Below the pieces are notes generated by a model. The model was not told where the DNA came from, did no database searches, and saw nothing but the letters and a program-made list of their open reading frames with translations. Position numbers and translations under genes: made by a program. Below, one piece after another: positions 1 through 64,000 of a stretch of DNA of 64,000 nucleotides. The stretch is from Pontiella desulfatans (lineage in GTDB: Bacteria > Verrucomicrobiota > Kiritimatiellia > Kiritimatiellales > Pontiellaceae). The stretch lies in contig NZ_CAAHFG010000001.1 in NCBI RefSeq assembly GCF_900890425.1, positions 3,782,001-3,846,000 on the forward strand. The letters are read 5' to 3'. Each line of letters starts with the position of its first letter. The stretch's first letter is position 1.

Positions 1-724
1 CCAGCAGATGCAGGATATCCTGGCCAATCTGCAATTGTTCCGGAGCCACGAAATAGAGCGTCACATCCTTGTAGAGCGTCAGCATCCAGGCCAGCGAGCG
101 CACCGTCCGGCCCCGCATCAGGTCGCCCACGAAAACCACGTGCTTTCCATCCACTCCACCGATCTTCTCGAAACTGCGTTCGAGCGTATAGATGTCCAGC
201 AAGGCCTGCGTCGGGTGCTGATCCGACCCGGAACCGGCATTCAGCACGGGAATCTCGCGGCCGGTATGCGCGAGCATCCAGGCCACACGTTCGGCAAAGC
301 CGCCGACCGGATGGCGCATGATGATCATGTCGGCATAGGAGCTGAAGGTCCGGATCGTATCCTCCGGCGACTCGCCTTTCACCTCGCTCGAGGTCTTCGT
401 GTCGCGCACGTCCATCGTATCGAGGCCGAGAATCTGGCACGCGGCGTTATGCGAAAGGTAGGTGCGCGAAGAAGGTTGCGCGAAATAGAGCATCGCCCGC
501 TTATCCGACAGCAGGGTCTTCAGGAAGTTTGCCCCCTCGCGGCGTTTGTTGATGCGTTTAATGCGCGTGGCCAATGTGCAAAGTTCCTCCAACTTGGTGC
601 GGGTGAACTGCTGCGCGATCAGCGTATGCGGTGGTTCCGACTGGAAATAGCCCCCCTTCTCCGTTAGCGGAAGAGCCTTGAAATCCTTCCATGAGATGCC
701 GCTTAGTTTTTTATCCGTATCCAT
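1..724 (-). CDS. pyrB: Aspartate carbamoyltransferase, catalytic chain (N-terminal part)
   Basis: Catalyses carbamoyl phosphate + aspartate to carbamoyl aspartate, the committed step of cytoplasmic pyrimidine synthesis. Translating the minus strand from the ATG at 722-724 gives about 241 codons with no stop before the window edge, so the C-terminus is missing. Family marks are the carbamoyl-phosphate loop (YFAQPSSRTYLS, a variant of the usual STRT), GSGSDQHPTQALLDIYT, and DLMRGRTVRSLAWML. The sequence CQILGLDTMDVRDT after the phosphate loop resembles a divergent ATCase subgroup rather than the E. coli type. The gene is divergent from mfd with about 100 bp between the two starts. Ornithine carbamoyltransferase is the alternative, but HPTQALLDIYT favours ATCase. 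Confidence 0.87.
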   Translation of the reverse strand, partial: MDTDKKLSGISWKDFKALPLTEKGGYFQSEPPHTLIAQQFTRTKLEELCTLATRIKRINKRREGANFLKTLLSDKRAMLYFAQPSSRTYLSHNAACQILGLDTMDVRDTKTSSEVKGESPEDTIRTFSSYADMIIMRHPVGGFAERVAWMLAHTGREIPVLNAGSGSDQHPTQALLDIYTLERSFEKIGGVDGKHVVFVGDLMRGRTVRSLAWMLTLYKDVTLYFVAPEQLQIGQDILHLL

Positions 725-824
725 AATTTCCTTTGCCCCTTTCTCCAACAAGCTTCCAATAATAGCGGCCGAGAGAACAAAGTCCACCCTTCCAATCCGG
801 GTTTTCTTCACCTACATTCCCAGC

Positions 825-3800
825 ATGGCAGTCGAAGAGAACAAAACAAGCACCCCCGGGGTCGATCCGGCGGTGCTTAAAAGGTTTACCGGGAAACATG
901 CGCGGGTGGTGGACGCCCCCATCTGCGCGCAAGCCCTGCTCTGCCGGGATATCTTCCAGATCCTCAAACAAAACGTGCTATGGATTGCCGCCGATGTCCG
1001 CGAAATGGAACGCCTCCACGAATCGCTGCGCACGCTTGTGGAAGATACCGCAGGCGCCCCGTCGATCCCGCCGCAAGACATCCACCTCTTCCAACCCATG
1101 GAAAAGGATCCCGCCGTCTTCGGGGAACACCTCAAACTTGTCCAATACCTCACCCCTCCCGGACCCCACGGAAAAAGTCACGATCGTGACATTTTCCGTG
1201 GGGTCCGGTTTATCATCGTCACCTGCCCGCAGGCGCTGGAGCAGGAGGTTCCGCTCGCGGGGGAATCCGAACTGGCGGTTCAAACGCTTAGGGTCGGGGA
1301 GGAACATCATCCTCAAACCCTGACCGGTTGGATGTCGGATGCCGGCTATGAATTTGGCGTGGAAGTCTACTCCCAGGGAGAGGCCGCGCTGCGCGGCGGC
1401 ATTCTCGACTGCTGGCCCCCCGGCTCCCCCCGCCCCGTGCGTATCGAGTTCTTCGGCGACGAAATCGACTCCATCCGCTATTTCGATGACCAGACCCAAT
1501 GCTCCATAGAGAAGATCGATTCCGTCCAGCTCCCGCAAATGGACTTTGGCTTTGCCGGCGAAGACTCCTGCCCAATTACCGACCTTCTCCCCGAAAACAC
1601 CCTGATCGTTAATCCAGATGCGGCGGAAGATCTCGCCCAAAGGCGCAACGGCACCCATGAAGCGAGCCTGGCGGCTACTCGGCTTGAGCGAAGCGGGCAA
1701 GCAATAAATACCCGCTTTGATTTTTACGATACCGGACTCGTATCGGTTTCCTATGACACGCATCCGAAAGAGGCCGAACAGGCCCGCCGCCGGTTCGTGG
1801 ATCAGCGCTGTGCCGATGCTTCCGCCGATTGGAGCGTGCATTTCTATTTTGAAACCCGGGGCACCCTGAACCGGTTCAGGGAGCTTTATGAAGAGCTGGA
1901 GGGGTTCGATGCGCTGCAACTGCACCACGGCGTACTGCACGAGAGCGCCATCGACCACGGCCGGAAATTCCTGATCGTCACCGAATCCGACTTCTATGCC
2001 TACCACACCAACCGCAACGCCCACGCCCGGAACGCCAAACGATTCCACAAGCAACAGGAACGCGTTTCCGAAGCGGCCGACATCCAGCCCGGCGATTTCG
2101 TGGTGCACGTCGAGCACGGCGTCGGCAAATATCTCGGCCTTGTCGAGACGTCCTTCAGCGGCAAAAGCATGGAAGTGCTTTGCATCGAATATGCCAAGGG
2201 CGAAAAGGTTTATCTCCCCGTCACGCAGGCGCACCTGCTCACCCGCTATAAAGGCATGGGCAAGAATGCGCCCAAGCCGCACACCCTCGGCGGACGGAAG
2301 TGGAAAAACGACAAGGCAGGGGCCGAGGAAGCCGTTCAGGATTTCGCCTCCCAGTTGCTGCTGACCCAGGCCGAACGCCAGGCGAAACGCGGCTACCGCT
2401 TCTCCAAGGATACCGCCATGCAGGCCGAATTCGAAGCGGCCTTCCCCTACACCGAAACGCCGGACCAGCTCTCTTCGTCCGATGAACTGAAACGCGACAT
2501 GGAAAAACTGCGGCCGATGGACCGCCTGCTCTGCGGCGATGTTGGCTTCGGCAAAACCGAGGTCGCGATGCGCGCCGCCTTCAAGGCGGTGATGGATGGC
2601 ATGCAGGTGGCGGTGCTCGTTCCAACCACGATATTGGCGCAGCAGCACTACGACACGTTTGCCGAACGCATGGCCGCCTTTCCCATCCGGATCGACATGG
2701 TCAGCCGCTTCCGCAGCCGCGCCGAGCAAAACAAGACGCTCGTCCAAACCCTCGAAGGCGAGGTCGACATCCTCATCGGCACCCACCGCATCCTCTCCAA
2801 GGATGTAAACTTTAAGAACCTCGGGCTCGTCATCATCGACGAAGAGCAGCGCTTCGGCGTCACCGCCAAGGAGCACCTCAAAGAGCTGCGCAAACAGGTG
2901 GACGTCATCACCATGTCGGCCACGCCGATTCCCCGGACGCTCTACATGAGCCTGACCGGGGTTCGCGACCTGAGCACCATCAAGACCGCCCCGCAGGAAC
3001 GGCAGCCGGTCGATACCAACGTGATTCCCTACGACGAGGAGATTATTACCGAAGCCATCCGCGCCGAGCTGCACCGCGACGGGCAGGTGTTCTACCTGCA
3101 CAACCGCGTCAAAACCATCCATCTCGTCGAAACCCGGCTGATGACGCTGGTGCCCGAAGCCCGCATCGCCGTTGCCCACGGACAGATGGGCGAAACGGAA
3201 CTCTCGCAGATTATGCACGCCTTCGTTGAAGGCCGGTTCGATGTCCTGCTCTGCACCACCATCATTGAAAGCGGTGTCGACATACCCAACTGCAACACGC
3301 TGATTGTCGAAAACGCCGAGCGCTTCGGACTGTCCGATCTCTACCAGCTGCGCGGACGGGTCGGGCGCTCCAACCACAAGGCCTTCGCCTTCCTGATGCT
3401 CTCGCCCGGCGGCGACATGATCGATGCCGCGCGCGACCGCATGAACGCCATCAAGCGCTACACCGGCCTCGGCTCCGGTTTCCGCCTGGCCCTGCGCGAC
3501 CTCGAGCTGCGCGGTGCCGGCAACATGCTCGGGGCCAAGCAGAGCGGCCACATTTCCGCCGTCGGGTTCGACCTCTATTGCCAGCTGCTCAAGCGCACCA
3601 TCGCCATTTTGCAGGGCAAGAAGCCACCGCCGCTCATGGACGTGACCGTCAAGATCGACTTTCTCGACCTCTCCCCGAAAACCGGGACCGCGGCAAACGG
3701 AGCGTACATCCCCTACGACTATATCGAGGACGAAAACCTGCGCCTGCGCCTCTACCAGCGCATGTCGGCCCTGGCCACCAAGCAGGAAATCACCCTGATG

Positions 3801-4040
3801 AAGCGCGAGATCAAAGACCGCTTCGGGAGGCTGCCGCAGGAAGTCCACCGCCTCATGCTCATCGCCGAGCTACGCATCGTCGCTGCCGACCATGGGCTTA
3901 AATCCGTCATCGTCCGCAAGCGGCAAGTCATGCTCTCGGAAGACAAGCAATACCGCACCTTTGGCGGCATGCACCCGCGCCTGGAAGAAGACACAACCAC
4001 CCCGATGCTGAAGGAACTGATCGAGCTAATCAAGAGGTAG
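825..4040 (+). CDS. mfd: Transcription-repair coupling factor Mfd
   Basis: DNA translocase that displaces RNA polymerase stalled at lesions and recruits UvrA. The 1071-residue product has the full family order: UvrB-homology region, RNAP-interacting domain (GDFVVHVEHGVGKYLG), RecG-like helicase with Walker A GDVGFGKTE (Lys577) and DEEQ (from Asp672), motif VI QLRGRVGRS, and the C-terminal TRCF domain. The frame is open from an ATG at 678, but that would overlap the pyrB start; the ATG at 825 begins MAVEENKTS and puts the family-like sequence near the N-terminus. Oddities: a 50-bp near-palindrome lies in frame at 1159-1208 (about residues 112-128), and the TAG stop falls in the first REP unit. 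Confidence 0.96.
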   Translation: MAVEENKTSTPGVDPAVLKRFTGKHARVVDAPICAQALLCRDIFQILKQNVLWIAADVREMERLHESLRTLVEDTAGAPSIPPQDIHLFQPMEKDPAVFGEHLKLVQYLTPPGPHGKSHDRDIFRGVRFIIVTCPQALEQEVPLAGESELAVQTLRVGEEHHPQTLTGWMSDAGYEFGVEVYSQGEAALRGGILDCWPPGSPRPVRIEFFGDEIDSIRYFDDQTQCSIEKIDSVQLPQMDFGFAGEDSCPITDLLPENTLIVNPDAAEDLAQRRNGTHEASLAATRLERSGQAINTRFDFYDTGLVSVSYDTHPKEAEQARRRFVDQRCADASADWSVHFYFETRGTLNRFRELYEELEGFDALQLHHGVLHESAIDHGRKFLIVTESDFYAYHTNRNAHARNAKRFHKQQERVSEAADIQPGDFVVHVEHGVGKYLGLVETSFSGKSMEVLCIEYAKGEKVYLPVTQAHLLTRYKGMGKNAPKPHTLGGRKWKNDKAGAEEAVQDFASQLLLTQAERQAKRGYRFSKDTAMQAEFEAAFPYTETPDQLSSSDELKRDMEKLRPMDRLLCGDVGFGKTEVAMRAAFKAVMDGMQVAVLVPTTILAQQHYDTFAERMAAFPIRIDMVSRFRSRAEQNKTLVQTLEGEVDILIGTHRILSKDVNFKNLGLVIIDEEQRFGVTAKEHLKELRKQVDVITMSATPIPRTLYMSLTGVRDLSTIKTAPQERQPVDTNVIPYDEEIITEAIRAELHRDGQVFYLHNRVKTIHLVETRLMTLVPEARIAVAHGQMGETELSQIMHAFVEGRFDVLLCTTIIESGVDIPNCNTLIVENAERFGLSDLYQLRGRVGRSNHKAFAFLMLSPGGDMIDAARDRMNAIKRYTGLGSGFRLALRDLELRGAGNMLGAKQSGHISAVGFDLYCQLLKRTIAILQGKKPPPLMDVTVKIDFLDLSPKTGTAANGAYIPYDYIEDENLRLRLYQRMSALATKQEITLMKREIKDRFGRLPQEVHRLMLIAELRIVAADHGLKSVIVRKRQVMLSEDKQYRTFGGMHPRLEEDTTTPMLKELIELIKR
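1159..1208. repeat. Palindromic element inside the mfd reading frame
   Basis: A 50-bp inverted repeat centred at 1183/1184, with only the pair 1176/1191 unmatched. The central 10 bp are CACGATCGTG. It is read in frame by mfd as PPGPHGKSHDRDIFRG, between LVQYLT and VRFIIVTCPQ, where other Mfd proteins are expected to run straight into the strand containing the IVT motif. It looks like an inserted palindromic element, comparable in form to Rickettsia palindromic elements, that kept the frame. The centre is shared with the palindrome at 18177-18224. Confidence 0.75.
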
Positions 4041-4289
4041 GGACGACTGTCCTCAGTCGTCCGCCCCGAGCACAGGGCCGATCCACCGAACGGCGGGGTG
4101 GGACACCCCGCCCTACCCTGGGTAGGGACGACTGTCCTCAGTCGTCCGCCCCGTGCGCAGGGCCGATCCGCCGTGCGGCGGGGTGGGACACCCCGCCCTA
4201 CCCTGGGTAGGGACGACTGTCCTCAGTCGTCCGCCCGTGCGCAGGGCCGATCCGCCGTGCGTCGGGGTGGGACACCCCGCCCTACCCTG
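4036..4289. repeat. REP array: three tandem units of 84-85 bp
   Basis: Units start at 4036, 4121 and 4206 and are nearly identical. Each contains two hairpin-forming palindromes, GGACGACTGTCCTCAGTCGTCC and GGGGTGGGACACCCC, joined by a spacer around CAGGGCCGATCC. The mfd TAG stop (4038-4040) is the GGTAGGG start of the first unit, and the RAYT stop (4282-4284, minus strand) is in the CCCTACCC end of the third. The units adjoin each other with no unique spacers, so this is a BIME/REP-type array and not CRISPR. It may also act as an mfd 3' hairpin. Confidence 0.9.
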
Positions 4290-4728
4290 GGCGATTCTCC
4301 CAAACGTAGGGCCAATCTTCGGGTTGAACACACAACCCCGCCCGAACCGGATTCATGCGGATGTAATGGGCCTTTTCGATGTAGCTTTCATCCTTGCGCA
4401 ACCGATGGTCGAAGAAATCGCATTGCCATGAAACACCCAACATCCTCGCCGTATACTTCTTGAATTCCTTGATGCTCTTCAGCATTCCAACATCACGGTT
4501 AAAGCTCATGATGGCATGCAAGTGATCAGGCATGAGAACGAGCAGGTGCAACCAGAGATCGCCGCGTTCTTGATAGAATATAAGCGACCGATAGAGAACA
4601 TCGGCAACCTCGTTGGTGCAAAGCTGGTTTTTACCCTTTGGTTGCGTATTGATCGTGATGAAATATTCCGCGCCATCCTCAACCCAGGAAGGAATTCCAT
4701 GCGGCAGTGTTTTGCGTTCCGGCAACAT
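4282..4728 (-). CDS. REP-associated tyrosine transposase (RAYT)
   Basis: Single-strand transposase of the IS200/IS605-related Y1 (HUH) superfamily that, in the studied cases, nicks REP hairpins. The 148-residue product has the metal-binding HUH motif PDHLHAIM (His69, His71), the RAYT signature DHRLRKDESY, and HYIRMNPVRAGL, where Tyr122 is the expected nucleophile. REP units lie on both sides (4036-4289 and 4772-4855), the usual arrangement for a REP/RAYT pair. The last residues ENRPG and the stop are encoded by REP sequence. The frame is open upstream of the chosen ATG (4726-4728) and reads PFIWLHHPI, which resembles RAYT N-termini, but there is no ATG there; a rare start upstream is possible. 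It looks intact. Confidence 0.9.
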   Translation of the reverse strand: MLPERKTLPHGIPSWVEDGAEYFITINTQPKGKNQLCTNEVADVLYRSLIFYQERGDLWLHLLVLMPDHLHAIMSFNRDVGMLKSIKEFKKYTARMLGVSWQCDFFDHRLRKDESYIEKAHYIRMNPVRAGLCVQPEDWPYVWENRPG

Positions 4729-4771
4729 GATTGGATGATGCAGCCAGATGAACGGGTTGGCAAATCCAAAA

Positions 4772-4855
4772 GGCAGGGACGCGTGTCACCGCGCGCCCGC
4801 CACGTGCGCAGGGCCGATCCACCGAACGGCGGAGTGGGACACCCCGCCCTACCCT
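4772..4855. repeat. Fourth REP unit, upstream of the RAYT gene
   Basis: About 84 bp matching the array units at 4036-4289: the same GTGCGCAGGGCCGATCC spacer and GTGGGACACCCCGCCCTACCCT end. The first hairpin has diverged (GGGACGCGTGTCACCGCGC). Same orientation as the three units on the other side, so the RAYT gene is enclosed by REP sequence. Confidence 0.85.
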
Positions 4856-4861
4856 ACAACA

Positions 4862-5722
4862 CTACCACCCCATCCCTTTTGAATAGGTGATTTTTCCGCG
4901 GGTTCGGGCAGGCGTTTGCTTGAGCTTGTCCTTATGGACGATCAATGCTTCCGAAAAAATGGCTTCGAGTGAATTGGTGAGGGTTCCGGTTGAGGAACAA
5001 TCGATCCGGGAAAACGAACTCCAGAATTGTTCGGCAAAATGTTGGCAATACGTCGCATGCTTTTCATCGGTGTCCGTGATCGAGATGATCGGTGCATAGG
5101 AATTTTCGATGGCACTTGAAAAACCGCCGGAGTAACACTGATCCATCACACTCACGATCGTTAAGGCGCTGATCTTTTCCAGTAGCTGGCAATATTCCAT
5201 GGCCGACATTGTTTGATCTCGGAAAGCCAACGTGATCGCTCCCCCGACCCGCTTGCCGTGGCCTGTGCAGTAGACAAAGAGGAGATCGTTGTAATCAACA
5301 ATCCGGGAAAGAGCCGTCAACGTGTCCTTGAACATTTCATGATTCGAAGTGGTGGTTGGATATGGCCTGTCAGGGCTCATATCGGAACGCGGGTTTAGAT
5401 GATTGAGAATAATAATGTCGGAATCGGAAAAGCCCGCGGCCTTAAACGCCTTGTAGGCCTTGCTGATATTTGTTCCGTGCAGGCGGTTGTTTTTGTCGGC
5501 ATTCACGAGAACGGCATATTTGTTCTCCTTGCCCCGAACGGAAGCGGTTTCCATTTGTTTCAGGTTTTCACGAAACCGCTCCGGCGTTTGCAGGGAACGC
5601 GGCTCCTTGCCCATGGAATCCGGTTCGCTCAAGGGATTCCCTCCGGAGCCAATGCTCCAACAGACCAACAGCATGCCCATGCGCACGCCCGTGGAAATCC
5701 TGAATAAACCAATCCTACGCAA
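4862..5722 (-). CDS. Caspase-like cysteine peptidase (clan CD), putative lipoprotein
   Basis: Predicted envelope peptidase of the caspase/legumain fold, 286 residues. The dyad is visible: His155 in YCTGHGKR and Cys196 in MDQCYSGGF, with the expected spacing of about 40 residues, each after a hydrophobic strand (DDLLFVYCTGHG, ALTIVSVMDQC). The N-terminus is positively charged and then reads MGMLLVCWS, a lipobox-like end (LLVC), which suggests membrane anchoring. The frame is open to an ATG at 5776, but a promoter-like sequence covers that region; the TTG at 5720-5722 follows GGGAGG with 5-6 bp spacing and is preferred. Substrate and role are unknown. It stands next to the RAYT/REP block and diverges from rapA. 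Start choice is the weakest point. Confidence 0.75.
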   Translation of the reverse strand: MRRIGLFRISTGVRMGMLLVCWSIGSGGNPLSEPDSMGKEPRSLQTPERFRENLKQMETASVRGKENKYAVLVNADKNNRLHGTNISKAYKAFKAAGFSDSDIIILNHLNPRSDMSPDRPYPTTTSNHEMFKDTLTALSRIVDYNDLLFVYCTGHGKRVGGAITLAFRDQTMSAMEYCQLLEKISALTIVSVMDQCYSGGFSSAIENSYAPIISITDTDEKHATYCQHFAEQFWSSFSRIDCSSTGTLTNSLEAIFSEALIVHKDKLKQTPARTRGKITYSKGMGW

Positions 5723-5744
5723 GACAACCTCCCATCCGGAATAA

Positions 5745-5778
5745 GCAGGAGAATACGCCGATTTGCATCGATTCAAAA
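5745..5778 (-). promoter_or_regulatory. Candidate promoter of the caspase-like gene
   Basis: Minus-strand TTTTGA (5778-5773), 17-bp spacer, TATTCT (5755-5750), about 28 bp before the TTG start. Positions 5745-5766 match 46938-46959 upstream of the sulfatase gene at nearly every base (GCAGGAGARTAYGCCGATT), which supports a conserved promoter shape. Read from sequence only. Confidence 0.4.
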
Positions 5779-5850
5779 CACAAATCCCCAGAAGGACGCA
5801 CTCCAGATCTTTATTCCCAAGCTTGCGCGAATTCGGTAGGTTCCGCCGCT

Positions 5851-8472
5851 ATGCAAAAATATTTCAAAGGACAGCGCTGGATCAGCGAAACGGAGCCCGA
5901 GCTTGGATTGGGGCTGGTTGTGGACGCCACCGCCCGCACCGTGCAGGTGTTTTACCAGGCGGCCAACGAGATGCGGCACTACGCCATCAACATGGCTCCG
6001 CTCAAGCGCGTGCGCTTTGCCGAGGGCGACGAAATTGAATCGCGCGAGGGCACCCGGCTGACGGTCGAAACCATTACCGAGGAAAACGGACTGCTCCTCT
6101 ACGGGGCGGCGGATGGCACGCAGCTGATCGAAGCCGACCTGTGCGACACCTCGAGCTTCGACCGGCCGGAAACCCGCCTGCTGGGTGGCCATGTGGATGC
6201 CAACGCCCTGTTCGACCTACGCGTGGCCGCGTTGAATGCGCGCCACCGACATGGCCAGCTGGCGGTGCGCGGCTTGCTGGGCGGGCGCGTCGACTTGTTG
6301 CCCCACCAGCTCTATATTGCGCAGGAAGTGAGCGCACGCCCCCTGCCGCGCGTCCTGCTGGCCGATGAAGTGGGCCTTGGAAAAACCATCGAGGCATGCC
6401 TCGTCCTGCATCGCCTGATGGTTTGCGGGTTGGTCCGGCGCGTATTGGTTCTCGTCCCGCACGCGCTCGTTCACCAATGGTTTGTCGAACTATTGCGCCG
6501 GTTCAATCTTTCGTTCAGTATTTTCAACGAGGAACGTTGCGCAGCGATCGAAGCCACCGAACCCGGCATCAACCCGTTCCACGACGACCAGCTGATCCTT
6601 TCGAGCATCGAGTTTCTCACGGAGAATCCGGAGCGCGCCACGCAGGCCATCGCGTGCGACTGGGATCTGCTGATTGTCGACGAAGCCCACCACCTGCACT
6701 GGTCGCCGGAACAAACCAGCCCGGAATATTGCGTGGTCGAGCGGCTGGCCGGTTGCATCCCGCGCCTGCTTCTGCTCACAGCCAGCCCGGAACAGATGGG
6801 GCTCGAAAGCCACTTCGCCCGGTTGCGGCTGCTCGACCCGCAACGCTATCCCGACTTCGAGACCTACAAGGTTGAGCATGATCGCTATGCCGAGGTTGCC
6901 GCGGAGATCGGGGAACGACTGGAGACGATGAACGAACAGGAACGGGCCGAAGCGCTGGATCGCCACGGCCCTGGGCGCGTCATCTTCCGCAACACGCGCA
7001 GAAACATGACCGGCTTCCCGAAGCGGATTCCCGACCCCATACCGATGGAGCTGCCGGAAGGCGCCGACACAATGGGGCCCGAAGATCCGCGCCTCGACTG
7101 GCTGCTCGCCTTCCTGCGCGAAAACCCCCAGGAAAAGGTGCTGGTGATCGGCCGGACCCGTTTCGAGGTTTCCGTGATTGTCGATGCCATCCGCAACCGC
7201 TCGGGGGTGGACGTGGCCCATTTCCACGAGCAGATGAATCTGGTGAAGTGCGACCGCCAGGCCGCCTGGTTCGCCGAACCGGAAGGCGCGCGCGTGATGG
7301 TGGTTTCGGAAATGGGCGGCGAAGGCCGCAATTTCCAGGTGGCCTCGCACCTGGTGTTGATTGATCTGCCGCGCGACCCCGAGTTGCTGGAGCAGCGCAT
7401 CGGCCGCCTCGACCGCATCGGCCAGCGCGGCGATGTCCATATCCATGTGCCCTACCTGAAGGGAACGGAAGAGGAACACGTTGTGCGGTGGCTGCATGAA
7501 GGGCTCAACGCCTTCGCCGAGCCGGTCGTTGGAGGCTTTGAATTGCTGGAGCGCTTTGAAACCCGGCTGGATGACGTCACCGATGAAGTGATCGCCGAAA
7601 CCCATGCGTTCTACGAGACCCTGCGCGCACAAATCGCCGCAGGGCGCGACCGTCTACTGGAGCTCTCGTCCTTCCGCCCCGACATCGGCAACGATGTGGC
7701 CCGGCAAATCAACGAATGCGAACAGTCGACCGACCTTGAAACCTATCTGCTGGAGATGTTCGAACACTACGGCGTACACGCCGAGGCGCTCGACGCCACC
7801 TCCTACCACATCCGCCCCGACCAAATGTTCGACGACTGGTTCCCGCTGAAACCCGAGGGCATCCGGATCACGTTCAACCGGGATGAAGCGTTGATCCGCC
7901 CGGACACCACCCTGATGAGCTGGGACCACCCGATGGTGACCGGAGCCGGCGAGCTGGTTATCGGGTCTGAACGGGGCAGTTGCGCCATGGCCGTGGACCC
8001 CACCCAGGAAACCCCGCTCAAGCTTCAGGCCATCTATGTCCTGGAAACCGTCGCGCCACCCGGGCTTAACGCCGACCGCTTCCTGCCCCCCACCCCGGTC
8101 AGCATCACCGTCAACCATGCGGGCTGCGCGATGGACGGAACCGGCGAACGGCATCTGAAAGACGCCGACCCGTGGAAGTTGCTGGAGCATGAATCGATCC
8201 GTACGCAGATGATCCCCGCAATGATTGAAGCAACGCGCCCGCTCGCTGAGCAGGCCGCCGAGTCCACCATTGCCGACGCGCGCCGCAACATGCTTGAAAC
8301 CTTGGGGAAGGAATACCAACGGCTCGAATATCTCAAGAAGATCAACAACAACATTCGCAAGGAAGAACTCGCCCACGCGCGCAGCGCCATCACCGAACTC
8401 GATAAAACCCTGGCCGCCGCCCGCCTGCGCCTCGATGCCATCCGCATCATCAGCGCCAGCCAGGACGCCTAG
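5851..8472 (+). CDS. rapA: RNA polymerase-associated SWI2/SNF2 ATPase RapA (HepA)
   Basis: Swi2/Snf2-family translocase that, in E. coli, binds RNA polymerase and promotes its recycling. 873 residues, somewhat shorter than E. coli RapA (968). N-terminal Tudor-like region (GQRWISETEPELGLG), then the helicase core: Walker A ADEVGLGKT (from Ala171), DEAHH (Asp277-His281), and motif VI LEQRIGRLDRIGQ. The C-terminal region is RapA-like and ends in a charged helix. The ATG at 5851 starts MQKYFKGQRW, matching the family N-terminus. Its TAG stop shares the sequence CTAG with the recN stop on the other strand. Confidence 0.88.
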   Translation: MQKYFKGQRWISETEPELGLGLVVDATARTVQVFYQAANEMRHYAINMAPLKRVRFAEGDEIESREGTRLTVETITEENGLLLYGAADGTQLIEADLCDTSSFDRPETRLLGGHVDANALFDLRVAALNARHRHGQLAVRGLLGGRVDLLPHQLYIAQEVSARPLPRVLLADEVGLGKTIEACLVLHRLMVCGLVRRVLVLVPHALVHQWFVELLRRFNLSFSIFNEERCAAIEATEPGINPFHDDQLILSSIEFLTENPERATQAIACDWDLLIVDEAHHLHWSPEQTSPEYCVVERLAGCIPRLLLLTASPEQMGLESHFARLRLLDPQRYPDFETYKVEHDRYAEVAAEIGERLETMNEQERAEALDRHGPGRVIFRNTRRNMTGFPKRIPDPIPMELPEGADTMGPEDPRLDWLLAFLRENPQEKVLVIGRTRFEVSVIVDAIRNRSGVDVAHFHEQMNLVKCDRQAAWFAEPEGARVMVVSEMGGEGRNFQVASHLVLIDLPRDPELLEQRIGRLDRIGQRGDVHIHVPYLKGTEEEHVVRWLHEGLNAFAEPVVGGFELLERFETRLDDVTDEVIAETHAFYETLRAQIAAGRDRLLELSSFRPDIGNDVARQINECEQSTDLETYLLEMFEHYGVHAEALDATSYHIRPDQMFDDWFPLKPEGIRITFNRDEALIRPDTTLMSWDHPMVTGAGELVIGSERGSCAMAVDPTQETPLKLQAIYVLETVAPPGLNADRFLPPTPVSITVNHAGCAMDGTGERHLKDADPWKLLEHESIRTQMIPAMIEATRPLAEQAAESTIADARRNMLETLGKEYQRLEYLKKINNNIRKEELAHARSAITELDKTLAAARLRLDAIRIISASQDA

Positions 8473-10130
8473 AAGAGTCCGAGCATTTCCCGGGCGTGCT
8501 GGAGGGTGACGTTGGTGGAATCCTTGCCACCGAGCATTCGGGCGATTTCCTCGGGACGGGTTTCGTCGTCGAGCAGTTCGACCTCGGTGAAGGTCCTGCC
8601 ATCCTCAACCTTCTTGGAAACCGCCAGATGCGTCGTTCCGCAGGCGGCGACCTGAGGGAGATGGGTGATGCAGAGCAGCTGGTGGCACCGGGCCACCTGG
8701 GCCAGCTTGCGCCCGACCGCGCCACCGATTTCGCCGCCGATGTTCGCATCGATCTCGTCGAACACGAGAACGGGAATCTGATCCTGCTTGGCCAGCACCG
8801 CCTTGGTGGCGAGCATGACCCGGGAGATCTCCCCGCTGGAGGCAATCATGCGCAATGGCCGCATATCCTCGCCGGCATTGGGTGCAAAACCAAACTCGAT
8901 TTCGTCCATGCCGCTTGCGCCGGGCGGACACGGATTGATCTGCACATCGAAAAACCCGTGTTCGAAGCCAATATCGACCAGCTCGCGGGTAACACATTCG
9001 GATAGGTTGTCGGCCACGTTTTCGCGCGCGGAGCGGAGTTTGAGCCCGGCCTGTTCAAGCGCTTTGTAGACGAGCTCCTGCTCGCGCCGCAATTCCTCGC
9101 GGCGTTTGTCGCGTCCGCGCAGCTCCTGGAGCTGTTGTTTCCAGGTTTCGCCATTGGCCAGCACGTCCTCGACGGTGGTGCCATATTTGCGTTTGAGGGT
9201 TTGGTAGGTCGTGAGCCGGTCGTCGAGCCACTGCATCCGTTCCGCACTGCCCTCGATGCCTGCGGCGGAGCTTTCGATGGACCGGACCACCTCCTGCACG
9301 GAGGTGACGGCGCTTTCGATTTCGTCGTGCCAATCCTGCGCCTCGGGAAGCAGCTTGACCAATTGGTTGAGCGCCTGCTGGGCGGTGGCAAGGCCATCGA
9401 ACGCGCATCCCTCGCCTTCGGTCAAGGCGCTGACCGCGCCGTTGGCCAGCCCAATCACCTGCTGGGCGTTGGCGATCAGGCTGTGTTCCTCCTCCACCTC
9501 GGCCTCTTCGTCCTCACTCAGGTTGGCGGCTTCGATTTCGTTCACCCGGTAGTCGAGGAATTCGATCTGGCGTTCGAGGTCTTCTTCGTTGTCGGAATTG
9601 AGCGCGTCGATCTGTTTTTGAATTTCGCGATATTTAACGTATTCGACCGCATAGGCGGCCTTGGTTTCCGCCAACTGGCCGAAAGCATCAAGGATTTCGA
9701 GCTGCACCCCCTGGTCGAGCAGGGATTGGTGGTCGTAGGGGCCGTGCATATCGACCAGCACCTCCCCCAGGCGCTTGAGCACCTGCAGGGTAACCGGGTC
9801 GTCGTTCACCATGGTTTTGCTGGAGGTTTCGGTAATGATGCGGCGGATGATCAGCAGGCCGCCATCGCACGGTTCCATCCCGATATCCAAGAGAATGGCG
9901 TCCACTTGCGCCGTATCGGTGAGGCCGAACTCGGCGTGCACCGAACAGGAGGTTTCGCCGGTGCGGATCATCGATTTATCGGCGCGTTCGCCTAGCAACA
10001 GGCGCAAGGCACCGATCATCAGCGACTTGCCGGCACCGGTTTCGCCGGTGATGACATTGAGACCTTCGTTGAACCCGACCTGGACGTCGTCAACGAGCGC
10101 GAGGTTTTTAATCTTTAACGTTCTGAGCAT
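8469..10130 (-). CDS. recN: DNA repair ATPase RecN
   Basis: SMC-like ATPase acting early in double-strand-break repair. 553 residues from the ATG at 10128-10130 (MLRTLKIKNLALVDDV, the typical RecN start; the frame extends 13 codons upstream without family similarity). Walker A GETGAGKS near the N-terminus, a long coiled coil in the middle (LERQIEFLDYRVNEIE onward), ABC signature ASSGEISRVMLA and Walker B VLVFDEIDANIGG near the C-terminus. It lies 45 bp downstream of a small membrane-protein gene in the same direction, and its stop overlaps that of rapA by 2 bp. Confidence 0.95.
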   Translation of the reverse strand: MLRTLKIKNLALVDDVQVGFNEGLNVITGETGAGKSLMIGALRLLLGERADKSMIRTGETSCSVHAEFGLTDTAQVDAILLDIGMEPCDGGLLIIRRIITETSSKTMVNDDPVTLQVLKRLGEVLVDMHGPYDHQSLLDQGVQLEILDAFGQLAETKAAYAVEYVKYREIQKQIDALNSDNEEDLERQIEFLDYRVNEIEAANLSEDEEAEVEEEHSLIANAQQVIGLANGAVSALTEGEGCAFDGLATAQQALNQLVKLLPEAQDWHDEIESAVTSVQEVVRSIESSAAGIEGSAERMQWLDDRLTTYQTLKRKYGTTVEDVLANGETWKQQLQELRGRDKRREELRREQELVYKALEQAGLKLRSARENVADNLSECVTRELVDIGFEHGFFDVQINPCPPGASGMDEIEFGFAPNAGEDMRPLRMIASSGEISRVMLATKAVLAKQDQIPVLVFDEIDANIGGEIGGAVGRKLAQVARCHQLLCITHLPQVAACGTTHLAVSKKVEDGRTFTEVELLDDETRPEEIARMLGGKDSTNVTLQHAREMLGLF

Positions 10131-10175
10131 ATTCCGGCGGAGTATCCAAATAAGAAGGGCCCGGGGCAAGCCGGA

Positions 10176-10535
10176 TTATTCGGGATTGGCGCTTTGGCTC
10201 GCCGCCGCCCGCTGCTCTTCCTTGCGTTTTTCCTCGAATCCGTTCAGGAAAATCACGAGAACGCGGAGCAGCAGCAACAGGAAGATCGGGCCACCGATGA
10301 AGTAGAAGGCATCGGGAAGATCAAAGGCCGGGCGCGCGGCCGCACGGCGCACATTGGGGCGCAGGTGCTGGCGTGCAATCTCCTGAACGGGAAGATAGTC
10401 GTCGGCCGTCACACCATACACGGCGGTAACCTTCGGTGCCGCCGTCTTGGCAACCCCGTTGGTTTCCTGCGCCACGGCGCTTATGGTCAGCGCGCCCAAC
10501 AACAACCCCAACACTATGGATGCAACTTTGTTCAT
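10176..10535 (-). CDS. Small exported or membrane protein of unknown function
   Basis: 119 residues. An N-terminal signal peptide (MNKVASIVLGLLLGALTISAVAQ) is followed by about 50 soluble residues, one strong transmembrane segment (YFIGGPIFLLLLLRVLVIFL) and a short charged tail (EEKRKEEQRAAA). I do not recognise a family. It precedes recN by 45 bp and could be co-transcribed with it. The opposite-strand frame over the same DNA has no sensible protein features. Confidence 0.65.
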   Translation of the reverse strand: MNKVASIVLGLLLGALTISAVAQETNGVAKTAAPKVTAVYGVTADDYLPVQEIARQHLRPNVRRAAARPAFDLPDAFYFIGGPIFLLLLLRVLVIFLNGFEEKRKEEQRAAASQSANPE

Positions 10536-10600
10536 CTACCCCTGGTGACACTGGAAATTCCCGAAATTAGCAGAACAGACCCAAATTAGAACTGTAAAAA

Positions 10601-12367
10601 CTAGCTTTCTGCACGGGCCAGGAATTCCGAAACCGGCAAGTCAAACCCGATGCCGAGCATGTAGTTGTATGTTGCCGCTTTCAGCGCATCGCCCACCGCA
10701 TCCAAATCATGGTCGAAATCGCCCTCGAAAGGGATTTCGTTGACGGCGAACGTGGATTTCACCGCCTCCAGCAGGCGGATGCCGTAGAGATCGGGATGCA
10801 ACGAAACATCGCTATGGGCCGTAAGCGCAAACCGATGCCAATAGGCGGAATGAAGAATCCCGGCATCAAACAGGTCGCGCACGGTCTCCAAGGCAACCAG
10901 GGTTTCGGCGAACGTCTGGGTCGGGAATCCATACATGAGATAGGCATGGGTCATGATGCCCGCCTCGGCCAGCTCGGCCAGCACCCGGGTGGCATGCTCC
11001 ACCACGATCCCCTTGCGCATCAGCTTGAGCGTCCGGTCGCAACAGGTTTCCAACCCGCCGGTTACGGCAATACACCCCGCATCGGCCATTTTCCCAATCA
11101 AACTGCTGGAGAATCGCTTTTCGAATCGGACATTGCCCCACCACTCGATTTCCAGGCCCCGCCGCAGGATTTCGTCGCATACTCCCTCCAGCAAGTCCGG
11201 AGGCAACGCTTCATCCACAAAGTGGAACCCATTGAACCCCGTTTGGTGAAGGACGTGCACGATCCAATCGCAAATGGTTGCGGGTGTGGCTGGATCATAC
11301 CGGCAGATATAGTCGATGGAGGTATCGCAAAAAGCGCAACGGCTCCAGCAGCATCCATGCGCCAGCACCAGCTTGTTCCAGCGCCCGTCCGACCACAGGC
11401 TCGTTACCGGATTCAAGGTCTCGAACATTCCGAAATAGCCGTCGAGATCCAAGCCGTCGTATGCCGGCGGAGGAAGCTCATTGTGGGCCACCTCCACAAC
11501 CTCCGCATTCCGGAAAACCACGCTCCCGCCTTCCCGTACGTAGGTCCGCACCAGTTCGCCACCATCCGCCAGACGCTGAAGGGGAACAAAACCGCTATCG
11601 AGCGTGATGGCATCCACATGGTCAAATATGGCCGGATCGGCCAACTCCCGCAACTCGGTGTTGGCATATCCACCCCCCAACACGATTCTCACACCTTGTG
11701 AGGTGTGGGAAATGCGGCGGGCAATGGCGAGTGCGCCCACAAGGCACCCCGGGAAGGGAACGGTGAGCGCCACCAGGTCAGGCTGGTGCATAGCCATGGC
11801 GGCATCGGCCAGCTCATCCAGCCATTGGATGAAAATGGAATGGTTGGTTTCCAGTTCCTCCTGCAGGACAGCAAAGTCCGGGAGGCTTCCCGCAATCTTT
11901 TCCGCATAACGCGAGAAGCCGAAGTTCGGATCAAGCTCTGCGGCAACGTCCGCAATATCATCGAGGTATAGACTGGCCAAATGCCGCGCGCGGTCATGGA
12001 TATCCAGCCCGCGGAAATCCCAGCCCAGTTGCTCATCCTCCTCGTAGGCACGGGCCAGGTTTTCCCCTTCCGGCAAATAACCTCGTGTAACCATCCTTTC
12101 TGCGGCACCGGGATTCCGATCCTGGAGGAAGGCCACGACCTCATCGATGGTCTTGAGATAGGGTTCGGCGGCATCTTCGGGAATATCCAGTTCGCGAGTC
12201 AGCGTCGAAACCCCCTCTCTCGAGAATAGACGGAGCAAGAGCTGGAGCGACAGATCGGCCTGGACGGCATCGTGACCTACCGACTGAAGCCAGGCCGCCA
12301 GCAAAGGAGTGGCGGCATAGGGCGTGTTCGGTTGCAGCAGAGGCGGAGTTATGAGCAAAATTTTCAT
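10601..12367 (-). CDS. B12-binding-domain radical SAM protein
   Basis: 588 residues. The N-terminal Rossmann-like part (MKILLITPPLLQPNTPYAAT) fits the cobalamin-binding domain found in B12-radical SAM enzymes. The radical SAM cluster motif is CWSRCAFC, with Cys340, Cys344 and Cys347 as the 4Fe-4S ligands. Later segments such as ITGGLETCCDRTLKLMRKG and THAYLMYGFPTQT are typical of this superfamily. The ATG at 12365-12367 is chosen because the B12-domain strand begins there; the frame runs 16 codons further. Substrate cannot be told: methylation or ring chemistry are both possible. Neighbours give no clear pathway. Confidence 0.83.
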   Translation of the reverse strand: MKILLITPPLLQPNTPYAATPLLAAWLQSVGHDAVQADLSLQLLLRLFSREGVSTLTRELDIPEDAAEPYLKTIDEVVAFLQDRNPGAAERMVTRGYLPEGENLARAYEEDEQLGWDFRGLDIHDRARHLASLYLDDIADVAAELDPNFGFSRYAEKIAGSLPDFAVLQEELETNHSIFIQWLDELADAAMAMHQPDLVALTVPFPGCLVGALAIARRISHTSQGVRIVLGGGYANTELRELADPAIFDHVDAITLDSGFVPLQRLADGGELVRTYVREGGSVVFRNAEVVEVAHNELPPPAYDGLDLDGYFGMFETLNPVTSLWSDGRWNKLVLAHGCCWSRCAFCDTSIDYICRYDPATPATICDWIVHVLHQTGFNGFHFVDEALPPDLLEGVCDEILRRGLEIEWWGNVRFEKRFSSSLIGKMADAGCIAVTGGLETCCDRTLKLMRKGIVVEHATRVLAELAEAGIMTHAYLMYGFPTQTFAETLVALETVRDLFDAGILHSAYWHRFALTAHSDVSLHPDLYGIRLLEAVKSTFAVNEIPFEGDFDHDLDAVGDALKAATYNYMLGIGFDLPVSEFLARAES

Positions 12368-12600
12368 GGCTAAAGCAAGGCAACCTACCGGCAATCCGTC
12401 CCCGATTCCAATCACAAACGGATGAATCGCGTCGATGAGCGTCTAATTGGAATTGACGGCCGTGAAATCTAATTAGATGTTTTTGGGTTGCGCCATCTGG
12501 ATGGAACCGGTGTTTGGCAATCTGGGATGCGGTTATGATTGCACGGTAAAAGCTGATTGTGCATAAATGAGAAGCTTGTACCAAACGAAGGCAAAAGACT

Positions 12601-13566
12601 ATGGCAAAACCAATTTATGCAGGCACCTACACCAATCGCGGCGGAGGGCGTTTCAAGCGCGTCTTCATTACAATCGTCGTGCTCCACTTGATTGTTATCG
12701 GCGGAATCGTTGGCTACAACAAGTTCAAGGGGAAGGACGTCGAGCCCGATGCCCACATGGCCGCCCCGCCCCCGGCCCCGCTTGCCGGCGCAGCGGCTCC
12801 GGCCATGCCTACCCCGGCACTCCCTGCACCGATCATGACCGTTACCTCCACGGCGGAATCGCAAGCGGTCATTTCCGATGCCCAGGCATTTCTCGACGCG
12901 GGCCAGCTGGCCGAAGCAAAGATCACGCTCGATAAGCTGGTGGCCCAAACCCCCGACGCCCAAGCCATCCAGATGCTGGGCAATGTTAACATGAAGCTTC
13001 TGAAATCGCCCATCATGATTCCCGGCAAGGAATATTATGCGATTGTCTCGGGCGACAGCCTTTCCAAAATCTCGAAAAAATACAACACCACCGTGGCGCT
13101 GATCAAAGCCATGAACGGCATGGAGACCGATGTCATCCGAGCCGGCGCACGGCTGCAAGTCTACAAAAGCGAATTCAGCATCCGCGTCTCCAAAACCCAG
13201 AACACGCTCGACCTGATGGATGGCGACAAGATCTTCAAGCGCTATTCCGTTGGAACCGGGAAATTCGGGAAGACCCCTGCCGTTGAATTCACGATCTACG
13301 ACAAGATCGTTGAGCCGCCGTGGACGCGGTTCTCCGATGGCAAGCAGATTGAATATGGCGATCCGGAAAACGTGCTCGGCACGCGATGGATGGCCATCAC
13401 GTCCGTCGACCACCCGGAAATCACGGGGTTCGGCATCCACGGCACCTGGGAACGCGACAGTATCGGCAAGCAGTCGAGCGCGGGCTGCATCCGCATGCTA
13501 AACGAGGATGTTGAGGAATTATTTGATCTGGTTCCGCGCAAAACTACCGTTATAATCACTGAATAA
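12601..13566 (+). CDS. LysM and L,D-transpeptidase (YkuD) domain protein
   Basis: Periplasmic peptidoglycan-modifying enzyme, 321 residues. Cytoplasmic stub, one transmembrane anchor (VFITIVVLHLIVIGGIVGY), a Pro/Ala-rich linker, a TPR-like helical stretch, a LysM domain (YYAIVSGDSLSKISKKYN) and a C-terminal YkuD domain. The catalytic motif is HGTW...SSAGCIRM, with His280 and Cys296. It probably forms 3-3 crosslinks or attaches proteins to peptidoglycan. accA follows 21 bp downstream in the same direction, so the two may share a transcript. Confidence 0.9.
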   Translation: MAKPIYAGTYTNRGGGRFKRVFITIVVLHLIVIGGIVGYNKFKGKDVEPDAHMAAPPPAPLAGAAAPAMPTPALPAPIMTVTSTAESQAVISDAQAFLDAGQLAEAKITLDKLVAQTPDAQAIQMLGNVNMKLLKSPIMIPGKEYYAIVSGDSLSKISKKYNTTVALIKAMNGMETDVIRAGARLQVYKSEFSIRVSKTQNTLDLMDGDKIFKRYSVGTGKFGKTPAVEFTIYDKIVEPPWTRFSDGKQIEYGDPENVLGTRWMAITSVDHPEITGFGIHGTWERDSIGKQSSAGCIRMLNEDVEELFDLVPRKTTVIITE

Positions 13567-13587
13567 ATTGTCCACGAGGAGCACCGC

Positions 13588-14556
13588 ATGAGCGCACAAT
13601 TCAGCCTTCCCTTTGAAAGTCCCGTTCAGGAACTGGAATCCAAGCTAAACGAACTTGAAGCCTTCAGCCAGGAACAGGACATCGACGTGTCCCATGAAAT
13701 CAAGAACATGCAGAACAAGATCGAGCAGACCCGCACCGAGATCTATGCCAATCTTTCCGCGTGGCAAAAGGTGCAGGTGGCGCGCCACCCCGACCGCCCC
13801 TACACCATGGATTACATCAACGCCATGACCACCGACTTCGTCGAGATCCATGGCGACCGAATCCATCGCGACGACCGCGCCATCGTTGGCGGTTTTGCCA
13901 AAATCGACGGCCAGAAAGTCATGATCCTCGGTTCGCAGAAAGGTCGCGACACCAAAAGCAACGTTGAATGCAACTTTGGTTGCGCCCACCCCGAAGGCTA
14001 CCGCAAGGCGCTGCGCCTGATGAAGCTGGCCGATAAGTTCAACGTGCCGATTATTTCGCTCATCGACACCAAGGGCGCCTATGCCGGGCTCGAATCCGAA
14101 GAGCGCCACATTGCCGAAGCCATTGCCGTCAACCTGCGCGAAAGCTTCAACATCAAGGTTCCGATCATCTGCGTGATCATTGGCGAAGGCGGTAGCGGCG
14201 GCGCATTGGGCATCGGCATCGGCAACCGCATCCTGATCCTTGAGCACGCCTACTATTCAGTTATTTCGCCGGAAGGTTGCGCGGCCATTCTCTGGAAAGA
14301 CCGCGCCTTCTCCGACCAGGCGGCGGAAGCACTCAAGATTACCGGCAAGGATCTGATCAAGCTCAAACTGGCCGACGAAGTCGTCCCCGAGCCCAAGGGC
14401 GGAGCGCACACCGACCACGAGGCCATGGCCGCCAATCTAAAAACCGCGCTGCTCAAGAACCTCGAAGAACTCATGGCCATGACGCCGGAGCAGATTATGC
14501 AGGATCGCTACGACAAGTTCCGCGTGATGGGCGAGTTCGAAGGTTCGGTGGAGTAA
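13588..14556 (+). CDS. accA: Acetyl-CoA carboxylase carboxyltransferase, subunit alpha
   Basis: Transfers the carboxyl group from carboxybiotin to acetyl-CoA to make malonyl-CoA for fatty acid synthesis, as an alpha2beta2 complex with AccD (not in this window). 322 residues, the normal length. Coiled N-terminus (LESKLNELEAFSQEQD), then HPDRPYTMDYI, IVGGFAKIDGQKVMILGSQK and the crotonase-fold core IIGEGGSGGALGIGIGNR with YYSVISPEGCAAILW. A GAGG ribosome-binding site precedes the ATG. Confidence 0.97.
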   Translation: MSAQFSLPFESPVQELESKLNELEAFSQEQDIDVSHEIKNMQNKIEQTRTEIYANLSAWQKVQVARHPDRPYTMDYINAMTTDFVEIHGDRIHRDDRAIVGGFAKIDGQKVMILGSQKGRDTKSNVECNFGCAHPEGYRKALRLMKLADKFNVPIISLIDTKGAYAGLESEERHIAEAIAVNLRESFNIKVPIICVIIGEGGSGGALGIGIGNRILILEHAYYSVISPEGCAAILWKDRAFSDQAAEALKITGKDLIKLKLADEVVPEPKGGAHTDHEAMAANLKTALLKNLEELMAMTPEQIMQDRYDKFRVMGEFEGSVE

Positions 14557-14613
14557 ATCCGTTCGCGGTTTCGCCTTCAGGTGGCCTTTCCACAGCGCCG
14601 CCCAAAGGCTGAA

Positions 14614-14967
14614 CTACATACGTTTTCTCGTAATCTCCACCGCCGAAGCTTTCGCAAAGCGCAATGCGCCCGGCTTGTCGATCGTAACAACAACCTTCAC
14701 GACCTTGTCGTTGGCCAGTGCGATTTCGGCAATGTTTTCCGCGAGCGCTTCGATCAATTGGAATCCGCTGCCTTCGACCAGCTTCAGGATCGCTTTCTTG
14801 ATCGACTTGTAATCGACCGTGTCGTCCAGGTTGTCCGACCGCCCCGCCTTGCGCAGGTCGGCATGCATTTCGACATTGATGACGATGTCCTGTTTCTCGC
14901 GCCGTTCTTCGGGAAAGATCCCGATGATGCAGCGCAACGCCAAGTCGCGAATAAAGATCCGATCCAT
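14614..14967 (-). CDS. folB: Dihydroneopterin aldolase
   Basis: Converts 7,8-dihydroneopterin to 6-hydroxymethyl-dihydropterin and glycolaldehyde in folate synthesis. 117 residues from the ATG at 14965-14967: MDRIFIRDLALRCIIGIF, DTVDYKSIKKAI and FQLIEALAENIAEIAL are the family motifs (the DYK and the E of LIEALAE line the pterin pocket). The start is only 2 bp after the stop of the upstream SDR gene, which implies translational coupling. Convergent with accA. Confidence 0.92.
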   Translation of the reverse strand: MDRIFIRDLALRCIIGIFPEERREKQDIVINVEMHADLRKAGRSDNLDDTVDYKSIKKAILKLVEGSGFQLIEALAENIAEIALANDKVVKVVVTIDKPGALRFAKASAVEITRKRM

Positions 14968-14969
14968 GG

Positions 14970-15665
14970 TTAAACTCCGTTTCCTAACAGATGTTGCCCG
15001 CCGTCGACAAAGATCACCTGTCCCGTACAATAATCGGCCTGCAATAGGAAGAGCGCCGCCTCGGCAATGTTTTCGGGAGTCGGGAAAAGATTGAGCGGCA
15101 CCTTGCCGGCCATCTCGGCAAACCCATCGCCACTGTCGCCGGGCGGAGGCAGGATCGGCCCCGGGGCCACCGCATTGACGCGTATGCCCGGCGCCAGTTC
15201 CAAGGCCGTCAGCTTGGTCAGCTCTTCCAACCCTTTTTTTGAGATGGCATACGGAAGGCAGGAGGGATCGTTGGCGCGAATACGACGATCAAGCAGATTC
15301 ACCACCGCCCCCCGATTCGTTTGATCGGCAAACCGGCGGGTCAATTCCAGCGGGGCAAACAGGTTTACCTGGAACTCGCGCCGAACGCGCTCGGGGGTTG
15401 ATCCGGCCAACCGATCCTTGGTGAAAAGCGAAGCGTTGTTGATGAGGATGTCGATGGAACCGGCCATCCGAATCAGGTCGGCGCAATCGTCCGGCGAGCT
15501 GAGATCGGCACAGACGGCATAGTCGGAAAGCGCCTCGGCTTCCCCGCGTGAATGGCGGTAGTGCACCACGACCTCCACGCCCGCCGCCTGGAGCGCCTGC
15601 GTAATCGCCTTGCCGATGCGCACCGCGCCACCGGTCACCAACGCCCTTTTTCCTTCGAGAATCAT
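14970..15665 (-). CDS. SDR-family pteridine reductase-like protein (FolM/PTR1 type)
   Basis: NAD(P)H-dependent short-chain reductase, 231 residues. Cofactor motif TGGAVRIGKA, NN(A)S at ILINNASLF, and YAISKKG with the Tyr-x3-Lys pair. The usual catalytic Ser is replaced by Asp (VVNLLDRRI), giving the Asp-Tyr-Lys arrangement known from pteridine reductases such as PTR1 and FolM. Together with folB 2 bp downstream this points to reduction of a dihydropterin or dihydrofolate. A generic SDR cannot be excluded. Confidence 0.82.
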   Translation of the reverse strand: MILEGKRALVTGGAVRIGKAITQALQAAGVEVVVHYRHSRGEAEALSDYAVCADLSSPDDCADLIRMAGSIDILINNASLFTKDRLAGSTPERVRREFQVNLFAPLELTRRFADQTNRGAVVNLLDRRIRANDPSCLPYAISKKGLEELTKLTALELAPGIRVNAVAPGPILPPPGDSGDGFAEMAGKVPLNLFPTPENIAEAALFLLQADYCTGQVIFVDGGQHLLGNGV

Positions 15666-15763
15666 GAGGTTCTTAATACGCGCATTTTCCAGACATTGGA
15701 AGTTTTGCCTTTCCTTTTTAGCGGTTCGCGCAAGAATGAAGCTGAAGTAACGGAGAGCGCACC

Positions 15764-17152
15764 ATGATTCGTAATTTACTATTCACCCTCCTGGCCCTGC
15801 TCACGCTTGGCAGCGCACGGGCGGAGCAGACCAACCAGACCCCGCTCGTCTACATCATCCCCATCAAAAAGATGATCGAGCCGGCCCTGCTCTACGTCGT
15901 GCGCCGCGGCGTCGCCGATGCCGTGCGCAACAACGCCGATGCCATCATCCTCGACATGGACACCCCCGGCGGACGGGTCGATGCCGCAGTGGCCATTATC
16001 GACGAGCTAACCAGGGCCAACATTCCCCTCTACACCTTTGTTGGCCGCGAAGCCATCTCCGGCGGTGCATTCATTGCACTGGCCACCCCCAACATATACA
16101 TGGCTCCCGGCACCTTGATCGGCGACATCACCCCGATCATCATGGGCATGTCGGGCGGCGTGCAGGATTTGCCGGCGGCCGAGAAGGAAAAGATGACCTC
16201 CTATGTGGCCGCCCAAGTTCGTTCGGCCGCCGAGAAAGGGGGCTATGACCCTCTACTTGCGGAAGCCATGGTGCGGGCCGAAATCGAGTATAAGATTGGC
16301 GACCAGGTCATCAGCAAGGCCGGCAATGTGCTGACCCTAACCAACACCGAGGCCGAACAACTCGTCGGCGACGAGCAACGCCCCCTGTTCTCCAAAGGCA
16401 CCGTGGAAGACATCGACGAAATGCTGGAAACGATTGGCCTAAAAGGTGCGGAAAAGAAAACGCTCGAGGTCACGGCCGCCGAAAAGCTGGCTAGGTTGAT
16501 CGCCGCCATCGCCCCCATTCTGATGATGATTGGACTGGGCGGCATCTGGCTGGAATTCAAAACCCCGGGCTTCGGCATCTTCGGCATTGCCGGCATCCTC
16601 TGCCTTTTGCTCTTCTTTGCCGGGCACCACATTGCCGGACTCTCCGGCATGGAGGACGTTGTCCTGTTCATGCTCGGCGTCATCCTGCTGGGCATCGAAA
16701 TATTCGTTACTCCGGGATTCGGCGTGATGGGTTTCAGCGGCCTGTTGCTGATCTTCGTTTCATTCATCAGCGCCATGAGCGAGCGCATGCCCGGCAAGTG
16801 GCGCCCCATCGATTTTTCGCCCGAAACCTTCTCCATCCCTTTTCTGAAGGTGATGCTCTCGTTCCTCGGCGCATTTGCCCTGGTGGTAACCGCGGGGAAG
16901 TTCCTTCCCAAAACCCGGATCTTCCAGACCCTGACACTGGATGCGGTTGTGCCAGACGTGGATGAAGATGAAACCCTGCTAGGCCTTGAAGGCGTTGCCC
17001 ATTCCGACCTGCGCCCCGGTGGTTCCGCCTACTTCGGAGAACGGAAAATCGACGTGGTCACCCACGGCGACTACATCCAACGCCAAACCCCCGTCCGCAT
17101 CACCGAAGTCCACGGCAACCGCATCGTGGTCGAAGATATCTCGCGCGGCTAG
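15764..17152 (+). CDS. NfeD-family membrane serine protease (ClpP class)
   Basis: Membrane-bound protease of the long NfeD type, 462 residues. Signal peptide (LLFTLLALLTLGSARA), then a ClpP-fold domain with the oxyanion stretch DTPGGRVDAA and the nucleophile Ser99 in REAISGGAFIALA; Lys141 or Lys143 (AAEKEKM) is the likely general base of the Ser-Lys dyad. Hydrophobic segments follow from about residue 250 to 380, and the C-terminal NfeD OB-fold (LRPGGSAYFGERKIDVVTHG) ends the protein. Partner stomatin is not in the window. The stop overlaps that of the convergent gene through CTAG. Confidence 0.9.
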   Translation: MIRNLLFTLLALLTLGSARAEQTNQTPLVYIIPIKKMIEPALLYVVRRGVADAVRNNADAIILDMDTPGGRVDAAVAIIDELTRANIPLYTFVGREAISGGAFIALATPNIYMAPGTLIGDITPIIMGMSGGVQDLPAAEKEKMTSYVAAQVRSAAEKGGYDPLLAEAMVRAEIEYKIGDQVISKAGNVLTLTNTEAEQLVGDEQRPLFSKGTVEDIDEMLETIGLKGAEKKTLEVTAAEKLARLIAAIAPILMMIGLGGIWLEFKTPGFGIFGIAGILCLLLFFAGHHIAGLSGMEDVVLFMLGVILLGIEIFVTPGFGVMGFSGLLLIFVSFISAMSERMPGKWRPIDFSPETFSIPFLKVMLSFLGAFALVVTAGKFLPKTRIFQTLTLDAVVPDVDEDETLLGLEGVAHSDLRPGGSAYFGERKIDVVTHGDYIQRQTPVRITEVHGNRIVVEDISRG

Positions 17153-18102
17153 GTGTGCATGCTGCGCTGGAGCGCCATCCACTCATCGTAGCGTTCTTCG
17201 ATGACCGCAAGGTCTTTTTCGTTGTCGGCATCGAGCGCGGCGCCGCCAAAGTGGGTGTAGACGATCTGGACGCGAGCCCCCAGCGCGTTGCCAATCCCCT
17301 CGGACAAGCGATTGAAACCAACCAGGGAGCGCAGGCGATCGGAAAGATGCGGATGGCCATGACGGTCGTAGTATAGCGAAACCTGCATGAGGATGAAAAT
17401 GCGTAGGCTCTTCATCAGCCGCCACCCGTTGAACAACAACGAAAACAGCATGCGCACTATGTTGGCGAAACGGGTTTGGTAGCGCCATTCGTACATCTTT
17501 TCTATGTAGTCGAGATGATCCAGCACAAGCGGTTTGGCCATGTGCAGATTATTGTGGCGCATGAGGTCTTCCTTCACATGGAAATAGACCATCTGGATGC
17601 CCGGCTTGCCCTCCCGCGGATGATAGAGCGAGAGGAGATCGCGGGAGGTGACGCCGATGGAATAGTCGTACTCATGCATGTTGCTGCGCTTCAGGAATTC
17701 ATCGACCTCCTCCGGCAGCAACATCGGGATATCGCACGGCGCAACCAGCACGGGAGTTGCATCGTGCCCAGATCCCTTCAAGTCCCAGAAAGGAACCGCA
17801 ACATCGAGCCCCAGCGAGGCAACATAGCCCACCTTGAAGTTCTCGATCATGTTTTCGCGTTGCTCGACCACGATCACACGTTCATCGATCCCGACCGCCT
17901 CCAACGCGCCCCGAATCCGGTTGGCTGGCCCGACCACCGCCACCTCGCCAACCAGCTCCGCCCCGAGCAGCGCCTTCAGCACATGGATCAACAACGGCTG
18001 GCCGTTGAGTTCCAGGAAGGCCTTGTTTTCATGGTGCAACTGGATGCTGGCCCGCCGGTCGCCCGCCAGCAACACCGCGTTTACTTTTCTTGCCGTTCGC
18101 AT
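17149..18102 (-). CDS. Nucleotidyltransferase-like protein (MobA/GlmU-type fold)
   Basis: 317 residues. The N-terminus NAVLLAGDRRASIQ followed by NKAFLELNGQPLLIHVLKAL resembles the NTP-transferase domain (LAGG-x-SxR, K-x-L-x-x-x-G-x-P-L-x), but the canonical GG-x-G-T/S-R loop is degenerate. VLVAPCDIPML carries the Asp expected to bind Mg. The C-terminal 130 residues are helical with basic patches and have no motif I recognise. Function may be sugar- or cofactor-nucleotide transfer; enzymatic activity is not certain given the altered loop. Confidence 0.68.
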   Translation of the reverse strand: MRTARKVNAVLLAGDRRASIQLHHENKAFLELNGQPLLIHVLKALLGAELVGEVAVVGPANRIRGALEAVGIDERVIVVEQRENMIENFKVGYVASLGLDVAVPFWDLKGSGHDATPVLVAPCDIPMLLPEEVDEFLKRSNMHEYDYSIGVTSRDLLSLYHPREGKPGIQMVYFHVKEDLMRHNNLHMAKPLVLDHLDYIEKMYEWRYQTRFANIVRMLFSLLFNGWRLMKSLRIFILMQVSLYYDRHGHPHLSDRLRSLVGFNRLSEGIGNALGARVQIVYTHFGGAALDADNEKDLAVIEERYDEWMALQRSMHT

Positions 18103-18176
18103 GGTGTCCCCTCGAATACGGAATCACTATAAAGGACAAAGATCGGATGTAAAGACTTTCGGGCGACCGCCGCCAC

Positions 18177-18224
18177 AAGTATATCATCCATCACCCACGA
18201 TCGTGGGTGATGGATGATATACTT
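18177..18224. repeat. 48-bp perfect palindrome with CACGATCGTG centre
   Basis: Every base from 18177 to 18224 pairs around the centre 18200/18201, with no loop. The central decamer CACGATCGTG is the same as in the mfd palindrome at 1159-1208, but the arms (AAGTATATCATCCATCACC) are unrelated to the mfd arms. It sits between the nucleotidyltransferase start and the rho terminator. Confidence 0.9.
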
Positions 18225-18232
18225 TGGCCTGC

Positions 18233-18260
18233 AAAAAAAAGGCGGTCATTCGACCGCCTT
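18233..18260 (-). terminator. Intrinsic terminator of rho
   Basis: On the minus strand AAGGCGGTC-GAAT-GACCGCC is followed by eight T residues, 25 bp after the rho stop. The gene for Rho thus ends with a Rho-independent terminator. Confidence 0.9.
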
Positions 18261-18284
18261 GTCCAGCTCCATGGATCGTTTCCA

Positions 18285-19925
18285 CTATCCCCCTTGCAGG
18301 GTCATGAGGAATTCAAGGTTGTTGTTGGTTTTTTTGAGTCGGTTGATGAGCAGCTCCATCGCTTCGACCTGCGGCACATCCTTGAGCGCCTTGCGGAGCG
18401 TCCAGACGCGTTGCAGTTCATCGGGGTGCAGCAGCAACTCTTCCTTGCGGGTGCCGGAGCGCTCGATGTTGATCGCCGGGTAGATGCGTTTGTTAACCAG
18501 TTCACGATCGAGGCCCAGTTCCATGTTGCCCGTGCCCTTGAACTCCTCGAAGATGACTTCGTCCATGCGGCTACCCGTGTCGACGAGCGCGGTTGCGATG
18601 ATGCTGAGGCTGCCGCCGCCCTCGATGTTGCGCGCGGCCCCGAAGAAACGCTTCGGTTTATGCAGGGCGTTGGAGTCGACCCCCCCGGAAAGGATCTTGC
18701 CGGAGTGCGGCGAGGTGGTGTTGTAGGCGCGGGCGAGCCGGGTGATGGAATCGAGCAGGATGATGACGTCCTGGCCCTGCTCCACGAGGCGCTTCGCCAT
18801 TTCGATCACGATTTCGGCAACCTGCGTGTGGCGCTCCGGCGGCTCGTCGAAGGTGGAGGCGAGGACTTCGGCCTTGGTGTTGCGGCGCATGTCGGTGACT
18901 TCCTCGGGACGTTCGTCGATCAGGAGAATGATCAGCTTGGACTCGGGGTTGTTCACGGAAATACTGTTGGCCATCTTCTGCATGAGGACGGTCTTTCCGG
19001 TACGCGGCGGTGCCACGATCAGGCCGCGCTGGCCTTTACCGATCGGTGTAACGATGTCCATGACGCGCATGGAGATTTCCTTCGGATCGGTTTCCATTAC
19101 GAGGCGTTCATCCGGGAAGAGCGGCGTGAGGTTTTCGAAGGGCACACGCTTGCGGGCCATTTCGGGTTCTTGTTTGTTGATCCGCTCGATTTTGTATTGG
19201 GCGAAGAACCGTTCCTTTTCCTTCGGGGCGCGGATCGAACCTTCGACATAGTCGCCGGTACGGATGCCGAAGCGGCGGATTTGCGACGGGGAGACATAGA
19301 TGTCGTCGGGGGCGGGCTGGTAGCTGTTGAGCGGGGAGCGCAGGAATCCGAAACCATCGGGCAGCACCTCCAGGACTCCGCGGCCATTCAACGGGCCGCC
19401 GCGGCGGCCATGGTTTTTGAGCAGCTCGAAAATCAGCTGGTGCTTGCTGTAGCCGGCATAGTCCTGGAGCCCATACTGTTCGGCCAAGGCCTTGATATCG
19501 TTGATGGGAGTGACCTGCATTTCGTGCAGGGAAAATGTAGGGAGGTTTTCGGTGTTCGGCGGCGGCTCCTCGCTGCGGCGTTGTTGCTGCTGCTGTTGCT
19601 GTTTGTTCTTGTTTCGGTTTTTCTTGTTGTGCTTACCGTTGAAGCGATCGCGCTGCTGATGCTGGGGGCGGTCGTTGTTGGGTTCGGCCGGCCTTTCCCC
19701 GGAAGCGGCTTCCGCCGGAGCCTGCCGCGCGGATTCTTCGGACGCGGGAGCTTCCTGCGGCTTTTCGGCGGCAGGTTCACCCATTGCAGGCGTTTCCGCA
19801 GGCGCGGGCCCATCCTTCCTGGCGACGGCCTTTTTCTTGGAGGCTTTCTTCTTGGAGGCCTTTTTCTTTGCCGGCGCAGGTGCGCCCTCTACCACTTCAA
19901 CCACAACTTCGTTTTCGTCGCTCAT
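18285..19925 (-). CDS. rho: Transcription termination factor Rho
   Basis: Hexameric RNA-dependent ATPase that ends transcription. 546 residues, longer than E. coli Rho (419), because of an about 130-residue disordered N-terminus with Lys/Ala repeats ([14 protein letters not shown]), Pro/Glu-rich stretches and a run of seven Gln. Then Rho N-terminal helices ([19 protein letters not shown]), the RNA-binding cold-shock domain ([20 protein letters not shown]), Walker [13 protein letters not shown] and the Q/R-loop region. The ATG at 19923-19925 follows the coaE stop by 1 bp. Confidence 0.96.
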
Positions 19926-19926
19926 T

Positions 19927-20547
19927 TCAACCCTTTCGCACGGCAGTTTGTTCAACGGCCTGCCGAACAGCCGCTTCCAGTTCTTCCAAGGTTCCAAGGT
20001 TTGGCACCACGTGATCCGCGCGTGCCTCCTTTTGGGCGAGCGGCATCTGGGATTGGATCCTCAACATGGCCTCTTCCCGCCCCAGGCCCCGCATCCCCAG
20101 TCGTTGAAGAACCAATTCCCCACTACTGGAAACACAGAAAACCGCATCCCAATCCAGCGTCTCCATTCCGCTCTCAAACAACAACGGAATTTGAACCGCG
20201 GCGTTTTCCCCGTTGAATCGCCTTTCGGCAATCCACCCCTCCAGCGCAACTCTTACCGCCGGATGAACCAACGCATCGAGCTCTGTCCTTCGGGCAGGGT
20301 TTTCGAATACGATTTTGCCAAGGATCGGACGCGAGATTTCGCCGTCGTCCGCGAGAATATGGTTTCCGAAAGAATCCACAACCTGCTGGAACACCGGCGT
20401 CCCCTTGCGCATCAGTTCGTGGGCGACGCGATCGGCATCGCACACGGCGAACCCCATCTCGCCAAGAATCCGGCCAACTTCCGACTTTCCGCACGCAATC
20501 CCCCCGGTCAAGCCGAGTACAATTGGATAGCGTTTTTTATCCGACAT
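19927..20547 (-). CDS. coaE: Dephospho-CoA kinase
   Basis: Phosphorylates the 3'-hydroxyl of dephospho-CoA, the last step of coenzyme A synthesis. 206 residues. Walker [15 protein letters not shown], then [11 protein letters not shown] and [12 protein letters not shown], and the lid segment [18 protein letters not shown]-like sequence near residue 150. The TGA stop is 1 bp from the rho ATG, so coaE-rho is a tight operon. Confidence 0.93.
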
Positions 20548-20678
20548 GAATGGTTGGATTGGAAGTCATGGTTGGGAATCCAAGGGCAGGAGACTGGTTC
20601 ACCCTGAAACTGTTGCCTTTTTAGGTGTATTGCCGCGCAATGTCAACCCCTGTTAACACTATAAAAACATCCTGGATC

Positions 20679-22069
20679 CGCGTTGCCTCAAAAATAAATG
20701 ACACCGTAGAGGTGCGGATGAGGAGTCGTTTGACTGCATTAATGGGTACCCTCTAATTCGGGGGTTGTCAAGGTGGGGAGGCAGTCGGGGAACCCGGGTT
20801 CCCCGACTGCGGCGGACTCGCCGGTTTTCTTCATTTTTTCGATCTTGCGACGTCGGCGCTGGATGCGATTGCCCAGCTCGAAAGGGTCGAGCGTTTCGTA
20901 TTCGCGTTGCAGAGCAGCCTCCTGTTGTTCGCCAAGGATGCCGCTGACCTTCAGGCGGTCAAAGGGCGTGGCGGGGGCATCGTATTTCTTTTTGTACCGG
21001 CTTTTGACGCGAACCTTGCTTTTTAGCTTGAACGAGGGTTTGAAGAAGTTGTTGAGCCGTTCCCAGTCGCGGTAGAGTGCGTTGAGCTCTCTGATCATGG
21101 CCGGGTTGTCGAGCCGGTCGTAGCCGAGCAACTCGCGCACGTGCGTCCAGTTCTTTTGTTCGACATGGGCGTTGTCGTTCTTGTGGTACGGTCTGCTGCG
21201 TGTAAAACAGACGGGCTGTTTGCGTTGCAGGAAGTAGCGCGTGAGATGGTGGTTGAGGAACTCGCTGCCGTTGTCGCAGTCGAAGCCCAGGATGGCGAAG
21301 GGCAGCTTGTTTTCCACGTCGTGGGTTTGGTGCATCACGCCTTCAGCGCCTTTGTTCCAGACCGCGCGGGTTACCGTCCAGGTGCTTATGATGTCCGTAT
21401 AGGTGATCGACCAGATGAAGTCCCCGCTCATCGATCCGCCACAGTGGGCTACTGTGTCGGCTTCGAGATAGCCGGGCCGGTCGATGTCCTCGGTGGAGGT
21501 GCGGATTGGGATCTGATTCTTGAGCAGCGAGCCGGGCTTGGTACCGGTATTGCGCCTTCGCTGGTACTGCGCTTTGAAGGGTTTGAGCACCCGGTCGATG
21601 CTTGCCGGGCTGATTCTCAGTAGCTTTTCACGGCATTCGGTCGATAGCGGTTCGTAATGTTTTTCATAGTGCTTCAGCCAATGTGGCATAGCAGGCTTGA
21701 GGCGCTTCCCGCACAGTTGTCCAGAACGAAGCCACAGAGTTTTGAGGGTCTTGCGCAATTCAGCAGAGTCGTACTCGCCTTTGCGGCCGCGTTTGCCCCT
21801 GGAGGGCGTAAACGAGTCGTTGAGCAGCTTGGTGGCATGCTTGCGATCATAGCCGCATACCGCGCATACTTCATCGAGCAACCGGGTCTTGTAGGCCTTT
21901 TCCGCGCGCCTATAGCGGCGTTTTTGTACCGCGATGTATTCCATTCTGGTTTCGCAACTCATCTCTTTCATCCTCCCTGTATACAGGGTGTGATTTTTTG
22001 TGAGTCAACGAATCCTTTCCGCCCGCATCCTATCGGATGCTTCGGTGTCATTTAATTTGAGGCAACTCG
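20679..22069 (-). mobile_element. Insertion sequence, copy 1 (1391 bp)
   Basis: Ends are imperfect inverted repeats starting CGMGTTGCCTCAAA: CGCGTTGCCTCAAAAATAAA at 20679 and, on the minus strand, CGAGTTGCCTCAAATTAAAT ending at 22069. The 4-bp direct repeat GATC (20675-20678 and 22070-22073) flanks it as target duplication. Contains one DDE transposase gene read right to left. Same length as copy 2 (25671-27061) in the opposite orientation, with identical encoded transposase. Confidence 0.93.
20739..21971 (-). CDS. DDE (integrase-core) transposase, copy 1
   Basis: 410 residues. N-terminal helix-turn-helix region (LLDEVCAVCGYDRKHATKLL), then an rve-type core: first Asp in GYLEADTVAHCGG, second in DCDNGSEFLNHHL, Glu in NDNAHVEQKNW. 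A basic stretch (SKVRVKSRYKKKYDAP) follows. The family assignment is uncertain; it resembles unclassified (ISNCY-like) or IS481-related elements more than IS3, since there is no frameshift or second ORF. The C-terminal coding sequence contains a perfect 30-bp palindrome (20781-20810). Intact and identical in translation to the copy at 25769-27001, which implies recent activity. Confidence 0.92.
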   Translation of the reverse strand: MKEMSCETRMEYIAVQKRRYRRAEKAYKTRLLDEVCAVCGYDRKHATKLLNDSFTPSRGKRGRKGEYDSAELRKTLKTLWLRSGQLCGKRLKPAMPHWLKHYEKHYEPLSTECREKLLRISPASIDRVLKPFKAQYQRRRNTGTKPGSLLKNQIPIRTSTEDIDRPGYLEADTVAHCGGSMSGDFIWSITYTDIISTWTVTRAVWNKGAEGVMHQTHDVENKLPFAILGFDCDNGSEFLNHHLTRYFLQRKQPVCFTRSRPYHKNDNAHVEQKNWTHVRELLGYDRLDNPAMIRELNALYRDWERLNNFFKPSFKLKSKVRVKSRYKKKYDAPATPFDRLKVSGILGEQQEAALQREYETLDPFELGNRIQRRRRKIEKMKKTGESAAVGEPGFPDCLPTLTTPELEGTH

Positions 22070-22139
22070 GATCACCAATACGGGCGGCGTTTTGTTTTGC
22101 TTTTCGGCACACATGTCCATAGCTTGTGTGATTTGCGAA

Positions 22140-22763
22140 ATGCAGAGGGGTTTTATTTTGGCAGCAGAAGACCAGTACCAGACTCGGGCCACGCTCATCC
22201 AACGCGTGCAGAACCAGCAGGACGAACAGTCGTGGGAAGAATTCGTGCAGGTGTACCGGCGCTACATCTACGCCATCATCCGCAGCATGAACATTTCGGA
22301 ACATGACACCGAAGACATTCTGCAACAGGTGCTGATCAACCTCTGGAACAGCCTTCCGAAGATGGACTACGAAAAGATCAACCGCTTCCGCAGCTGGCTG
22401 AGCACCGTAACCAAGAACTGCGTGACCGACTTCATCCGCAAGCGCACCCGCGAGGCCAAACGCCTGGAAAAGGCGGGGCAGGACGACACCCTCACCTACC
22501 TCAAGGCCATCCGCCTGCCGGAAATCGACAACATTGCCGAACGCGAATGGGAGATCCACCTAACCAACCTGGCGCTTGAGAACATCGAACCGCTCTTCTC
22601 GGGAAAGGCCGTCGATGCCTTCCGGCTGACCCTCAAGGGAAAAAGCGTCGAGGAGATCGCGGCGGAACTCGACCTGAAGGAAAACTCGGTCTACCGCCTC
22701 AAGAACCGCGTCAAGGAACGGTTGATCCAGGAGATTCGCTACCTGCGGGACGAGCTGGAGTAG
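22140..22763 (+). CDS. ECF-type RNA polymerase sigma factor
   Basis: 207 residues. Region 2: WEEFVQVYRRYIYAIIRSM, SEHDTEDILQQVLINLW and FRSWLSTVTKNCVTDFIRKR. Region 4: LKGKSVEEIAAELDLKENSVYRLKNRVKERL. This is the sigma type common in Planctomycetes, Lentisphaerae and Kiritimatiellota, usually adjacent to a Ser/Thr kinase, as here. The start is unsure: ATG 22140 is used; TTG 22158 (after GAGGGG at 7 bp) would remove six residues and begin AAEDQYQTR. IS copy 1 ends only 70 bp upstream, so the original promoter may be lost. The 3' end overlaps the kinase gene by 53 bp. Confidence 0.9.
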   Translation: MQRGFILAAEDQYQTRATLIQRVQNQQDEQSWEEFVQVYRRYIYAIIRSMNISEHDTEDILQQVLINLWNSLPKMDYEKINRFRSWLSTVTKNCVTDFIRKRTREAKRLEKAGQDDTLTYLKAIRLPEIDNIAEREWEIHLTNLALENIEPLFSGKAVDAFRLTLKGKSVEEIAAELDLKENSVYRLKNRVKERLIQEIRYLRDELE

Positions 22764-24906
22764 CGGGAGCCGCGTTCTTTTTCTTTGCGGCGGATTGCTC
22801 CTTCGCCTCGGCTTGCTTCTTTGCCTGGGCCGCCAGCCTCTTGGCATCGATCACTTCGATCTTATTCTTGCGGACTTCCGCAATGACCTCTTTCGGATAG
22901 TCTTCGACATCCAGCACAAGCCGTTTTAGGCGGAACGGCTCGATCTGCTTGTAGAGTTGCTTTGGATTCTCGAGCTTAACCCCGGCCATGCGCAGTTCCT
23001 GCAACCGAATGCCACGCAACTCGTAAAAATTATCGAGCTTGGTATGGCTGACATCCAGCGAAGTCAGCTTCAGGGCCGCCAGCACGTTGCGGCGGTAGAC
23101 ATCAATAATGTTGATCTTGAAAACGGTGTAGGAGCTGCGGGACAAATCGAGATGGTAGCCCTCCTCCGTCTTGGTGAGCGCCAGGGGCTGGTTCTGTGAA
23201 CGCCGGGCATAGTTGAGCTTGTCGAGCACGGCCCCGGCCAGGGCAACATGCTGCTCAGGCGATGCGGAGGCGGGACGCCGGCGCATGTGGTGGTAGTAGA
23301 GGTAGTACATCGTCATTTGGTTGGCCGTCTTGGCTTCGTTGAACAGGTTCGCCAACTCATTGTCGGGCAACCGCTTCTTATCGACCGGTTTTATTTTTGC
23401 GTATTTCTGGCTGAGCTCCCGCAGCTGCCCGATCCGCTTGGTATTGCCGGCGGCATCGAAGCTCTCGTTGGCGGCATTGAACTCTTCGAGCACAAAGTGG
23501 AGAATTCCCTTCTGTTCATAGAGGTTTTGGCGCTTCACGGTATCGATGTTTTCCGCCAGCCCGGTTTCCAGCAGGTGGATCATCGAGGGGGCATTCACGA
23601 AGTCGCGGCTGCGGACCGTAAAGAGCATGGCCTCGCCCAACCCGGCCCCCAGGGCCTGGGTGGTGCGGAGTTCCTTGCGGTAGAGTTCGAAGTTTTCCTC
23701 GGCCTTTTTCCGTGCGGCAATGGCTTCGGCCTTCTCGCGGCTCACCGAGGCCAGGTTGCCGGTCACCACGAAAGCGAGCACCAGCAGGAAAAAGATCAAC
23801 AGGAACGCCATGCGGTTGTGGCGCCGCAGCAAGAGGGAGGTTTTCGTGATCCACCCGGCATGCTCCGCCCGCGTCGGGTGCCCGGAAAGGAACCGGGAAA
23901 TATCCTGCCCCAGCGCAACCACGCTTTCGTAGCGGTCTTCCGGCTTCAAGGCCAAGGCCTTCATCATTACGGCAACCAAGCCCAGCGGGATGCGGCGGTC
24001 CGGCCGGCGGCGGCGCGGCGGCACCACCTTCCCCTCCCGGGTGTTGCGAATCACCTCGTTGGCCGATTCCCCCTCGACCGGCAACTTATGCGTCAGCAAG
24101 ACATAGAGCAGGGCGCCCAGGGAATAGATGTCGGTCTGGGGCGTCTTAGCCCCGTAGGCCTGCGTTTGTTCCGGCGCCATGAAGCCGGGCGTACCCTTCA
24201 TGGTGCCCGAGAGGGTCATATCGTTCAGCACATCGGCATCCAGCTCGAAGGATTCGGCATTCGGATCCCCATCCGGCGAGTTCACCACGCAGGCCAGGCC
24301 CCAGTCGCACACCAGCACCTCGCCGAATCCCCCCACCCGGATGTTGTCGGGCTTGATATCGAGGTGCAGCACCTTGCGGGAATGGGCAAAGGCGATCGCA
24401 TCGCAAATCTTCAGGAAAATATTGAGCAGGGTTTCAATGGAATAGGTTTCGCGGTATTGGGCATCGCCCTCCCGCAGTTTCCGGACGATCGACTTGAGGC
24501 TGTCGCCCGGAATCAGCTCCATCGAGAAAAAAGGCTCCCCGTTCTCATCCAGCCCCATGTTGTAGACCGGCATGATATTCGGGTGGGCGAGGTTGGCCGT
24601 CAGGCGCGCCTCGCGGAGAAACTGCTCCAGATCCTGCGGCGAGCCATTGCGGACCGCATGCGCCATGGCGACGCGCCGATCCAGGCGATGGTCGTGCACA
24701 AGGGAGATTTTTTTTTCGCCCCCTTCCGCAATCTTCCCGATCTCCCGGTAGCGGGCAATATCGTCCTTGAGCGAATTGAGGATCGGGGTGAGCGATGCCA
24801 CCTCGTCTGCCGACATTTCGAGCGCATCGGTATTGTAGAAGCTGGCGAGCGTTTCATAACGCTCGCTGAAATCCCGCTCTAGATCCTTGCTGTCGCCGTC
24901 TGCCAT
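22711..24906 (-). CDS. Transmembrane Ser/Thr kinase with relocated or missing catalytic lysine
   Basis: 731 residues. A kinase domain at about residues 50-330: catalytic loop HLDIKPDN (Asp183; HLD in place of HRD), metal-binding DWG (Asp201) instead of DFG, PGFMAPEQ activation segment. The VAIK lysine is absent: the strand reads RRVAMAHAV with Ala82. Two lysines lie in the glycine-rich loop (EGGEKKIS, Lys65-Lys66) and could substitute, as in WNK kinases. One transmembrane helix (MAFLLIFFLLVLAFVVTGN) follows, then a coiled coil, a helical region, and an LRR-like end (LTSLDVSHTKLDNFYELRGI). The last 18 codons are antisense to the sigma gene. Probably acts on the partner sigma pathway at the membrane. 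Confidence 0.85.
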   Translation of the reverse strand: MADGDSKDLERDFSERYETLASFYNTDALEMSADEVASLTPILNSLKDDIARYREIGKIAEGGEKKISLVHDHRLDRRVAMAHAVRNGSPQDLEQFLREARLTANLAHPNIMPVYNMGLDENGEPFFSMELIPGDSLKSIVRKLREGDAQYRETYSIETLLNIFLKICDAIAFAHSRKVLHLDIKPDNIRVGGFGEVLVCDWGLACVVNSPDGDPNAESFELDADVLNDMTLSGTMKGTPGFMAPEQTQAYGAKTPQTDIYSLGALLYVLLTHKLPVEGESANEVIRNTREGKVVPPRRRRPDRRIPLGLVAVMMKALALKPEDRYESVVALGQDISRFLSGHPTRAEHAGWITKTSLLLRRHNRMAFLLIFFLLVLAFVVTGNLASVSREKAEAIAARKKAEENFELYRKELRTTQALGAGLGEAMLFTVRSRDFVNAPSMIHLLETGLAENIDTVKRQNLYEQKGILHFVLEEFNAANESFDAAGNTKRIGQLRELSQKYAKIKPVDKKRLPDNELANLFNEAKTANQMTMYYLYYHHMRRRPASASPEQHVALAGAVLDKLNYARRSQNQPLALTKTEEGYHLDLSRSSYTVFKINIIDVYRRNVLAALKLTSLDVSHTKLDNFYELRGIRLQELRMAGVKLENPKQLYKQIEPFRLKRLVLDVEDYPKEVIAEVRKNKIEVIDAKRLAAQAKKQAEAKEQSAAKKKNAAPATPARPAGSESPGSTVP

Positions 24907-24963
24907 GCAATCCCCATTGATTGGAACAGAGGACTATATCGTGTTTCCAGCCATTGAAAACCG

Positions 24964-25605
24964 CTAAACGGCAGGAAAAATATCGAGCAACTGGAGGGGG
25001 TCGTCGATGAGATGGTCGGGGTTGGCCTTGGCCAGCGCCTCCGCGGTATTGAGCCCCCAGCTGACCGCAACGGTCCTGGCCCCGGCATGCTTGGCGCTTT
25101 CGACATCCACCGTGGTGTCGCCGATATAGTAAAGGTTGGCCGGATCCAGCCCTTTTTGGCGGATGTATTTCTCCACCCGGCGCTTCTTGCTCAAAATGGC
25201 GTGGGTGGACTCCACCTCGTCGAACCAGCCAATCTTGTGCTGCGCCAGGAACTTCAAGACGTTTTTGCGGCGGTTCGAAGTCAGGATATCCATGAAATAC
25301 CTGCCGCTTTCATGAATCTGGGTCAGCGCCTCGACCAACCCCTGCGGCGGATGGATCCGATCCATTTCCCGGTGCATCAGGCGCCGGGCATGGATGGCGA
25401 TCAGCGGCACCTTCCACACGGGGATGCCGTAGTACTCGATGAACTCATGGATGCTCAGGTGGCGGCAGTGCTCGATCTCCTCCTCCGGAAAGTGGCGATA
25501 GCCATAAACCCCCGAAAGCCGGTTGAATATGGTGTGGATCAGCATCATCGTTTCCGCGAGGGTACCATCGAAATCAAAAAGGATAGTGGTTTTGTGATCA
25601 TTCAT
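24964..25605 (-). CDS. HAD-superfamily phosphatase (phosphoglycolate phosphatase-like)
   Basis: 213 residues. HAD motif I ILFDFDGTLAET, motif II MDILTSNRRKN, motif III Lys in the LSKKRRVEKY region, motif IV YYIGDTTVDVESAKHAG. The helical cap lies between motifs I and II. Substrate is not determined by sequence; Gph/PpaX-like activities are possible. The frame continues to an ATG at 25620; 25605 is chosen because it puts motif I at the normal distance. Neither start has a good ribosome-binding site. The kinase gene starts 57 bp downstream and IS copy 2 ends 65 bp upstream. Confidence 0.84.
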   Translation of the reverse strand: MNDHKTTILFDFDGTLAETMMLIHTIFNRLSGVYGYRHFPEEEIEHCRHLSIHEFIEYYGIPVWKVPLIAIHARRLMHREMDRIHPPQGLVEALTQIHESGRYFMDILTSNRRKNVLKFLAQHKIGWFDEVESTHAILSKKRRVEKYIRQKGLDPANLYYIGDTTVDVESAKHAGARTVAVSWGLNTAEALAKANPDHLIDDPLQLLDIFPAV

Positions 25606-25670
25606 AAAGCGGATGAACATATAGGCTTGCGCGTGTCAAAACCAGTAGAAATCGCGCGTCTTATTAAGCA

Positions 25671-27061
25671 CGAGTTGCCTCAAATTAAATGACACCGAAG
25701 CATCCGATAGGATGCGGGCGGAAAGGATTCGTTGACTCACAAAAAATCACACCCTGTATACAGGGAGGATGAAAGAGATGAGTTGCGAAACCAGAATGGA
25801 ATACATCGCGGTACAAAAACGCCGCTATAGGCGCGCGGAAAAGGCCTACAAGACCCGGTTGCTCGATGAAGTATGCGCGGTATGCGGCTATGATCGCAAG
25901 CATGCCACCAAGCTGCTCAACGACTCGTTTACGCCCTCCAGGGGCAAACGCGGCCGCAAAGGCGAGTACGACTCTGCTGAATTGCGCAAGACCCTCAAAA
26001 CTCTGTGGCTTCGTTCTGGACAACTGTGCGGGAAGCGCCTCAAGCCTGCTATGCCACATTGGCTGAAGCACTATGAAAAACATTACGAACCGCTATCGAC
26101 CGAATGCCGTGAAAAGCTACTGAGAATCAGCCCGGCAAGCATCGACCGGGTGCTCAAACCCTTCAAAGCGCAGTACCAGCGAAGGCGCAATACCGGTACC
26201 AAGCCCGGCTCGCTGCTCAAGAATCAGATCCCAATCCGCACCTCCACCGAGGACATCGACCGGCCCGGCTATCTCGAAGCCGACACAGTAGCCCACTGTG
26301 GCGGATCGATGAGCGGGGACTTCATCTGGTCGATCACCTATACGGACATCATAAGCACCTGGACGGTAACCCGCGCGGTCTGGAACAAAGGCGCTGAAGG
26401 CGTGATGCACCAAACCCACGACGTGGAAAACAAGCTGCCCTTCGCCATCCTGGGCTTCGACTGCGACAACGGCAGCGAGTTCCTCAACCACCATCTCACG
26501 CGCTACTTCCTGCAACGCAAACAGCCCGTCTGTTTTACACGCAGCAGACCGTACCACAAGAACGACAACGCCCATGTCGAACAAAAGAACTGGACGCACG
26601 TGCGCGAGTTGCTCGGCTACGACCGGCTCGACAACCCGGCCATGATCAGAGAGCTCAACGCACTCTACCGCGACTGGGAACGGCTCAACAACTTCTTCAA
26701 ACCCTCGTTCAAGCTAAAAAGCAAGGTTCGCGTCAAAAGCCGGTACAAAAAGAAATACGATGCCCCCGCCACGCCCTTTGACCGCCTGAAGGTCAGCGGC
26801 ATCCTTGGCGAACAACAGGAGGCTGCTCTGCAACGCGAATACGAAACGCTCGACCCTTTCGAGCTGGGCAATCGCATCCAGCGCCGACGTCGCAAGATCG
26901 AAAAAATGAAGAAAACCGGCGAGTCCGCCGCAGTCGGGGAACCCGGGTTCCCCGACTGCCTCCCCACCTTGACAACCCCCGAATTAGAGGGTACCCATTA
27001 ATGCAGTCAAACGACTCCTCATCCGCACCTCTACGGTGTCATTTATTTTTGAGGCAACGCG
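25671..27061 (+). mobile_element. Insertion sequence, copy 2 (1391 bp)
   Basis: Same element as 20679-22069, inverted. Left end CGAGTTGCCTCAAATTAAAT, right end TTTATTTTTGAGGCAACGCG; flanked by the 4-bp direct repeat AGCA (25667-25670 and 27062-27065). Different target duplications on the two copies show that each inserted separately. The transposase-promoter end of each copy points toward the enclosed sigma/kinase/HAD genes. Confidence 0.93.
25769..27001 (+). CDS. DDE (integrase-core) transposase, copy 2
   Basis: 410 residues, identical over its whole length to the product of 20739-21971: EADTVAHCGG, DCDNGSEF and NDNAHVEQKN hold the three acidic residues. Start ATG at 25769 (MKEMSCETRMEY), with GGAGGATGAAAG just upstream; a second ATG at 25778 is also possible. 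The palindrome equivalent to 20781-20810 is at 26930-26959. Intact, so probably able to move both copies. Confidence 0.92.
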   Translation: MKEMSCETRMEYIAVQKRRYRRAEKAYKTRLLDEVCAVCGYDRKHATKLLNDSFTPSRGKRGRKGEYDSAELRKTLKTLWLRSGQLCGKRLKPAMPHWLKHYEKHYEPLSTECREKLLRISPASIDRVLKPFKAQYQRRRNTGTKPGSLLKNQIPIRTSTEDIDRPGYLEADTVAHCGGSMSGDFIWSITYTDIISTWTVTRAVWNKGAEGVMHQTHDVENKLPFAILGFDCDNGSEFLNHHLTRYFLQRKQPVCFTRSRPYHKNDNAHVEQKNWTHVRELLGYDRLDNPAMIRELNALYRDWERLNNFFKPSFKLKSKVRVKSRYKKKYDAPATPFDRLKVSGILGEQQEAALQREYETLDPFELGNRIQRRRRKIEKMKKTGESAAVGEPGFPDCLPTLTTPELEGTH

Positions 27062-27122
27062 AGCATCGCAATGCCCGAATCGGCTGTACATTGCCGTCCG
27101 CAAAACGTTAAATGGGGCCATT

Positions 27123-29525
27123 ATGAATACAAAACTTTCCCTGACCATACCCTGCGCATCCCTCTTTCTGGCCCTTCAACCCGCCCCCGCCATGGATTTC
27201 ACCGCCCAAGGCGAATACCTCGGATCCTCGGACTGCATCGTCTGCCACGAACGATTCTACGAGTTGTGGAGCACCTCGCACCACGGCAAAGCCATGGAAG
27301 CCTTCAGCGCATCACTGGCCAAGTCCCTGGTGCCGATGAAGGAACCCATGATGATCGGCAAGGAAAAGTTCATTGTCGAATTCGACAGCCAAGGCGGGAT
27401 CCTCAAAGGCGTTTCCGAATGCGGCACGGAAAAAACATGGCGCCTGCGCCACTCGTTCGGCGGCCGCAACGTGCGCTATTTCCTGATTCCGATGGAAAAA
27501 GGAAAGCTTCAAGTGGCCCCCCTCGCCTACTACGTCCACCAAGGCAAGTGGTACGACGCCACCGCCAGCATGGTGCGCGACTTCCAGGATGGCGGCCCCG
27601 AGGACGAGGCCGTCCACTGGACGGATCGCTCACTCACGTTCAACACCTCCTGCCACGACTGCCACGTGAGCCAGCTGGAAAAGAACTACAACCCCGAAGA
27701 CGACTCCTACACCACCACGTGGAAAGAACCCGGCATCAACTGCGAAACCTGCCACGGCCCGGCCGAGGCACACGTCAAAGCCGCCGAAGAAGCCGCCGCC
27801 CAAGGCAAGGAGCTCACCACTGAAAACCTCAAACTGCTCCGGTTCCACGAAGATCTCGACATGGCCCAGCGCGATGCCACCTGCGGCCCGTGCCACGCCA
27901 AAGGGCAAGTCCTCACCCGCGACTTCACCCCTGGCGAACTCTTCTTCGACCACTACGACCTGACCTCGTACGAAGACCGCGACTTTTGGCCGGACGGCCG
28001 GGATCTTGGCGAGAACTACACCCAGACCGGCTGGATGGCCAACCAATGCAACCTGACCAAATCCGGCCAGCTCGAATGCATCCACTGCCACACGTCAAGC
28101 GGTCGCTTCCGCTTCAAGGAAAACCCCAACCAGGCCTGCCTGCCCTGCCATGAAAAACGCGTTGACGAAATCGTCGCCCATTCGCACCACGCGGCCGAGA
28201 CCGGCGTCACCTGCGTCGATTGCCACATGCCCACCACGGCCCAGGCCTTCATGTCGCGTTCCGACCACACCTTCCGCCCCCCCTCCCCGCAAGCCACGCT
28301 TGAATTCGGCTCCCCCAATGCCTGCAACCTCTGCCACCACAACAAGGAAGCCATCATGGGCAACTATGAAGGCCACCGGAAAGAAAACGTGGAGTGGGCC
28401 GACAAACATGTGAAGAAATGGTTCGGTGAAGACTCCGGCTCCACCATCCTTGAACAAGGCCGCATCATCCAGGCCTGCCGCGAAAACGAATGGGACAAAC
28501 TCCCCGAAATCCTGGCCTACCTCGACAACCCGAACTGCGATCCGGCCGCGGCGGTCGCCATTCTGCGCCTGCTCAACAACTGCCCTCGCCCCGAAAAATG
28601 GCCGGTCATCCGCAAACAGACCGAAAACAAGCATGAATGGGTACGTGCCACCGCGGCGGCATCCCTGCAATACGACTCATCCTACGAAGCAACCCAAGCC
28701 CTGCTCATAACCGCGGGTGATCGATTCCGCACCGTTCGCATCCGGGCGGCCGGCGCCCTGCTCGGGCGCAACCTCGCCGGCTACACCGATGCCGAGCGCA
28801 AGGCCTACGCCGATGCCCATGAGGAATATTGGAACTCGCTGGTCATCTGGCCCGACCGCTGGAGCACCCACTACAACCAAGGCATCTACTACGACCGCAT
28901 CGGCGATTCCGACAAATCGCTGGCCGCCTATGAAAAATCGATGGAGCTGCGCAACGACGTGATCCAACCCATGATCAATGCCTCCATGGTGCACGCCCGC
29001 TCCGGCAACAGCACCAACGCCTACGAAATGCTGCAGCGCGCACTCGAGGTGGAACCAAACAACGCCATGGTCAACTTCAACCTGGCCCTGCTGGACGCCG
29101 AGTTCAACAAGCTCGACGATGCCGAAAAGCACCTGCGGGCCTCCCTGAAGGCAGAGCCGGAGATGCCGCAGGCGGCCTACAACCTCGGCGTGCTGCTGGC
29201 GCGCAAAAACGACAAGGAAGGTTTCCAGTGGCTCGAATCCGCCGCGACACTCGTTCCTGAAAACTGGAACTACACCTCGTCCTACCTATTCTTCCTGCAG
29301 CAAGCAAAGCGTTCGACCGAGGCCGAACCGTTCCTGATTGCCATCATTGCCACCGACCGCGCCGCGGCACAGGCCTACTTTGCACTGGCCGGAAACTATG
29401 AGCAGGAAGGTCGCACATCCGAAGCCCTGGAAATCTACAAAAAGGCAAAATTTGCGAAGCACCTTCCCATGGACGCCAAACGCTACGCATCGCAGATGGA
29501 ACAGCGGCTACGCTCAGGCAATTAA
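27123..29525 (+). CDS. Octaheme c-type cytochrome with C-terminal TPR repeats
   Basis: Exported electron-transfer protein, 800 residues. Signal peptide ending about LALQPAPA-MD. Eight CxxCH haem motifs are visible: CIVCH, CHDCH, CETCH, CGPCH, CIHCH, CLPCH, CVDCH, CNLCH, all within residues 35-410. A HEAT-like helical stretch follows (about 450-560), then TPRs (HYNQGIYYDRIGDSDKSLAA; NFNLALLDAEFNKLDDAEKH). The haem domain resembles cytochrome c554-type multihaem proteins. Start ATG 27123 is chosen for the signal peptide; the frame opens 29 codons earlier inside the IS end, which is not credible. It may serve a respiratory reductase or oxidoreductase; none is adjacent. The IS right end lies 61 bp upstream. 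Confidence 0.9.
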   Translation: MNTKLSLTIPCASLFLALQPAPAMDFTAQGEYLGSSDCIVCHERFYELWSTSHHGKAMEAFSASLAKSLVPMKEPMMIGKEKFIVEFDSQGGILKGVSECGTEKTWRLRHSFGGRNVRYFLIPMEKGKLQVAPLAYYVHQGKWYDATASMVRDFQDGGPEDEAVHWTDRSLTFNTSCHDCHVSQLEKNYNPEDDSYTTTWKEPGINCETCHGPAEAHVKAAEEAAAQGKELTTENLKLLRFHEDLDMAQRDATCGPCHAKGQVLTRDFTPGELFFDHYDLTSYEDRDFWPDGRDLGENYTQTGWMANQCNLTKSGQLECIHCHTSSGRFRFKENPNQACLPCHEKRVDEIVAHSHHAAETGVTCVDCHMPTTAQAFMSRSDHTFRPPSPQATLEFGSPNACNLCHHNKEAIMGNYEGHRKENVEWADKHVKKWFGEDSGSTILEQGRIIQACRENEWDKLPEILAYLDNPNCDPAAAVAILRLLNNCPRPEKWPVIRKQTENKHEWVRATAAASLQYDSSYEATQALLITAGDRFRTVRIRAAGALLGRNLAGYTDAERKAYADAHEEYWNSLVIWPDRWSTHYNQGIYYDRIGDSDKSLAAYEKSMELRNDVIQPMINASMVHARSGNSTNAYEMLQRALEVEPNNAMVNFNLALLDAEFNKLDDAEKHLRASLKAEPEMPQAAYNLGVLLARKNDKEGFQWLESAATLVPENWNYTSSYLFFLQQAKRSTEAEPFLIAIIATDRAAAQAYFALAGNYEQEGRTSEALEIYKKAKFAKHLPMDAKRYASQMEQRLRSGN

Positions 29526-29543
29526 TCATTCGCGGTGCAGGCC

Positions 29544-30266
29544 ATGTGGAAATTCATCAAAATGCTGGTTGGCATTAGCCTCCTTCCATTTTGCTGGGCG
29601 GTTTCACTGGCCGTCTACCAACTCTACTCAAGCTCGATCAACACGGCGCTCGACAGCGGGTGGGAAGCCGGCGCATTGCCGCTCGGTTTCCTGCTCTGGG
29701 CATTGGTCTTTTTCCTGATGCCCCGCCCAACGCGCACCTACGTGCTGGGGCATGAACTGACCCATGCAATCTGGGCCCTGATGATGGGCGGGCGTGTCGG
29801 GAAGATGAAGGTCGGCCGTTCCGGCGGACACGTCATGCTCTCAAAGACCAACTTCGCCATCACGCTGGCCCCCTACTTTTTCCCGTTCTACACCTTCCTG
29901 GTCATTGGCGCATACTACCTAACCGGACTGACGGTCGATGTGGAATCCTACCGGGCATGGTGGATGGGCGCCGTCGGCTTCACCTGGTCGTTCCACGTCA
30001 CCTTCACCATACATATGCTCTCCCAAAACCAACCGGACATCGAGGAGCATGGGCGCATCTTCTCCTTTACGGTCATCTACATCATGAACCTGCTGGTGAT
30101 CGGCGTCTGGATGGTATTGGTAGGCGCCCCGCGCTTGGCCAACTACGGCAACCTGATCTGGCAAGAAAGTGCCCTCGCCTACGGCGTTGCCCATGGATAT
30201 ATCCTCATCGGCTGGACTCACATGGCCGGACTCCTTGAGACCATGCGCGGCGGCGGGACTCCGTAG
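29544..30266 (+). CDS. Multispanning membrane protein with HELTH motif (putative M50-like metalloprotease)
   Basis: 240 residues with about six hydrophobic segments. HELTH at residues 70-74 matches the HExxH zinc motif, set at the start of a hydrophobic helix (GHELTHAIWALM), as in site-2-type (M50) proteases. The second ligand usually found as NxxPxxxxDG is not evident, so it may be a non-catalytic relative. Start: ATG 29544; GTG 29535 would add three residues. It follows the cytochrome gene by 18 bp and is probably in the same operon, so a role in its maturation or turnover is a possibility. Confidence 0.68.
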   Translation: MWKFIKMLVGISLLPFCWAVSLAVYQLYSSSINTALDSGWEAGALPLGFLLWALVFFLMPRPTRTYVLGHELTHAIWALMMGGRVGKMKVGRSGGHVMLSKTNFAITLAPYFFPFYTFLVIGAYYLTGLTVDVESYRAWWMGAVGFTWSFHVTFTIHMLSQNQPDIEEHGRIFSFTVIYIMNLLVIGVWMVLVGAPRLANYGNLIWQESALAYGVAHGYILIGWTHMAGLLETMRGGGTP

Positions 30267-30289
30267 CCAAGCCCGTATTCCCAACGGAA

Positions 30290-30373
30290 TATCATACTTG
30301 CATAAGTAGGAAATCAACTTTTGACCATATATAGATGCCCGTAACGATATATCACACTTATGCAAGTATGATA
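30290..30373. repeat. 18-bp perfect inverted repeat between convergent genes
   Basis: Arms TATCATACTTGCATAAGT (30290-30307) and its exact complement (30356-30373), separated by 48 AT-rich bases. It is in the gap between the HELTH protein gene and ptsI, which converge. No T-run follows, so an intrinsic terminator is doubtful; a small IR element or a protein-binding site is equally possible. Confidence 0.7.
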
Positions 30374-30440
30374 ATCGGTCAAAAAACGAAACCCGTTTCA
30401 TCTGACCGGGCAGGCAAAGGAGCCTTGATTGGGTGCACGC

Positions 30441-32225
30441 CTATTCGGACAGTTCGAGCACTTCCGGGGCGATCTGCGCAATCATGTCGTGGCACAGCTG
30501 GTCGACCCGCTCGGCCGAGGAAGATACCAGGGCCTTTTGCGCGAGTTCGACTGCGGCGGAGTAGTAGAGCTTGCGAATCACGTCCTTGATCAGCGGCGCC
30601 TGGGAGGGGCTCATGCTCAGCTCGTCGACCCCAAGCCCGATCAACAACGGAACCAGCTGCGGGTTCGCGGCCATCTGCCCGCAAACGCACGTCCAGAGTC
30701 CATGCTTGTGGCTCACTTTAACGATATGGTCGATCAGGCGGATGATGGCCATATGGGTTGGCTTATAGAGGTGGGCCACATTCTCGTTGCCACGGTCCAC
30801 CGCCATCGTGTACTGGATCAAGTCGTTGGTGCCGATGCTGAAAAAACTGACGTGCGGAGCGATGATGTCGGCGATGAGTGCGGCCGAAGGCACCTCGATC
30901 ATGGTACCGATCTGCATGTCCTGGTTAAAGGCAACCCCCTCCTGGCTCAACTCCATCATGCACTGGCGCAGCAAGGTGTTCGCATCCATGACCTCCTGCA
31001 CGCAGGAAACCATCGGATACATCATCTTAACATTGTCGTGAACGCTGGCGCGGAGGATCGCGCGCAACTGTGTTTTGAATAGATCGGGGTGCGACAGGCA
31101 GAGTCGGATGGCGCGGTCACCGAGAAACGGATTCAACTCATCGGGCATTTCAAAGCCGGCGGGGAGTTTATCGGCCCCCAGATCAAGCGTACGGATGACC
31201 ACCGGCGAGGGATATTGACTCTCGGCCGCCCGGATATAGGCTTCCGCCTGGGCGTCTTCATCCGGCAACGACCCGGCTCCCAAAAACAGGAACTCGGTGC
31301 GAAACAAACCGATGCCCTTGGCCCCGCGCGCACCGACCGCATCGAGTTCCTCGAGCAGCTCGATGTTGGCGGTGATGGGCACCAGATAGCCGTCTTTCGT
31401 TTCCGGTGGCTTGTCGCGCAGCCTGTCGAGTTCGAGCAGGATCTGTTCCTGCTCCTCGGCACGCTTTTCGTAGGCCCGCAGCCGTTCTTCCGTAGGATTG
31501 ATGAAAACCAGTCCCTTGGCGCCATCGATCAGCACGGCATCGCCGGACGATGCCACCGCAGTGATATTATGGAGCCCCACAACCGCCGGCACCTCAAGTG
31601 CCTTGGCCATGATGGCCGTATGCGATGTTGAGCTACCGAGATCGGTAATGAACGCCTTCACCATGGCTTTGTTGATGCTGGCCGTATCCGAGGGGGACAG
31701 ATCGTGGGCCACAACGATGCACGGCTTGGAAATCTGCTTCATCTGGTCGAGCGATTCGCCAGCCAAATTGGCGAGGATCCGCTTGGTTACATCGCGGATA
31801 TCGGCGGCGCGCTCGGAAAGATAGGAGTCCTCCACCTTGGAGAGCATATCGGCATACCGGTTGGAAACCGCCCGCAGGATCGGCTCAACGTTGACCATTT
31901 CGTTCTTAATGGAACGAATAACGTCTTCGATGAAGGTTCGATCGTCCACCACGAGGATATGCGCATCGAAAATACTCGCATGCTCGTCGCCGAGCACCTC
32001 GCCCACCTGCTTTTGGATATGCTTGATTTGATCGTGTGTCGCGATCAGTGCCTCTTCGAAACGGGCGATTTCGCTGGGGATTTCATCGGCCGAGATGGAA
32101 CGCTGCACCGTCCGGTCGGTATGCGGCGCGAGCAACTGTGCATCGCAAACGGCTATTCCAGGAGAAACCCCGATCCCCTTGAGCGCGATTTCGTGTTTTG
32201 CGTGCGTTCCAGCCACCGGGATCAT
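30441..32225 (-). CDS. ptsI: Phosphoenolpyruvate-protein phosphotransferase (Enzyme I)
   Basis: Takes phosphate from PEP and gives it to HPr. 594 residues, normal length. Active-site His in DLGSSTSHTAIMAKALEVP, PEP-binding Arg in GLFRTEFLFLG, LDLGADKLP, and the C-terminal dimerisation/PEP site FSIGTNDLIQYTMAVDR and CGQMAANP. The start overlaps the ptsH stop by 4 bp (ATGA). No EII permease component is encoded nearby, so in this setting the pathway is more likely regulatory than for sugar import. Confidence 0.95.
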   Translation of the reverse strand: MIPVAGTHAKHEIALKGIGVSPGIAVCDAQLLAPHTDRTVQRSISADEIPSEIARFEEALIATHDQIKHIQKQVGEVLGDEHASIFDAHILVVDDRTFIEDVIRSIKNEMVNVEPILRAVSNRYADMLSKVEDSYLSERAADIRDVTKRILANLAGESLDQMKQISKPCIVVAHDLSPSDTASINKAMVKAFITDLGSSTSHTAIMAKALEVPAVVGLHNITAVASSGDAVLIDGAKGLVFINPTEERLRAYEKRAEEQEQILLELDRLRDKPPETKDGYLVPITANIELLEELDAVGARGAKGIGLFRTEFLFLGAGSLPDEDAQAEAYIRAAESQYPSPVVIRTLDLGADKLPAGFEMPDELNPFLGDRAIRLCLSHPDLFKTQLRAILRASVHDNVKMMYPMVSCVQEVMDANTLLRQCMMELSQEGVAFNQDMQIGTMIEVPSAALIADIIAPHVSFFSIGTNDLIQYTMAVDRGNENVAHLYKPTHMAIIRLIDHIVKVSHKHGLWTCVCGQMAANPQLVPLLIGLGVDELSMSPSQAPLIKDVIRKLYYSAAVELAQKALVSSSAERVDQLCHDMIAQIAPEVLELSE

Positions 32226-32500
32226 TCCTCGTAGAATTTATTGACGAACAGCTCCTCGATCGCGTCCATGGCATCCTGGGCATCTTCGCCCGAAGCGGTC
32301 ACCTGCATCGTGCTTCCCGGGAAGCCCTCGATCGTCATCAGGCCGATGATGCTCTTGCAGGACACCTTGTTGCCATCTTTTTCAATGAAAATATCGCATT
32401 CGAACTTTCCTGCCGCCTTCACCAGCAACGCGGCCGGACGGGCATGGATGCCATACGCGTTCAGAACCTTGAATTTTTTAACCAGCGTTTCCTCACCCAT
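32222..32500 (-). CDS. ptsH: HPr-family phosphocarrier protein
   Basis: 92 residues. Phospho-accepting His19 in NAYGIHARPAALL and regulatory Ser50 in SCKSIIGLMTI, the site that HPr kinase modifies (equivalent to His15 and Ser46 of B. subtilis HPr). Overlaps ptsI by 4 bp and hprK by 8 bp, so translation is coupled. Having both residues plus hprK next door implies dual phosphorylation. Confidence 0.95.
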   Translation of the reverse strand: MGEETLVKKFKVLNAYGIHARPAALLVKAAGKFECDIFIEKDGNKVSCKSIIGLMTIEGFPGSTMQVTASGEDAQDAMDAIEELFVNKFYEE

Positions 32501-33431
32501 GTTGCACCCGCCCTTTTGTTAGCCGGGAGATGATCTTGTCGTCCAGCTCTTTGGCCGCATCGTGGCCGAGTTCCTTCAGTTTCTGGTTGAGCGCAGCCAC
32601 TTCGACGATGTTCGCCATATCCCGCCCGGAACGAACCGGCAGGGTGATGCACGGAACCTCGACCCCCATGATTTCAATGGTATCGGGGTGTACACCCGTG
32701 CGGTCTTCATTGCCCGTGGGTTTCTTTAAATCGATTACCAGATCCAACTCCGTCTGGCGGCGGATGGCGGCGACACCGAACAGGCTGGGAACATGGATGA
32801 TGCCCAAGCCCCGGATTTCCATGTGGTAGCGGGTCACTTCGTTCGCCCAGCAAACGAGGCCCCCGCGGCTGGTGCGCCGCACCTCGGTCACATCGTCGGA
32901 AACCAGACTGTAGCCCCGTTCAATCAGGGAAAGCGCTGTTTCGCTTTTCCCGATCCCCGGATCGCCGCGCAGCAGCACCCCAATGCCCATCAGCTCCATG
33001 CAGGTGCCCTGGATCCGCTTTTGGGGGGCGGTCAGCTTTTCGAGCAGCACCGTGCATTCGTTGACAAAGTTCATCGTCACCATCGGCGTACGGAAAACCG
33101 GCACCTTGTGGCGTTCCGCCAATTCCAGGATATCCTTGGGCACCTTGCGGTTGCGGGTGATGACAATTCCGGGAATCTGTTGACCGAACAGCTCCTCGAG
33201 CCTCTCTACCCGATCATTCTGGGACAGGCTTTTAAGATAGGTGAATTCCGCCAAGCCGAAGATTTGCAGGCGCTGGTTGGCAAAATATTGGAAAAACCCG
33301 GTCAAGGCCAATCCCGGCCGGTTCATGGCGGTTTCCGGCAACTTCCGGTCCAGGTTCTGCTCGCCGGTTACGATACTGAGCGACAGCTTTTCGCCGCCCT
33401 CATCCCACAAGCTCTTAACGGTTATTGGCAC
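32493..33431 (-). CDS. hprK: HPr kinase/phosphorylase
   Basis: Bifunctional enzyme that phosphorylates and dephosphorylates the regulatory Ser of HPr. 312 residues. N-terminal domain of about 130 residues, Walker A RGDPGIGKSETAL, then LVSDDVTEV and the HprK signature EIRGLGIIHV (CA2 motif) and the C-terminal MTxPVRSGRDMANIVEVAA-type segment (VRSGRDMANIVEVAALN). Upstream of ptsH with an 8-bp overlap. Confidence 0.95.
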   Translation of the reverse strand: MPITVKSLWDEGGEKLSLSIVTGEQNLDRKLPETAMNRPGLALTGFFQYFANQRLQIFGLAEFTYLKSLSQNDRVERLEELFGQQIPGIVITRNRKVPKDILELAERHKVPVFRTPMVTMNFVNECTVLLEKLTAPQKRIQGTCMELMGIGVLLRGDPGIGKSETALSLIERGYSLVSDDVTEVRRTSRGGLVCWANEVTRYHMEIRGLGIIHVPSLFGVAAIRRQTELDLVIDLKKPTGNEDRTGVHPDTIEIMGVEVPCITLPVRSGRDMANIVEVAALNQKLKELGHDAAKELDDKIISRLTKGRVQHG

Positions 33432-33458
33432 GATTGTACTCCAGATTAGGATTTAAGC

Positions 33459-33506
33459 ATTCAGAATGAAGAACGGGAACGTGCTCCGTCAATCTTCATT
33501 CCGAAT
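33459..33506. repeat. Imperfect inverted repeat between hpf and hprK
   Basis: Arms ATTCAGAATGAAGA (33459-33472) and TCTTCATTCCGAAT (33493-33506), one mismatch, 20-base loop. No T-run after it on the minus strand. It may be a processing or attenuation hairpin inside the operon. Confidence 0.6.
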
Positions 33507-33520
33507 TGGTATTCTACACG

Positions 33521-33817
33521 TTACTTGTGGTGGTCTTGAACCTTGTCGCGATGCTTGCGCATCTGGCGCTCGGCGTGCTCGATGGAACGGTCGATCGCGT
33601 CATACAGGTTTTCGGACTTTTCCGTGGCCGTAATGCGGATATGGTTCGAGGCTTGGATGATGGTCTCGGCGACCTGGTCGCGGTTCTCCGTATCGAGGAT
33701 GACCTTGATGCTTTCTATTCGCGGGAACACGCCCAGACATCGCTCAAGCTTGTCTTCGACATGGGCTTTAACGTTGTCGGTTACATTAACATGCCGTCCT
33801 GTAATACTTACTTGCAT
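33521..33817 (-). CDS. hpf: Ribosome hibernation-promoting factor (short HPF)
   Basis: 98 residues: MQVSITGRHVNVTDNVKAHV is the standard HPF N-terminus, then a central stretch with TATEKSENLYDAIDRSIEHAERQ-like helices and a His/Lys-rich end. Lacking the C-terminal domain of long HPF, it is the short form that dimerises ribosomes together with RMF or acts like YfiA. 21 bp downstream of lptB, the gene order known from proteobacteria, except that rpoN is missing between lptB and hpf. Confidence 0.93.
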   Translation of the reverse strand: MQVSITGRHVNVTDNVKAHVEDKLERCLGVFPRIESIKVILDTENRDQVAETIIQASNHIRITATEKSENLYDAIDRSIEHAERQMRKHRDKVQDHHK

Positions 33818-33838
33818 GGCTTGCTCCTTTCGGTTCTG

Positions 33839-34576
33839 TTACATACTGAACCGCGGTCCCAGATAGAGTTCGCGGCTCACCTCGTCGTTCACTAGAAAAT
33901 TGCTGTCCCCTTCGCTCAGCACCTGCCCCTCGCAAAGCAAGTAGGCCCGATCCACCACCGCCAGCGTTTCGCGCACGTTGTGGTCGGTAATCAGCACGCC
34001 CAGCCCCTTGTCGCGCAGGTCGCGCACAATATCCTGCACGTCGTTCACCGCCAAGGGATCGACCCCGCTGAACGGCTCGTCGAGCAGAATGATGGAGGGA
34101 TTCGTGACCAGCGCACGGGTGATTTCGAGTCGGCGGCGCTCGCCGCCACTCAGCGTATAGGCCCGTTGCTTGGCCAAATGGCCGATCTTCAGATCATTGA
34201 GCAACTGCTCCAGTCGCTCTTTGCGCTCCTTGTGTGAAATGGGCAACGTTTCGAGGATCGACATGACGTTTTCACGCACCGTCAGCTTGCGGAAGATGGA
34301 CGGTTCCTGCGAGAGGTAGCCCATCCCCATGCGAGCGCGTTTGAACATGGGGGTACGGGTTACGTTCTTGCCATTGAAAAAGACCTTGCCGCTCGTCGGA
34401 CTCACCAACCCCACGATCATATAGAAGCTCGTGGTTTTGCCTGCGCCATTGGGGCCGAGAAGCCCGACGATCTCGCCGGCCTTCACATTGATCTCCACTT
34501 CACGCACGACTTTGCGGCCCTTGTATGCCTTGACCAGCTTTTCAGTCCGGATCAGATAGGTTTCTTCAGTTGCCAT
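33839..34576 (-). CDS. lptB: LPS export ABC transporter ATP-binding protein
   Basis: ATPase of the LptB2FG complex that extracts LPS from the inner membrane. 245 residues. Walker A GPNGAGKTTSFYMIVGL, signature LSGGERRRLEITRAL, Walker B SIILLDEPFSGVDPLA, H-loop ITDHNVRETL. The family-typical SQEPSIFRKLTVREN is present. The ATG directly follows the lptA TAA with no gap. Confidence 0.96.
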   Translation of the reverse strand: MATEETYLIRTEKLVKAYKGRKVVREVEINVKAGEIVGLLGPNGAGKTTSFYMIVGLVSPTSGKVFFNGKNVTRTPMFKRARMGMGYLSQEPSIFRKLTVRENVMSILETLPISHKERKERLEQLLNDLKIGHLAKQRAYTLSGGERRRLEITRALVTNPSIILLDEPFSGVDPLAVNDVQDIVRDLRDKGLGVLITDHNVRETLAVVDRAYLLCEGQVLSEGDSNFLVNDEVSRELYLGPRFSM

Positions 34577-35665
34577 TTATTCGTCTAAATCTTTCAGGAA
34601 TTTTGCTTTGGTTTCCTCGTCCAGATACAACAGAACACGCGCGTTTGGCTCGCATACCATCCTTCGGGGTTCAAGCCAGATCTTGATTCGGTCTCCGGTC
34701 ATTATGTTCTGCCCTTGCTTAACCTTCGGCTCCCCCTCCAATGTGAATCTACCTTCGTCCGCATGGTAGGTCGCCCTGTCAGCCAGCGCTTTCCTGTCGT
34801 CTGATTGGATTATTACCTCGCCCAAGGCCTCGATCCAATCAATTTCGTTATCATCTTTTAAGAAAAGGCGTACATTGGCGCAATTCATTGCGGCGCGGGG
34901 ATCGCGCACCCGGACATTGCCAATCAGCTCGGCCATGCCCTTCGATTCGTCGTAAACCACCCGATCCGCCCGGATTTCGGTATCGCCTTCGACCCCTTCC
35001 GAAATACCCTCCATCTTCAAACCGGAGGCCCCCGTCAGCTCAAGCAGCGCGTTGGGCTCGCAAACCATGCGTCGGTCGCCCTTGATCCAAAGCTCGATCC
35101 GCTCGCCGGAAAGCCGGTTCCCGCCATCCGAGGCCGTGGCCTGGCCCTGCATTTGCACAAACCCGTTCCGGTAGTTATAGATGGCCTCTTCGGCCGAGGC
35201 CGTACGGTTGCTGCTGACCATATCCACCCCGCCCTTGGCCTCGACATATTCCAGCTCGTTCGAGATAGAAAAGCGCCCAATCAGGCTCTCGGTCTCCAGG
35301 GTGCCCTGGTCGTCCAGCACCACGACATTCCCATCCATGCGGACATAGCGGCGCGTATGGTCCAAAACCAGCCCCTCGCCGGTCAACAGCGTTTCTCCGG
35401 GCTTGCGCTCAGCCGTCTTCATCTGCTCCAGCCGGGCAATGAAGGCATCGAATTCCCCCTCGACGGCAGCAGGGTTGTTAACCACCACTCCCTGAACCGC
35501 AGTGGTTTCCGGGGCAGCAGCCGCGGGAACAACGGTTGCCTCGTCGGCGAGCGCCTGGATATCCGCCCACTCTTCCGCATCCGGATCGGAGCGCTCCCGC
35601 TTGGAGCAGGCAACGGTGAGCAGAACGCAACCACAGAGCGCCATTCTGAGGATGAAGCGGCTCAA
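34577..35665 (-). CDS. lptA: LptA/OstA-domain lipoprotein
   Basis: Periplasmic bridge for LPS transport, 362 residues, larger than E. coli LptA (185): it has a linker rich in Ala/Glu and then at least two OstA-like beta-jellyroll stretches (RYVRMDGNVVVLDDQGTLETES; LSGERIELWIKGDRRMVCEP and MTGDRIKIWLEPRRMVCEP repeat each other). The N-terminus ends LLTVACSK, a lipobox. Preferred start is TTG 35663-35665, which overlaps the upstream stop (TTGA) and follows GGGGGCGGAG; ATG 35644 would also leave the lipobox. Unusual in being lipidated. Confidence 0.82.
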   Translation of the reverse strand: MSRFILRMALCGCVLLTVACSKRERSDPDAEEWADIQALADEATVVPAAAAPETTAVQGVVVNNPAAVEGEFDAFIARLEQMKTAERKPGETLLTGEGLVLDHTRRYVRMDGNVVVLDDQGTLETESLIGRFSISNELEYVEAKGGVDMVSSNRTASAEEAIYNYRNGFVQMQGQATASDGGNRLSGERIELWIKGDRRMVCEPNALLELTGASGLKMEGISEGVEGDTEIRADRVVYDESKGMAELIGNVRVRDPRAAMNCANVRLFLKDDNEIDWIEALGEVIIQSDDRKALADRATYHADEGRFTLEGEPKVKQGQNIMTGDRIKIWLEPRRMVCEPNARVLLYLDEETKAKFLKDLDE

Positions 35666-36138
35666 AACTCCGCCCCCTTCATCTCGCGGGCGGATTCCTT
35701 CACGACCACCCTGGAGTTGTGCAGAACCTCGAACTTGTTTTCCGCCGAAGAAAAACGGAATCCCTTGCCGGTGATGGTCATCTGGTCCATGTCGATCAGC
35801 ACATCGCCCTCGGAATAGACCATGAGCAGCTTTTGCCCGTTTTTTTCCTCCATCCGGGTGAAGCATTGCGGGGCAAAGAGCGACATGAAGACCTTCTTGC
35901 CCTCGAACACATCGATCCGCAGGTTGGTCACATCCGCCACGCCGCCTTCGAGAATCTTGGCATAGCCGCCATAGAGCTGCGCTTTCAGATTGCCCTCTTC
36001 ATCATAATAGGGCGCGCGCACCCCGGCGACTTCCATGCCGGTTTCCATGTATTCGTCCAGCTTATTGGCGGGCGGAACCTGGGCGGAAGCAACATGCACC
36101 AGCATGAGGGCGAGGATATGGACAACTACGTTTTTCAT
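35662..36138 (-). CDS. LptC/OstA-like periplasmic protein
   Basis: 158 residues with an N-terminal signal or anchor (MKNVVVHILALMLVHVASAQ). The rest is beta-rich: LKAQLYGGYAKILEGGVADVTN, MVYSEGDVLIDMDQMTITGKGF and FEVLHNSRVVVKE alternate in the OstA pattern. Position directly before lptA and lptB is that of lptC. The ATG at 36136-36138 is set by the signal peptide; the frame extends a long way upstream with no similarity. It overlaps lptA by 4 bp. Confidence 0.72.
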   Translation of the reverse strand: MKNVVVHILALMLVHVASAQVPPANKLDEYMETGMEVAGVRAPYYDEEGNLKAQLYGGYAKILEGGVADVTNLRIDVFEGKKVFMSLFAPQCFTRMEEKNGQKLLMVYSEGDVLIDMDQMTITGKGFRFSSAENKFEVLHNSRVVVKESAREMKGAEF

Positions 36139-36159
36139 GGACAACAGCCATATAAACAG

Positions 36160-36207
36160 AAGGTCGCGAAGAGCGCAAAGCAAACAGCCCGGCATCTTCG
36201 CGACCTT
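36160..36207. repeat. Inverted repeat between gpmI and the lptC-like gene
   Basis: Arms AAGGTCGCGAAGA (36160-36172) and TCTTCGCGACCTT (36195-36207), perfect, 22-base loop. The text is of the kind GGTCGCGAAGAGCGCAAAG, resembling dispersed repeats seen in many environmental bacterial genomes. Confidence 0.65.
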
Positions 36208-36227
36208 CGCACGCTTCATTCCACCCG

Positions 36228-37877
36228 TTAGCCGACTTCGACGATGCTCGGGGTATAGTCGGCCGGCGGCACGTAGCCCAGCAGCGTGATGCAGGTGGCC
36301 GCGAGGTTCGCGATGCCGGCATCGGCCACATCCGCCTTGCGGGCCTTGGAAACGCCGGACGGGTCGTAAACGATCGCCGGAACGGGGTTGAGCGAGTGCG
36401 CGGTCTTCGGCTTGCACTTGCCTTCTTCGTTCAGCTTGAGTTCGCCGGTTTTCTTGTCCAGCTCGCACATGTCGTCCGAGTTGCCATGGTCGGCCGAGCA
36501 AACCATGATGCCGTTGGCCTGCTTCACCGCTTCCATGATGCGGCCAACGCCGGCATCGACGGCTTCGACCGCAACCTTCACCGCATCGAAGACGCCGGTG
36601 TGGCCGACCATGTCGCCGTTCGGGAAGTTCAGGCGGATAAACTTGTATTCCCCGCCTTCGATCGCCTTGACCACTTCGTCGGTAATCTCGACGGCCTTCA
36701 TGACGGGGGCATTCTCGAACGGGCAGACATCCGACGGGATCTCCATCCAGGTTTCGGTCGCGAACTTGCCGGAATTGTTGCCGTTGAAGAAATAGGTCAC
36801 GTGGCCATATTTCTGGGTTTCGGAAATCGCGAACTGCTTCACGCCCGCGTTGGAGAGATATTCGCTCATGGTACGGTCGATGGCCGGCGGCGTAACCAGA
36901 TACTTTTCCGGAACGCCGAGATCGCCGTCATACTGCATCATGCCGGCATAGATAACGTTCGGCTTGGGGCCGCGGTCGAACTCGGTAATCTCGTCGGCCT
37001 CGAAGGCCTTGGTGATTTCCAGCGAACGGTCGCCGCGGAAGTTGAAGAAGATGACGCTGTCGCCATCGACAATCGGGCCAACCGGCGCACCATCGCGCTC
37101 AATCACGAAGGCCGGCAGATCCTGGTCGAGGATGCCCGGCTTGTTCGCGCGGAACTGCTCAATGGCCTCCTTCATGGAAGCAAACGGAGTGGCCTCGGCC
37201 TTCACGTGGGCTTTCCAGCCCCGGTCAACCATGCTCCAGTCGGCATCGTAGCGGTCCATCGTGATATTCATGCGCCCACCACCGGAAGCCACGCAATAGT
37301 CCACCGAACCATCGGCGTTGATGTCGGCGAGGAACGCATCGAAACGCTCCACATATTCGAGAACGGAAGTCGGCGGAACGTCGCGGCCGTCGATCAACGG
37401 GTGGATGCGGGCTTTCTTCACGCCCTGCTCCTTGGCCTTCAGCAGCATCGCTTCAAGGTGGTTGATGTTGGAATGCACATTGCCGTCGGAAAACAGGCCG
37501 ATAAAGTGGAGCGCGGAACCCTTGTCGTTCACATTGGCAATCAGTTCCTGCCAAACCGAGCCTTCATACATGGAGCCGCTTGCGATGGCATCGCCAACCA
37601 GCGCCGCACCCTGGGCGAACACGCGTCCGCAACCGATCGCGTTGTGGCCGACCTCGGAATTACCCATGTCGCCGTCGTCCGGCAGGCCAACCGCAACACC
37701 GTGCGCCTTCACTTCGGTATAGATGGCATGTTCGCGCAACCAGTCCAGATTCGGGGTGTTCGCGATCTTCACAAAGTCGCTTTCCGGGTTCTTTCCGATC
37801 CCGACGCCGTCCATCACGACCAACACCACCGGCCCCTCCGGGCCGCCAAAAGCTTCGTTTTTCTTCAACTGTTCCAT
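36228..37877 (-). CDS. gpmI: Cofactor-independent phosphoglycerate mutase
   Basis: Interconverts 3- and 2-phosphoglycerate in glycolysis with two Mn ions. 549 residues. Alkaline-phosphatase-fold start VVLVVMDGVGIG (metal Asp23), nucleophile Ser74 in MGNSEVGHNAIGCGRV, IHPLIDGRDVPPTS, and the metal-binding end MVGHTGVF and CSADHGNSDDM. First gene of the minus-strand cluster that leads to the lpt and pts genes; a gap of 89 bp with an inverted repeat separates it from the next. Confidence 0.96.
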   Translation of the reverse strand: MEQLKKNEAFGGPEGPVVLVVMDGVGIGKNPESDFVKIANTPNLDWLREHAIYTEVKAHGVAVGLPDDGDMGNSEVGHNAIGCGRVFAQGAALVGDAIASGSMYEGSVWQELIANVNDKGSALHFIGLFSDGNVHSNINHLEAMLLKAKEQGVKKARIHPLIDGRDVPPTSVLEYVERFDAFLADINADGSVDYCVASGGGRMNITMDRYDADWSMVDRGWKAHVKAEATPFASMKEAIEQFRANKPGILDQDLPAFVIERDGAPVGPIVDGDSVIFFNFRGDRSLEITKAFEADEITEFDRGPKPNVIYAGMMQYDGDLGVPEKYLVTPPAIDRTMSEYLSNAGVKQFAISETQKYGHVTYFFNGNNSGKFATETWMEIPSDVCPFENAPVMKAVEITDEVVKAIEGGEYKFIRLNFPNGDMVGHTGVFDAVKVAVEAVDAGVGRIMEAVKQANGIMVCSADHGNSDDMCELDKKTGELKLNEEGKCKPKTAHSLNPVPAIVYDPSGVSKARKADVADAGIANLAATCITLLGYVPPADYTPSIVEVG

Positions 37878-38040
37878 GATTCAATTTCTCCTGAAGTTAC
37901 CAGTAATTGCAAAAAGTCCGGGAAATATGCCTTTAGAGCCGGGGGCGGGCAATGAAATAAACCATTTTGAAAGGGACTTGTAATTTTGGATACCCGGAAC
38001 CACTATCCCCGCCCCTTTCAACCAACAAGGAACCTTTTCT

Positions 38041-38712
38041 ATGAATCCGTGGGTATTGCTTGATCAAGTCGAGGTACCGGGCAGTGGAGGCTCGATGAAG
38101 CTCTACCAGCGAGCGTTCGAGTTTTCGATTTCGGTGAAAAACGAGGAATTGATGAATAGCCGCATGCATGGATCGGAGGATGCCTTGGCGGAGCTGGCCT
38201 GCGGGCGGGTGCGGGACCGGGAGCATCCGCGCGTGTTGATCGGCGGGCTGGGCATGGGGTTCACCCTGCGCGCGGCGCTGGACCATCTGGGAACCAATGC
38301 CTATGTGGTCGTGGCCGAGCTGGTGCCGGCGGTGGTGCAATGGAACCGCACCCATCTTGCGGAGCTGGCGGGAAATCCGCTGGAGGATCCACGCACCCTG
38401 GTCCGCGAATCGGACGTGGCGCTGGTGATCAAGGAAAAGGCCGAGACCTACGACGCCATCATGCTGGATGTCGACAACGGCCCCGATGCGCTGACCCACG
38501 CGGGCAACGACCGGCTCTATTCCCACGGCGGCATCAACGCCGCCAAGAAGGCGCTAAAACCGGGCGGGATCCTGGGGATCTGGTCGGCCGAGCCGGATAC
38601 AGCGTTCACCAAGCGCCTGCGCGGGGCGGGCTTCAAGGTGGAAGAGGTCACCGTTCGGGCGCGCAAGACCAAAGGCCGCCGCCACACGATCTGGCTGGCC
38701 GAAAAAACGTGA
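38041..38712 (+). CDS. Spermidine synthase-like methyltransferase-fold protein
   Basis: 223 residues. SAM-type Rossmann motif HPRVLIGGLGMGFTLRAAL, next VVVAELVPAVVQWNR (acidic residue binding the ribose), then YDAIMLDVDNGPDALTHAGN, matching the spermidine synthase-like D-x-D segment. The N-terminal beta-domain of true SpeE is very short here and the DxxD pair needed for aminopropyl transfer is partly replaced, so it may act on a different acceptor. No polyamine genes are nearby. Confidence 0.72.
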   Translation: MNPWVLLDQVEVPGSGGSMKLYQRAFEFSISVKNEELMNSRMHGSEDALAELACGRVRDREHPRVLIGGLGMGFTLRAALDHLGTNAYVVVAELVPAVVQWNRTHLAELAGNPLEDPRTLVRESDVALVIKEKAETYDAIMLDVDNGPDALTHAGNDRLYSHGGINAAKKALKPGGILGIWSAEPDTAFTKRLRGAGFKVEEVTVRARKTKGRRHTIWLAEKT

Positions 38713-38807
38713 TTAACCACAAAGGCACCAAGAACACCAAGTTGCACAAAGCTTTGCGACAGGATTTGCCAACATCCTCTTAGAGTCCTTTGTGCCTTAG
38801 TGGTTAA
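38713..38807. repeat. Long-loop inverted repeat (TTAACCAC...GTGGTTAA)
   Basis: Arms TTAACCACAAAGGCAC (38713-38728) and GTGCCTTAGTGGTTAA (38792-38807), one mismatch, 63-base loop holding AAGAACACCAAG. Such AACCACAAAGGCAC repeats occur in many bacteria and are, from memory, often found near GxxExxY genes; none is here. It fills most of the gap to the pseudouridine synthase gene. Confidence 0.65.
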
Positions 38808-38870
38808 GAACTGTTTGGCTTGTTATTTCCGGGCATTGGAAACATGATGCGCGGCTAATCAGGAATTTTT

Positions 38871-39701
38871 ATGAAGAAACAAACCTTTACCGTTAAATAC
38901 AAGCAGGAGGGCCAGCGGCTGTTCGCCGTGATTGCCGAAACCCTCGATATCTCGAAAAAGCAGGCCCAGGCGGCCATCGACGCCAAGCATGTGCTGGTGA
39001 ACGGCAAGCGCGTATGGATTCGCCGCCACGAAGTGGTGGAGGGCGACGTCGTCGAGATCCTGATCGAGGACCAGAAGAAGCCCGAAGCCAAGCACATTGG
39101 CATTCTCTGGCAGGACTCGGACTACCTGGTGGTCAACAAACCGGCCTACTTCCTGACCAATGCATCGGACGAGAGCATCGAGGCCAAGTTGCAGAAGCAG
39201 GAAAAGAACAAGAACATCTGCGCCGTGCACCGCCTCGACAAGGAAACCTCCGGCTGCGTGATCTTTGCCAAGAGCGCCGAGGCCAAGGCGGCCATGATCC
39301 CGATGTTCAAGGGGCGCGACATCATGAAGATCTACCGTGCCATCACCATCGGAAGCTTCCCGAAAAGCTGGAAGGAAATCCGCACCGATATCGATGGTTT
39401 AATCTCGACCACCCTGGTTAAGCTGCTCGACACCAAGAAACACGCCAGCTATCTGGAGCTGCGCATCGAAACGGGCCGCACCCACCAGATCCGCCGCCAC
39501 CTGGCCGACAAGCGCTACCCGGTGATGGGCGACAAGAAATATGCCGGCACCGGCAACGAGCTTTCGATCGAACAACCGCGCCAGATGCTGCATGCCTACC
39601 GCCTCATCTTCAACCATCCGAAAACCGGCAAGCCCGTGCGCGCCACCGCCCCCCTGCCCGGCGACTTTAAACGGTGCCTGGCGCAGATGAAACTGCGCTA
39701 G
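38871..39701 (+). CDS. RluA-family pseudouridine synthase
   Basis: 276 residues. N-terminal S4 RNA-binding domain (ISKKQAQAAIDAKHVLVNGKRV), then the catalytic motif HRLDKETSGCVIF with the essential Asp, and RTHQIRRHLADKRYPVMGDKKYAG, typical of RluA/C/D. It converts uridines in rRNA or tRNA; which site is modified cannot be told. Start MKKQTFTV follows a 160-bp intergenic region. Confidence 0.92.
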   Translation: MKKQTFTVKYKQEGQRLFAVIAETLDISKKQAQAAIDAKHVLVNGKRVWIRRHEVVEGDVVEILIEDQKKPEAKHIGILWQDSDYLVVNKPAYFLTNASDESIEAKLQKQEKNKNICAVHRLDKETSGCVIFAKSAEAKAAMIPMFKGRDIMKIYRAITIGSFPKSWKEIRTDIDGLISTTLVKLLDTKKHASYLELRIETGRTHQIRRHLADKRYPVMGDKKYAGTGNELSIEQPRQMLHAYRLIFNHPKTGKPVRATAPLPGDFKRCLAQMKLR

Positions 39702-39717
39702 ACTACCGCCCCAAGGG

Positions 39718-42700
39718 CTACCGCCCCAGCAACACCTCCGCGCTCAGGCCATCGCGGCATTCGATTTCGATGACGGTTTGGCCGTTGGCGGAAGAGATGA
39801 TCTTCGGCTGGCTTCCGGCGGTTTCCATCGGCTGGACGAGCTCGTCGATCTTCCATTCGCCGGCGAGGGTGATGCGGACGGTGTTCGGGCGGCTTGGCCA
39901 GAAAAACCATTCGCGCTCGTAGATGGAAAGCTCGGTGCGGGAGCCATCGGGCAACAGGTCGTCCTGGCCGTCGTAGATATTGAGGTCGGGATCGGAAACG
40001 TTCAAACGCAGCTTTTCCCCGTCGGCTTTCACGATGAAGGTTGAGGCCTTGTTCACCGACTTCACCGCGCCCTGATCGAACGTGGCTCCATTTTCGGCAT
40101 AGACCGCGTAGGCGGTCGCCGCTTCTTCGTTCAGGGAAACCACATGGGCCCTGGCATCCCTTTGCAGCACGTCGATGGTTGGCCGGGAGGCAAACGCCTT
40201 CATCGAGTCGGAATCGGCACCGGCCACCAGCACATATTCATAGCCGGCGCTTTCCGGAGCCTTGCCGTGGTCGAACCAGGCCGTGGCAACGTTGCCGGAG
40301 ACTTCGCCCTTATCGTGGCATTGGGGATGGGTCTGCTCCGAACGCGTCAGCTTGATTTCACCCGACGGCACATAGTAGCCCGTTCCGCGGTTGTCGATCA
40401 GCCACTGCGGTTGCTTGGTTTTAAGCGTCCGCTTGAGCGGAAACTTGGCCAGGTCCTTTCCGCGAATCTTGATGGGCTGTTCCGGTGAATCCAGCTGGGT
40501 CTGGAACAGCGTGGTCTCGACGGCATATTCGGGAATCTTGCTGCAGATGTCGGAACCGAGGCAGACGACCTTGTTGCCGACGAAGAACCACGATTTTTTG
40601 CCGGTGAAGGATTCGAGGCCATACTTGTCGTGCCCCTTGAACTCGAAGGCGTGAACGCCGCAGCCATAGGAGGTTTCGACCCCGCCGGAGAAGGCCTGGT
40701 CGGAGAAGAGGTATTCGCCGCCCTCGTCGCGCACCTTGCCGACGCGCGTGGCCATCTCTTCGAAGGGCATTTTGACCGAGGTGGTTCCCGGGTAGCGGCG
40801 CCAGTCGATGCCGTCGTGCCAGGTGCCTTCGGCCGGTGTCAGGCTATCGAGCGAACCGGGATAGGCGACGTCGAGGTAGCCGTTGGCAATAAAGAGCGGA
40901 AAGGCGAAGAAGTCCCTGCCCCAGCTTTCAAACGGATAGACATATTTGGAGTGCGTGCGCGCGGTGATCATCCAGTCGTTCTTCCGGCGCTTCATGCCGA
41001 CGCAGGTGTAGGGCAACGAGCGGAAGCCGTCGAGCGGTTCGTAGGGGGTGCCCATCGTGTCGAGCATGGCGGCAAACTGCTCCGAACTGGTGTAGTTGCT
41101 GAAGCGGATGGAGGCAAACGCCTTAGGCGTCATCATCTTGTCGGTGAACAAGCCATCATAGTAGGTCTGCGCCACCTTCCGGATCCGGCGCGCGGCATCT
41201 TCCGATGCCTGGAACGACGTACCGCTCAGAATGTCGTAGGTGCAGACGGAACCATAGATGGCGCGGCCACCATAGCCATAGGCGTGTCCGGCGTGGTGGA
41301 AGATGGTGCCATCGGGTTTGAAGGTTTCATCGAGCGCGTTGGCGTAGGCGGTTTCGACGTTGGAGAAGAAGGAGGAAAAGTGGCGCAGGTCGCGCGCCTT
41401 TTCGGGCGAATCCTTCATCAGCATCGGCGTAAGCAGGCGCAGGGAAAGCAGCCCCTGCATGTCGTCGGCGTCGCACGCCTTGCGCCCCGCCCAGCCATAG
41501 GCCTGGTCTTCGCGGTAAACACGGTTGAAGCCGGTCAGCCACTTGCTGGTTTCAATCGCCTGGCACAGGCGGCCGTGCCGCTCCAACGGCTCGCGCATAA
41601 GGAACAGTGCGGGCACATATTCGCGGATGATGTAGGCATAATGGTGGATCCAGCCGAGTCCGGCGCCGGCAGCCATGCCCTGATCCTGTCCATAGTCGAA
41701 CAGATCCATGAACAGGCTTTCGAGCTTGGCCTTGTTTTCGGCGGACGCGGTGCATTCCCACGCCTTGGCAATCTGGAACAGTGTGGCGCAATAGTCGTGG
41801 CGCCAGTTCATGATGCCGTCCCACAGCTTGTCCGGAGGAATGCCCGCCTCTGAAAAATATTCCTTCATCACATTGCCGAAGACCAGCGGACGGCCATAGA
41901 TGTTGCCGCCGTCGCGAACGATTTCGAATCGGGCAAATTTCTTTTCAATGCCCGCAATCTTGGAATCGTTCCACTTCGCCCGTTCGTCTTCGTCGAGCCA
42001 GTACGGCATGGCCTGCCGTTCCAAGGTTCTGAAATCGGCGACAACCCCATCCGTCAGCGGCGCGAGATTGAACGTCGGGGTGAGTCCGTTGAAATGCAGC
42101 AACCGGTGCTCGTACTGCGAGACCAGGCGCCCGTGCGAATCGATCTCCGGCAGCTGCGGATTGGCCCCGACGGTGCGCGGGTTCATCGGGACGGAAAGAC
42201 CGATCGTATCGATGAAAAAGGTTCCCGAACCGGTGTTCGGCGCGTGGATGGTCATGCGGGTCATGTCTTCGCGCGGGAGGCCTTTCATGTCGCCGCGGTC
42301 GTAGTTGAGGGCGATGGTGCGCCAGCCCTTGAAGTTGAGCCAATAGTCGAACCAGCAATCCACCTCGTCGCCGCGGCCGAACTCGATGCGGAGGCGCTGC
42401 GGACGGGCTTCGTCGTTATGGATCCACATGAAGAAACCGTGGGGCGTTTCGAGAATCTCCATGTTCGTGGGGTCGGCATGGGTCATGAGCGCATCATCCT
42501 CCGCGTCCAGCTTGCGCTGCTTGCGGTAGCCGATGGGGGTGTCGAACACGATCCGGTCGTTGCCCTTCCATTCCCATTTCACCGATTGCGACCCGTGCTT
42601 CATGCGCGTGGTATCAAGCGAGACCGTCCCAGTGGCGGCGAAGCCTTCGGGCATCCCCTCCTCGAAACTCTCGATGCTCTTCGCGGGGGTGTTATACGCG

Positions 42701-42756
42701 CTCCCCATCATGGGGAATACCAGGGCCAGAACGGCGATGTGATCAATCAGCTTCAT
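39718..42756 (-). CDS. Secreted PL8-type (chondroitin ABC lyase-like) protein 3
   Basis: 1012 residues. Signal peptide (MKLIDHIAVLALVFPMMGSA), an N-terminal lyase-N-like beta-sandwich (SIESFEEGMPEGF; GSQSVKWEWKGNDRI), an alpha/alpha-toroid catalytic part and C-terminal beta-sheets. The catalytic-site equivalent is DGTIFHHAGHAYGYGG: His488 and Tyr495 align with His501 and Tyr508 of Proteus chondroitinase ABC I. The Arg expected downstream (AGRHP-type motif) is not seen where expected; the text there is SSEQFAAMLDTMG. Unlike the other two, it lacks the C-terminal DNRLRE and Ca-repeat tail. Last gene of the sulfatase operon, 9 bp after the GH29 stop. Confidence 0.78.
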   Translation of the reverse strand: MKLIDHIAVLALVFPMMGSAYNTPAKSIESFEEGMPEGFAATGTVSLDTTRMKHGSQSVKWEWKGNDRIVFDTPIGYRKQRKLDAEDDALMTHADPTNMEILETPHGFFMWIHNDEARPQRLRIEFGRGDEVDCWFDYWLNFKGWRTIALNYDRGDMKGLPREDMTRMTIHAPNTGSGTFFIDTIGLSVPMNPRTVGANPQLPEIDSHGRLVSQYEHRLLHFNGLTPTFNLAPLTDGVVADFRTLERQAMPYWLDEDERAKWNDSKIAGIEKKFARFEIVRDGGNIYGRPLVFGNVMKEYFSEAGIPPDKLWDGIMNWRHDYCATLFQIAKAWECTASAENKAKLESLFMDLFDYGQDQGMAAGAGLGWIHHYAYIIREYVPALFLMREPLERHGRLCQAIETSKWLTGFNRVYREDQAYGWAGRKACDADDMQGLLSLRLLTPMLMKDSPEKARDLRHFSSFFSNVETAYANALDETFKPDGTIFHHAGHAYGYGGRAIYGSVCTYDILSGTSFQASEDAARRIRKVAQTYYDGLFTDKMMTPKAFASIRFSNYTSSEQFAAMLDTMGTPYEPLDGFRSLPYTCVGMKRRKNDWMITARTHSKYVYPFESWGRDFFAFPLFIANGYLDVAYPGSLDSLTPAEGTWHDGIDWRRYPGTTSVKMPFEEMATRVGKVRDEGGEYLFSDQAFSGGVETSYGCGVHAFEFKGHDKYGLESFTGKKSWFFVGNKVVCLGSDICSKIPEYAVETTLFQTQLDSPEQPIKIRGKDLAKFPLKRTLKTKQPQWLIDNRGTGYYVPSGEIKLTRSEQTHPQCHDKGEVSGNVATAWFDHGKAPESAGYEYVLVAGADSDSMKAFASRPTIDVLQRDARAHVVSLNEEAATAYAVYAENGATFDQGAVKSVNKASTFIVKADGEKLRLNVSDPDLNIYDGQDDLLPDGSRTELSIYEREWFFWPSRPNTVRITLAGEWKIDELVQPMETAGSQPKIISSANGQTVIEIECRDGLSAEVLLGR

Positions 42757-42765
42757 GTGATTTCC

Positions 42766-44280
42766 CTAATTCAGTTCCATTTTAAACACCGTGGCGATTT
42801 CGTCCAATTCCGCATCCGGCACCGCCAGCCAAAAGTTGCGCTTCGCCCAGTGGAACGGCACCTCGACCTGGGTTCCCAACACCGTGATGCGCTTGATGCC
42901 GCCCTCCGGACAATAGGTGTGCCTGGCCAGGTCGCGGATTTCGATTTCGCTGCCGACCGCCGGCTTGCCGAGCATGAAGAGGTAGAGGAACCGTCCATCC
43001 TTGGAGCGCAGGAAGCGGCCATCCTTTTCGGTGTACTGCACAGTGGCCGACTGCCCGCCGTGCTGGCCGGCCTCGACCTTGGCATGGCCGAAGCCATAGA
43101 CATCGAACGCGCGCGTTCCGTAGACGGCCTCTCCATGCTTTTTCATCCAGGCGCCGATCTTGAGCAGGATGTAGTGCTGCTCCTGCGGGATCACACCGTC
43201 GGCGCGCGGCGAAATGTTGAGCAGCACCACCCCGTTCTTGCTCCAGACATCGATCATGTTGCGCACCACCAGCTCGGCCGGCTTGTATTGCTGCCCCTCG
43301 ACGTAGCACCACGACTTGGTGCCCAGCGTCACGTCGGTCAGCCAGATGGACTCCGAAAGATCCTTCTTCCCGCCCTGCTCGATGTCGAGCACGCCGATGG
43401 AAGACGGCATGTCCACCTGCTTGTAGGCAATGACCACCTCCTGGTTTTTCTTTTGCGCTTCATTGAGGTAGTAGGCCGCGAACTGCTTGCGGTATTCCTG
43501 CGGGATCATCTTCAGCCACGAATCGAACCAAATGATGTCCGGCGAATATTGGTCGATGACTTCCTTCAACTGATCGAACCAATATTGGTTGAACTCGGCC
43601 TCGGGCATATTGCCGTAGAGCTTGCGCAGCACCGGGTTGGTCGACGAGGTGGCAAAGTCCGGGTGGTAGGCAAAGTGGCTGTTGTAGCCGCCCCACTCCT
43701 CCGGCTTGTCGGCATAGCGCTGGCCGACGCGCGCATGATGGAAGGTGGTGATGAATTTCATTCCCCTGGCCTTGATCGACTTTTCGAGCAGCCCGGTGAT
43801 GTCGCGTTTGGGGCCGCGATCGGCGGCATTCCAGGGATTCACGGAACTGTCCCACATGGCGAATCCATCGTGGTGCTGCGCGCACGGCCCGGCAAACCGG
43901 GCCCCGGCATCCTCGAACAGCTGCGCCCACTCTTCGGCATCGAACGCTTCGGCTTTGAACATCGGAACAAAGTCGTGGTAGTTGAACGTGGCGGGATCGC
44001 CAAAGGTCTTCGCGTGGTGCTCCTTCACCTTGCCGTCGCGGTACATGTGGTAGGGATACCACTCCCCGTCGAAAGCCGGCACCGAATAGATGCCCCAGTG
44101 GAAATAGATCCCCAGCTTGGCGTCGGCAAACCAATCCGGCGCCTGTTCGTGCGCGGCGAGCGATTCCCAGTCCGCTTCGTATCCGGCACCCGGGTTCGTG
44201 GCGCACGAACTACCCAGCACAACCACCAGCAACCATAGCGTTGCATGAACCATGTTCCGTTTCATCCGCTTGCGTTCCAT
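42766..44280 (-). CDS. Alpha-L-fucosidase (GH29), lipoprotein
   Basis: Releases alpha-linked L-fucose. 504 residues. Lipobox LLVVVLGSSC anchors it to a membrane. GH29 marks: WFADAKLGIYFHWGIYS, FAGPCAQHHDGFAMWDS, MKFITTFHHAR and the nucleophile in PDIIWFDSWL; NGVVLLNISPRADG closes the barrel. Start ATG 44278-44280 has GGGAGG 8 bp upstream; the frame runs seven codons further. Lies between the beta-propeller glycosidase and PL8 protein 3. Confidence 0.92.
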   Translation of the reverse strand: MERKRMKRNMVHATLWLLVVVLGSSCATNPGAGYEADWESLAAHEQAPDWFADAKLGIYFHWGIYSVPAFDGEWYPYHMYRDGKVKEHHAKTFGDPATFNYHDFVPMFKAEAFDAEEWAQLFEDAGARFAGPCAQHHDGFAMWDSSVNPWNAADRGPKRDITGLLEKSIKARGMKFITTFHHARVGQRYADKPEEWGGYNSHFAYHPDFATSSTNPVLRKLYGNMPEAEFNQYWFDQLKEVIDQYSPDIIWFDSWLKMIPQEYRKQFAAYYLNEAQKKNQEVVIAYKQVDMPSSIGVLDIEQGGKKDLSESIWLTDVTLGTKSWCYVEGQQYKPAELVVRNMIDVWSKNGVVLLNISPRADGVIPQEQHYILLKIGAWMKKHGEAVYGTRAFDVYGFGHAKVEAGQHGGQSATVQYTEKDGRFLRSKDGRFLYLFMLGKPAVGSEIEIRDLARHTYCPEGGIKRITVLGTQVEVPFHWAKRNFWLAVPDAELDEIATVFKMELN

Positions 44281-44316
44281 ACCAACAACCTCCCGATCCA
44301 TTAATGACTTTCAACA

Positions 44317-45375
44317 CTAAACCGAACCTGCCGAAACGGGCTTCAAGGGCACCACCATGTTCCAGGAATGGTTCCCGGGCTTGGGATCGGAAAAGCCCCC
44401 CTCGCCTTCCCATATGGCGAAGAACAGGTGCGAAGGCTGCCCGTCTTCAACGAGAGCGCTACACCGTTCGACATTACCCAGCAACTGCCTGGATCCATCC
44501 GCCCATTGGATGTTGCGGGTATAGGCCTTTGGATCGTCGTGCAACGTCCAGCCGAGGCAGTCCGGGGAATGCGCAAGGATCCCCGCGCCCCGCTCGCCGG
44601 TAATTTCGCCAAACTGATCCTTGGCGAGCATGTGGAAGCCATCTTCGTTTTTCCAAAGGAAAGGATCCTCGATCACGCCGAAGGTCTTTTCCGAGAAAAG
44701 CGGCTCGTCGTTGAGCACCGTGTAGGGGCCGGCATAGTGCGGCGCCGTTGCCAGACCAATATTCATTTCGCTGTGGATATGCCCTTCATAGCGGCGCGAC
44801 TTGAAGATCAGATGGGCCGAGCCGTCATCATGGATGACCGGCGCCGGATTGCTCGTCAGGAAACTGTAGAAGGAATCCGGCTTCGTTTCCAACACCGGCG
44901 CATCCATCCGCTCCCACGGCCCGAAGACGCTGTTGGCAACCGCAATGCCGATGCGTTTATTGGCCCGGCCCGCGATGCACCACTTGCTATCCAGCGTCAG
45001 TTGGTCGGCCATCTCTTCCGTCACATCCTCGAACGGATGCGTTGAGCCCATGTAGTAGAGGACATACGTGTCGCCGTGCTTCACCATGCGCGGGTTATGC
45101 GTGGAGCGCCCGTCCCAATATTGCGCACCGCGTGCCGGCAGCACCACTTCCTCGAAGGCGTATGGCCCTTCCGGCGTGTCCGACGAAGCCCGCACGATTT
45201 CCGAGGCAATCATCCAGGCCGGGTGAAACCGCTGGTATTTCGGGACCCGCGAGGCAAACATATGGTAGCGCCCGTCCTCGCCCTTGACGACCGAGCTGCC
45301 CCACACCCACCAGCCCTCCATGCGGAAACCCTGTTCCCGCGAGACGGTTCCGATTCGGTCGAATATTGGATTCAT
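44317..45375 (-). CDS. Glycoside hydrolase of the five-bladed beta-propeller fold (GH43/GH117-like)
   Basis: 352 residues, no signal peptide. Blade repeats: GEDGRYHMFASRVPKY, YVLYYMGSTHP, VIHDDGSAHLIFKSRR and VIEDPFLWKNEDGFHMLAKD, the last with the D-P acidic site seen in GH43. Start ATG 45373-45375, 1 bp after the sulfatase stop. Family is not certain among GH43, GH117 and related; substrate unknown. Being cytoplasmic by prediction, it may act on imported oligosaccharides. Confidence 0.75.
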   Translation of the reverse strand: MNPIFDRIGTVSREQGFRMEGWWVWGSSVVKGEDGRYHMFASRVPKYQRFHPAWMIASEIVRASSDTPEGPYAFEEVVLPARGAQYWDGRSTHNPRMVKHGDTYVLYYMGSTHPFEDVTEEMADQLTLDSKWCIAGRANKRIGIAVANSVFGPWERMDAPVLETKPDSFYSFLTSNPAPVIHDDGSAHLIFKSRRYEGHIHSEMNIGLATAPHYAGPYTVLNDEPLFSEKTFGVIEDPFLWKNEDGFHMLAKDQFGEITGERGAGILAHSPDCLGWTLHDDPKAYTRNIQWADGSRQLLGNVERCSALVEDGQPSHLFFAIWEGEGGFSDPKPGNHSWNMVVPLKPVSAGSV

Positions 45376-45376
45376 G

Positions 45377-46909
45377 CTAAGCAGGATACCGAATGATGTC
45401 GGCGAACTTTTTTTCACGGTACCAGGGATCGTTCGACTGCTTCAGCCACATCCCCAGCTCGGCCAAAATGAACTCCGCGTCCGCCGGCGGGATATCCGGC
45501 AACTGAAGTTCCTTCATCTGGTACGGATCGTTTTCATTGTCGAACAGGAACTGCCCGCCCTCTTCATCGATCTGGAAGGAGTAGCGATCCGTGCGCAGCC
45601 CCTTGAACCGGTTGTTGTAGCCCAGGAAGTGCGCCGATTTCGGTTTGGGCTGGGTCGACCAGTCGCCGGTGATGATTTCGCGCGAATAGTTCCTGCCCTC
45701 GACGGACGAAGGAATGCGATCCTTGAGTCCCAGCATGCCCAAGACCGTCGGCATGATGTCCGGCGGGGTGATCATCAGGTCTTCGAGCGTTCCCTTGGTT
45801 TTGCCGGGAACCTTGATCAGGAACGGGACGCAGAAGGCTTCCTCGAAGATGACCAGCTTGCCGAACTTGTTGTGGCTCCCCATCATTTCGCCATGGTCGG
45901 CGGTGAATACCACAATGGTGTTGTCCGCCTCACCCGCCTGCTCCAGGGCCTTGAACACGTGCCCCAGCTGCTGGTCGACCCCGGTCACATTCGCAAAATA
46001 GAACGGCGCGCGTTTTTCGGCCAGCGCCTTGTTTTCACCCTCCACATTCGGACGCGTCAGCAGGCCGGGCTTCCCTTTGTAGTGCTCCCGGTAGGCCACC
46101 TCGTCGCAATCCTTTTCCGAATCGTACGGGTTGTGCGGCGGATTCGGCGCCCAGATGATGGAAAACGGTTTGTCCGGATTGCGTTGGCCATGGCTGTTTT
46201 TGAGATAGTCGGCCAGGACATCGGCTTCCAGTTTCGGCGAATAGATTTTCGGGCGGTATTGCTCGCCGTCCTTCCGGCCTCCGACCTTTTCCGGATCGTT
46301 GGAATAGACGCGCGGGTCCTTGTGGACATCCTTCACGCACTGGAACCAATATCCGTTTCCGTGGCGCCCGCGCCCCGGCGGGATGTAGGTGTCGTACGGA
46401 TTAAAGTGGTGACCGCCCGGCGCATCGGTTGAGCCGACATAGTTCTGGTTTTCATCGAACAGCGGATCGTTGCGCTCCCAGTGGGTTTTGCCCACATAGC
46501 AGGTGTCGTAGCCCGCACCGGCAAGCACATCGGTAAAGCACTGGATATCGTGTTTGAGGTGATCCGTCCGGGTCTGGTGGCAATTGTTCACCACCCCGTT
46601 CTGCCACGGCCACATGCCGGACATCAGCATGGCGCGGTGCGGGCTGCAAACCGGACAGGTGCTCACCGCCTGCGTGAACACCACGCTCTCCTGCGCCATC
46701 TTGTCGAGCGTTGGGGTAACGACCGGGTCGGACGCCGTGCGCAGCTTCCCCTTGAACGGGCCCTGTTGCCAAAAACCCATGGCCTCGCGTCGCATCTGGT
46801 CGGGAAAAACAAACAGCAAGTTAGGCGGCTTCCGTTTTACGGCGAGCGTGCTGGAACCCAGCATGGCGGCTCCGGCGGTCATGGTTTTCAGATAATTGCG
46901 TCGTTTCAT
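45377..46909 (-). CDS. Arylsulfatase-family sulfatase, Tat-exported
   Basis: Hydrolyses sulfate esters (S1 family). 510 residues. Twin-arginine leader MKRRNYLKTMTAGAAML; substrate-metal start NLLFVFPDQMRRE; formylglycine motif CSPHR with Cys88 (anaerobic sulfatase-maturing enzyme or FGE needed); VGKTHWE; FTADHGEMMGSHNKFGK near the C-terminal half. Start ATG 46907-46909 follows GGGAG at 5 bp. Upstream frame extension is promoter sequence. First gene of an operon with the beta-propeller hydrolase, GH29 and PL8 protein 3. Confidence 0.95.
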   Translation of the reverse strand: MKRRNYLKTMTAGAAMLGSSTLAVKRKPPNLLFVFPDQMRREAMGFWQQGPFKGKLRTASDPVVTPTLDKMAQESVVFTQAVSTCPVCSPHRAMLMSGMWPWQNGVVNNCHQTRTDHLKHDIQCFTDVLAGAGYDTCYVGKTHWERNDPLFDENQNYVGSTDAPGGHHFNPYDTYIPPGRGRHGNGYWFQCVKDVHKDPRVYSNDPEKVGGRKDGEQYRPKIYSPKLEADVLADYLKNSHGQRNPDKPFSIIWAPNPPHNPYDSEKDCDEVAYREHYKGKPGLLTRPNVEGENKALAEKRAPFYFANVTGVDQQLGHVFKALEQAGEADNTIVVFTADHGEMMGSHNKFGKLVIFEEAFCVPFLIKVPGKTKGTLEDLMITPPDIMPTVLGMLGLKDRIPSSVEGRNYSREIITGDWSTQPKPKSAHFLGYNNRFKGLRTDRYSFQIDEEGGQFLFDNENDPYQMKELQLPDIPPADAEFILAELGMWLKQSNDPWYREKKFADIIRYPA

Positions 46910-46937
46910 TCGAACTCCCGTTCCGGTGGATAACAAT

Positions 46938-46987
46938 GCAGGAGAGTATGCCGATTGCCTGGCGTTGAGAAGCCCATCTTTGCGCAG
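46938..46987 (-). promoter_or_regulatory. Candidate promoter and TTGCGCAG box upstream of the sulfatase operon
   Basis: Minus-strand -10 TACTCT (46948-46943), and TTGCGCAG at 46980-46987, 29 bp upstream of the AGTAT complement; in the two related promoters this distance is 28. Only one box is clear; the second, expected at about 47002, is degenerate. Also matches the caspase-gene promoter over 22 bp (46938-46959). Confidence 0.4.
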
Positions 46988-47039
46988 ATGTCCCACGGCA
47001 TTCACGCATTCCATTCGCCCCCAAAACCGATCGTGAAGG

Positions 47040-49280
47040 TTAAGGCAACAGCTTGACGTCCACCTCGTAGAAACCTCCGGCCTCGATCGCGTGGAGCGTA
47101 TCGGTGTAGCTGTTTTGCGGGAAGAGGATTCCGCTGGCCAGGTTGGTGAAGGCGTTGGTTAGCGAAACGCTGTGCCACACGCCGTATTCGCGGTTGGAGA
47201 CGGCGCTCCACTCCACCACAAAACCGGAAGACAGGTTCGTGGATGAGGCCGCGAAAAAGGATCCGGCGTTGGTGGGATTGGTTCCCGCAATGAATTCGGC
47301 GAGGTTGTCGAACCCATCGCCGTCGGCATCCGCCGTGGCCATCGCGTTGGTTGCCCCGCCGAAATATTCCTCCTCCCAGCCATTGGGGATGAGGTCGCCG
47401 TCAAGATCGTTGTTCCCCTCTGCGAAGGTCAGCAGCAGTGTCGGGATGCCGGCCCCCTCCCTGGAAGAAAAGTTGCGGTAGTTCGCACTGGTGGTTTTAA
47501 GTCCGAACGCATAGGTGCCGTTTCCCGTCACCACCGATGAAACGTCCAGCTCCACCCATTGTTCCGTCAACGCCGCCGCCGTCGAAATGGTTTCATCCAT
47601 CGTGGGGCGGCCGTCCCACGTCATCGACGTTTCACTCCAGGCAACATCGTTCACCCTCCAGATACCAACCGTATGATCGTGGAGGGAATAGAGCCGCACC
47701 TTGGCTGAAACAATCCCGTTCGTTATGCCGGACACCATGAACTTGAGGAAGGCGTTTATTTCACTCGTACCCTCCTTGCGGACGTTCAATGTTGAAGCGG
47801 TTCCGAAGTTACCCGTCGGATCGGCCTGCTTCACATAGGTATCCTCCAGCACCTCGAATTGCGCCGAGCCCGGGCTCGGCGGAACGGCAGGCTCTTCGCC
47901 ATATTCAGGGATATCCAGATCCGGAACGACATAGCCGTCATAGGGGGAGGTTTCCGAAGCCGACGGCGCCCCGGAAAGGGTTGAATACGGCGCGTTGTTT
48001 CCCTCGACTTCAATCGGCGCCCCCGAAATGTAGCGGTTGGAATCGTATACCTTCCATTCGGAGGGATCCCCGTTGTGGAGGCTGATGCTGGAATATCCAT
48101 CCGCGCATTCAAATGTATTGGAGGCGATTTTGTTGTTTACCCCCGCGAGGGTGTCCGACATGTAGTAGGAAATCCCGTTGCGGCCAAACGTGGCCTCATC
48201 CGTCAGGATCTCAAAGTGGTTACGGTAGACGAGCTGATTATCCAGGCCGTGCGTCAGATCGCTCGCGTAGGAATAGAGCAGCAAGGGCGTGTCGACAAAA
48301 TAGTTGGCGGCAATCACCCCCGGCCCGGCCGTGTCGCGATGCTTCAGGCCACCGGCCGGCGAGTTGGGATGCCCGCGGAACCAGTTGGCAATGATTTCCA
48401 CATCCTCCGCCTGGGTGGCGTAGATGATGTGGTCGACATCCATGTTTCCGGCATGCTGCTCCACCCCGCAGGCGACGGGATCCATGTTGAAAATATTATC
48501 GATCACGAGCGTGCGCCGGCATTCGTTCAGGCGCATCGCGCCCTTCATGGCCCCCATGCGGTTCGGCAAGCCTTCCTCCGCCTTGAACTGAAGCAGGCGC
48601 GCTTCCGGGTTCATCCAGTTCGCATAGCCCTTCCATTCCGTGTCGAGCCAGGTCAGGTTGCCCAGATCTAGGCCGAAAATGTTGCGACGGATGACCATGT
48701 CGGTGTTGCTGAAATTCTGGATGCCCTTGATGCCGTTGTCATCCCAGTCCGCTTCCGCGCAGAAGAACAGGCAATCTTCCACGACGCAATTTGCCCCCCG
48801 GGAAAGCACCACCGTCTGGAAGCCGTCGGCACCGAGGCCGATGGTGGTTGCAAAGGCGCATTGGCGAACCGTGATATTGTCCTTCTGGTTGCCATTCAGA
48901 TTGAGGGAGAGGTTCAGGAAAAAAAGATCCTCCACCGCCAGGTTGGCAACCGTGGATCCATTATTATCCGGTTCTCCGATCACCTTTAGAGACGAAGCCT
49001 TGAGCAGCGAGATTCCATTTTGATCCCCGAAAAGGCTCACGCCGTTTTTCATGCTGATTTGGCCGGTCACCCAATAGGTGCCGGCCGGGAAATAGACATC
49101 TTTCCCCTGCGCGTTCGCCGTCGAGATGACCGCATTGATGGCCGCGGTATCATCGGCCACACCATCGCCAACGGCCGCTCCATCCGTAATTGCATTGAGC
49201 GTGTTCGCGGGCTGCTGGGCAAGGCCCAGCATCGGGAGCGCCAGCAAGGCAGCCATGCACCATTGGATTGGAATCTTCAT
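47040..49280 (-). CDS. Secreted beta-helix protein (pectate-lyase-3-like) with DNRLRE and Ca-repeat tail
   Basis: 746 residues. Signal peptide (MAALLALPMLGLAQQ). Pectate_lyase_3-like start NAITDGAAVGDGVADDTAAI, and turns such as NGVSLFGDQNG and DNITVRQCAFATT continue a parallel beta-helix to about residue 430. A DNRLRE-like module follows (ADPTGNFGTASTLNVRKEG; WSETSMTWDGRP), then a Ca-binding repeat (ADGDGFDNLAEFIAGTNPTN) and a beta-rich end shared with the two PL8 proteins at 52694 and 56458. The start has GAGGG 5 bp upstream. Likely acts on a polysaccharide as lyase, hydrolase or epimerase; not determinable. Confidence 0.8.
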   Translation of the reverse strand: MKIPIQWCMAALLALPMLGLAQQPANTLNAITDGAAVGDGVADDTAAINAVISTANAQGKDVYFPAGTYWVTGQISMKNGVSLFGDQNGISLLKASSLKVIGEPDNNGSTVANLAVEDLFFLNLSLNLNGNQKDNITVRQCAFATTIGLGADGFQTVVLSRGANCVVEDCLFFCAEADWDDNGIKGIQNFSNTDMVIRRNIFGLDLGNLTWLDTEWKGYANWMNPEARLLQFKAEEGLPNRMGAMKGAMRLNECRRTLVIDNIFNMDPVACGVEQHAGNMDVDHIIYATQAEDVEIIANWFRGHPNSPAGGLKHRDTAGPGVIAANYFVDTPLLLYSYASDLTHGLDNQLVYRNHFEILTDEATFGRNGISYYMSDTLAGVNNKIASNTFECADGYSSISLHNGDPSEWKVYDSNRYISGAPIEVEGNNAPYSTLSGAPSASETSPYDGYVVPDLDIPEYGEEPAVPPSPGSAQFEVLEDTYVKQADPTGNFGTASTLNVRKEGTSEINAFLKFMVSGITNGIVSAKVRLYSLHDHTVGIWRVNDVAWSETSMTWDGRPTMDETISTAAALTEQWVELDVSSVVTGNGTYAFGLKTTSANYRNFSSREGAGIPTLLLTFAEGNNDLDGDLIPNGWEEEYFGGATNAMATADADGDGFDNLAEFIAGTNPTNAGSFFAASSTNLSSGFVVEWSAVSNREYGVWHSVSLTNAFTNLASGILFPQNSYTDTLHAIEAGGFYEVDVKLLP

Positions 49281-49300
49281 ATAACCCTCTATCCGCATAA

Positions 49301-49321
49301 AATCCGCCGTTTAGGCGGATT
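49301..49321 (-). terminator. Hairpin followed by TTTT before the beta-helix gene
   Basis: Minus strand AATCCGCC-TAAAC-GGCGGATTTT, about 20 bp before the start of 47040-49280 and about 70 bp after the stop of 49389-52463. Could partly terminate transcription between the two genes. Confidence 0.6.
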
Positions 49322-49349
49322 ATCCGGAACCCCTTCAAACCACACGCAT

Positions 49350-49376
49350 GGCAAGCCCCGCATGCGGAGGCTTGCC
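49350..49376 (-). terminator. Stem-loop after the 49389-52463 gene
   Basis: GGCAAGCC at 49350-49357 pairs with GGCTTGCC at 49369-49376, with CCGCATGCGG inside, 12 bp after the stop. No U-tract, so it may stabilise the mRNA end rather than terminate. Confidence 0.5.
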
Positions 49377-49388
49377 AGCGCGAACCCA

Positions 49389-52300
49389 TCACATTTGCTG
49401 AACCTTCAGGCGGATAAACTTCGCGGCCTTGTCGGTTGTGGGAACCGCATTGGTCACATAATCCAGCGTCACACCGGTCACATTGGTTCCGGTGATGTCA
49501 TAGCCGGAGTTCGTCCAGGTACCGTGTACCAGGTTATCGTTCACCTCCACATAATACAGCAGGTTGTCGTCGTCCGAGCGTTGCGGATGGACATAGTTGA
49601 GCACCCCTGCGGCCACTTCGATGGTCGATGCGGTTCCGGTGTTGCCGATATCGTTGGGATCGCCGTTGCGGGCATATTCCTCAAGGTTCGACAGGCCGTC
49701 GAGATCCGGATCGTCCTCCGCATCCCGGTCGGCCGGGGCCAGCCCGAAGCTGGAAATCCAGCTGCCGAACCCGACGCCTTTCAAACTGCCCAGGAAGGCG
49801 ATGTTGTCGAGGCGCGTCTGGTTCCCTTCGGCTTCCGCGGTGGTGGACGATTGAATGGAGAAGCGGAAGGTTGCCGATTCCCCATAGGCCAGGCTCATGT
49901 CCGCCAGCGGATTGAAGACCACGGTTCCCGCCGAGGGGATGTTGCCGATGGACGCAAACGTCCAGTCAAAGTCGGCCCACGGCAGGATGGTTGTAATGTT
50001 GGTGACGCCTTCAACCACATTGGTGACCTCATAGGAAACAAACTCTTCCGGCTCCATGATCACCTGATAGACCAGGCCGCTCGACACCCCGGCCAAATCG
50101 CCGGAGATGTATTCCAGTTGGATCTGCCGGGCGGCAATGGAGGCAACCTGATGACGGTAGAGGTCGAAATGGAACCCACTCAGGCCCAGGCTGGAATCGG
50201 GCGTCACATTCCCGATCGTCATCTCGGCCACAAGTGGAGTGTCGCCCCGACCGGCCCACGGGCGTGCGGGGCTGTTGGTATCGGCGCTGACCGGATCCTG
50301 GAACGAACCCAGGCTGCCATCCAGCGAGCCCTGCGACGTGGCGGAACCATTGCCCAGGCTGATCATCGTCAGGGTAAAGTCCACCCCGCCTTTAACAAAC
50401 TCGAAATCCTCCCGGACATCATCAACATTATAAGCCAGCACTTCGCTCTTGGGGAACGCCGAAGGAGCTTCGCCAATCAGCACTTCGAAGTCATCCACCC
50501 GGAACGAGACGTTGGTTGCATCCACCAGGTCTTCACCTTCCATGAAATATCCGACCGCCTGGATATTCGTGAAATCGACACCGGTTGTATCGAAGAACAA
50601 GCCTTTCGCCGATGCCATGCTCGTTGCGCCGGTGGTTGCCGGGCTAAAGGCCGCCCATGCATTTTCAGCAATCGGGAAGCTCAATGCAAAGGTGCCGGCG
50701 GCCGTCGCCTTTGCCGAGCTGACAAACCATTGGTCATCGTTCAGCACCGCAAAACGGACTTCGCCGACATCGGCACTGAAGCTGTCGATGTTCATCGAGA
50801 GGCTGGTCAGGTTTTCGCCGACACCGATATCATCATAAAAATCCCCGGCCTTCACGTAGACCAGGCTGCTTTGGTAGATATCCGTTGCGTTGGTGGCCGG
50901 CTCCGCAGTGAGGATCATGCTTCCCGCCGAAGGGTTCCCCCCTGCGAGTCGCGCGTACCGGAAACCGGTGCTTTCGGCCAGGGCCCCCTTGTTGCCAACC
51001 TGAAGCATCCCGTGCAGAGGCTGGGCCTGGTAGAACCCATCCCCCAGGCTTCGATCCAGAATCGGCATTTCGGGATGATAGTTCCGGATCAGCAGATTTC
51101 CATTCGTCGTGGCCGCATGACTGCCCAGCCGCAGATCAACATTGCCCTCGTCCCCGAAGAACATGTCCGGGCTGCCCCAATCGACGAGTACGCCGTCGGG
51201 GATGAAGTCGCCGACCAGCGCAATATTGTCCACCAGCACCGCGTCCGGTTCCGTGGCGGCATCCGTTGAGCTTTTCACGATCAAGCGGAACGTGGCGGTT
51301 TCGTTGGTGCCGAGCACGCGGTCGGACATGGCGTTGAAGGCTACCGGCGCACTACTGGGGTTTTCGCCCTGGGAGCCGAACGTCCAGTCGAAATCCTTCC
51401 AGCTGCCGGTTCCGGTCGTGGTGTATAGCGTAACCGCGTAGAGCTGGCCGGTCGGATCGCTCAGATCCCCGGCAACATATTCCATTTCAAAACGGCGCAG
51501 GGAGGTATCGGTCGACCGGAAGATATCGAAATAGAGCCCGTTCAGTTTCAAGTCGTGCGCAGAGGTGTTGGTGATGGTGACATCCACCTCCAGGAAAGTC
51601 GTCCCGTTCGCCGCCCAGGGATAGGCCGCCGGGGAGTTGGAGTTGGCCCCGGCGGGATCATCGAACGTGCCGTAGGATGCATCGACCGACCCGCCGCTTG
51701 CAGCTCCGTCCAGGGCGGAGTTCAACGCCACGCCAACCCCAACCCCGGTGGCCAGGTATTCGAAGTCGTCCTTGTTGCCATCCACGTTGAATGCCAGAAC
51801 GCGCGCCGAATCCGTGAACGCGTCGCCTATCTCCTCGAGGACAATGTTATCGATCCTGACCGCCTTGTTTCCGTGCACGGCGCTATCGCGCCAAATCTTG
51901 AGATAGAGATCGTCCCCCGCATCGGACGCCCCGGCAACATATTCAACAAAATGCTTTGTCCATGTCGCGTGAACGGCGGCCAACCGATTGCTGCTAAGCA
52001 CCTCGTTGTCGGAATAACGATGGACTTCGAAAACAAATTCCTTGGTTCCGGTAAGGTCTTCGAAGGAATCAAAACTGAACCTGTAGGTGTTCCCCTCCAC
52101 CATGCTGACCCCCAGATTGGTGGACGTGATGGAAGCGGCATCATCTTCATCCTTGGTATTCATCAGCATCGAGAGCAAACCCGAAGGCGGGGTTTTTCCA
52201 CTGTCGAAGTTAATCACCACATCCCCGTCGGCATCGTTGATGATCTCCACCGTCCACGCCTCGCTGTTGGTCAGCGCCAGACCGGCACTGGCCACCACCG

Positions 52301-52463
52301 TATTCGCCAGATCAACATATTCGAAATCGGCAATGGCCGGGTTCAACGGCAGGACACCACTCCATGCCGTGCCAGCAACCAGGCAGGTCGCCAGGGCCCA
52401 GCAAAGCTTCTGCAACGACCTGATCCTTGATGCAATCAACGTAGGTAATGACTTTGTTCTCAT
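49389..52463 (-). CDS. Large secreted protein with an internal duplication, function unknown
   Basis: 1024 residues. Signal peptide (LCWALATCLVAGTAWS). Beta-rich throughout. A CBM-like first part (IADFEYVDLANTVVASAG) is followed by two similar about-200-residue segments: the first from VLAFNVDGNKDDFEYL to DNIALVGDF, the second from VLAYNVDDVREDFEFV to DNIAFLGSL; both contain YVAGDL/YISGDL, DFDWTFGS/DFDWTFAS and ATFRLIVKSSTDA/ATFRFSIQSSTTA. The end has a Ca-binding repeat (DDPDLDGLSNLEEYARNG) and a short beta-domain. Start ATG 52461-52463 follows GGAGGAGTATCG. No family recognised; a surface glycan-binding protein is a reasonable guess because of its context and regulated promoter. Confidence 0.78.
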   Translation of the reverse strand: MRTKSLPTLIASRIRSLQKLCWALATCLVAGTAWSGVLPLNPAIADFEYVDLANTVVASAGLALTNSEAWTVEIINDADGDVVINFDSGKTPPSGLLSMLMNTKDEDDAASITSTNLGVSMVEGNTYRFSFDSFEDLTGTKEFVFEVHRYSDNEVLSSNRLAAVHATWTKHFVEYVAGASDAGDDLYLKIWRDSAVHGNKAVRIDNIVLEEIGDAFTDSARVLAFNVDGNKDDFEYLATGVGVGVALNSALDGAASGGSVDASYGTFDDPAGANSNSPAAYPWAANGTTFLEVDVTITNTSAHDLKLNGLYFDIFRSTDTSLRRFEMEYVAGDLSDPTGQLYAVTLYTTTGTGSWKDFDWTFGSQGENPSSAPVAFNAMSDRVLGTNETATFRLIVKSSTDAATEPDAVLVDNIALVGDFIPDGVLVDWGSPDMFFGDEGNVDLRLGSHAATTNGNLLIRNYHPEMPILDRSLGDGFYQAQPLHGMLQVGNKGALAESTGFRYARLAGGNPSAGSMILTAEPATNATDIYQSSLVYVKAGDFYDDIGVGENLTSLSMNIDSFSADVGEVRFAVLNDDQWFVSSAKATAAGTFALSFPIAENAWAAFSPATTGATSMASAKGLFFDTTGVDFTNIQAVGYFMEGEDLVDATNVSFRVDDFEVLIGEAPSAFPKSEVLAYNVDDVREDFEFVKGGVDFTLTMISLGNGSATSQGSLDGSLGSFQDPVSADTNSPARPWAGRGDTPLVAEMTIGNVTPDSSLGLSGFHFDLYRHQVASIAARQIQLEYISGDLAGVSSGLVYQVIMEPEEFVSYEVTNVVEGVTNITTILPWADFDWTFASIGNIPSAGTVVFNPLADMSLAYGESATFRFSIQSSTTAEAEGNQTRLDNIAFLGSLKGVGFGSWISSFGLAPADRDAEDDPDLDGLSNLEEYARNGDPNDIGNTGTASTIEVAAGVLNYVHPQRSDDDNLLYYVEVNDNLVHGTWTNSGYDITGTNVTGVTLDYVTNAVPTTDKAAKFIRLKVQQM

Positions 52464-52530
52464 CGATACTCCTCCATGCATTTAAGGTTTAAAACGTGCA
52501 ACCAACCGAACCCCGGGCGCTATTCTTCCC

Positions 52531-52610
52531 ACGGTATGTTGGATATAGTAGGCGGTCGCTGAAATAAGAGAAGGAATGCTTTGCGCAAGATAAGTCGATG
52601 ATTTGCGCAA
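52531..52610 (-). promoter_or_regulatory. Regulated promoter with two TTGCGCAA boxes (unit 2)
   Basis: Minus strand: TTGCGCAA boxes at 52603-52610 and 52581-52588 (22 bp apart, two helical turns), a weak -35 (CTTCTC, 52573-52568) and -10 TACTAT (52550-52545). The inferred transcript start near 52538 leaves a 75-nt leader. The same arrangement, with the same spacing, precedes the gene at 60234-61979. The boxes sit at about -43 and -65, fitting an activator such as an AraC-family protein; TTGCGCAA is itself palindromic, so a LacI-type operator is also possible. Confidence 0.7.
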
Positions 52611-52693
52611 CAAAAACCAATTAAAATATGCACGGCCGGTACGGAATATGTTCAAGGTTTTAATACGAACAGGGCCTCGGAGAGCTCCAAGAC

Positions 52694-55600
52694 TCAGTCC
52701 GCCCGCTGCACATCCACTTTGTAGAATCCGGCGGACACTGCATTGTGGGCCGTATCGGTATAGGCGCCCTGGGGAAACAGGATTCCGCTGGCGAGGTTGG
52801 TGAAGGCGTTGGTCAGCGAAACGCTGTGCCACACGCCGTATGACCGGTTGGAGACGGCGCTCCACTCCACGACAAAACCCGAAGACAGGTTCGTGGATGA
52901 GGCCGCGAAAAAGGATCCGGCGTTGGTGGGATTGGTTCCCGCAATGAATTCGGCGAGGTTATCGAACCCATCGCCATCATCGTCCACAGAGACGGTCGCG
53001 TTGGTTGCCCCTCCGAAGTATTCGAACTCCCATCCGTTGGGCAGTCCGTCGGCATCCTTGTCGCCGCCAAGGCTGACCGCCACGACCTCCAGTACCGGCA
53101 CATTCGCACCTTCCTTCGTATCCACATTGCTGTAGCTGCCCTCGTTGCTCATCAGACCGAACGACAGCTTGCCAGCGCCGGATACGGAAGCGGTCACATC
53201 GAATGACTCCCAAGAATCAATCACAACAGAATGCGAGTCCACCACACCGCCTATGGCAGGTTGCTGATTCCAGGTCAACGCTCCTTCAGTCCAGCTTGTA
53301 TCAGCCACATCATGCACGGTGAGAATAATGTCATTATGCGAACAGTAAAGGCGGAGCATGGCGGAGAGCGGAATCATCCCCTCAGTATCGGCATCGAACA
53401 TCAGATAGCCGTGCATCGCCTTGCTAAATTTGTCAGAACGGATCGCCATCTTGGCGTTCGCTCCGTAATTTACGGATGGATCATTCTGGGAGCTATGCGC
53501 ATCGTGAATCGGCGTAAACTGAAACGTGCGTTCCTCGATTTCCGCATGGGGATTCGCCAACTGCACATCCAGCGGCTCACCGTTGTTCGTCTGGAACCGC
53601 AGGGTTGTTTCCGAGCCGTTTGTGCTGACCAGCGATATACCGGCATCGGCATCAATGATCGCCCAGGTGCCGTTGAGGATCAGCTCAACGGGAACGGGGG
53701 CATCCAAAACGCCGGCACCGTCAAAGTTCAACACGGGATTCACCAGCGTCAAATCGATGATCCCATCCCCTTCCAGCATCACGAGGCAGGGATCGGAATT
53801 CCCCTTCACCACGGAACCCGCAAGGCTGCTGTTCGGGGCAAACAGTGCGTAGGCTTCCACCGATCCCGATTTAACGATGTGCCCGGCGGCATCATTCTTA
53901 ACGACCGAATAGAAAGCACCTGCCGAGCCGGCAAACGAGGCCATCTCCGCCGCGCTGGATTTGGGAACCGCGACATATTCATATTTCGAGTTTAATGGAC
54001 TCGTTTCGTGATCCAACCAGGCCACCGCAAAGTTTCCGCTGTAGGTTCCCGTGCCATCCTGCTGCGGCGAGGTCTGGTTCATTTTGGTGAGTTTGATCGA
54101 GTCGTTGCCGGCGGGAACATAATATCCGGTGCCGACGTTATCCAACAGCCAGCGGTTGCCCGTCATCCCCAACGTCTGATCCAACGGGAACCCCGTCTCC
54201 GAAACGCCATCCACCACCACGGCATCCGCCGTGTTTTGCAGATGGTTCTGGAACAGCGTTGTGATCGTGGCATTCGCGGCATCGTCATTCTGTATGCCTG
54301 ATCCAAGGCAGATCAGCTTTCCATCGATACAGAAAACGGACTTCTTGAACCTGAAGGTGGGGTTGTGGTTCGCGCTCAGGTTTTTCTGTTGGAAATCCAT
54401 GGCAAATAATCCGATTTCACCTTCCAAGGCGTCTTCGCCTTCCAGGTAATACTCGGCTTTCGCGCCGAACCGCAGCGCCCCGCAGAAGATCGAATCGGTC
54501 TTTTCATCCTCGCGGCCATTTGCATTGAGCTGCGTCCACGGCAGATGGATGGTGGTTCCGCCGGGGGTGGCGTTCCAGTTCCAACCTTCTTCCCGCTTGC
54601 CGCTGGCACCGTTGCCTCCGGCATAGAGGATTTCCACTGCGCCATATCCGGCATAGCGCGAATACTGGCTGGTGCCGGCATAGATTTCCTGCCCCATGAA
54701 ATGGTTGTTGAAGCCCTTGATGTCGGCCACCCAGTCGTCGTCGCGATAGACGCCCATCGGCGCATAGTTCAATTGCCAGAAGCCGTTGGGATATTCTTCC
54801 GGCTGATAACCCGGAACGGCGTCCGAGGGTTCCATGAGGTTGTAGGCCCGCGCCAGCTGCCCGTCGACCACCGGCGAGTTCACGAGATAGCCGATCCCCG
54901 ACGAAATACTGTTGATGGTGGTCAGTGGCGAGCCCCGCCCGGCCAACGACATCGGCATATCCTTGGCGCTGGCATTCAGGCGCTGCACCAGCATGCACTT
55001 CTTCAAGTGGTCATACGCCTGCGCATCAATGCCAAACTCCGTACCGCTCATATTAGCAACCGCCCATGAAATCGATTTATATGCAGGCGCCACATAGCGC
55101 GCCGGATAATAGTGGTTGTGGTGGAAGCCGGTGTAGTCCGGCTTAACTCCTTCACCCGTCTGGGGCTGCGGCGTTGCCCAAACCTGGACATAGTCGCGCA
55201 GGCCTTTCAGGTATTGCACCTGTTCCTCCACCGTATCCTTGAAAAAGATGCAGCAATAGCGCGCGATCGTCCGCGTGTTGCCCGCATCCATATTGCTCAC
55301 CTCGGCCGTCGGCTCCCAGATGCCGTCGAGCGCAGCAAACCAACAGGCCATGGCATAGGCCTCGTCCCAGAGGCCCTCCGCCTTCAGCTCATCCTCCATC
55401 AGCAGCACCGCCAGCGGATAGGGCCGGAACGAATAGCCGATGTGGTGAACCGTCTCCATCACACAGCCAGATTGGTAGCCCTGGTCGAGCGTATGCCGGA
55501 TCATCTGCATGAACTTCGTGCGGCTGCCGGCGGAGCCGTTATGGTAAAAATCGCGGGCATAGTGGAGGATCACATTGTCCAGCAGCTCGATCGTTTCACT

Positions 55601-56431
55601 GTCGTTGTGCTCTTTTCCAAATAATGGTTTGCCCTTTACCGTGCCGTCGGGGTTCGTCGTAATCCCCAGCGTTGCGTAAACGCTGTCGGCGGCACTCAGG
55701 TTGGAGGCGGACGGACTGCTCCCGCGGATATAGTCCAGCACCCCGTTTTTCATTCCGACCAGGTCGGCCAATTCCTGTTCTGTCGGCGTTTCCCCGCCAT
55801 GGTTGCGCGGCAGCTCCGAGTAATACCGCATGCGCGACCAATGGTTGTCGCCCAGGTCAAGCTTGTATGGGATATGGGTGGAGGAGGCGCTGCTGGTAAT
55901 GCGGTCGCCCGTAAAATCCACGCGGTCGATAAACACCGTTCCGCCGCCCGCAACCGCCGGCATCTGCAACGTCATGGTCTGCAGATCCTGGGAATTTTTA
56001 TTCCCGAACATTTCATAGCGATAGCTGATGGAAACCGGGCGCCAGCCCTTCCAGTTCAGATAAAACCAGTAGTGGTACTGGACATTGCCGTTGCCATCCT
56101 TGAATGAGACCGTGACGGTTTCGTTCGACAGCGGCGCCTCGTTGTAGACCCACATGTAGAACGTGTTTTCGTAATAGCCCTGCACTTCGCTGGTCACCAA
56201 ACCCTGCGACTGCAAGTCCGTAACCGTCAGCACATCCCCGCTCCCCCAGTCCCACTGCAACGACTGCGAGCCCTCCTTGTAATGATAACCGGAAACCGAC
56301 AGTCCGCCCGTCGATCCGCTCCACGAGGCCGGCACCCCGCTTTCAAAACCGACATCAACCGCCGCATGCACGGAAGCGGCCAACCACATGGCCAACACCG
56401 GTACACTGTATTTGTGAATGCCAATACTCAT
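52694..56431 (-). CDS. Secreted PL8-type (chondroitin ABC lyase-like) protein 2
   Basis: 1245 residues. Signal peptide (VLAMWLAASVHA), lyase-N domain (VDVGFESGVPASWSG; GSQSLQWDWGSGDV), alpha/alpha toroid, then beta-sandwiches. Active-site text TGFHHNHYYPARY: His438 aligns with His501 of chondroitinase ABC I and Tyr446 probably with Tyr508 (one extra residue between them). Arg in MSLAGRGSPL matches the expected Arg560 region. C-terminal to about residue 920 come a DNRLRE module (DPSVNYGANAKMAIRSDK) and the Ca-repeat tail (DDDGDGFDNLAEFIAGTNPT). Start 56429-56431 has GAGGG at 5 bp. Follows PL8 protein 1 by 26 bp. Confidence 0.83.
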   Translation of the reverse strand: MSIGIHKYSVPVLAMWLAASVHAAVDVGFESGVPASWSGSTGGLSVSGYHYKEGSQSLQWDWGSGDVLTVTDLQSQGLVTSEVQGYYENTFYMWVYNEAPLSNETVTVSFKDGNGNVQYHYWFYLNWKGWRPVSISYRYEMFGNKNSQDLQTMTLQMPAVAGGGTVFIDRVDFTGDRITSSASSTHIPYKLDLGDNHWSRMRYYSELPRNHGGETPTEQELADLVGMKNGVLDYIRGSSPSASNLSAADSVYATLGITTNPDGTVKGKPLFGKEHNDSETIELLDNVILHYARDFYHNGSAGSRTKFMQMIRHTLDQGYQSGCVMETVHHIGYSFRPYPLAVLLMEDELKAEGLWDEAYAMACWFAALDGIWEPTAEVSNMDAGNTRTIARYCCIFFKDTVEEQVQYLKGLRDYVQVWATPQPQTGEGVKPDYTGFHHNHYYPARYVAPAYKSISWAVANMSGTEFGIDAQAYDHLKKCMLVQRLNASAKDMPMSLAGRGSPLTTINSISSGIGYLVNSPVVDGQLARAYNLMEPSDAVPGYQPEEYPNGFWQLNYAPMGVYRDDDWVADIKGFNNHFMGQEIYAGTSQYSRYAGYGAVEILYAGGNGASGKREEGWNWNATPGGTTIHLPWTQLNANGREDEKTDSIFCGALRFGAKAEYYLEGEDALEGEIGLFAMDFQQKNLSANHNPTFRFKKSVFCIDGKLICLGSGIQNDDAANATITTLFQNHLQNTADAVVVDGVSETGFPLDQTLGMTGNRWLLDNVGTGYYVPAGNDSIKLTKMNQTSPQQDGTGTYSGNFAVAWLDHETSPLNSKYEYVAVPKSSAAEMASFAGSAGAFYSVVKNDAAGHIVKSGSVEAYALFAPNSSLAGSVVKGNSDPCLVMLEGDGIIDLTLVNPVLNFDGAGVLDAPVPVELILNGTWAIIDADAGISLVSTNGSETTLRFQTNNGEPLDVQLANPHAEIEERTFQFTPIHDAHSSQNDPSVNYGANAKMAIRSDKFSKAMHGYLMFDADTEGMIPLSAMLRLYCSHNDIILTVHDVADTSWTEGALTWNQQPAIGGVVDSHSVVIDSWESFDVTASVSGAGKLSFGLMSNEGSYSNVDTKEGANVPVLEVVAVSLGGDKDADGLPNGWEFEYFGGATNATVSVDDDGDGFDNLAEFIAGTNPTNAGSFFAASSTNLSSGFVVEWSAVSNRSYGVWHSVSLTNAFTNLASGILFPQGAYTDTAHNAVSAGFYKVDVQRAD

Positions 56432-56457
56432 AAAATCCCTCATCCTGTTCAAGATGC

Positions 56458-59400
56458 CTACGGCACCGGCCTCACATCCACCTGGTAGAAACCTTCCGAC
56501 TCACCGGCATGGAGAGTATCCGTATAGCTGTTTTGCGGAAAGAGGATTCCGGCCGCCAGATTGGTGAAGGCGTTAGTCAGCGAAACGCTGTGCCACACGC
56601 CATATTCGCGATTGGAAACGGCGCTCCACTCCACCACAAAACCGGAAGGCAGGTGCGTGGATGAGGCCGCGAAAAAGGATGCCTCGTTGGTGGGATTGGT
56701 TCCCGCAATGAATTCGGCCAGATTATCGAACCCATCGCCGTCATCGTCCGCAGAGGCGGTCGCGTTGGTTGCCCCGCCGAAATATCCGAACTCCCAGCCG
56801 TTGGGCAGTCCGTCGGCATCCTTGTCTCCGCCAAGGCTGACCGCCACGACCTCCAGCACCGGCGCATTCGCACCTTCCTTCGCATCGACATTGCTGTAGC
56901 TCGCCTCGTTGCTGATCAGTCCGAACGACAGCTTACCATCGCCGGATACGGAAGCGGTCACATCGAACGTTTCCCAGACATCGGCATCGACCGAACGGGA
57001 ATCGGCCACCGCGCCCATGGGCGGCTGGTTGTTCCAGGTGAGCGCCCCTTCCGTCCAGGTGGTGTCGGCCACATCGAGAACGGAAAGCACGATGGGGTTG
57101 TGCGAACAGTAGAGCTTGAGGGTTGCCGAAAGCGGAATCATCCCCTCGGTATCGGCATCGAACATCAGATAGCCGTTCATGGCGGAGTCATATTTGTCCG
57201 ACCGGACTGCCAGCTTGGTGTTCACCCCATAGTTTGTGTCCGGGTTCGACTGAACCGTGTGCGCATCGTGAATGGGATTGAATTCGAAAGTTCTTTCTTC
57301 AACGGGGACACTTTCATCCAACAGCTCAACATCGAACGGCTCAAGGTCGTCGGTCATGAACAACAGCGTAGTTTCGGTTCCATTCGTTGAAAGCAGCGAC
57401 ACACCGGTGTCGGCATCCGTAATCGTCCAGGTTCCGCGCAAGGTAAGTTCCACCGGAACCGGGGCGGGGTCATCGTAGGATCGGGCTTCCAGCCCCTGAT
57501 CGGGATTGACCATGGTGAGTTTGATCGGATTGCTTCCGCCGACCATCACCAGGCAAGGCTCGGAGCTGCCCTTGACCACCGTATCCAGCGAATTGACGGC
57601 AGCGGTAAACCGGGCATGCGCCTCAACATCGCCAAACCGCACAACGTGTGCGGCGGAATCCTTCTGCAAAACCTCATAGGGTTTGCCCGACATCGTTGCG
57701 CTGAAGGCCTGCATTCCAGCCGAATCGGTGGCGGGTTTCACCACATATTCATACCCGGCTCCCGATGGAGCTTTCCCGTGGTCGAACCAGGCCGTCGCAA
57801 AATTACCCGAGGTGGTTCCCGTACCGTCCTGCTGCAGCGACGTCTGGTTCTGGCGCGTAATCTTCAGGCCTTGAGACGAATCAATATGGTAGCCCGTACC
57901 GTAGGCATCCAATAACCAGTGGTCTCCATCCACAACGGTATTGCTGTAAGGAAAGGCCGTGATGCTGGAGTTGTCGAGCACGATGGGATCGGAGGTGTTG
58001 TTGAGCTTCCCCTGGAACAATGTGGTGATGATGTCGTTCGAAGCATCGGTACACTCAATATCCGAGCCGAGGCAGACGATGTAGTCATCGATGAAAAACC
58101 AGGATTTCCTGAACCGGAAGGAACCGTCGTGCGTGGGGGTCAGGCTTCCGTCCTGCTGAAAATCGGTGGCATACATCCCGATCTCGCCGCGGTCGAGTAT
58201 GCGCCCCGCCTCGATTTCATTAAAACGAAGACCTCCTGCAAACGTTGAGGCCGCCCGTTCGTCGGAACGGGAACCCGGCGGGTTCAGATCGGCATGAGGC
58301 AGGACTTTGGTGGTGGTTCCGGGCGGGCGGTTCCAATCCCAGCCATTGATATGGAAGCCGCTGGCCGTAAAGCCGCCGGGATACATGATTTCCAATGCTC
58401 CATACGACTGGTAGCGCCCGCACCGGTTTTCGCCCGAATAGGTTTCGGTTCCCCAGAACACATTGTTGAGGCCATGCGCCGTCGCCACCCAGTTGTCCTT
58501 GCGGTAGACCGCAACCGGGCTCCAGTTGAATTGCCAGAAACCTTCCTGGAAGGTTTCTGTTGGATAGTTCGCCATCAACGTCGAGTCGTCGCCGTGGATC
58601 CGGTTGTAGGCGGAGGCAATCATCGGGTCGGCCGTTTCGCCGAGCACATCCCCGCCGGCATAGGCCAGATTATTGAAGGCGCCTTGGTTTAGCGGCGAGG
58701 GCTGCGAAAAGGGATAGCGGCCGCAGAGGCTGTTGGCATATTCACCGCTCGCGGTCGACATGACGAGCGAAGCATAGGCCATGTCGCGGAAGTTTTCATA
58801 ACTCTCCTGCGCGATCTGAAATTGTGTGCCGATCAGGGCATGCAGCACATCGGCATAGGACGAGAAGGCATACATGTAGTGGTTGTAATGCGTCCAATGA
58901 TGAAACCCGGTTCCATCGGGCTTGATCCAGTCGCCGGTGCCCTTGGCGGGCACATTAGAAAAATCGAGGAACTGCTTGAAGCCCTTCAATTGGCGAACCG
59001 CTTCGTTGTCGTCCTCAATAAACGCCAGTGTGCCCAGCTGAAACCTGAAATTCGTATACACATGATCGGAACTCAGCGCATCGTCGCCCGGCCATTCCGG
59101 AACCCAACTGCGCCTGGCTTTGAAGACCCACATCGCGGCGTCCACCAGCTCCGCCCGCAAATCCGTTGGAAGGTATTCGAGCATCAGCACCAGCCCCTGG
59201 AAATAGTCGCGGGTGTCGTACCAGCCATAGGAAAAATCGGAGCCGCCGGCATAGCCCAGATCGTTCAGGTGCCACAGCAGGTTCTTCGCCATTTCATAGG
59301 AGTTGCTGTTGCCGGTGTGGAAAAAGTGCTGCGCCAAATCCAGCAGGTGGCCATCGGCTTCTTGCGGCGTGGTCACCTGCCCTTTAATGGCGTTTCCGTT

Positions 59401-60135
59401 AACAACAATGTTAAGGCTGTTGTAGTAGGTCGTGGCGTTCGAAATGTTCGGCGTTCCACCGTCGAACCAGTTGCGCAGGTAGGTGCGCAGCGTCGTCAGG
59501 TCGGCTAGCTCCCCGGCGGTGGCCGGCGCATACGGAATGTTCGGCGCCAGGGCATCCACGTCGATGTATCCCGTGTCGGAATAATAGCCCGACACATCGG
59601 GCATCTGTCGGCTGGCATGGCGGGTGTAGCGGCTGCGCACAAATTCCCAGTCGTCCAGGAATACGGTGCCGGAGCCGGTGGATGGCGCGTGGATGACCAC
59701 TTTATCAATATCAGTGGTCGATCCGGAAATGGCCTGCATGTCGTAGCGGTAGCTTCGCGAGATGCGGCGCCAACCCTGATAGTTCAGGTAAAAATCGAAA
59801 TGGTAGTTCACCGTTCCGGATGCATCCAGAAACTCAATCGTCAACGGTTCATTGATGGATGCTTCGTTATAAACAAAGGCCTCCATCGTGTGGTTGTAGA
59901 AATCGAGAATCTTCGAGGGGTCGATTCCCGGCGTGGCCACCTCCAGCGTATCGCCCGCCACCCAATCCCACCGCAACGAGTCGGAGCCGATGCGGTAATG
60001 GTCTGAACTGATTGCCAGGGAACCTGCCGTCGCACTCCAGTTGGCGGGCACACTACCCTCGAAATCAATGGTCTGAGCCTGCAGCCCACCTGCGGCCAGG
60101 AAGAAAAGAGCAGCGCTGGTTAGCAACAGTTTCAC
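56458..60135 (-). CDS. Secreted PL8-type (chondroitin ABC lyase-like) protein 1
   Basis: 1225 residues. GTG start 60133-60135 (GAGGG at 6 bp; the frame opens 31 codons earlier through a hairpin) gives the signal peptide KLLLTSAALFFLAAGGLQAQ. Lyase-N domain (TIDFEGSVPANWSATAG; GSDSLRWDWVAGDTLEV), then the catalytic toroid with DGTGFHHWTHYNHYMY: His413 and Tyr420 equal His501 and Tyr508 of chondroitinase ABC I, and SLCGRYPF supplies the Arg. DNRLRE module (NPDTNYGVNTKLAVRSDK) and Ca-repeat tail at the end. It is the best preserved of the three. Substrate by family: chondroitin, dermatan or hyaluronan chains; specificity unproven. Confidence 0.86.
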   Translation of the reverse strand: MKLLLTSAALFFLAAGGLQAQTIDFEGSVPANWSATAGSLAISSDHYRIGSDSLRWDWVAGDTLEVATPGIDPSKILDFYNHTMEAFVYNEASINEPLTIEFLDASGTVNYHFDFYLNYQGWRRISRSYRYDMQAISGSTTDIDKVVIHAPSTGSGTVFLDDWEFVRSRYTRHASRQMPDVSGYYSDTGYIDVDALAPNIPYAPATAGELADLTTLRTYLRNWFDGGTPNISNATTYYNSLNIVVNGNAIKGQVTTPQEADGHLLDLAQHFFHTGNSNSYEMAKNLLWHLNDLGYAGGSDFSYGWYDTRDYFQGLVLMLEYLPTDLRAELVDAAMWVFKARRSWVPEWPGDDALSSDHVYTNFRFQLGTLAFIEDDNEAVRQLKGFKQFLDFSNVPAKGTGDWIKPDGTGFHHWTHYNHYMYAFSSYADVLHALIGTQFQIAQESYENFRDMAYASLVMSTASGEYANSLCGRYPFSQPSPLNQGAFNNLAYAGGDVLGETADPMIASAYNRIHGDDSTLMANYPTETFQEGFWQFNWSPVAVYRKDNWVATAHGLNNVFWGTETYSGENRCGRYQSYGALEIMYPGGFTASGFHINGWDWNRPPGTTTKVLPHADLNPPGSRSDERAASTFAGGLRFNEIEAGRILDRGEIGMYATDFQQDGSLTPTHDGSFRFRKSWFFIDDYIVCLGSDIECTDASNDIITTLFQGKLNNTSDPIVLDNSSITAFPYSNTVVDGDHWLLDAYGTGYHIDSSQGLKITRQNQTSLQQDGTGTTSGNFATAWFDHGKAPSGAGYEYVVKPATDSAGMQAFSATMSGKPYEVLQKDSAAHVVRFGDVEAHARFTAAVNSLDTVVKGSSEPCLVMVGGSNPIKLTMVNPDQGLEARSYDDPAPVPVELTLRGTWTITDADTGVSLLSTNGTETTLLFMTDDLEPFDVELLDESVPVEERTFEFNPIHDAHTVQSNPDTNYGVNTKLAVRSDKYDSAMNGYLMFDADTEGMIPLSATLKLYCSHNPIVLSVLDVADTTWTEGALTWNNQPPMGAVADSRSVDADVWETFDVTASVSGDGKLSFGLISNEASYSNVDAKEGANAPVLEVVAVSLGGDKDADGLPNGWEFGYFGGATNATASADDDGDGFDNLAEFIAGTNPTNEASFFAASSTHLPSGFVVEWSAVSNREYGVWHSVSLTNAFTNLAAGILFPQNSYTDTLHAGESEGFYQVDVRPVP

Positions 60136-60170
60136 GGACAACCCTCGGAACAGCCTTGTGCAGTGTTTAG

Positions 60171-60201
60171 CGGAAAACCCGCCATGCAGGCGGGTTTTCC
60201 G
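60171..60201 (-). terminator. Strong hairpin between the 60234-61979 gene and PL8 protein 1
   Basis: 13-bp perfect stem CGGAAAACCCGCC / GGCGGGTTTTCCG with a 5-base loop, 33 bp after the upstream stop and before the GTG of the next gene. T residues lie in the stem rather than after it. May partly terminate or protect the first message. Confidence 0.65.
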
Positions 60202-60233
60202 GAATAATCCATAATTGGATGGGAACAATGGGT

Positions 60234-61979
60234 TTAGTCGACGTCGAGCTTCAGGAAGAGCTGGCTGCCCGAAGTCCCGACCGATTCCATATAGGTTCCG
60301 AGCTCGCCGTCGGAAACCGAAACCGCGTTCGTGGCAATCGGCTCCCAGTCACCCGTCGTCAGGCTCGCGCGCGCCATCACCCTGGCCACCACCGAGTCGT
60401 CGCCAACGAGATAGTAGGTGTAGTTTCCAGCCGCATCCAGCACCGGCTGCGATCCCTGGTCGGAAGCACCGTCCGGCAGCACGGGGTCGCCGCCGAAGAC
60501 ATATTCGCCATAGTTGTTCAGTCCGTCTCCGTCGTCGTCGCCCGTTTTTCCACCCGTAACCCCCTTCTCGGCTTCCCACTCGGTATACGGGGGAAGGAAG
60601 ACCGGCTTGACGTTCGAGAGGACATAGGCGTTGTCGATCTTCACGCCGATATTATTGCCGCGCGAGGAGAAGTAGAAGCGGTTGAAGTCCACCCCGACAC
60701 AGGCGCTGTTGGTGTAGCTCGGCATTTTGGTACTTCCACCGAATACAACCCCATCCACCAGCGGAGAAATCACCAGGTTGGTGCCGGCACGCTCGATTCT
60801 CATCTTCCAGTTCTGCATGGTGTTGGTGCTGGTGAATTCCCGGGTTGTTTCATCGTCCGGGAAATCCGTCGGCCACGCATCGTATGCATCGAAAAGGTTG
60901 ATGCTGGAATACTGTTTCTGGTTGATGCGGAACCCGTAGCCGGCATTGTTGGTCAACGCGGAATCCGTCAGCGTCATGATCCCCACCGGCGAAGAGGTGT
61001 TGGTATAGGCGCTGCCCGACACATCCTCGAAATAGGCCAGGTCAACCGACAGCTCCAGCCAATCCCCGTCGTTTTCCAGCTTGAGGTCTTCGAAGTCCAT
61101 CGTAATGGAGCTCCAGGCATTGCTGGTGGATTCATCGCGAATCGCCAGGAGACCCGGATAGTTGGTGCCGTTGTATTCCTTGGCCTCCGCGCCGTCATGC
61201 GTCCAGCCCTTCAAGGGCAAAACACCGTTGGTGCTGCTGAACGTATCGGAAAAATAGAACGGCAGCATATCCACTTCCGCCCCCGCCGTTGCGTTGGACG
61301 CAATCAGACCACTATCGTTCAGGAAGCTCGGCCCCGTGTCTAGATAGGTGTTGTCATAATAGACCAGTCGGATGCCGCCACCGTTTGTCGCCGCCGCATT
61401 GACAATATCCGTCAGATCCCACTCATAGGTACCCGCCGCAGTGTCCGCCGGCAATTCGCCGATTTTGACATAGTTCAGCGCATTGCCAACCAAAGTCGCA
61501 CCGGAACCGGTGGCAAGGTTGGTGACAACGGTTGAATCCAGCGTACGTCCTAAGCCGGTAAAGCTGACATACCAACCGGAAGCCAGACAATTGGAGCGTC
61601 GACCACTGTAGTCCACCTTGAATGTCCAGGCATTGGTGACCATGCCGGACACGTTGTAGTCCCAAACCGCAATACCGCCCGTCGATGAACCGCCATAACG
61701 GTTCAGCTTCACCAGCTTTGTGCTACCTGAAAACGTACTGACGATTGCTCCGGTAAAGCCTCCGACTCCAAGATCAACCGAAGTCAAAAGGCTGAAATCG
61801 CCTTGCACTGTTCCCCTTGTGTTTGCATTCCCGTTGCCCGTGCGGGTAACAAATCCAGCAAGGCGATCAACATCATTGGTGTCGTTGTTCGTATCGAGAT
61901 TCAGCGAACCAACCAGCTCGGCGCTGGCGAGGGTTGCAGACAGGGCAACCGTTGTGAGTATGGCTAATGTTCTTTTCAT
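60234..61979 (-). CDS. Secreted protein of unknown function (LamG/CBM-like beta-sandwiches)
   Basis: 581 residues. Signal peptide (MKRTLAILTTVALSATLASA). Two beta-rich parts: residues 20-230 (LVGSLNLDTNNDTNDVDRLA; YEWDLTDIVNAAATNGGGIR) and 240-470 (YFSDTFSSTNGVLPLKGW; LELSVDLAYFED; FYFSSRGNNIGVKIDNAYV), the second resembling concanavalin-like sandwiches. Ends with a Ca-binding repeat (KTGDDDGDGLNNYGEYVFGG) and a short beta domain. No catalytic motif seen. First gene of transcription unit 1, with GGAGG before the ATG; followed by a strong hairpin. Possibly a glycan-binding protein. Confidence 0.75.
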   Translation of the reverse strand: MKRTLAILTTVALSATLASAELVGSLNLDTNNDTNDVDRLAGFVTRTGNGNANTRGTVQGDFSLLTSVDLGVGGFTGAIVSTFSGSTKLVKLNRYGGSSTGGIAVWDYNVSGMVTNAWTFKVDYSGRRSNCLASGWYVSFTGLGRTLDSTVVTNLATGSGATLVGNALNYVKIGELPADTAAGTYEWDLTDIVNAAATNGGGIRLVYYDNTYLDTGPSFLNDSGLIASNATAGAEVDMLPFYFSDTFSSTNGVLPLKGWTHDGAEAKEYNGTNYPGLLAIRDESTSNAWSSITMDFEDLKLENDGDWLELSVDLAYFEDVSGSAYTNTSSPVGIMTLTDSALTNNAGYGFRINQKQYSSINLFDAYDAWPTDFPDDETTREFTSTNTMQNWKMRIERAGTNLVISPLVDGVVFGGSTKMPSYTNSACVGVDFNRFYFSSRGNNIGVKIDNAYVLSNVKPVFLPPYTEWEAEKGVTGGKTGDDDGDGLNNYGEYVFGGDPVLPDGASDQGSQPVLDAAGNYTYYLVGDDSVVARVMARASLTTGDWEPIATNAVSVSDGELGTYMESVGTSGSQLFLKLDVD

Positions 61980-62050
61980 GATCTGTATTCCTCCATGTTT
62001 TCTGCGTTAGTCACCCAGTCACATTATCTTCAAGGTGAAATTCTTCTTTC

Positions 62051-62128
62051 GGTATGATGGACATAGTATCCGGTCACTTTGAAAAAAGAAGATTTGCTTT
62101 GCGCAATAAACTGCCGGGATTTGCGCAG
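62051..62128 (-). promoter_or_regulatory. Regulated promoter with two TTGCGCAA/G boxes (unit 1)
   Basis: Minus strand: box at 62121-62128 (CTGCGCAA), box at 62099-62106 (TTGCGCAA), 22 bp apart; weak -35 CTTCTT (62091-62086), -10 TACTAT (62068-62063). Positions 62051-62075 match 52532-52557 in nearly every base (GGTATGWTGGAYATAGTA, then GGTC). Same spacing and similar 77-nt leader as at 52531-52610. Confidence 0.7.
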
Positions 62129-62136
62129 AATAAAAA

Positions 62137-64000
62137 TCAATCCATTTTGATTTTTAAACGCACGAATCCATTGGTGTTTCCAGCCATTGAAATACGGTTG
62201 GTTACGGTTTCAAACTCGGCGTCAACAAGGGCTGATTCCTCGGTAATGACCGCAGGAACCCATGATCCTTCAACGAGATCAGCAGAGGTTTCCAAGGTGT
62301 AGGTCAGCCCCAACGATGCGGCATTACGGCGGCGATGGTGGATATACTCAAAGTCGGGTCCATCGTTTCCAACCATTGGAACTTCCGAGAGGCTGTTGCT
62401 TCCAGGGGTTGGAATTCCGCCGACGGCATATTCAAACAAGCCATCACGCAAATCCCCGTCCAAGTCGGCTCGATATCCTGCATCCTGGCCGTAAAGTCCC
62501 TGCCCGTTGATCCACGACAGATAGTGGTCGAGCGGGCGGTTGTCCTGCGGGCCGTAGAATTTCAGTTCTGCGATGTTACCTTCGAAATTGGAAAGCAGCA
62601 AACGAACCGCCTGAACCGGCCGTTCCGGGAAATAGAGGGTCGTCACGCCGCCCGACGACGGAAGGATCTCCTGCCGCAGCGTACCGCCGATCCGCCACAC
62701 GCCGGATTCCCAGGTCTTGTCATCGTTCACCACGCTGTTAAGGCAAGCCGGATAGTCCAGCGGAGTCTGGAGCTCCAGCCGCACACCACTCGAAGGAGCG
62801 CTTCCGCTCCAGTGGATATCCAGGCGGTGGATCCGTACGGTAGATCCGAAGTCGGCCTGCACCAGGGTATCGAGCCAGTGGTAAACCGTGCTGGATGTAC
62901 CCAAGTTGTTGTCGAAGAATTTCGCACCTGCTGCAACGCGGCCGGCATTGCCAAGGAACGCAGCTTGGTTTGTTGTTCCGAAACTGCTGTACATCCCTTG
63001 CCGTTCGGCCTCGAAGGCGACTTCAATCGTGTTCCACGGAGCGTTTGCCGGCTTGGAGGCAACGACTGCACTGCCGGTATTATAAGAAGCCTCGCCCCCG
63101 CCGATGGATAAGAAATCACTATACTGGGCAACCTTGTCATTTCCGTTGGCATAGGTGGCTGAAGAAACGCTCTGTTGCTGGATCATCGAACTACCGCAAT
63201 GCACAGCGATGGGATCGCTGAAACTGACCTCTCCACGAACGTTGGTTAGTTTCGCCCTGATCGTCCAAACGCCGTCATAAGGCGGCACGAAGGCACCCGA
63301 CAGGGATGCAGCATCCGCCTTAGGCAATGTTTCAAATCCATCCCAGCGGCTGGCGCCGGACACCTCGAAATCAAGCGCCGCAATTTCAGCCGGATCAAGC
63401 GCAGTGTCGGCCACGAGCGCAACCGGGCTGAGATCCGCAAACGCCGCATAGTTTGCCGGCGACATCATTGCGATGTCGGCGTTGCGGCTCGAGACCTCAA
63501 ACGCAGCACTGCTGTCGGCGAACCATTGCGGCAGACCGCCCAGGCGCAGGGCAAGCTGTGCTTCGAACAATGATTCGGGTTCCAGCTTCGTTCCGTTGGA
63601 CTCCAACGCAAGGATATCCGTTTCCACATCGGAAAACGTTGCGGGTTCACCGTGCAAGCCGGCAATCGTCGGAAAAAGGAAATAGCCGTAGTTCGAGCCG
63701 AGCGGCCAGAAGTCGTACGAGCCGGCTTCGGTATTGCTCCAGTTCCAGAAGGTCAGCCCTTTGTCGTGCATCGGCGACTTTACCGCACCGCCACCGCGGA
63801 ACTGGGTGAAAATGCCCTCGTTCAAGTCATACAACGTATTCCGGAACCAGTTGCAGTGCGCTTCCATGTTTCCGTACTGGTTGCTCCGCAGGAATACCGT
63901 CCCCGCGGCACTGCTCTGCCCGCCCAGCCCATGGTGAGCATCCGTGTTTTCCCGGACATAGGCAAACAGGTTCCCGGTTGAGCGTTGCACGGAAATAGAG
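62137..64000 (-). CDS. DUF4955-like secreted protein (C-terminal part)
   Basis: At least 620 residues; the frame is open to the window edge, so the N-terminus is outside. The first part shown has FWNWSNTEAGSYDFWPLGSN and GYFLFPTIAGLHGEP, which I associate with DUF4955 proteins of marine polysaccharide degraders. A discoidin-like sandwich follows at VYHWLDTLVQADFGSTVRIHRLDI and a Ca-binding-like repeat near GYRADLDGDLRDGLFEYAVGG, with the beta-rich end (LTYTLETSADLVEGSW) found in many proteins of this group. A GTG at 63990 exists but has no signal peptide. It precedes unit 1 and may belong to the same locus. Confidence 0.7.
   Translation of the reverse strand, partial: SISVQRSTGNLFAYVRENTDAHHGLGGQSSAAGTVFLRSNQYGNMEAHCNWFRNTLYDLNEGIFTQFRGGGAVKSPMHDKGLTFWNWSNTEAGSYDFWPLGSNYGYFLFPTIAGLHGEPATFSDVETDILALESNGTKLEPESLFEAQLALRLGGLPQWFADSSAAFEVSSRNADIAMMSPANYAAFADLSPVALVADTALDPAEIAALDFEVSGASRWDGFETLPKADAASLSGAFVPPYDGVWTIRAKLTNVRGEVSFSDPIAVHCGSSMIQQQSVSSATYANGNDKVAQYSDFLSIGGGEASYNTGSAVVASKPANAPWNTIEVAFEAERQGMYSSFGTTNQAAFLGNAGRVAAGAKFFDNNLGTSSTVYHWLDTLVQADFGSTVRIHRLDIHWSGSAPSSGVRLELQTPLDYPACLNSVVNDDKTWESGVWRIGGTLRQEILPSSGGVTTLYFPERPVQAVRLLLSNFEGNIAELKFYGPQDNRPLDHYLSWINGQGLYGQDAGYRADLDGDLRDGLFEYAVGGIPTPGSNSLSEVPMVGNDGPDFEYIHHRRRNAASLGLTYTLETSADLVEGSWVPAVITEESALVDAEFETVTNRISMAGNTNGFVRLKIKMD

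Follow-up and report, generated by a model that had tools for sequence, protein, structure and literature searches.

REP-like palindromes are common, and to our knowledge the RAYTs are the only proteins known to accompany them. In REP/REPIN systems with a RAYT (TnpA-REP), as in the one described here, short palindromes are dispersed mostly between genes, a single-copy, vertically inherited gene has its own repeats on either side, a genome can hold several families, each with a gene, and copies occasionally lie in frame within genes. The present system departs from them in that it has no HUH/Y1 enzyme, the protein having a PaaX/Cas2 fold, and in that its palindromes are loop-less, reach about 50 bp and are constant at the centre rather than at the foot; the GTAG foot is absent from the arm table of 54 genes and from the copies of the source genome. 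The Rickettsia palindromic elements found in coding genes are comparable to the copy within mfd (see below), an in-frame palindromic insert tolerated in a protein, but the present element is shorter, differs in sequence and has a dedicated gene.

Another class, the CGTC-tagged REPs, includes Neisseria dRS3 and Rickettsia RPE-4/6, has no dedicated transposase reported, and is built from units that each have their own 8-9 bp stem and 4-5 nt loop (Di Nocera et al. 2013, PMC3733652). Two such units joined head to head by CGTC would give a GACG..CGTC centre resembling that of families E, G, H, I, and J. However, the halves of the present palindromes pair with each other instead of folding alone, and no 8-9 bp stem with a 4-5 nt loop was found in the half units of the ten families. 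If the present protein is a Cas2-fold nuclease, a relative of it might also supply what the CGTC REPs, having no transposase, are missing.

The protein itself can be compared to two known groups. With PaaX repressors such as E. coli PaaX (PDB 8a39), it shares the fold over its whole length and the PaaX_M/PaaX_C domains, but it keeps a Cas2 aspartate and a QxSVW motif, falls far below the PaaX equivalog cut-off, and has palindromes on both sides of its gene as well as dispersed copies. With Cas2 of CRISPR adaptation complexes, it shares a Cas2-like domain and an aspartate at the end of the first strand, whereas the domain is here fused between a winged helix and the PaaX C-terminal domain. A search of open-access journal papers returned none joining PaaX or Cas2-like proteins with palindromic repeats, and there is a real chance that this gene-plus-palindrome system is categorically new.

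A 48-bp palindrome and its arm families

The window, a stretch of 64,000 nucleotides (G000:C1:3782001-3846000) of the 8.66-Mb source genome (G000), contains the sequence AAGTATATCATCCATCACCCACGATCGTGGGTGATGGATGATATACTT at 18177-18224, between the rho intrinsic terminator and the promoter region of the gene for a MobA-like nucleotidyltransferase (Table 1). As the original prediction stated, it is an exact palindrome over 48 of its 48 bp and has the same centre, CACGATCGTG, as a palindrome within mfd at 1159-1208. Both are real, but a third member at 12439-12480 had been overlooked, and the perfect matching of arms claimed for the two holds for the 48-bp palindrome and not for the mfd copy, in which 1 of 25 pairs is mismatched. 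Their arms do differ from each other; neither pair is unique, since each is a repeated family sequence.

Table 1. Palindromes, neighbouring features, and cognate genes in the source genome. Positions without a prefix are those of the window.
Feature	Position	Strand	Remarks
Family A palindrome, solo copy	18177..18224		48 bp, perfect; few bp past rho terminator, 75 bp before MobA-like gene
Outer half-site GTATATCATCCA of the family A palindrome	18179..18190	+	kept in nearly all family A copies
Inner segment TCACC	18191..18195		varies across copies; partner in its own copy normally matches
Shared centre CACGATCGTG	18196..18205		class core CGRYCG
Outer half-site of the family A palindrome, inverted copy	18211..18222	-	
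rho intrinsic terminator	about 18233-18260	minus	
MobA-like nucleotidyltransferase gene	17149-18102	minus	
Family B palindrome	1159..1208		50 bp, in frame inside mfd coding sequence
Family G palindrome, decayed	12439..12480		16/21 pairs; centre GACGG|CCGTG; upstream of LysM/YkuD gene
Family A gene	G000:C4:582977-583792		
Family B gene	C1:4199217-4200035		contains in-frame TAG (L204)
Family C gene	C5:27155-27976		
Family D gene	C2:492687		
Family F gene	C1:3339467		
Family G gene	C2:106762		
Family H gene	C2:93992		
Family I gene	C2:776240		
Family J gene	C2:349566		

The shared decamer CACGATCGTG occurs twice in the window against a shuffle mean of 0.13 (1 of 100 shuffles reaches two) and 54 times in the genome, where about 30 occurrences are centres of long palindromes. 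In 1.2 Mb of contiguous DNA chosen without regard to the centre motif, 12 palindromes had at least 18 of 21 arm bases paired; 10 of them were centred on CGATCG or CGGCCG and the other 2 on CCCGGG, placing the shared centre far above chance. The constant centre is a real property of the class. Genome-wide, at least 75 distinct palindromes were found, with the class centre CG(A/G)|(T/C)CG. By their arms, all belong to one of ten families, named A to J, the smallest with 2 copies and the largest with 16. A covariance model built on 21 copies, with changes on both sides at 17 of its 19 pairs, found about 75 places among the 150 scored of 1685 candidates, a number to be read as a lower bound. No Rfam family matches the palindrome. 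Solo copies are mostly intergenic; four apparently intragenic ones (C3:346564, 482124, 500460, and 584207) coincided with over-long ORF calls and were read as intergenic or antisense.

Each arm has an outer part of about 10 nt that is gene-specific and nearly identical in all four arms around a gene, and an inner part of about 6 nt that varies across copies, next to a CGRYCG centre. The centre and its neighbouring bases read CACGA|TCGTG in families A to D; the five others (E, G, H, I, J) have GACGG|CCGTC or GACGA|TCGTC. In solo copies, the inner segment differs more between copies than from arm to arm in one copy (0.21 versus 0.08 in family A and 0.08 versus 0.03 in family J), with little or no such difference in families D and G. 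Symmetry also continues into unique flanking DNA, by a mean of 1.95 bp in near-perfect copies (13 of 40 by at least 3 bp) against 0.74 bp in mismatched ones (1 of 35 by at least 3 bp), and copy-specific symmetric flanks of at least 4 bp were counted in 9 of 75 copies where 1.9 were expected. The excess in near-perfect copies was reached in 0 of 3000 within-family shuffles but, as the family boundaries used here are our own reading and the excess fades past the first few bases, we take it as suggestive. It would fit copying from one arm to the other that overshoots a little into flanking DNA, or insertion into short palindromic targets.

Two other identities were considered for these palindromes and rejected. 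Within 0.84 Mb, GTATATCATC, CCCCACGGAAAA, and similar arm sequences occurred exclusively in full palindromes or at unrelated single sites, which does not fit lone half-elements or the ends of a large terminal-inverted-repeat transposon. By inspection, bidirectional terminators could also be set aside, since family B is AT-rich inside with a GC-rich foot and has no flanking T run.

Cognate genes and the protein they encode

Pairs of palindromes 860-900 bp apart enclose one ORF of about 270 aa. The genome carries nine paralogues, the eight others being 47-68% identical to the query, and every one of the nine lies between two palindromes of an arm family of its own, so that family E alone of the ten is without a gene in this genome. 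In most genes, the centre of one palindrome lies 24-29 bp ahead of the start codon, while the second palindrome is located right at the 3' end. Broken PaaX-like genes whose palindromes remain were seen in the source genome (L204) and, as split ORFs, in P. sulfatireligans (L271), and a CACGGAA-type solo palindrome (L380) is kept in G001 without a matching gene. At four further loci (L206, L214, L224, and L228), second palindromes lie 140-250 bp from the first beside the gene, which looks like a partial duplication of the unit confined to a single species.

The predicted protein matches the Cas2-like PaaX_M domain (PF20803; E about 1e-22) and, weakly, PaaX_C, and scores 48-59 bits against TIGR02277 (PaaX equivalog), below its cut-off of 264.55. 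An AlphaFold2 model (mean pLDDT, 89.5) aligned over its whole length with E. coli PaaX, the closest solved relative and a transcriptional repressor (Z, 18.7; 262 residues; rmsd, 5.8); residues 17-95 match MarR-type winged helices and residues 105-186 match Cas2 (Z of about 8). Asp113, Arg122, Gln138, and Ser140 are invariant in 66 of 66 aligned homologues. Cas2 nucleases bind metal through this aspartate, which ends the first strand; it is absent from E. coli PaaX and Rv0674, and none of the nine actinobacterial controls that could be aligned has it.

Relatives of the gene are present in half of the congeners (genus Pontiella) and are spread over Kiritimatiellota, Lentisphaerota, and Verrucomicrobiota; a single one comes from a Roizmanbacteria bin. 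Palindromes scoring at least 13/19 on both flanks were found for 35 of 37 close homologues, compared to 4 of 567 control ORFs taken from regions mostly picked for containing the decamer, and for 10 of 20 and 11 of 19 more distant homologues. None of ten actinobacterial PaaX-type regulators from plasmids had palindromes on both flanks; distant PaaX regulators were all that the plasmid search returned, none with the features described here, and no virus-borne copy with these features was confirmed. Distant lineages have other centres: TCCGG|CCGGA, TGCGA|TCGCA, TGCAT|ATGCA, or CTCAG|CTGAG. Many dispersed copies also occur in the distant genomes G243, G340, and G331, though they were not seen in every distant genome tested with the model. 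Three loci of distant Verrucomicrobiota (L311, L313, and L314) carry palindromes with a 2-nt central spacer, TGTCTCA[CC]TGAGACA.

Arms that change with the protein

The palindromes 5' and 3' of a given gene show on average 2.6 differences over 20 positions, compared to 10.8 for palindromes of different genes. Protein distances are correlated with arm distances (Mantel r, 0.60; 0 of 5000 permutations), also inside one genome (r, 0.52; 22 of 5000), and 14 of 23 solo copies match the gene arms of their own genome against a shuffled mean of 2.1 and maximum of 8. The genes appear to be inherited vertically at syntenic loci and not to jump. The family A gene occupies one conserved locus in nine species, among which its arms differ: they read ATATCATC in the source genome and GATAACAA in G008, the four arms changing in concert.

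Shared solo sites give a similar picture. The mfd insert is found at one codon site in five species, measuring 42 nt (33 nt in G013), with arms of family B in the source genome, of the gene L227 in G008 where that gene resides, and of the L214 family in G016. Carriers and non-carriers are intermixed within one clade; in the aligned non-carriers, a 66-nt segment lacks the insert, and no target-site duplication was seen at mfd. A site upstream of tatD is likewise common to five species (G000, G001, G030, G034, and G008), where G008 has GATAACA-type arms and the four others those of family A, by now half-decayed in G030 and G034. Since the mfd and tatD sites bear the arms of the resident gene family, arms have been replaced over evolution, in line with the arm-replacing process that was one of the two mechanisms first proposed. 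The other, host flank copied into an inverted arm, fails for the arms as a whole: conserved gene loci with changing arms and resident arms at shared solo sites identify them as family sequences, which recur at 2-16 loci and in the palindromes of the cognate gene. The empty-site comparison that had been suggested gives the same answer at mfd, where species without the element miss exactly the insert, core and both arms together, the outcome that the original prediction had itself named as refuting. What survives of flank copying is the extension of symmetry into unique flank by near-perfect copies, which exceeds chance.

The lacI/exbB and thiS-thiG regions each have a site common to two species. 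Upstream of the same LacI-type gene, the source genome has a palindrome-gene-palindrome unit (L202/L183), and G016 and G008 have a solo palindrome (L381 and L377). The rho site of the 48-bp palindrome is empty in G016, G008, G012, and G018, where rho still adjoins the MobA-like gene. The genomes compared showed neither a transposition event nor a target-site duplication, nor any recent empty site resolved to the base.

Candidate mechanisms

We lean, by a little, towards a REP/RAYT-like system with an unrelated enzyme as the best account, in which the 48-bp palindrome would be a solo non-coding REP-like copy. The protein would bind the palindrome as a symmetric dimer, its winged helices reading the gene-specific outer 10 nt or so of each arm and its Cas2-like core, placed over the CGATCG/CGGCCG centre, cutting or otherwise processing the DNA there. 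Repair of the cut or cruciform ends could then copy one arm into the other. Such copying would account for perfect arms in fresh copies, for inner segments that vary and yet stay symmetric in each copy, and for symmetry that at times reaches a few bases beyond the arms. It would also allow the arms of all copies to follow the protein as its specificity drifts. The same activity may rarely yield new solo copies, as RAYTs do for REPs. We hold more tentatively, and rather doubt than believe, the full claim that a single-protein Cas2-fold nuclease, unrelated to HUH transposases, both spreads and rewrites the perfect palindromes of bacterial chromosomes and keeps every copy matched to its own changing specificity. 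The REP/RAYT-like account is favoured by the flanking of all nine paralogues and 35 of 37 close homologues, the co-variation, the kept aspartate, the fold, the dispersed copies, the match of solo copies to the gene arms of their own genome, the smaller arm differences within than between copies, and the empty rho site. Against it stand the lack of any observed movement, the vertical inheritance of the genes at conserved loci (nine species for family A), the sharing of the mfd, tatD, lacI/exbB, and thiS-thiG sites within the genus, as would be expected of a regulon, a nearest solved relative that is a repressor, and the failure to find virus or plasmid copies.

The conserved loci and partly shared sites make a serious rival of PaaX-type repressors with their operators, in which the upstream palindrome serves autoregulation and the solo copies mark the members of a regulon, selection for binding making the arms track the protein. 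The PaaX fold, the spacing of the palindrome ahead of the start codon, the mostly intergenic position of the solo copies, and the sites common to several species whose arms track the resident protein all agree with it, and yet we consider it unlikely. A second palindrome directly at the gene's 3' end, an inner segment that is self-complementary in each copy though variable across copies, symmetry continuing into unique flank, copies within the mfd coding sequence that also track their family, and a Cas2-type aspartate missing from PaaX repressors all speak against operators. The enzyme is preferred because a pure regulator needs neither the 3' site, nor symmetric inner segments, nor the kept Cas2 aspartate. 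Template-switch correction of quasi-palindromes is established in bacteria, and template switching at replication could alone keep the arms identical, the protein merely binding the elements and neither moving nor editing them. The smaller arm differences within than between copies and the extended flank symmetry would follow, but dispersal, the pairing of families with genes, the invariant aspartate, and the conserved centre would be left unexplained, and we regard this as improbable.

Insertion of a core followed by copying of local flank into the opposite arm, the earlier reading, draws on the excess of copy-specific symmetric flanks, but is very improbable given that the arms recur beside the cognate gene as well as at numerous loci elsewhere and that the mfd insert brings core and both arms. 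Least probable of all, to the point of being hardly credible, is that these are classical REPs mobilised by the RAYT/Y1 transposases of the genome: there are indeed 19 Y1_Tnp matches, but none of the 19 loci has such a palindrome within 1.5 kb, and the Y1 gene of the window itself has ordinary GTAG repeats instead. For the preferred enzyme, we infer binding, central cutting, arm copying, and mobilisation from these comparisons of sequences and models.

Throughout a phylum, a protein fold that annotation usually labels a PaaX transcriptional regulator is now linked with palindromes of its own, and it is precisely the branch with palindromes that retains the Cas2-type aspartate. Should the protein cut the centre, it would represent a stand-alone role for the Cas2 fold and would provide dozens of natural pairs of protein and DNA site that have changed specificity together, both of which are testable with a few purified proteins.

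The window contains further repeats. At 4040-4240, a tandem array of units of about 85 bp forms GTAG-footed hairpins (GTAG GGACGACTG tcct CAGTCGTCC) and adjoins a RAYT (Y1_Tnp) ORF at 4285-4785 (minus strand). This is an ordinary, classical REP/RAYT pair, which thus coexists with the new palindromes in one window. Two identical 1,233-bp inverted copies, at 20739-21971 (minus strand) and 25769-27001 (plus strand), encode a 410-aa ORF without a Pfam hit, and each contains a 30-bp perfect palindrome, GCAGTCGGGGAACCC|GGGTTCCCCGACTGC, that is present elsewhere in the genome too.

Follow-up and report, generated by a model that had tools for sequence, protein, structure and literature searches.

A close described counterpart of the locus analysed here is PUL-CS/DS/HA of Bacteroides thetaiotaomicron. 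As far as the available text of PMC6994673 describes that system, both bring together in a single region PL8 lyases, PL29 or PL29-like proteins and an S1_27 endo-4-sulfatase, with a PL8 gene adjoining S1_27. The Pontiella region differs in that GH29 and GH95 lie beside the lyases, PL8s and sulfatases are more numerous, GH88 is missing (six matches lie elsewhere in the genome) and no SusC/SusD pair was found among the region proteins scanned with Pfam. Its DUF4955 proteins also score below the BT3328-family cut-off: the NCBIfam model BT_3328_fam gives 83.7 bits for the part of the protein in our window (the whole 64-kb stretch of DNA that was analysed) and 656 bits for a double DUF4955 protein (contig 3864985) against a cut-off of 1100, so both are filed as PL29-like only. 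The second related system is that of marine fucoidan clusters, for which the accessible part of PMC12786026 gives GH29, GH95, GH107, GH141 and GH168 together with S1 sulfatases. Here the likeness lies in the GH29 and GH95 fucosidases and the many S1 sulfatases. In contrast to those clusters, Pontiella has PL8 chondroitinases and a chondroitin-type endosulfatase, and GH107, GH141 and GH168 were not recognised among the proteins scanned.

The literature searched, which holds few subscription papers, yielded no bacterial locus for fucosylated chondroitin sulfate that has been characterised biochemically. The abbreviation FCSP stands for 'fucose-containing sulfated polysaccharide'. The available text of PMC12313589 reports fucosylated chondroitin sulfate PULs predicted by annotation, abbreviated FCSP and citing Sichert 2020; the name used there appears to be a mis-expansion of the abbreviation.

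Layout of the Pontiella locus

The lyase, fucosidase, propeller and sulfatase genes named in a preliminary description of this DNA were all recovered by ORF calls and the Pfam scan, all on the minus strand (Table 1). The same-strand run comprises 13 genes and ends at contig position 3855086, ~9 kb past the window; the DUF4955 protein crosses the window end, its full gene lying at contig 3844137-3848585. The locus had been said to end at 60135, which is an in-frame GTG within PL8C and an alternative start for it, placed by eye at a signal-peptide-like VKLLLTSA, while the PL8C ORF itself extends further. The beta-helix protein with CBM96 and the two proteins without a Pfam match are missing from the preliminary description. 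Promoter- and terminator-like sites were no more frequent than in shuffled sequence, and no Rfam families or tRNA genes were found in the window.

Table 1. Features of the locus, in window coordinates
Feature	Position	Strand	Description
PL8A	39718..42756	-	PL8 lyase, chondroitinase ABC type, 1012 aa
GH29 (alpha-L-fucosidase family)	42766..44301	-	511 aa
Five-bladed-propeller-type protein	44317..45417	-	weakly GH43-like
S1_27-type sulfatase	45377..47014	-	predicted chondroitin/dermatan 4-O-endosulfatase, 545 aa
Beta-helix protein + CBM96	47040..49298	-	752 aa; PF12708, PF24517
1030-aa protein	49389..52481	-	no Pfam match
PL8B	52694..56452	-	PL8 lyase + CBM96, 1252 aa
PL8C	56458..60228	-	PL8 lyase + CBM96, 1256 aa from TTG start
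581-aa protein	60234..61979	-	no Pfam match
DUF4955 (PL29-like), C-terminal part	62137..63999	-	whole protein 1482 aa

Several of the accessory genes have relatives in comparable settings. The beta-helix protein has them in F21, G008 and G033, close to S1_27-like sulfatases; its predicted model (mean pLDDT 58.1) gave only general beta-helix matches. Proteins 51-58% identical to the 1030-aa protein are encoded in the F21 and B12227 loci, and proteins about 42% identical to the 581-aa protein in the B12227 and G029 loci. An SSF symporter, a GH2 beta-glucuronidase (627.5 bits against its model's cut-off of 544) and further sulfatases are encoded within about 50 kb. The propeller gene is present as described, but its designation as a hydrolase is less secure, with a GH43 score of 24.7 bits under the Pfam cut-off of 32.2, weak GH32/GH117-type matches and, by eye, no signal peptide. 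Relatives of it occur in 57 of 387 genomes of the phylum and in none of the PL8A neighbourhoods of three relatives. Not being conserved around PL8A, it was rejected as a pathway member and probably lies outside the core.

Lyases, sulfatases and fucosidase

The presence of three PL8-type proteins was borne out by Pfam E-values far beyond chance for the catalytic domain (PL8A 3.9e-51, PL8B 6.2e-51, PL8C 1.6e-29). They share domain order and fold with chondroitinase ABC I (Proteus vulgaris 1hn0 and 7eip; B. thetaiotaomicron 2q1f): Lyase_N, Lyase_catalyt and Lyase_8 follow each other in all three, with Lyase_8_C added in PL8A, and the Lyase_catalyt match of PL8C begins only at profile position 115. 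Among solved structures PL8A matched 2q1f (E 2.8e-106), and the best match of both PL8B (E 4.8e-79) and PL8C (E 5.8e-73) was 7eip, the P. vulgaris ABC lyase. The AF2 model of PL8A (mean pLDDT 77.8) likewise ranked 2q1f first in a structure search (E 2.1e-67). The genome holds six PL8 genes, all in one region.

We take the catalytic residues of PL8 to be His, Tyr, Arg and Glu. Chondroitinase-ABC-like active-site text had been attributed to all three proteins; His, Tyr and Glu do align with those of chondroitinase ABC I throughout, but the set is complete, including the HH pair, only in PL8B. PL8C keeps the four residues and lacks the preceding HH pair, and PL8A keeps HH and lacks the xGR (Arg) motif, the segment being shortened. 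Loss of HH is not unusual, as other PL8s in the order also lack it. The xGR motif is missing in four of four PL8A orthologues, one of which has LFGK. Since pLDDT falls below 50 at residues 539-542, 548-555 and 606-613, the PL8A model is too uncertain to locate any residue that might replace the Arg. It is conceivable, and in our estimate quite unlikely, that PL8A founded a lyase subgroup in which loss of the Arg loop would widen the cleft and permit cutting of chondroitin with fucose on GlcA O3; together with GH29 and S1_27 it would then make up a pathway devoted to fucosylated chondroitin and retained in Kiritimatiellales.

The sulfatase gene was likewise confirmed (Pfam E 1.4e-40) and carries the formylglycine motif C-x-P-x-R as CSPHR at residues 123-127. 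Its nearest solved structures are 6s21, an 'Endo-4-O-sulfatase' (2.7e-100), 8di0 (3.3e-93) and 6j66, a chondroitin/dermatan sulfate (CS/DS) 4-O-endosulfatase (8.1e-77), followed by 2qzu (2.5e-66), with every other at 1.5e-30 or weaker. By this solved-structure comparison, which is not a SulfAtlas class assignment, it is nearer to characterised S1_27 members than to other sulfatases. Three genomic copies of this type (E up to 1e-60) all lie inside the PL8 region. The earlier remark that only one sulfatase is present, and that others would be needed, was an effect of the window, as at least 11 sulfatase genes lie at contig 3.68-3.88 Mb. No fucose sulfatase was identified among the four of these that were compared with solved structures.

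The GH29 assignment held as well (PF01120, E 2.6e-97). The protein contains the WFD and HHDGF motifs and, by eye, a lipoprotein-like signal, LGSSC. Its nearest solved relatives include the fucosidase 7snk (3.8e-92) and the exo-alpha-L-galactosidase 7ljj (1.5e-91), the latter presumably of the porphyran type, and L-galactose or other fucosides may be its substrate.

Fucosidase genes beside PL8 lyases across Kiritimatiellales

The linkage was assessed across 43 genomes of the order, using every one of the 43 PL8 genes detected in them. A GH29 gene lies within 5 kb of 13 PL8s against 2.8 expected and within 1 kb of seven against 0.9 expected, where the expected counts assume evenly spread GH29 genes at densities taken from first-look candidate counts and the PL8s, which include paralogues and clusters, are not independent. 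At the order level, chance placement in a GH29-rich genome was rejected on the first of these counts; in the window's own genome alone (one of six PL8s against 0.45 expected) the excess is not significant. Neither GH29 nor GH95 occurs within 5 kb of 28 of the 43 PL8s, in some cases owing to contig ends.

Immediate neighbours were tallied by Pfam for 76 sides, giving 61 distinct genes; three sides where a gene crossed the fetched boundary (one GH29, one sulfatase-like, one unknown) were left out. Sulfatase was commonest (10/61) and alpha-L-fucosidase second (6/61), and no other glycosidase family occurred more than once. Chondroitinase B and heparinase II/III-type domains were also present. The GH29 genes with at least 70% identity (four in three species) each sit immediately next to PL8A or S1_27, and the gene order around them varies. 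Some of the wider neighbourhood listings show only similarity to four reference neighbourhoods. In genome G029, two of four GH29 candidates lie within 5 kb of a PL8, and a GH95 gene is found 6.1 kb from its PL8A.

The motif checks and a PL8 tree covered 41 of the 43 genes, leaving out two contig-end fragments; alignment A2 was made without loci L042 and L026. On the tree, which carries long-branch warnings, one touching PL8A, the label 'fucosidase within 5 kb' needs 10 changes; shuffled labels averaged 12.6, and 37 of 500 shuffles reached 10 or fewer. A single inherited linkage was therefore rejected, the label being only weakly clustered. In one clade a fucosidase lies near 1 of 13 PL8s, compared with 14 of the 28 remaining rows of the order (Fisher p 0.014; a post hoc comparison, uncorrected for kinship). 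The recurrence of a fucosidase beside PL8s in relatives suggests fucose-branched chondroitin, the type found in sea cucumbers, as a possible natural food.

Proposed function and alternatives

Our analyses point to a catabolic operon that breaks down chondroitin-type glycosaminoglycans and includes an alpha-L-fucosidase step, a reading to which we assign a probability of roughly 55%. Gene content, families, motifs, synteny and statistical linkage were observed; from them we infer the substrate, the order of steps and the location of the enzymes. The chondroitin-type backbone is well supported by ABC-type PL8s, the 4-O-endosulfatase-like sulfatase, the PL29-like and beta-glucuronidase genes and published growth of the likely host. 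A point against the reading is that the chondroitin 4-sulfate enrichments in the available text of PMC6388578 mainly favoured Marinilabiaceae and not the clade of these isolates. Fucosylated chondroitin sulfate, proposed in the preliminary description, is the best-known polymer that fits, as would other chondroitin-type glycans that carry fucose. The backbone part of that proposal is well supported, and the fucose part draws its support from the order-wide comparison; given the 55 GH29 domains of the genome, co-occurrence is weak by itself.

In the proposed sequence, PL8B and PL8C, with their CBM96 modules, and the PL29-like proteins would make first cuts in accessible chains. The S1_27-type sulfatase would take 4-O-sulfate off GalNAc within the chain and GH29 would remove alpha-L-fucose branches, after which PL8A and other lyases would complete the backbone by beta-elimination. 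Further sulfatases, the GH2 beta-glucuronidase and the SSF symporter would serve final breakdown and uptake. A debranching step makes sense because, according to the accessible text of PMC4192483, chondroitinase ABC released no disaccharides from one native fucosylated chondroitin sulfate.

An ordinary CS/DS locus, in which GH29 serves proteoglycan-borne fucose (keratan sulfate, N-/O-glycans) and not chondroitin branches, is tenable but on balance unlikely. The core matches the B. thetaiotaomicron locus with PL8, PL29 and S1_27 in the part of PMC6994673 available, a paper from which the word stem 'fucos' is absent. Many PL8s of the order have no nearby fucosidase, and glycans other than chondroitin in the same tissue could be the source of the fucose. 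The available text of PMC6388578 also reports growth of P. desulfatans F1, the likely host, on chondroitin 4-sulfate. Such a locus alone does not predict repeated GH29 genes adjoining PL8 or S1_27, nor that any other glycosidase family should appear at most once among 61 neighbours.

We consider it improbable that the PL8s target, instead of chondroitin, a marine polysaccharide of algae, diatoms or bacteria that contains both uronate and fucose. The structure matches show that the PL8 family includes xanthan and mannuronate-specific alginate lyases, the GH29 relatives include exo-alpha-L-galactosidases, and these bacteria grow on fucoidans according to the text available of PMC6388578. However, the best PL8 matches are chondroitinase ABC and not those lyases, the sulfatase is nearest to CS/DS 4-O-endosulfatases, and the chondroitinase B and heparinase II/III-type domains beside PL8s in the order argue the same way. 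Remodelling or recycling of the glycosaminoglycan-like sulfated exopolymer that strains F1 and F21 form in stationary phase is highly improbable. The portion of PMC7356697 available describes that polymer as predominantly N-sulfated (75% and 80%) and likens it to heparin/heparan sulfate, but the enzymes of this locus resemble those for O-sulfated chondroitin types. Nor did the nearby genes scanned include any recognisable as biosynthetic.

The genes that the window offers for a proposed chondroitin operon with a built-in fucosidase step can be put to the test, and the strain that carries them is probably a cultured type strain. Mapping fucosylated chondroitin sulfate and making oligosaccharides from it would become easier with enzymes able to debranch or cleave the polymer, and such enzymes would show how anoxic sediments recycle this glycan of sea cucumbers.

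Gene content and extent of the locus

All the genes named in the preliminary description were found in the window, all on the - strand; position 60135, where that description ended the region, is an in-frame GTG at a signal-peptide-like stretch of PL8C. The window takes up C1:3782001-3846000, C1 being the contig, in a source genome of 8,658,305 bases whose G+C content over 202 kb is 55.7%. PTS enzyme I-type, HPr kinase, ABC ATPase, LptA/LptD_N-type and phosphoglycerate mutase genes adjoin the locus (window 30441-37877), and an 829-aa protein with multihaem-cytochrome-like and TPR domains is encoded at 27036-29525.

Features of the locus, in window positions
Feature	Position	Strand	Remarks
PL8A	39718-42756	-	predicted PL8 lyase
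GH29	42766-44301	-	
Propeller	44317-45417	-	weakly GH43-like
Sulfatase (S1_27)	45377-47014	-	predicted CS/DS 4-O-endosulfatase
Beta-helix+CBM96 protein	47040-49298		between the named genes
1030-aa protein	49389-52481		no Pfam match; recurs in relatives' PL8A loci
PL8B	52694-56452	-	PL8 lyase
PL8C	56458-60228	-	PL8 lyase
581-aa protein	60234-61979		no Pfam match; beyond PL8C; recurs in relatives' PL8A loci
DUF4955 (PL29-like) protein, 1482 aa			beyond PL8C; only its end inside window

The locus extends past the window, in an uninterrupted - strand series of 13 genes, two of them GH2-type, from position 3855086 of the contig (C1) down to C1:3821718. Past this series lie a divergent sulfatase+DUF4955 pair, an SSF symporter, more sulfatases, a double DUF4955 protein and a GH2 scoring above the NCBIfam beta-glucuronidase cut-off (627.5 vs 544 bits). 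On the opposite side, approximately 100-126 kb off, are three further PL8s with sulfatases, a regulator and a GH95, so that all six PL8s of the genome fall inside 147 kb. A possible remnant of a second GH29 copy, 31 aa long, stands at C1:3728298-3728390 between a GH95 and a sulfatase gene, some 53.7 kb ahead of the window; it shares 68% identity with the C-terminal end of the window GH29.

The earlier remark that only one sulfatase is present proved to be an effect of the window, since C1:3.68-3.88 Mb holds at least 11 sulfatase genes and all 150 candidates scored, from 555 first-look candidates in the whole genome, matched.

Predicted chondroitin lyases and sulfatases

The best solved match of PL8A was B. 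thetaiotaomicron chondroitinase ABC (2q1f, E 2.8e-106), which was also the first structural match of its AF2 model (E 2.1e-67), while for PL8B and PL8C it was P. vulgaris chondroitinase ABC I. The window sulfatase, which carries CSPHR, matched endo-4-O-sulfatase 6s21 (2.7e-100), 8di0 (3.3e-93) and the CS/DS 4-O-endosulfatase 6j66 (8.1e-77); 2qzu came next at 2.5e-66 and all others were at 1.5e-30 or weaker. Its three genomic copies (E up to 1e-60) all lie within C1:3.68-3.83 Mb. At C1:3855362, the divergent sulfatase is similar to S1_19 (8.7e-85) and human GalNAc-4-sulfatase (6.3e-84).

The gene set resembles that of the B. theta CS/DS/HA locus (PL8, PL29, S1_27) as excerpted from PMC6994673, but GH88, the next enzyme there, was not found in the Pontiella region (six matches lie elsewhere in the genome). 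The chondroitin part of the initial reading is strongly supported. Growth on chondroitin 4-sulfate and fucoidan is reported for P. desulfatans F1 and P. sulfatireligans F21 in excerpts of PMC6388578, where chondroitin 4-sulfate enrichments favoured mainly Marinilabiaceae; an excerpt of PMC7356697 mentions PL8 chondroitin lyases in both genomes.

In alignments, PL8B retains His, Tyr, Arg and Glu plus the HH pair, and PL8C retains the same four with DFSYGWYDTR in place of HH. In PL8A the HH pair is present together with His, Tyr and Glu, while xGR, the motif of the catalytic Arg, is missing. Among 41 of the 43 PL8s of the order Kiritimatiellales, xGR was absent in all four PL8A orthologues (LFGK in one), whose stretch of 95-96 residues is the shortest; the other 37 have xG[R/K], 29 by script pattern and 8 by reading the printed stretch, within 100-154 residues. 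The group without xGR comprises window 39718-42756 and loci L060, L063 and L066.

Relatives of the beta-helix protein occur in F21 and in the compared genomes G008 and G033, in every case close to an S1_27-like sulfatase; its role in the same pathway may be that of a lyase or epimerase. G008, of the same genus as the source, has no PL8 (no PF09093 match); its chondroitin-like locus (L123-L125, G008:C41) combines the beta-helix family with an S1_27-like sulfatase, a PL29-like protein and a GH2 beta-glucuronidase of 87% identity. Of 387 genomes from the phylum, 57 carry the propeller family; the PL8A neighbourhoods of the three relatives lack it.

Fucosidase-family genes beside PL8 genes

With 55 PF01120 domains in the source genome, a single GH29 close to a single PL8 carries little weight. 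PL8A (E up to 1e-100) occurs in four of the order's 43 genomes, and four GH29 genes reach at least 70% identity (one here, two in F21, one in Pontiellaceae bacterium B12227), all directly adjoining PL8A or S1_27 in differing gene orders: S1_27-propeller-GH29-PL8A here, S1_27-GH29 and PL8A-GH29-S1_27 in F21, and S1_27-another GH29-GH29-PL8A in B12227. Of seven further matches (47-58% identity), five fall in G002, G008 and G011, which lack PF09093; B12227 has one on a PL8-free contig, and in the relative G029 one lies 3.3 kb from a PL8. The PL8A of G029 has no GH29 beside it and a GH95 6.1 kb off.

A PF09093 search of the order gave 43 PL8s in 10 of 43 genomes. GH29 lay within 1 kb of 7, 5 kb of 13 and 10 kb of 16, against 0.9 and 2.8 expected from GH29 density at 1 and 5 kb, the counts being non-independent (clustered, paralogous genes) and some neighbours hidden by contig ends. 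With GH95 included, the numbers were 15 within 5 kb and 20 within 10 kb. The control, GH2, lay within 5 kb of two PL8s, its model being built from fewer sequences and thus less sensitive. When 61 immediate neighbours were Pfam-scanned without preselected families, sulfatase (10), alpha-L-fucosidase (6), DUF2264 (4), heparinase II/III C domains (2) and chondroitinase B (1) were found, and no other glycosidase family occurred more than once. Several GH29 genes adjoin or overlap PL8 genes in F21, and two of four GH29 candidates in G029 lie within 5 kb of PL8 (simple binomial 0.0025). A second F21 region (L141-L145, G028:C1:1576001-1676000), the neighbourhoods of seven PF09093-bearing genes, is rich in GH29 genes placed in this adjoining or overlapping way and has a GH95 74% identical to that of the source genome.

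A pattern scan of genome contigs with a PL8 alignment gave at least 46 loci (the pattern scan was not exhaustive), seven with GH29. Four (L008, L009, L020, L027) are within the order; outside it, GH29 was found at 3 of 39 loci in this non-exhaustive scan: L012 (Opitutae, partial, at an edge), L036 (Bryobacterales) and L032 (Pedobacter sp. BS3), which also has an S1_27-like sulfatase.

Likely function

Several points count against fucosylated chondroitin as substrate: no fucose sulfatases were identified, four regional sulfatases having been compared with solved structures, GH29 could instead target L-galactose or a different fucoside, and 28 of 43 PL8s lack GH29 or GH95 within 5 kb. That proposal is nevertheless plausible and, with the order-wide GH29 census, better backed than before, if unproven. 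Judged from sequence, GH29 is a candidate fucosidase for this glycan. Fucose would be taken off before lysis, a chemically sensible order because the sulfated fucose of fucosylated chondroitin sulfate is 3-O-linked to the uronic acid (PMC3917272, in excerpt) and chondroitinase ABC released no disaccharides from one native preparation (excerpt of PMC4192483). Most likely, the locus would be an operon for chondroitin-type GAGs that has retained a fucosidase step next to its lyases and endosulfatase, and it plausibly serves fucosylated chondroitin.
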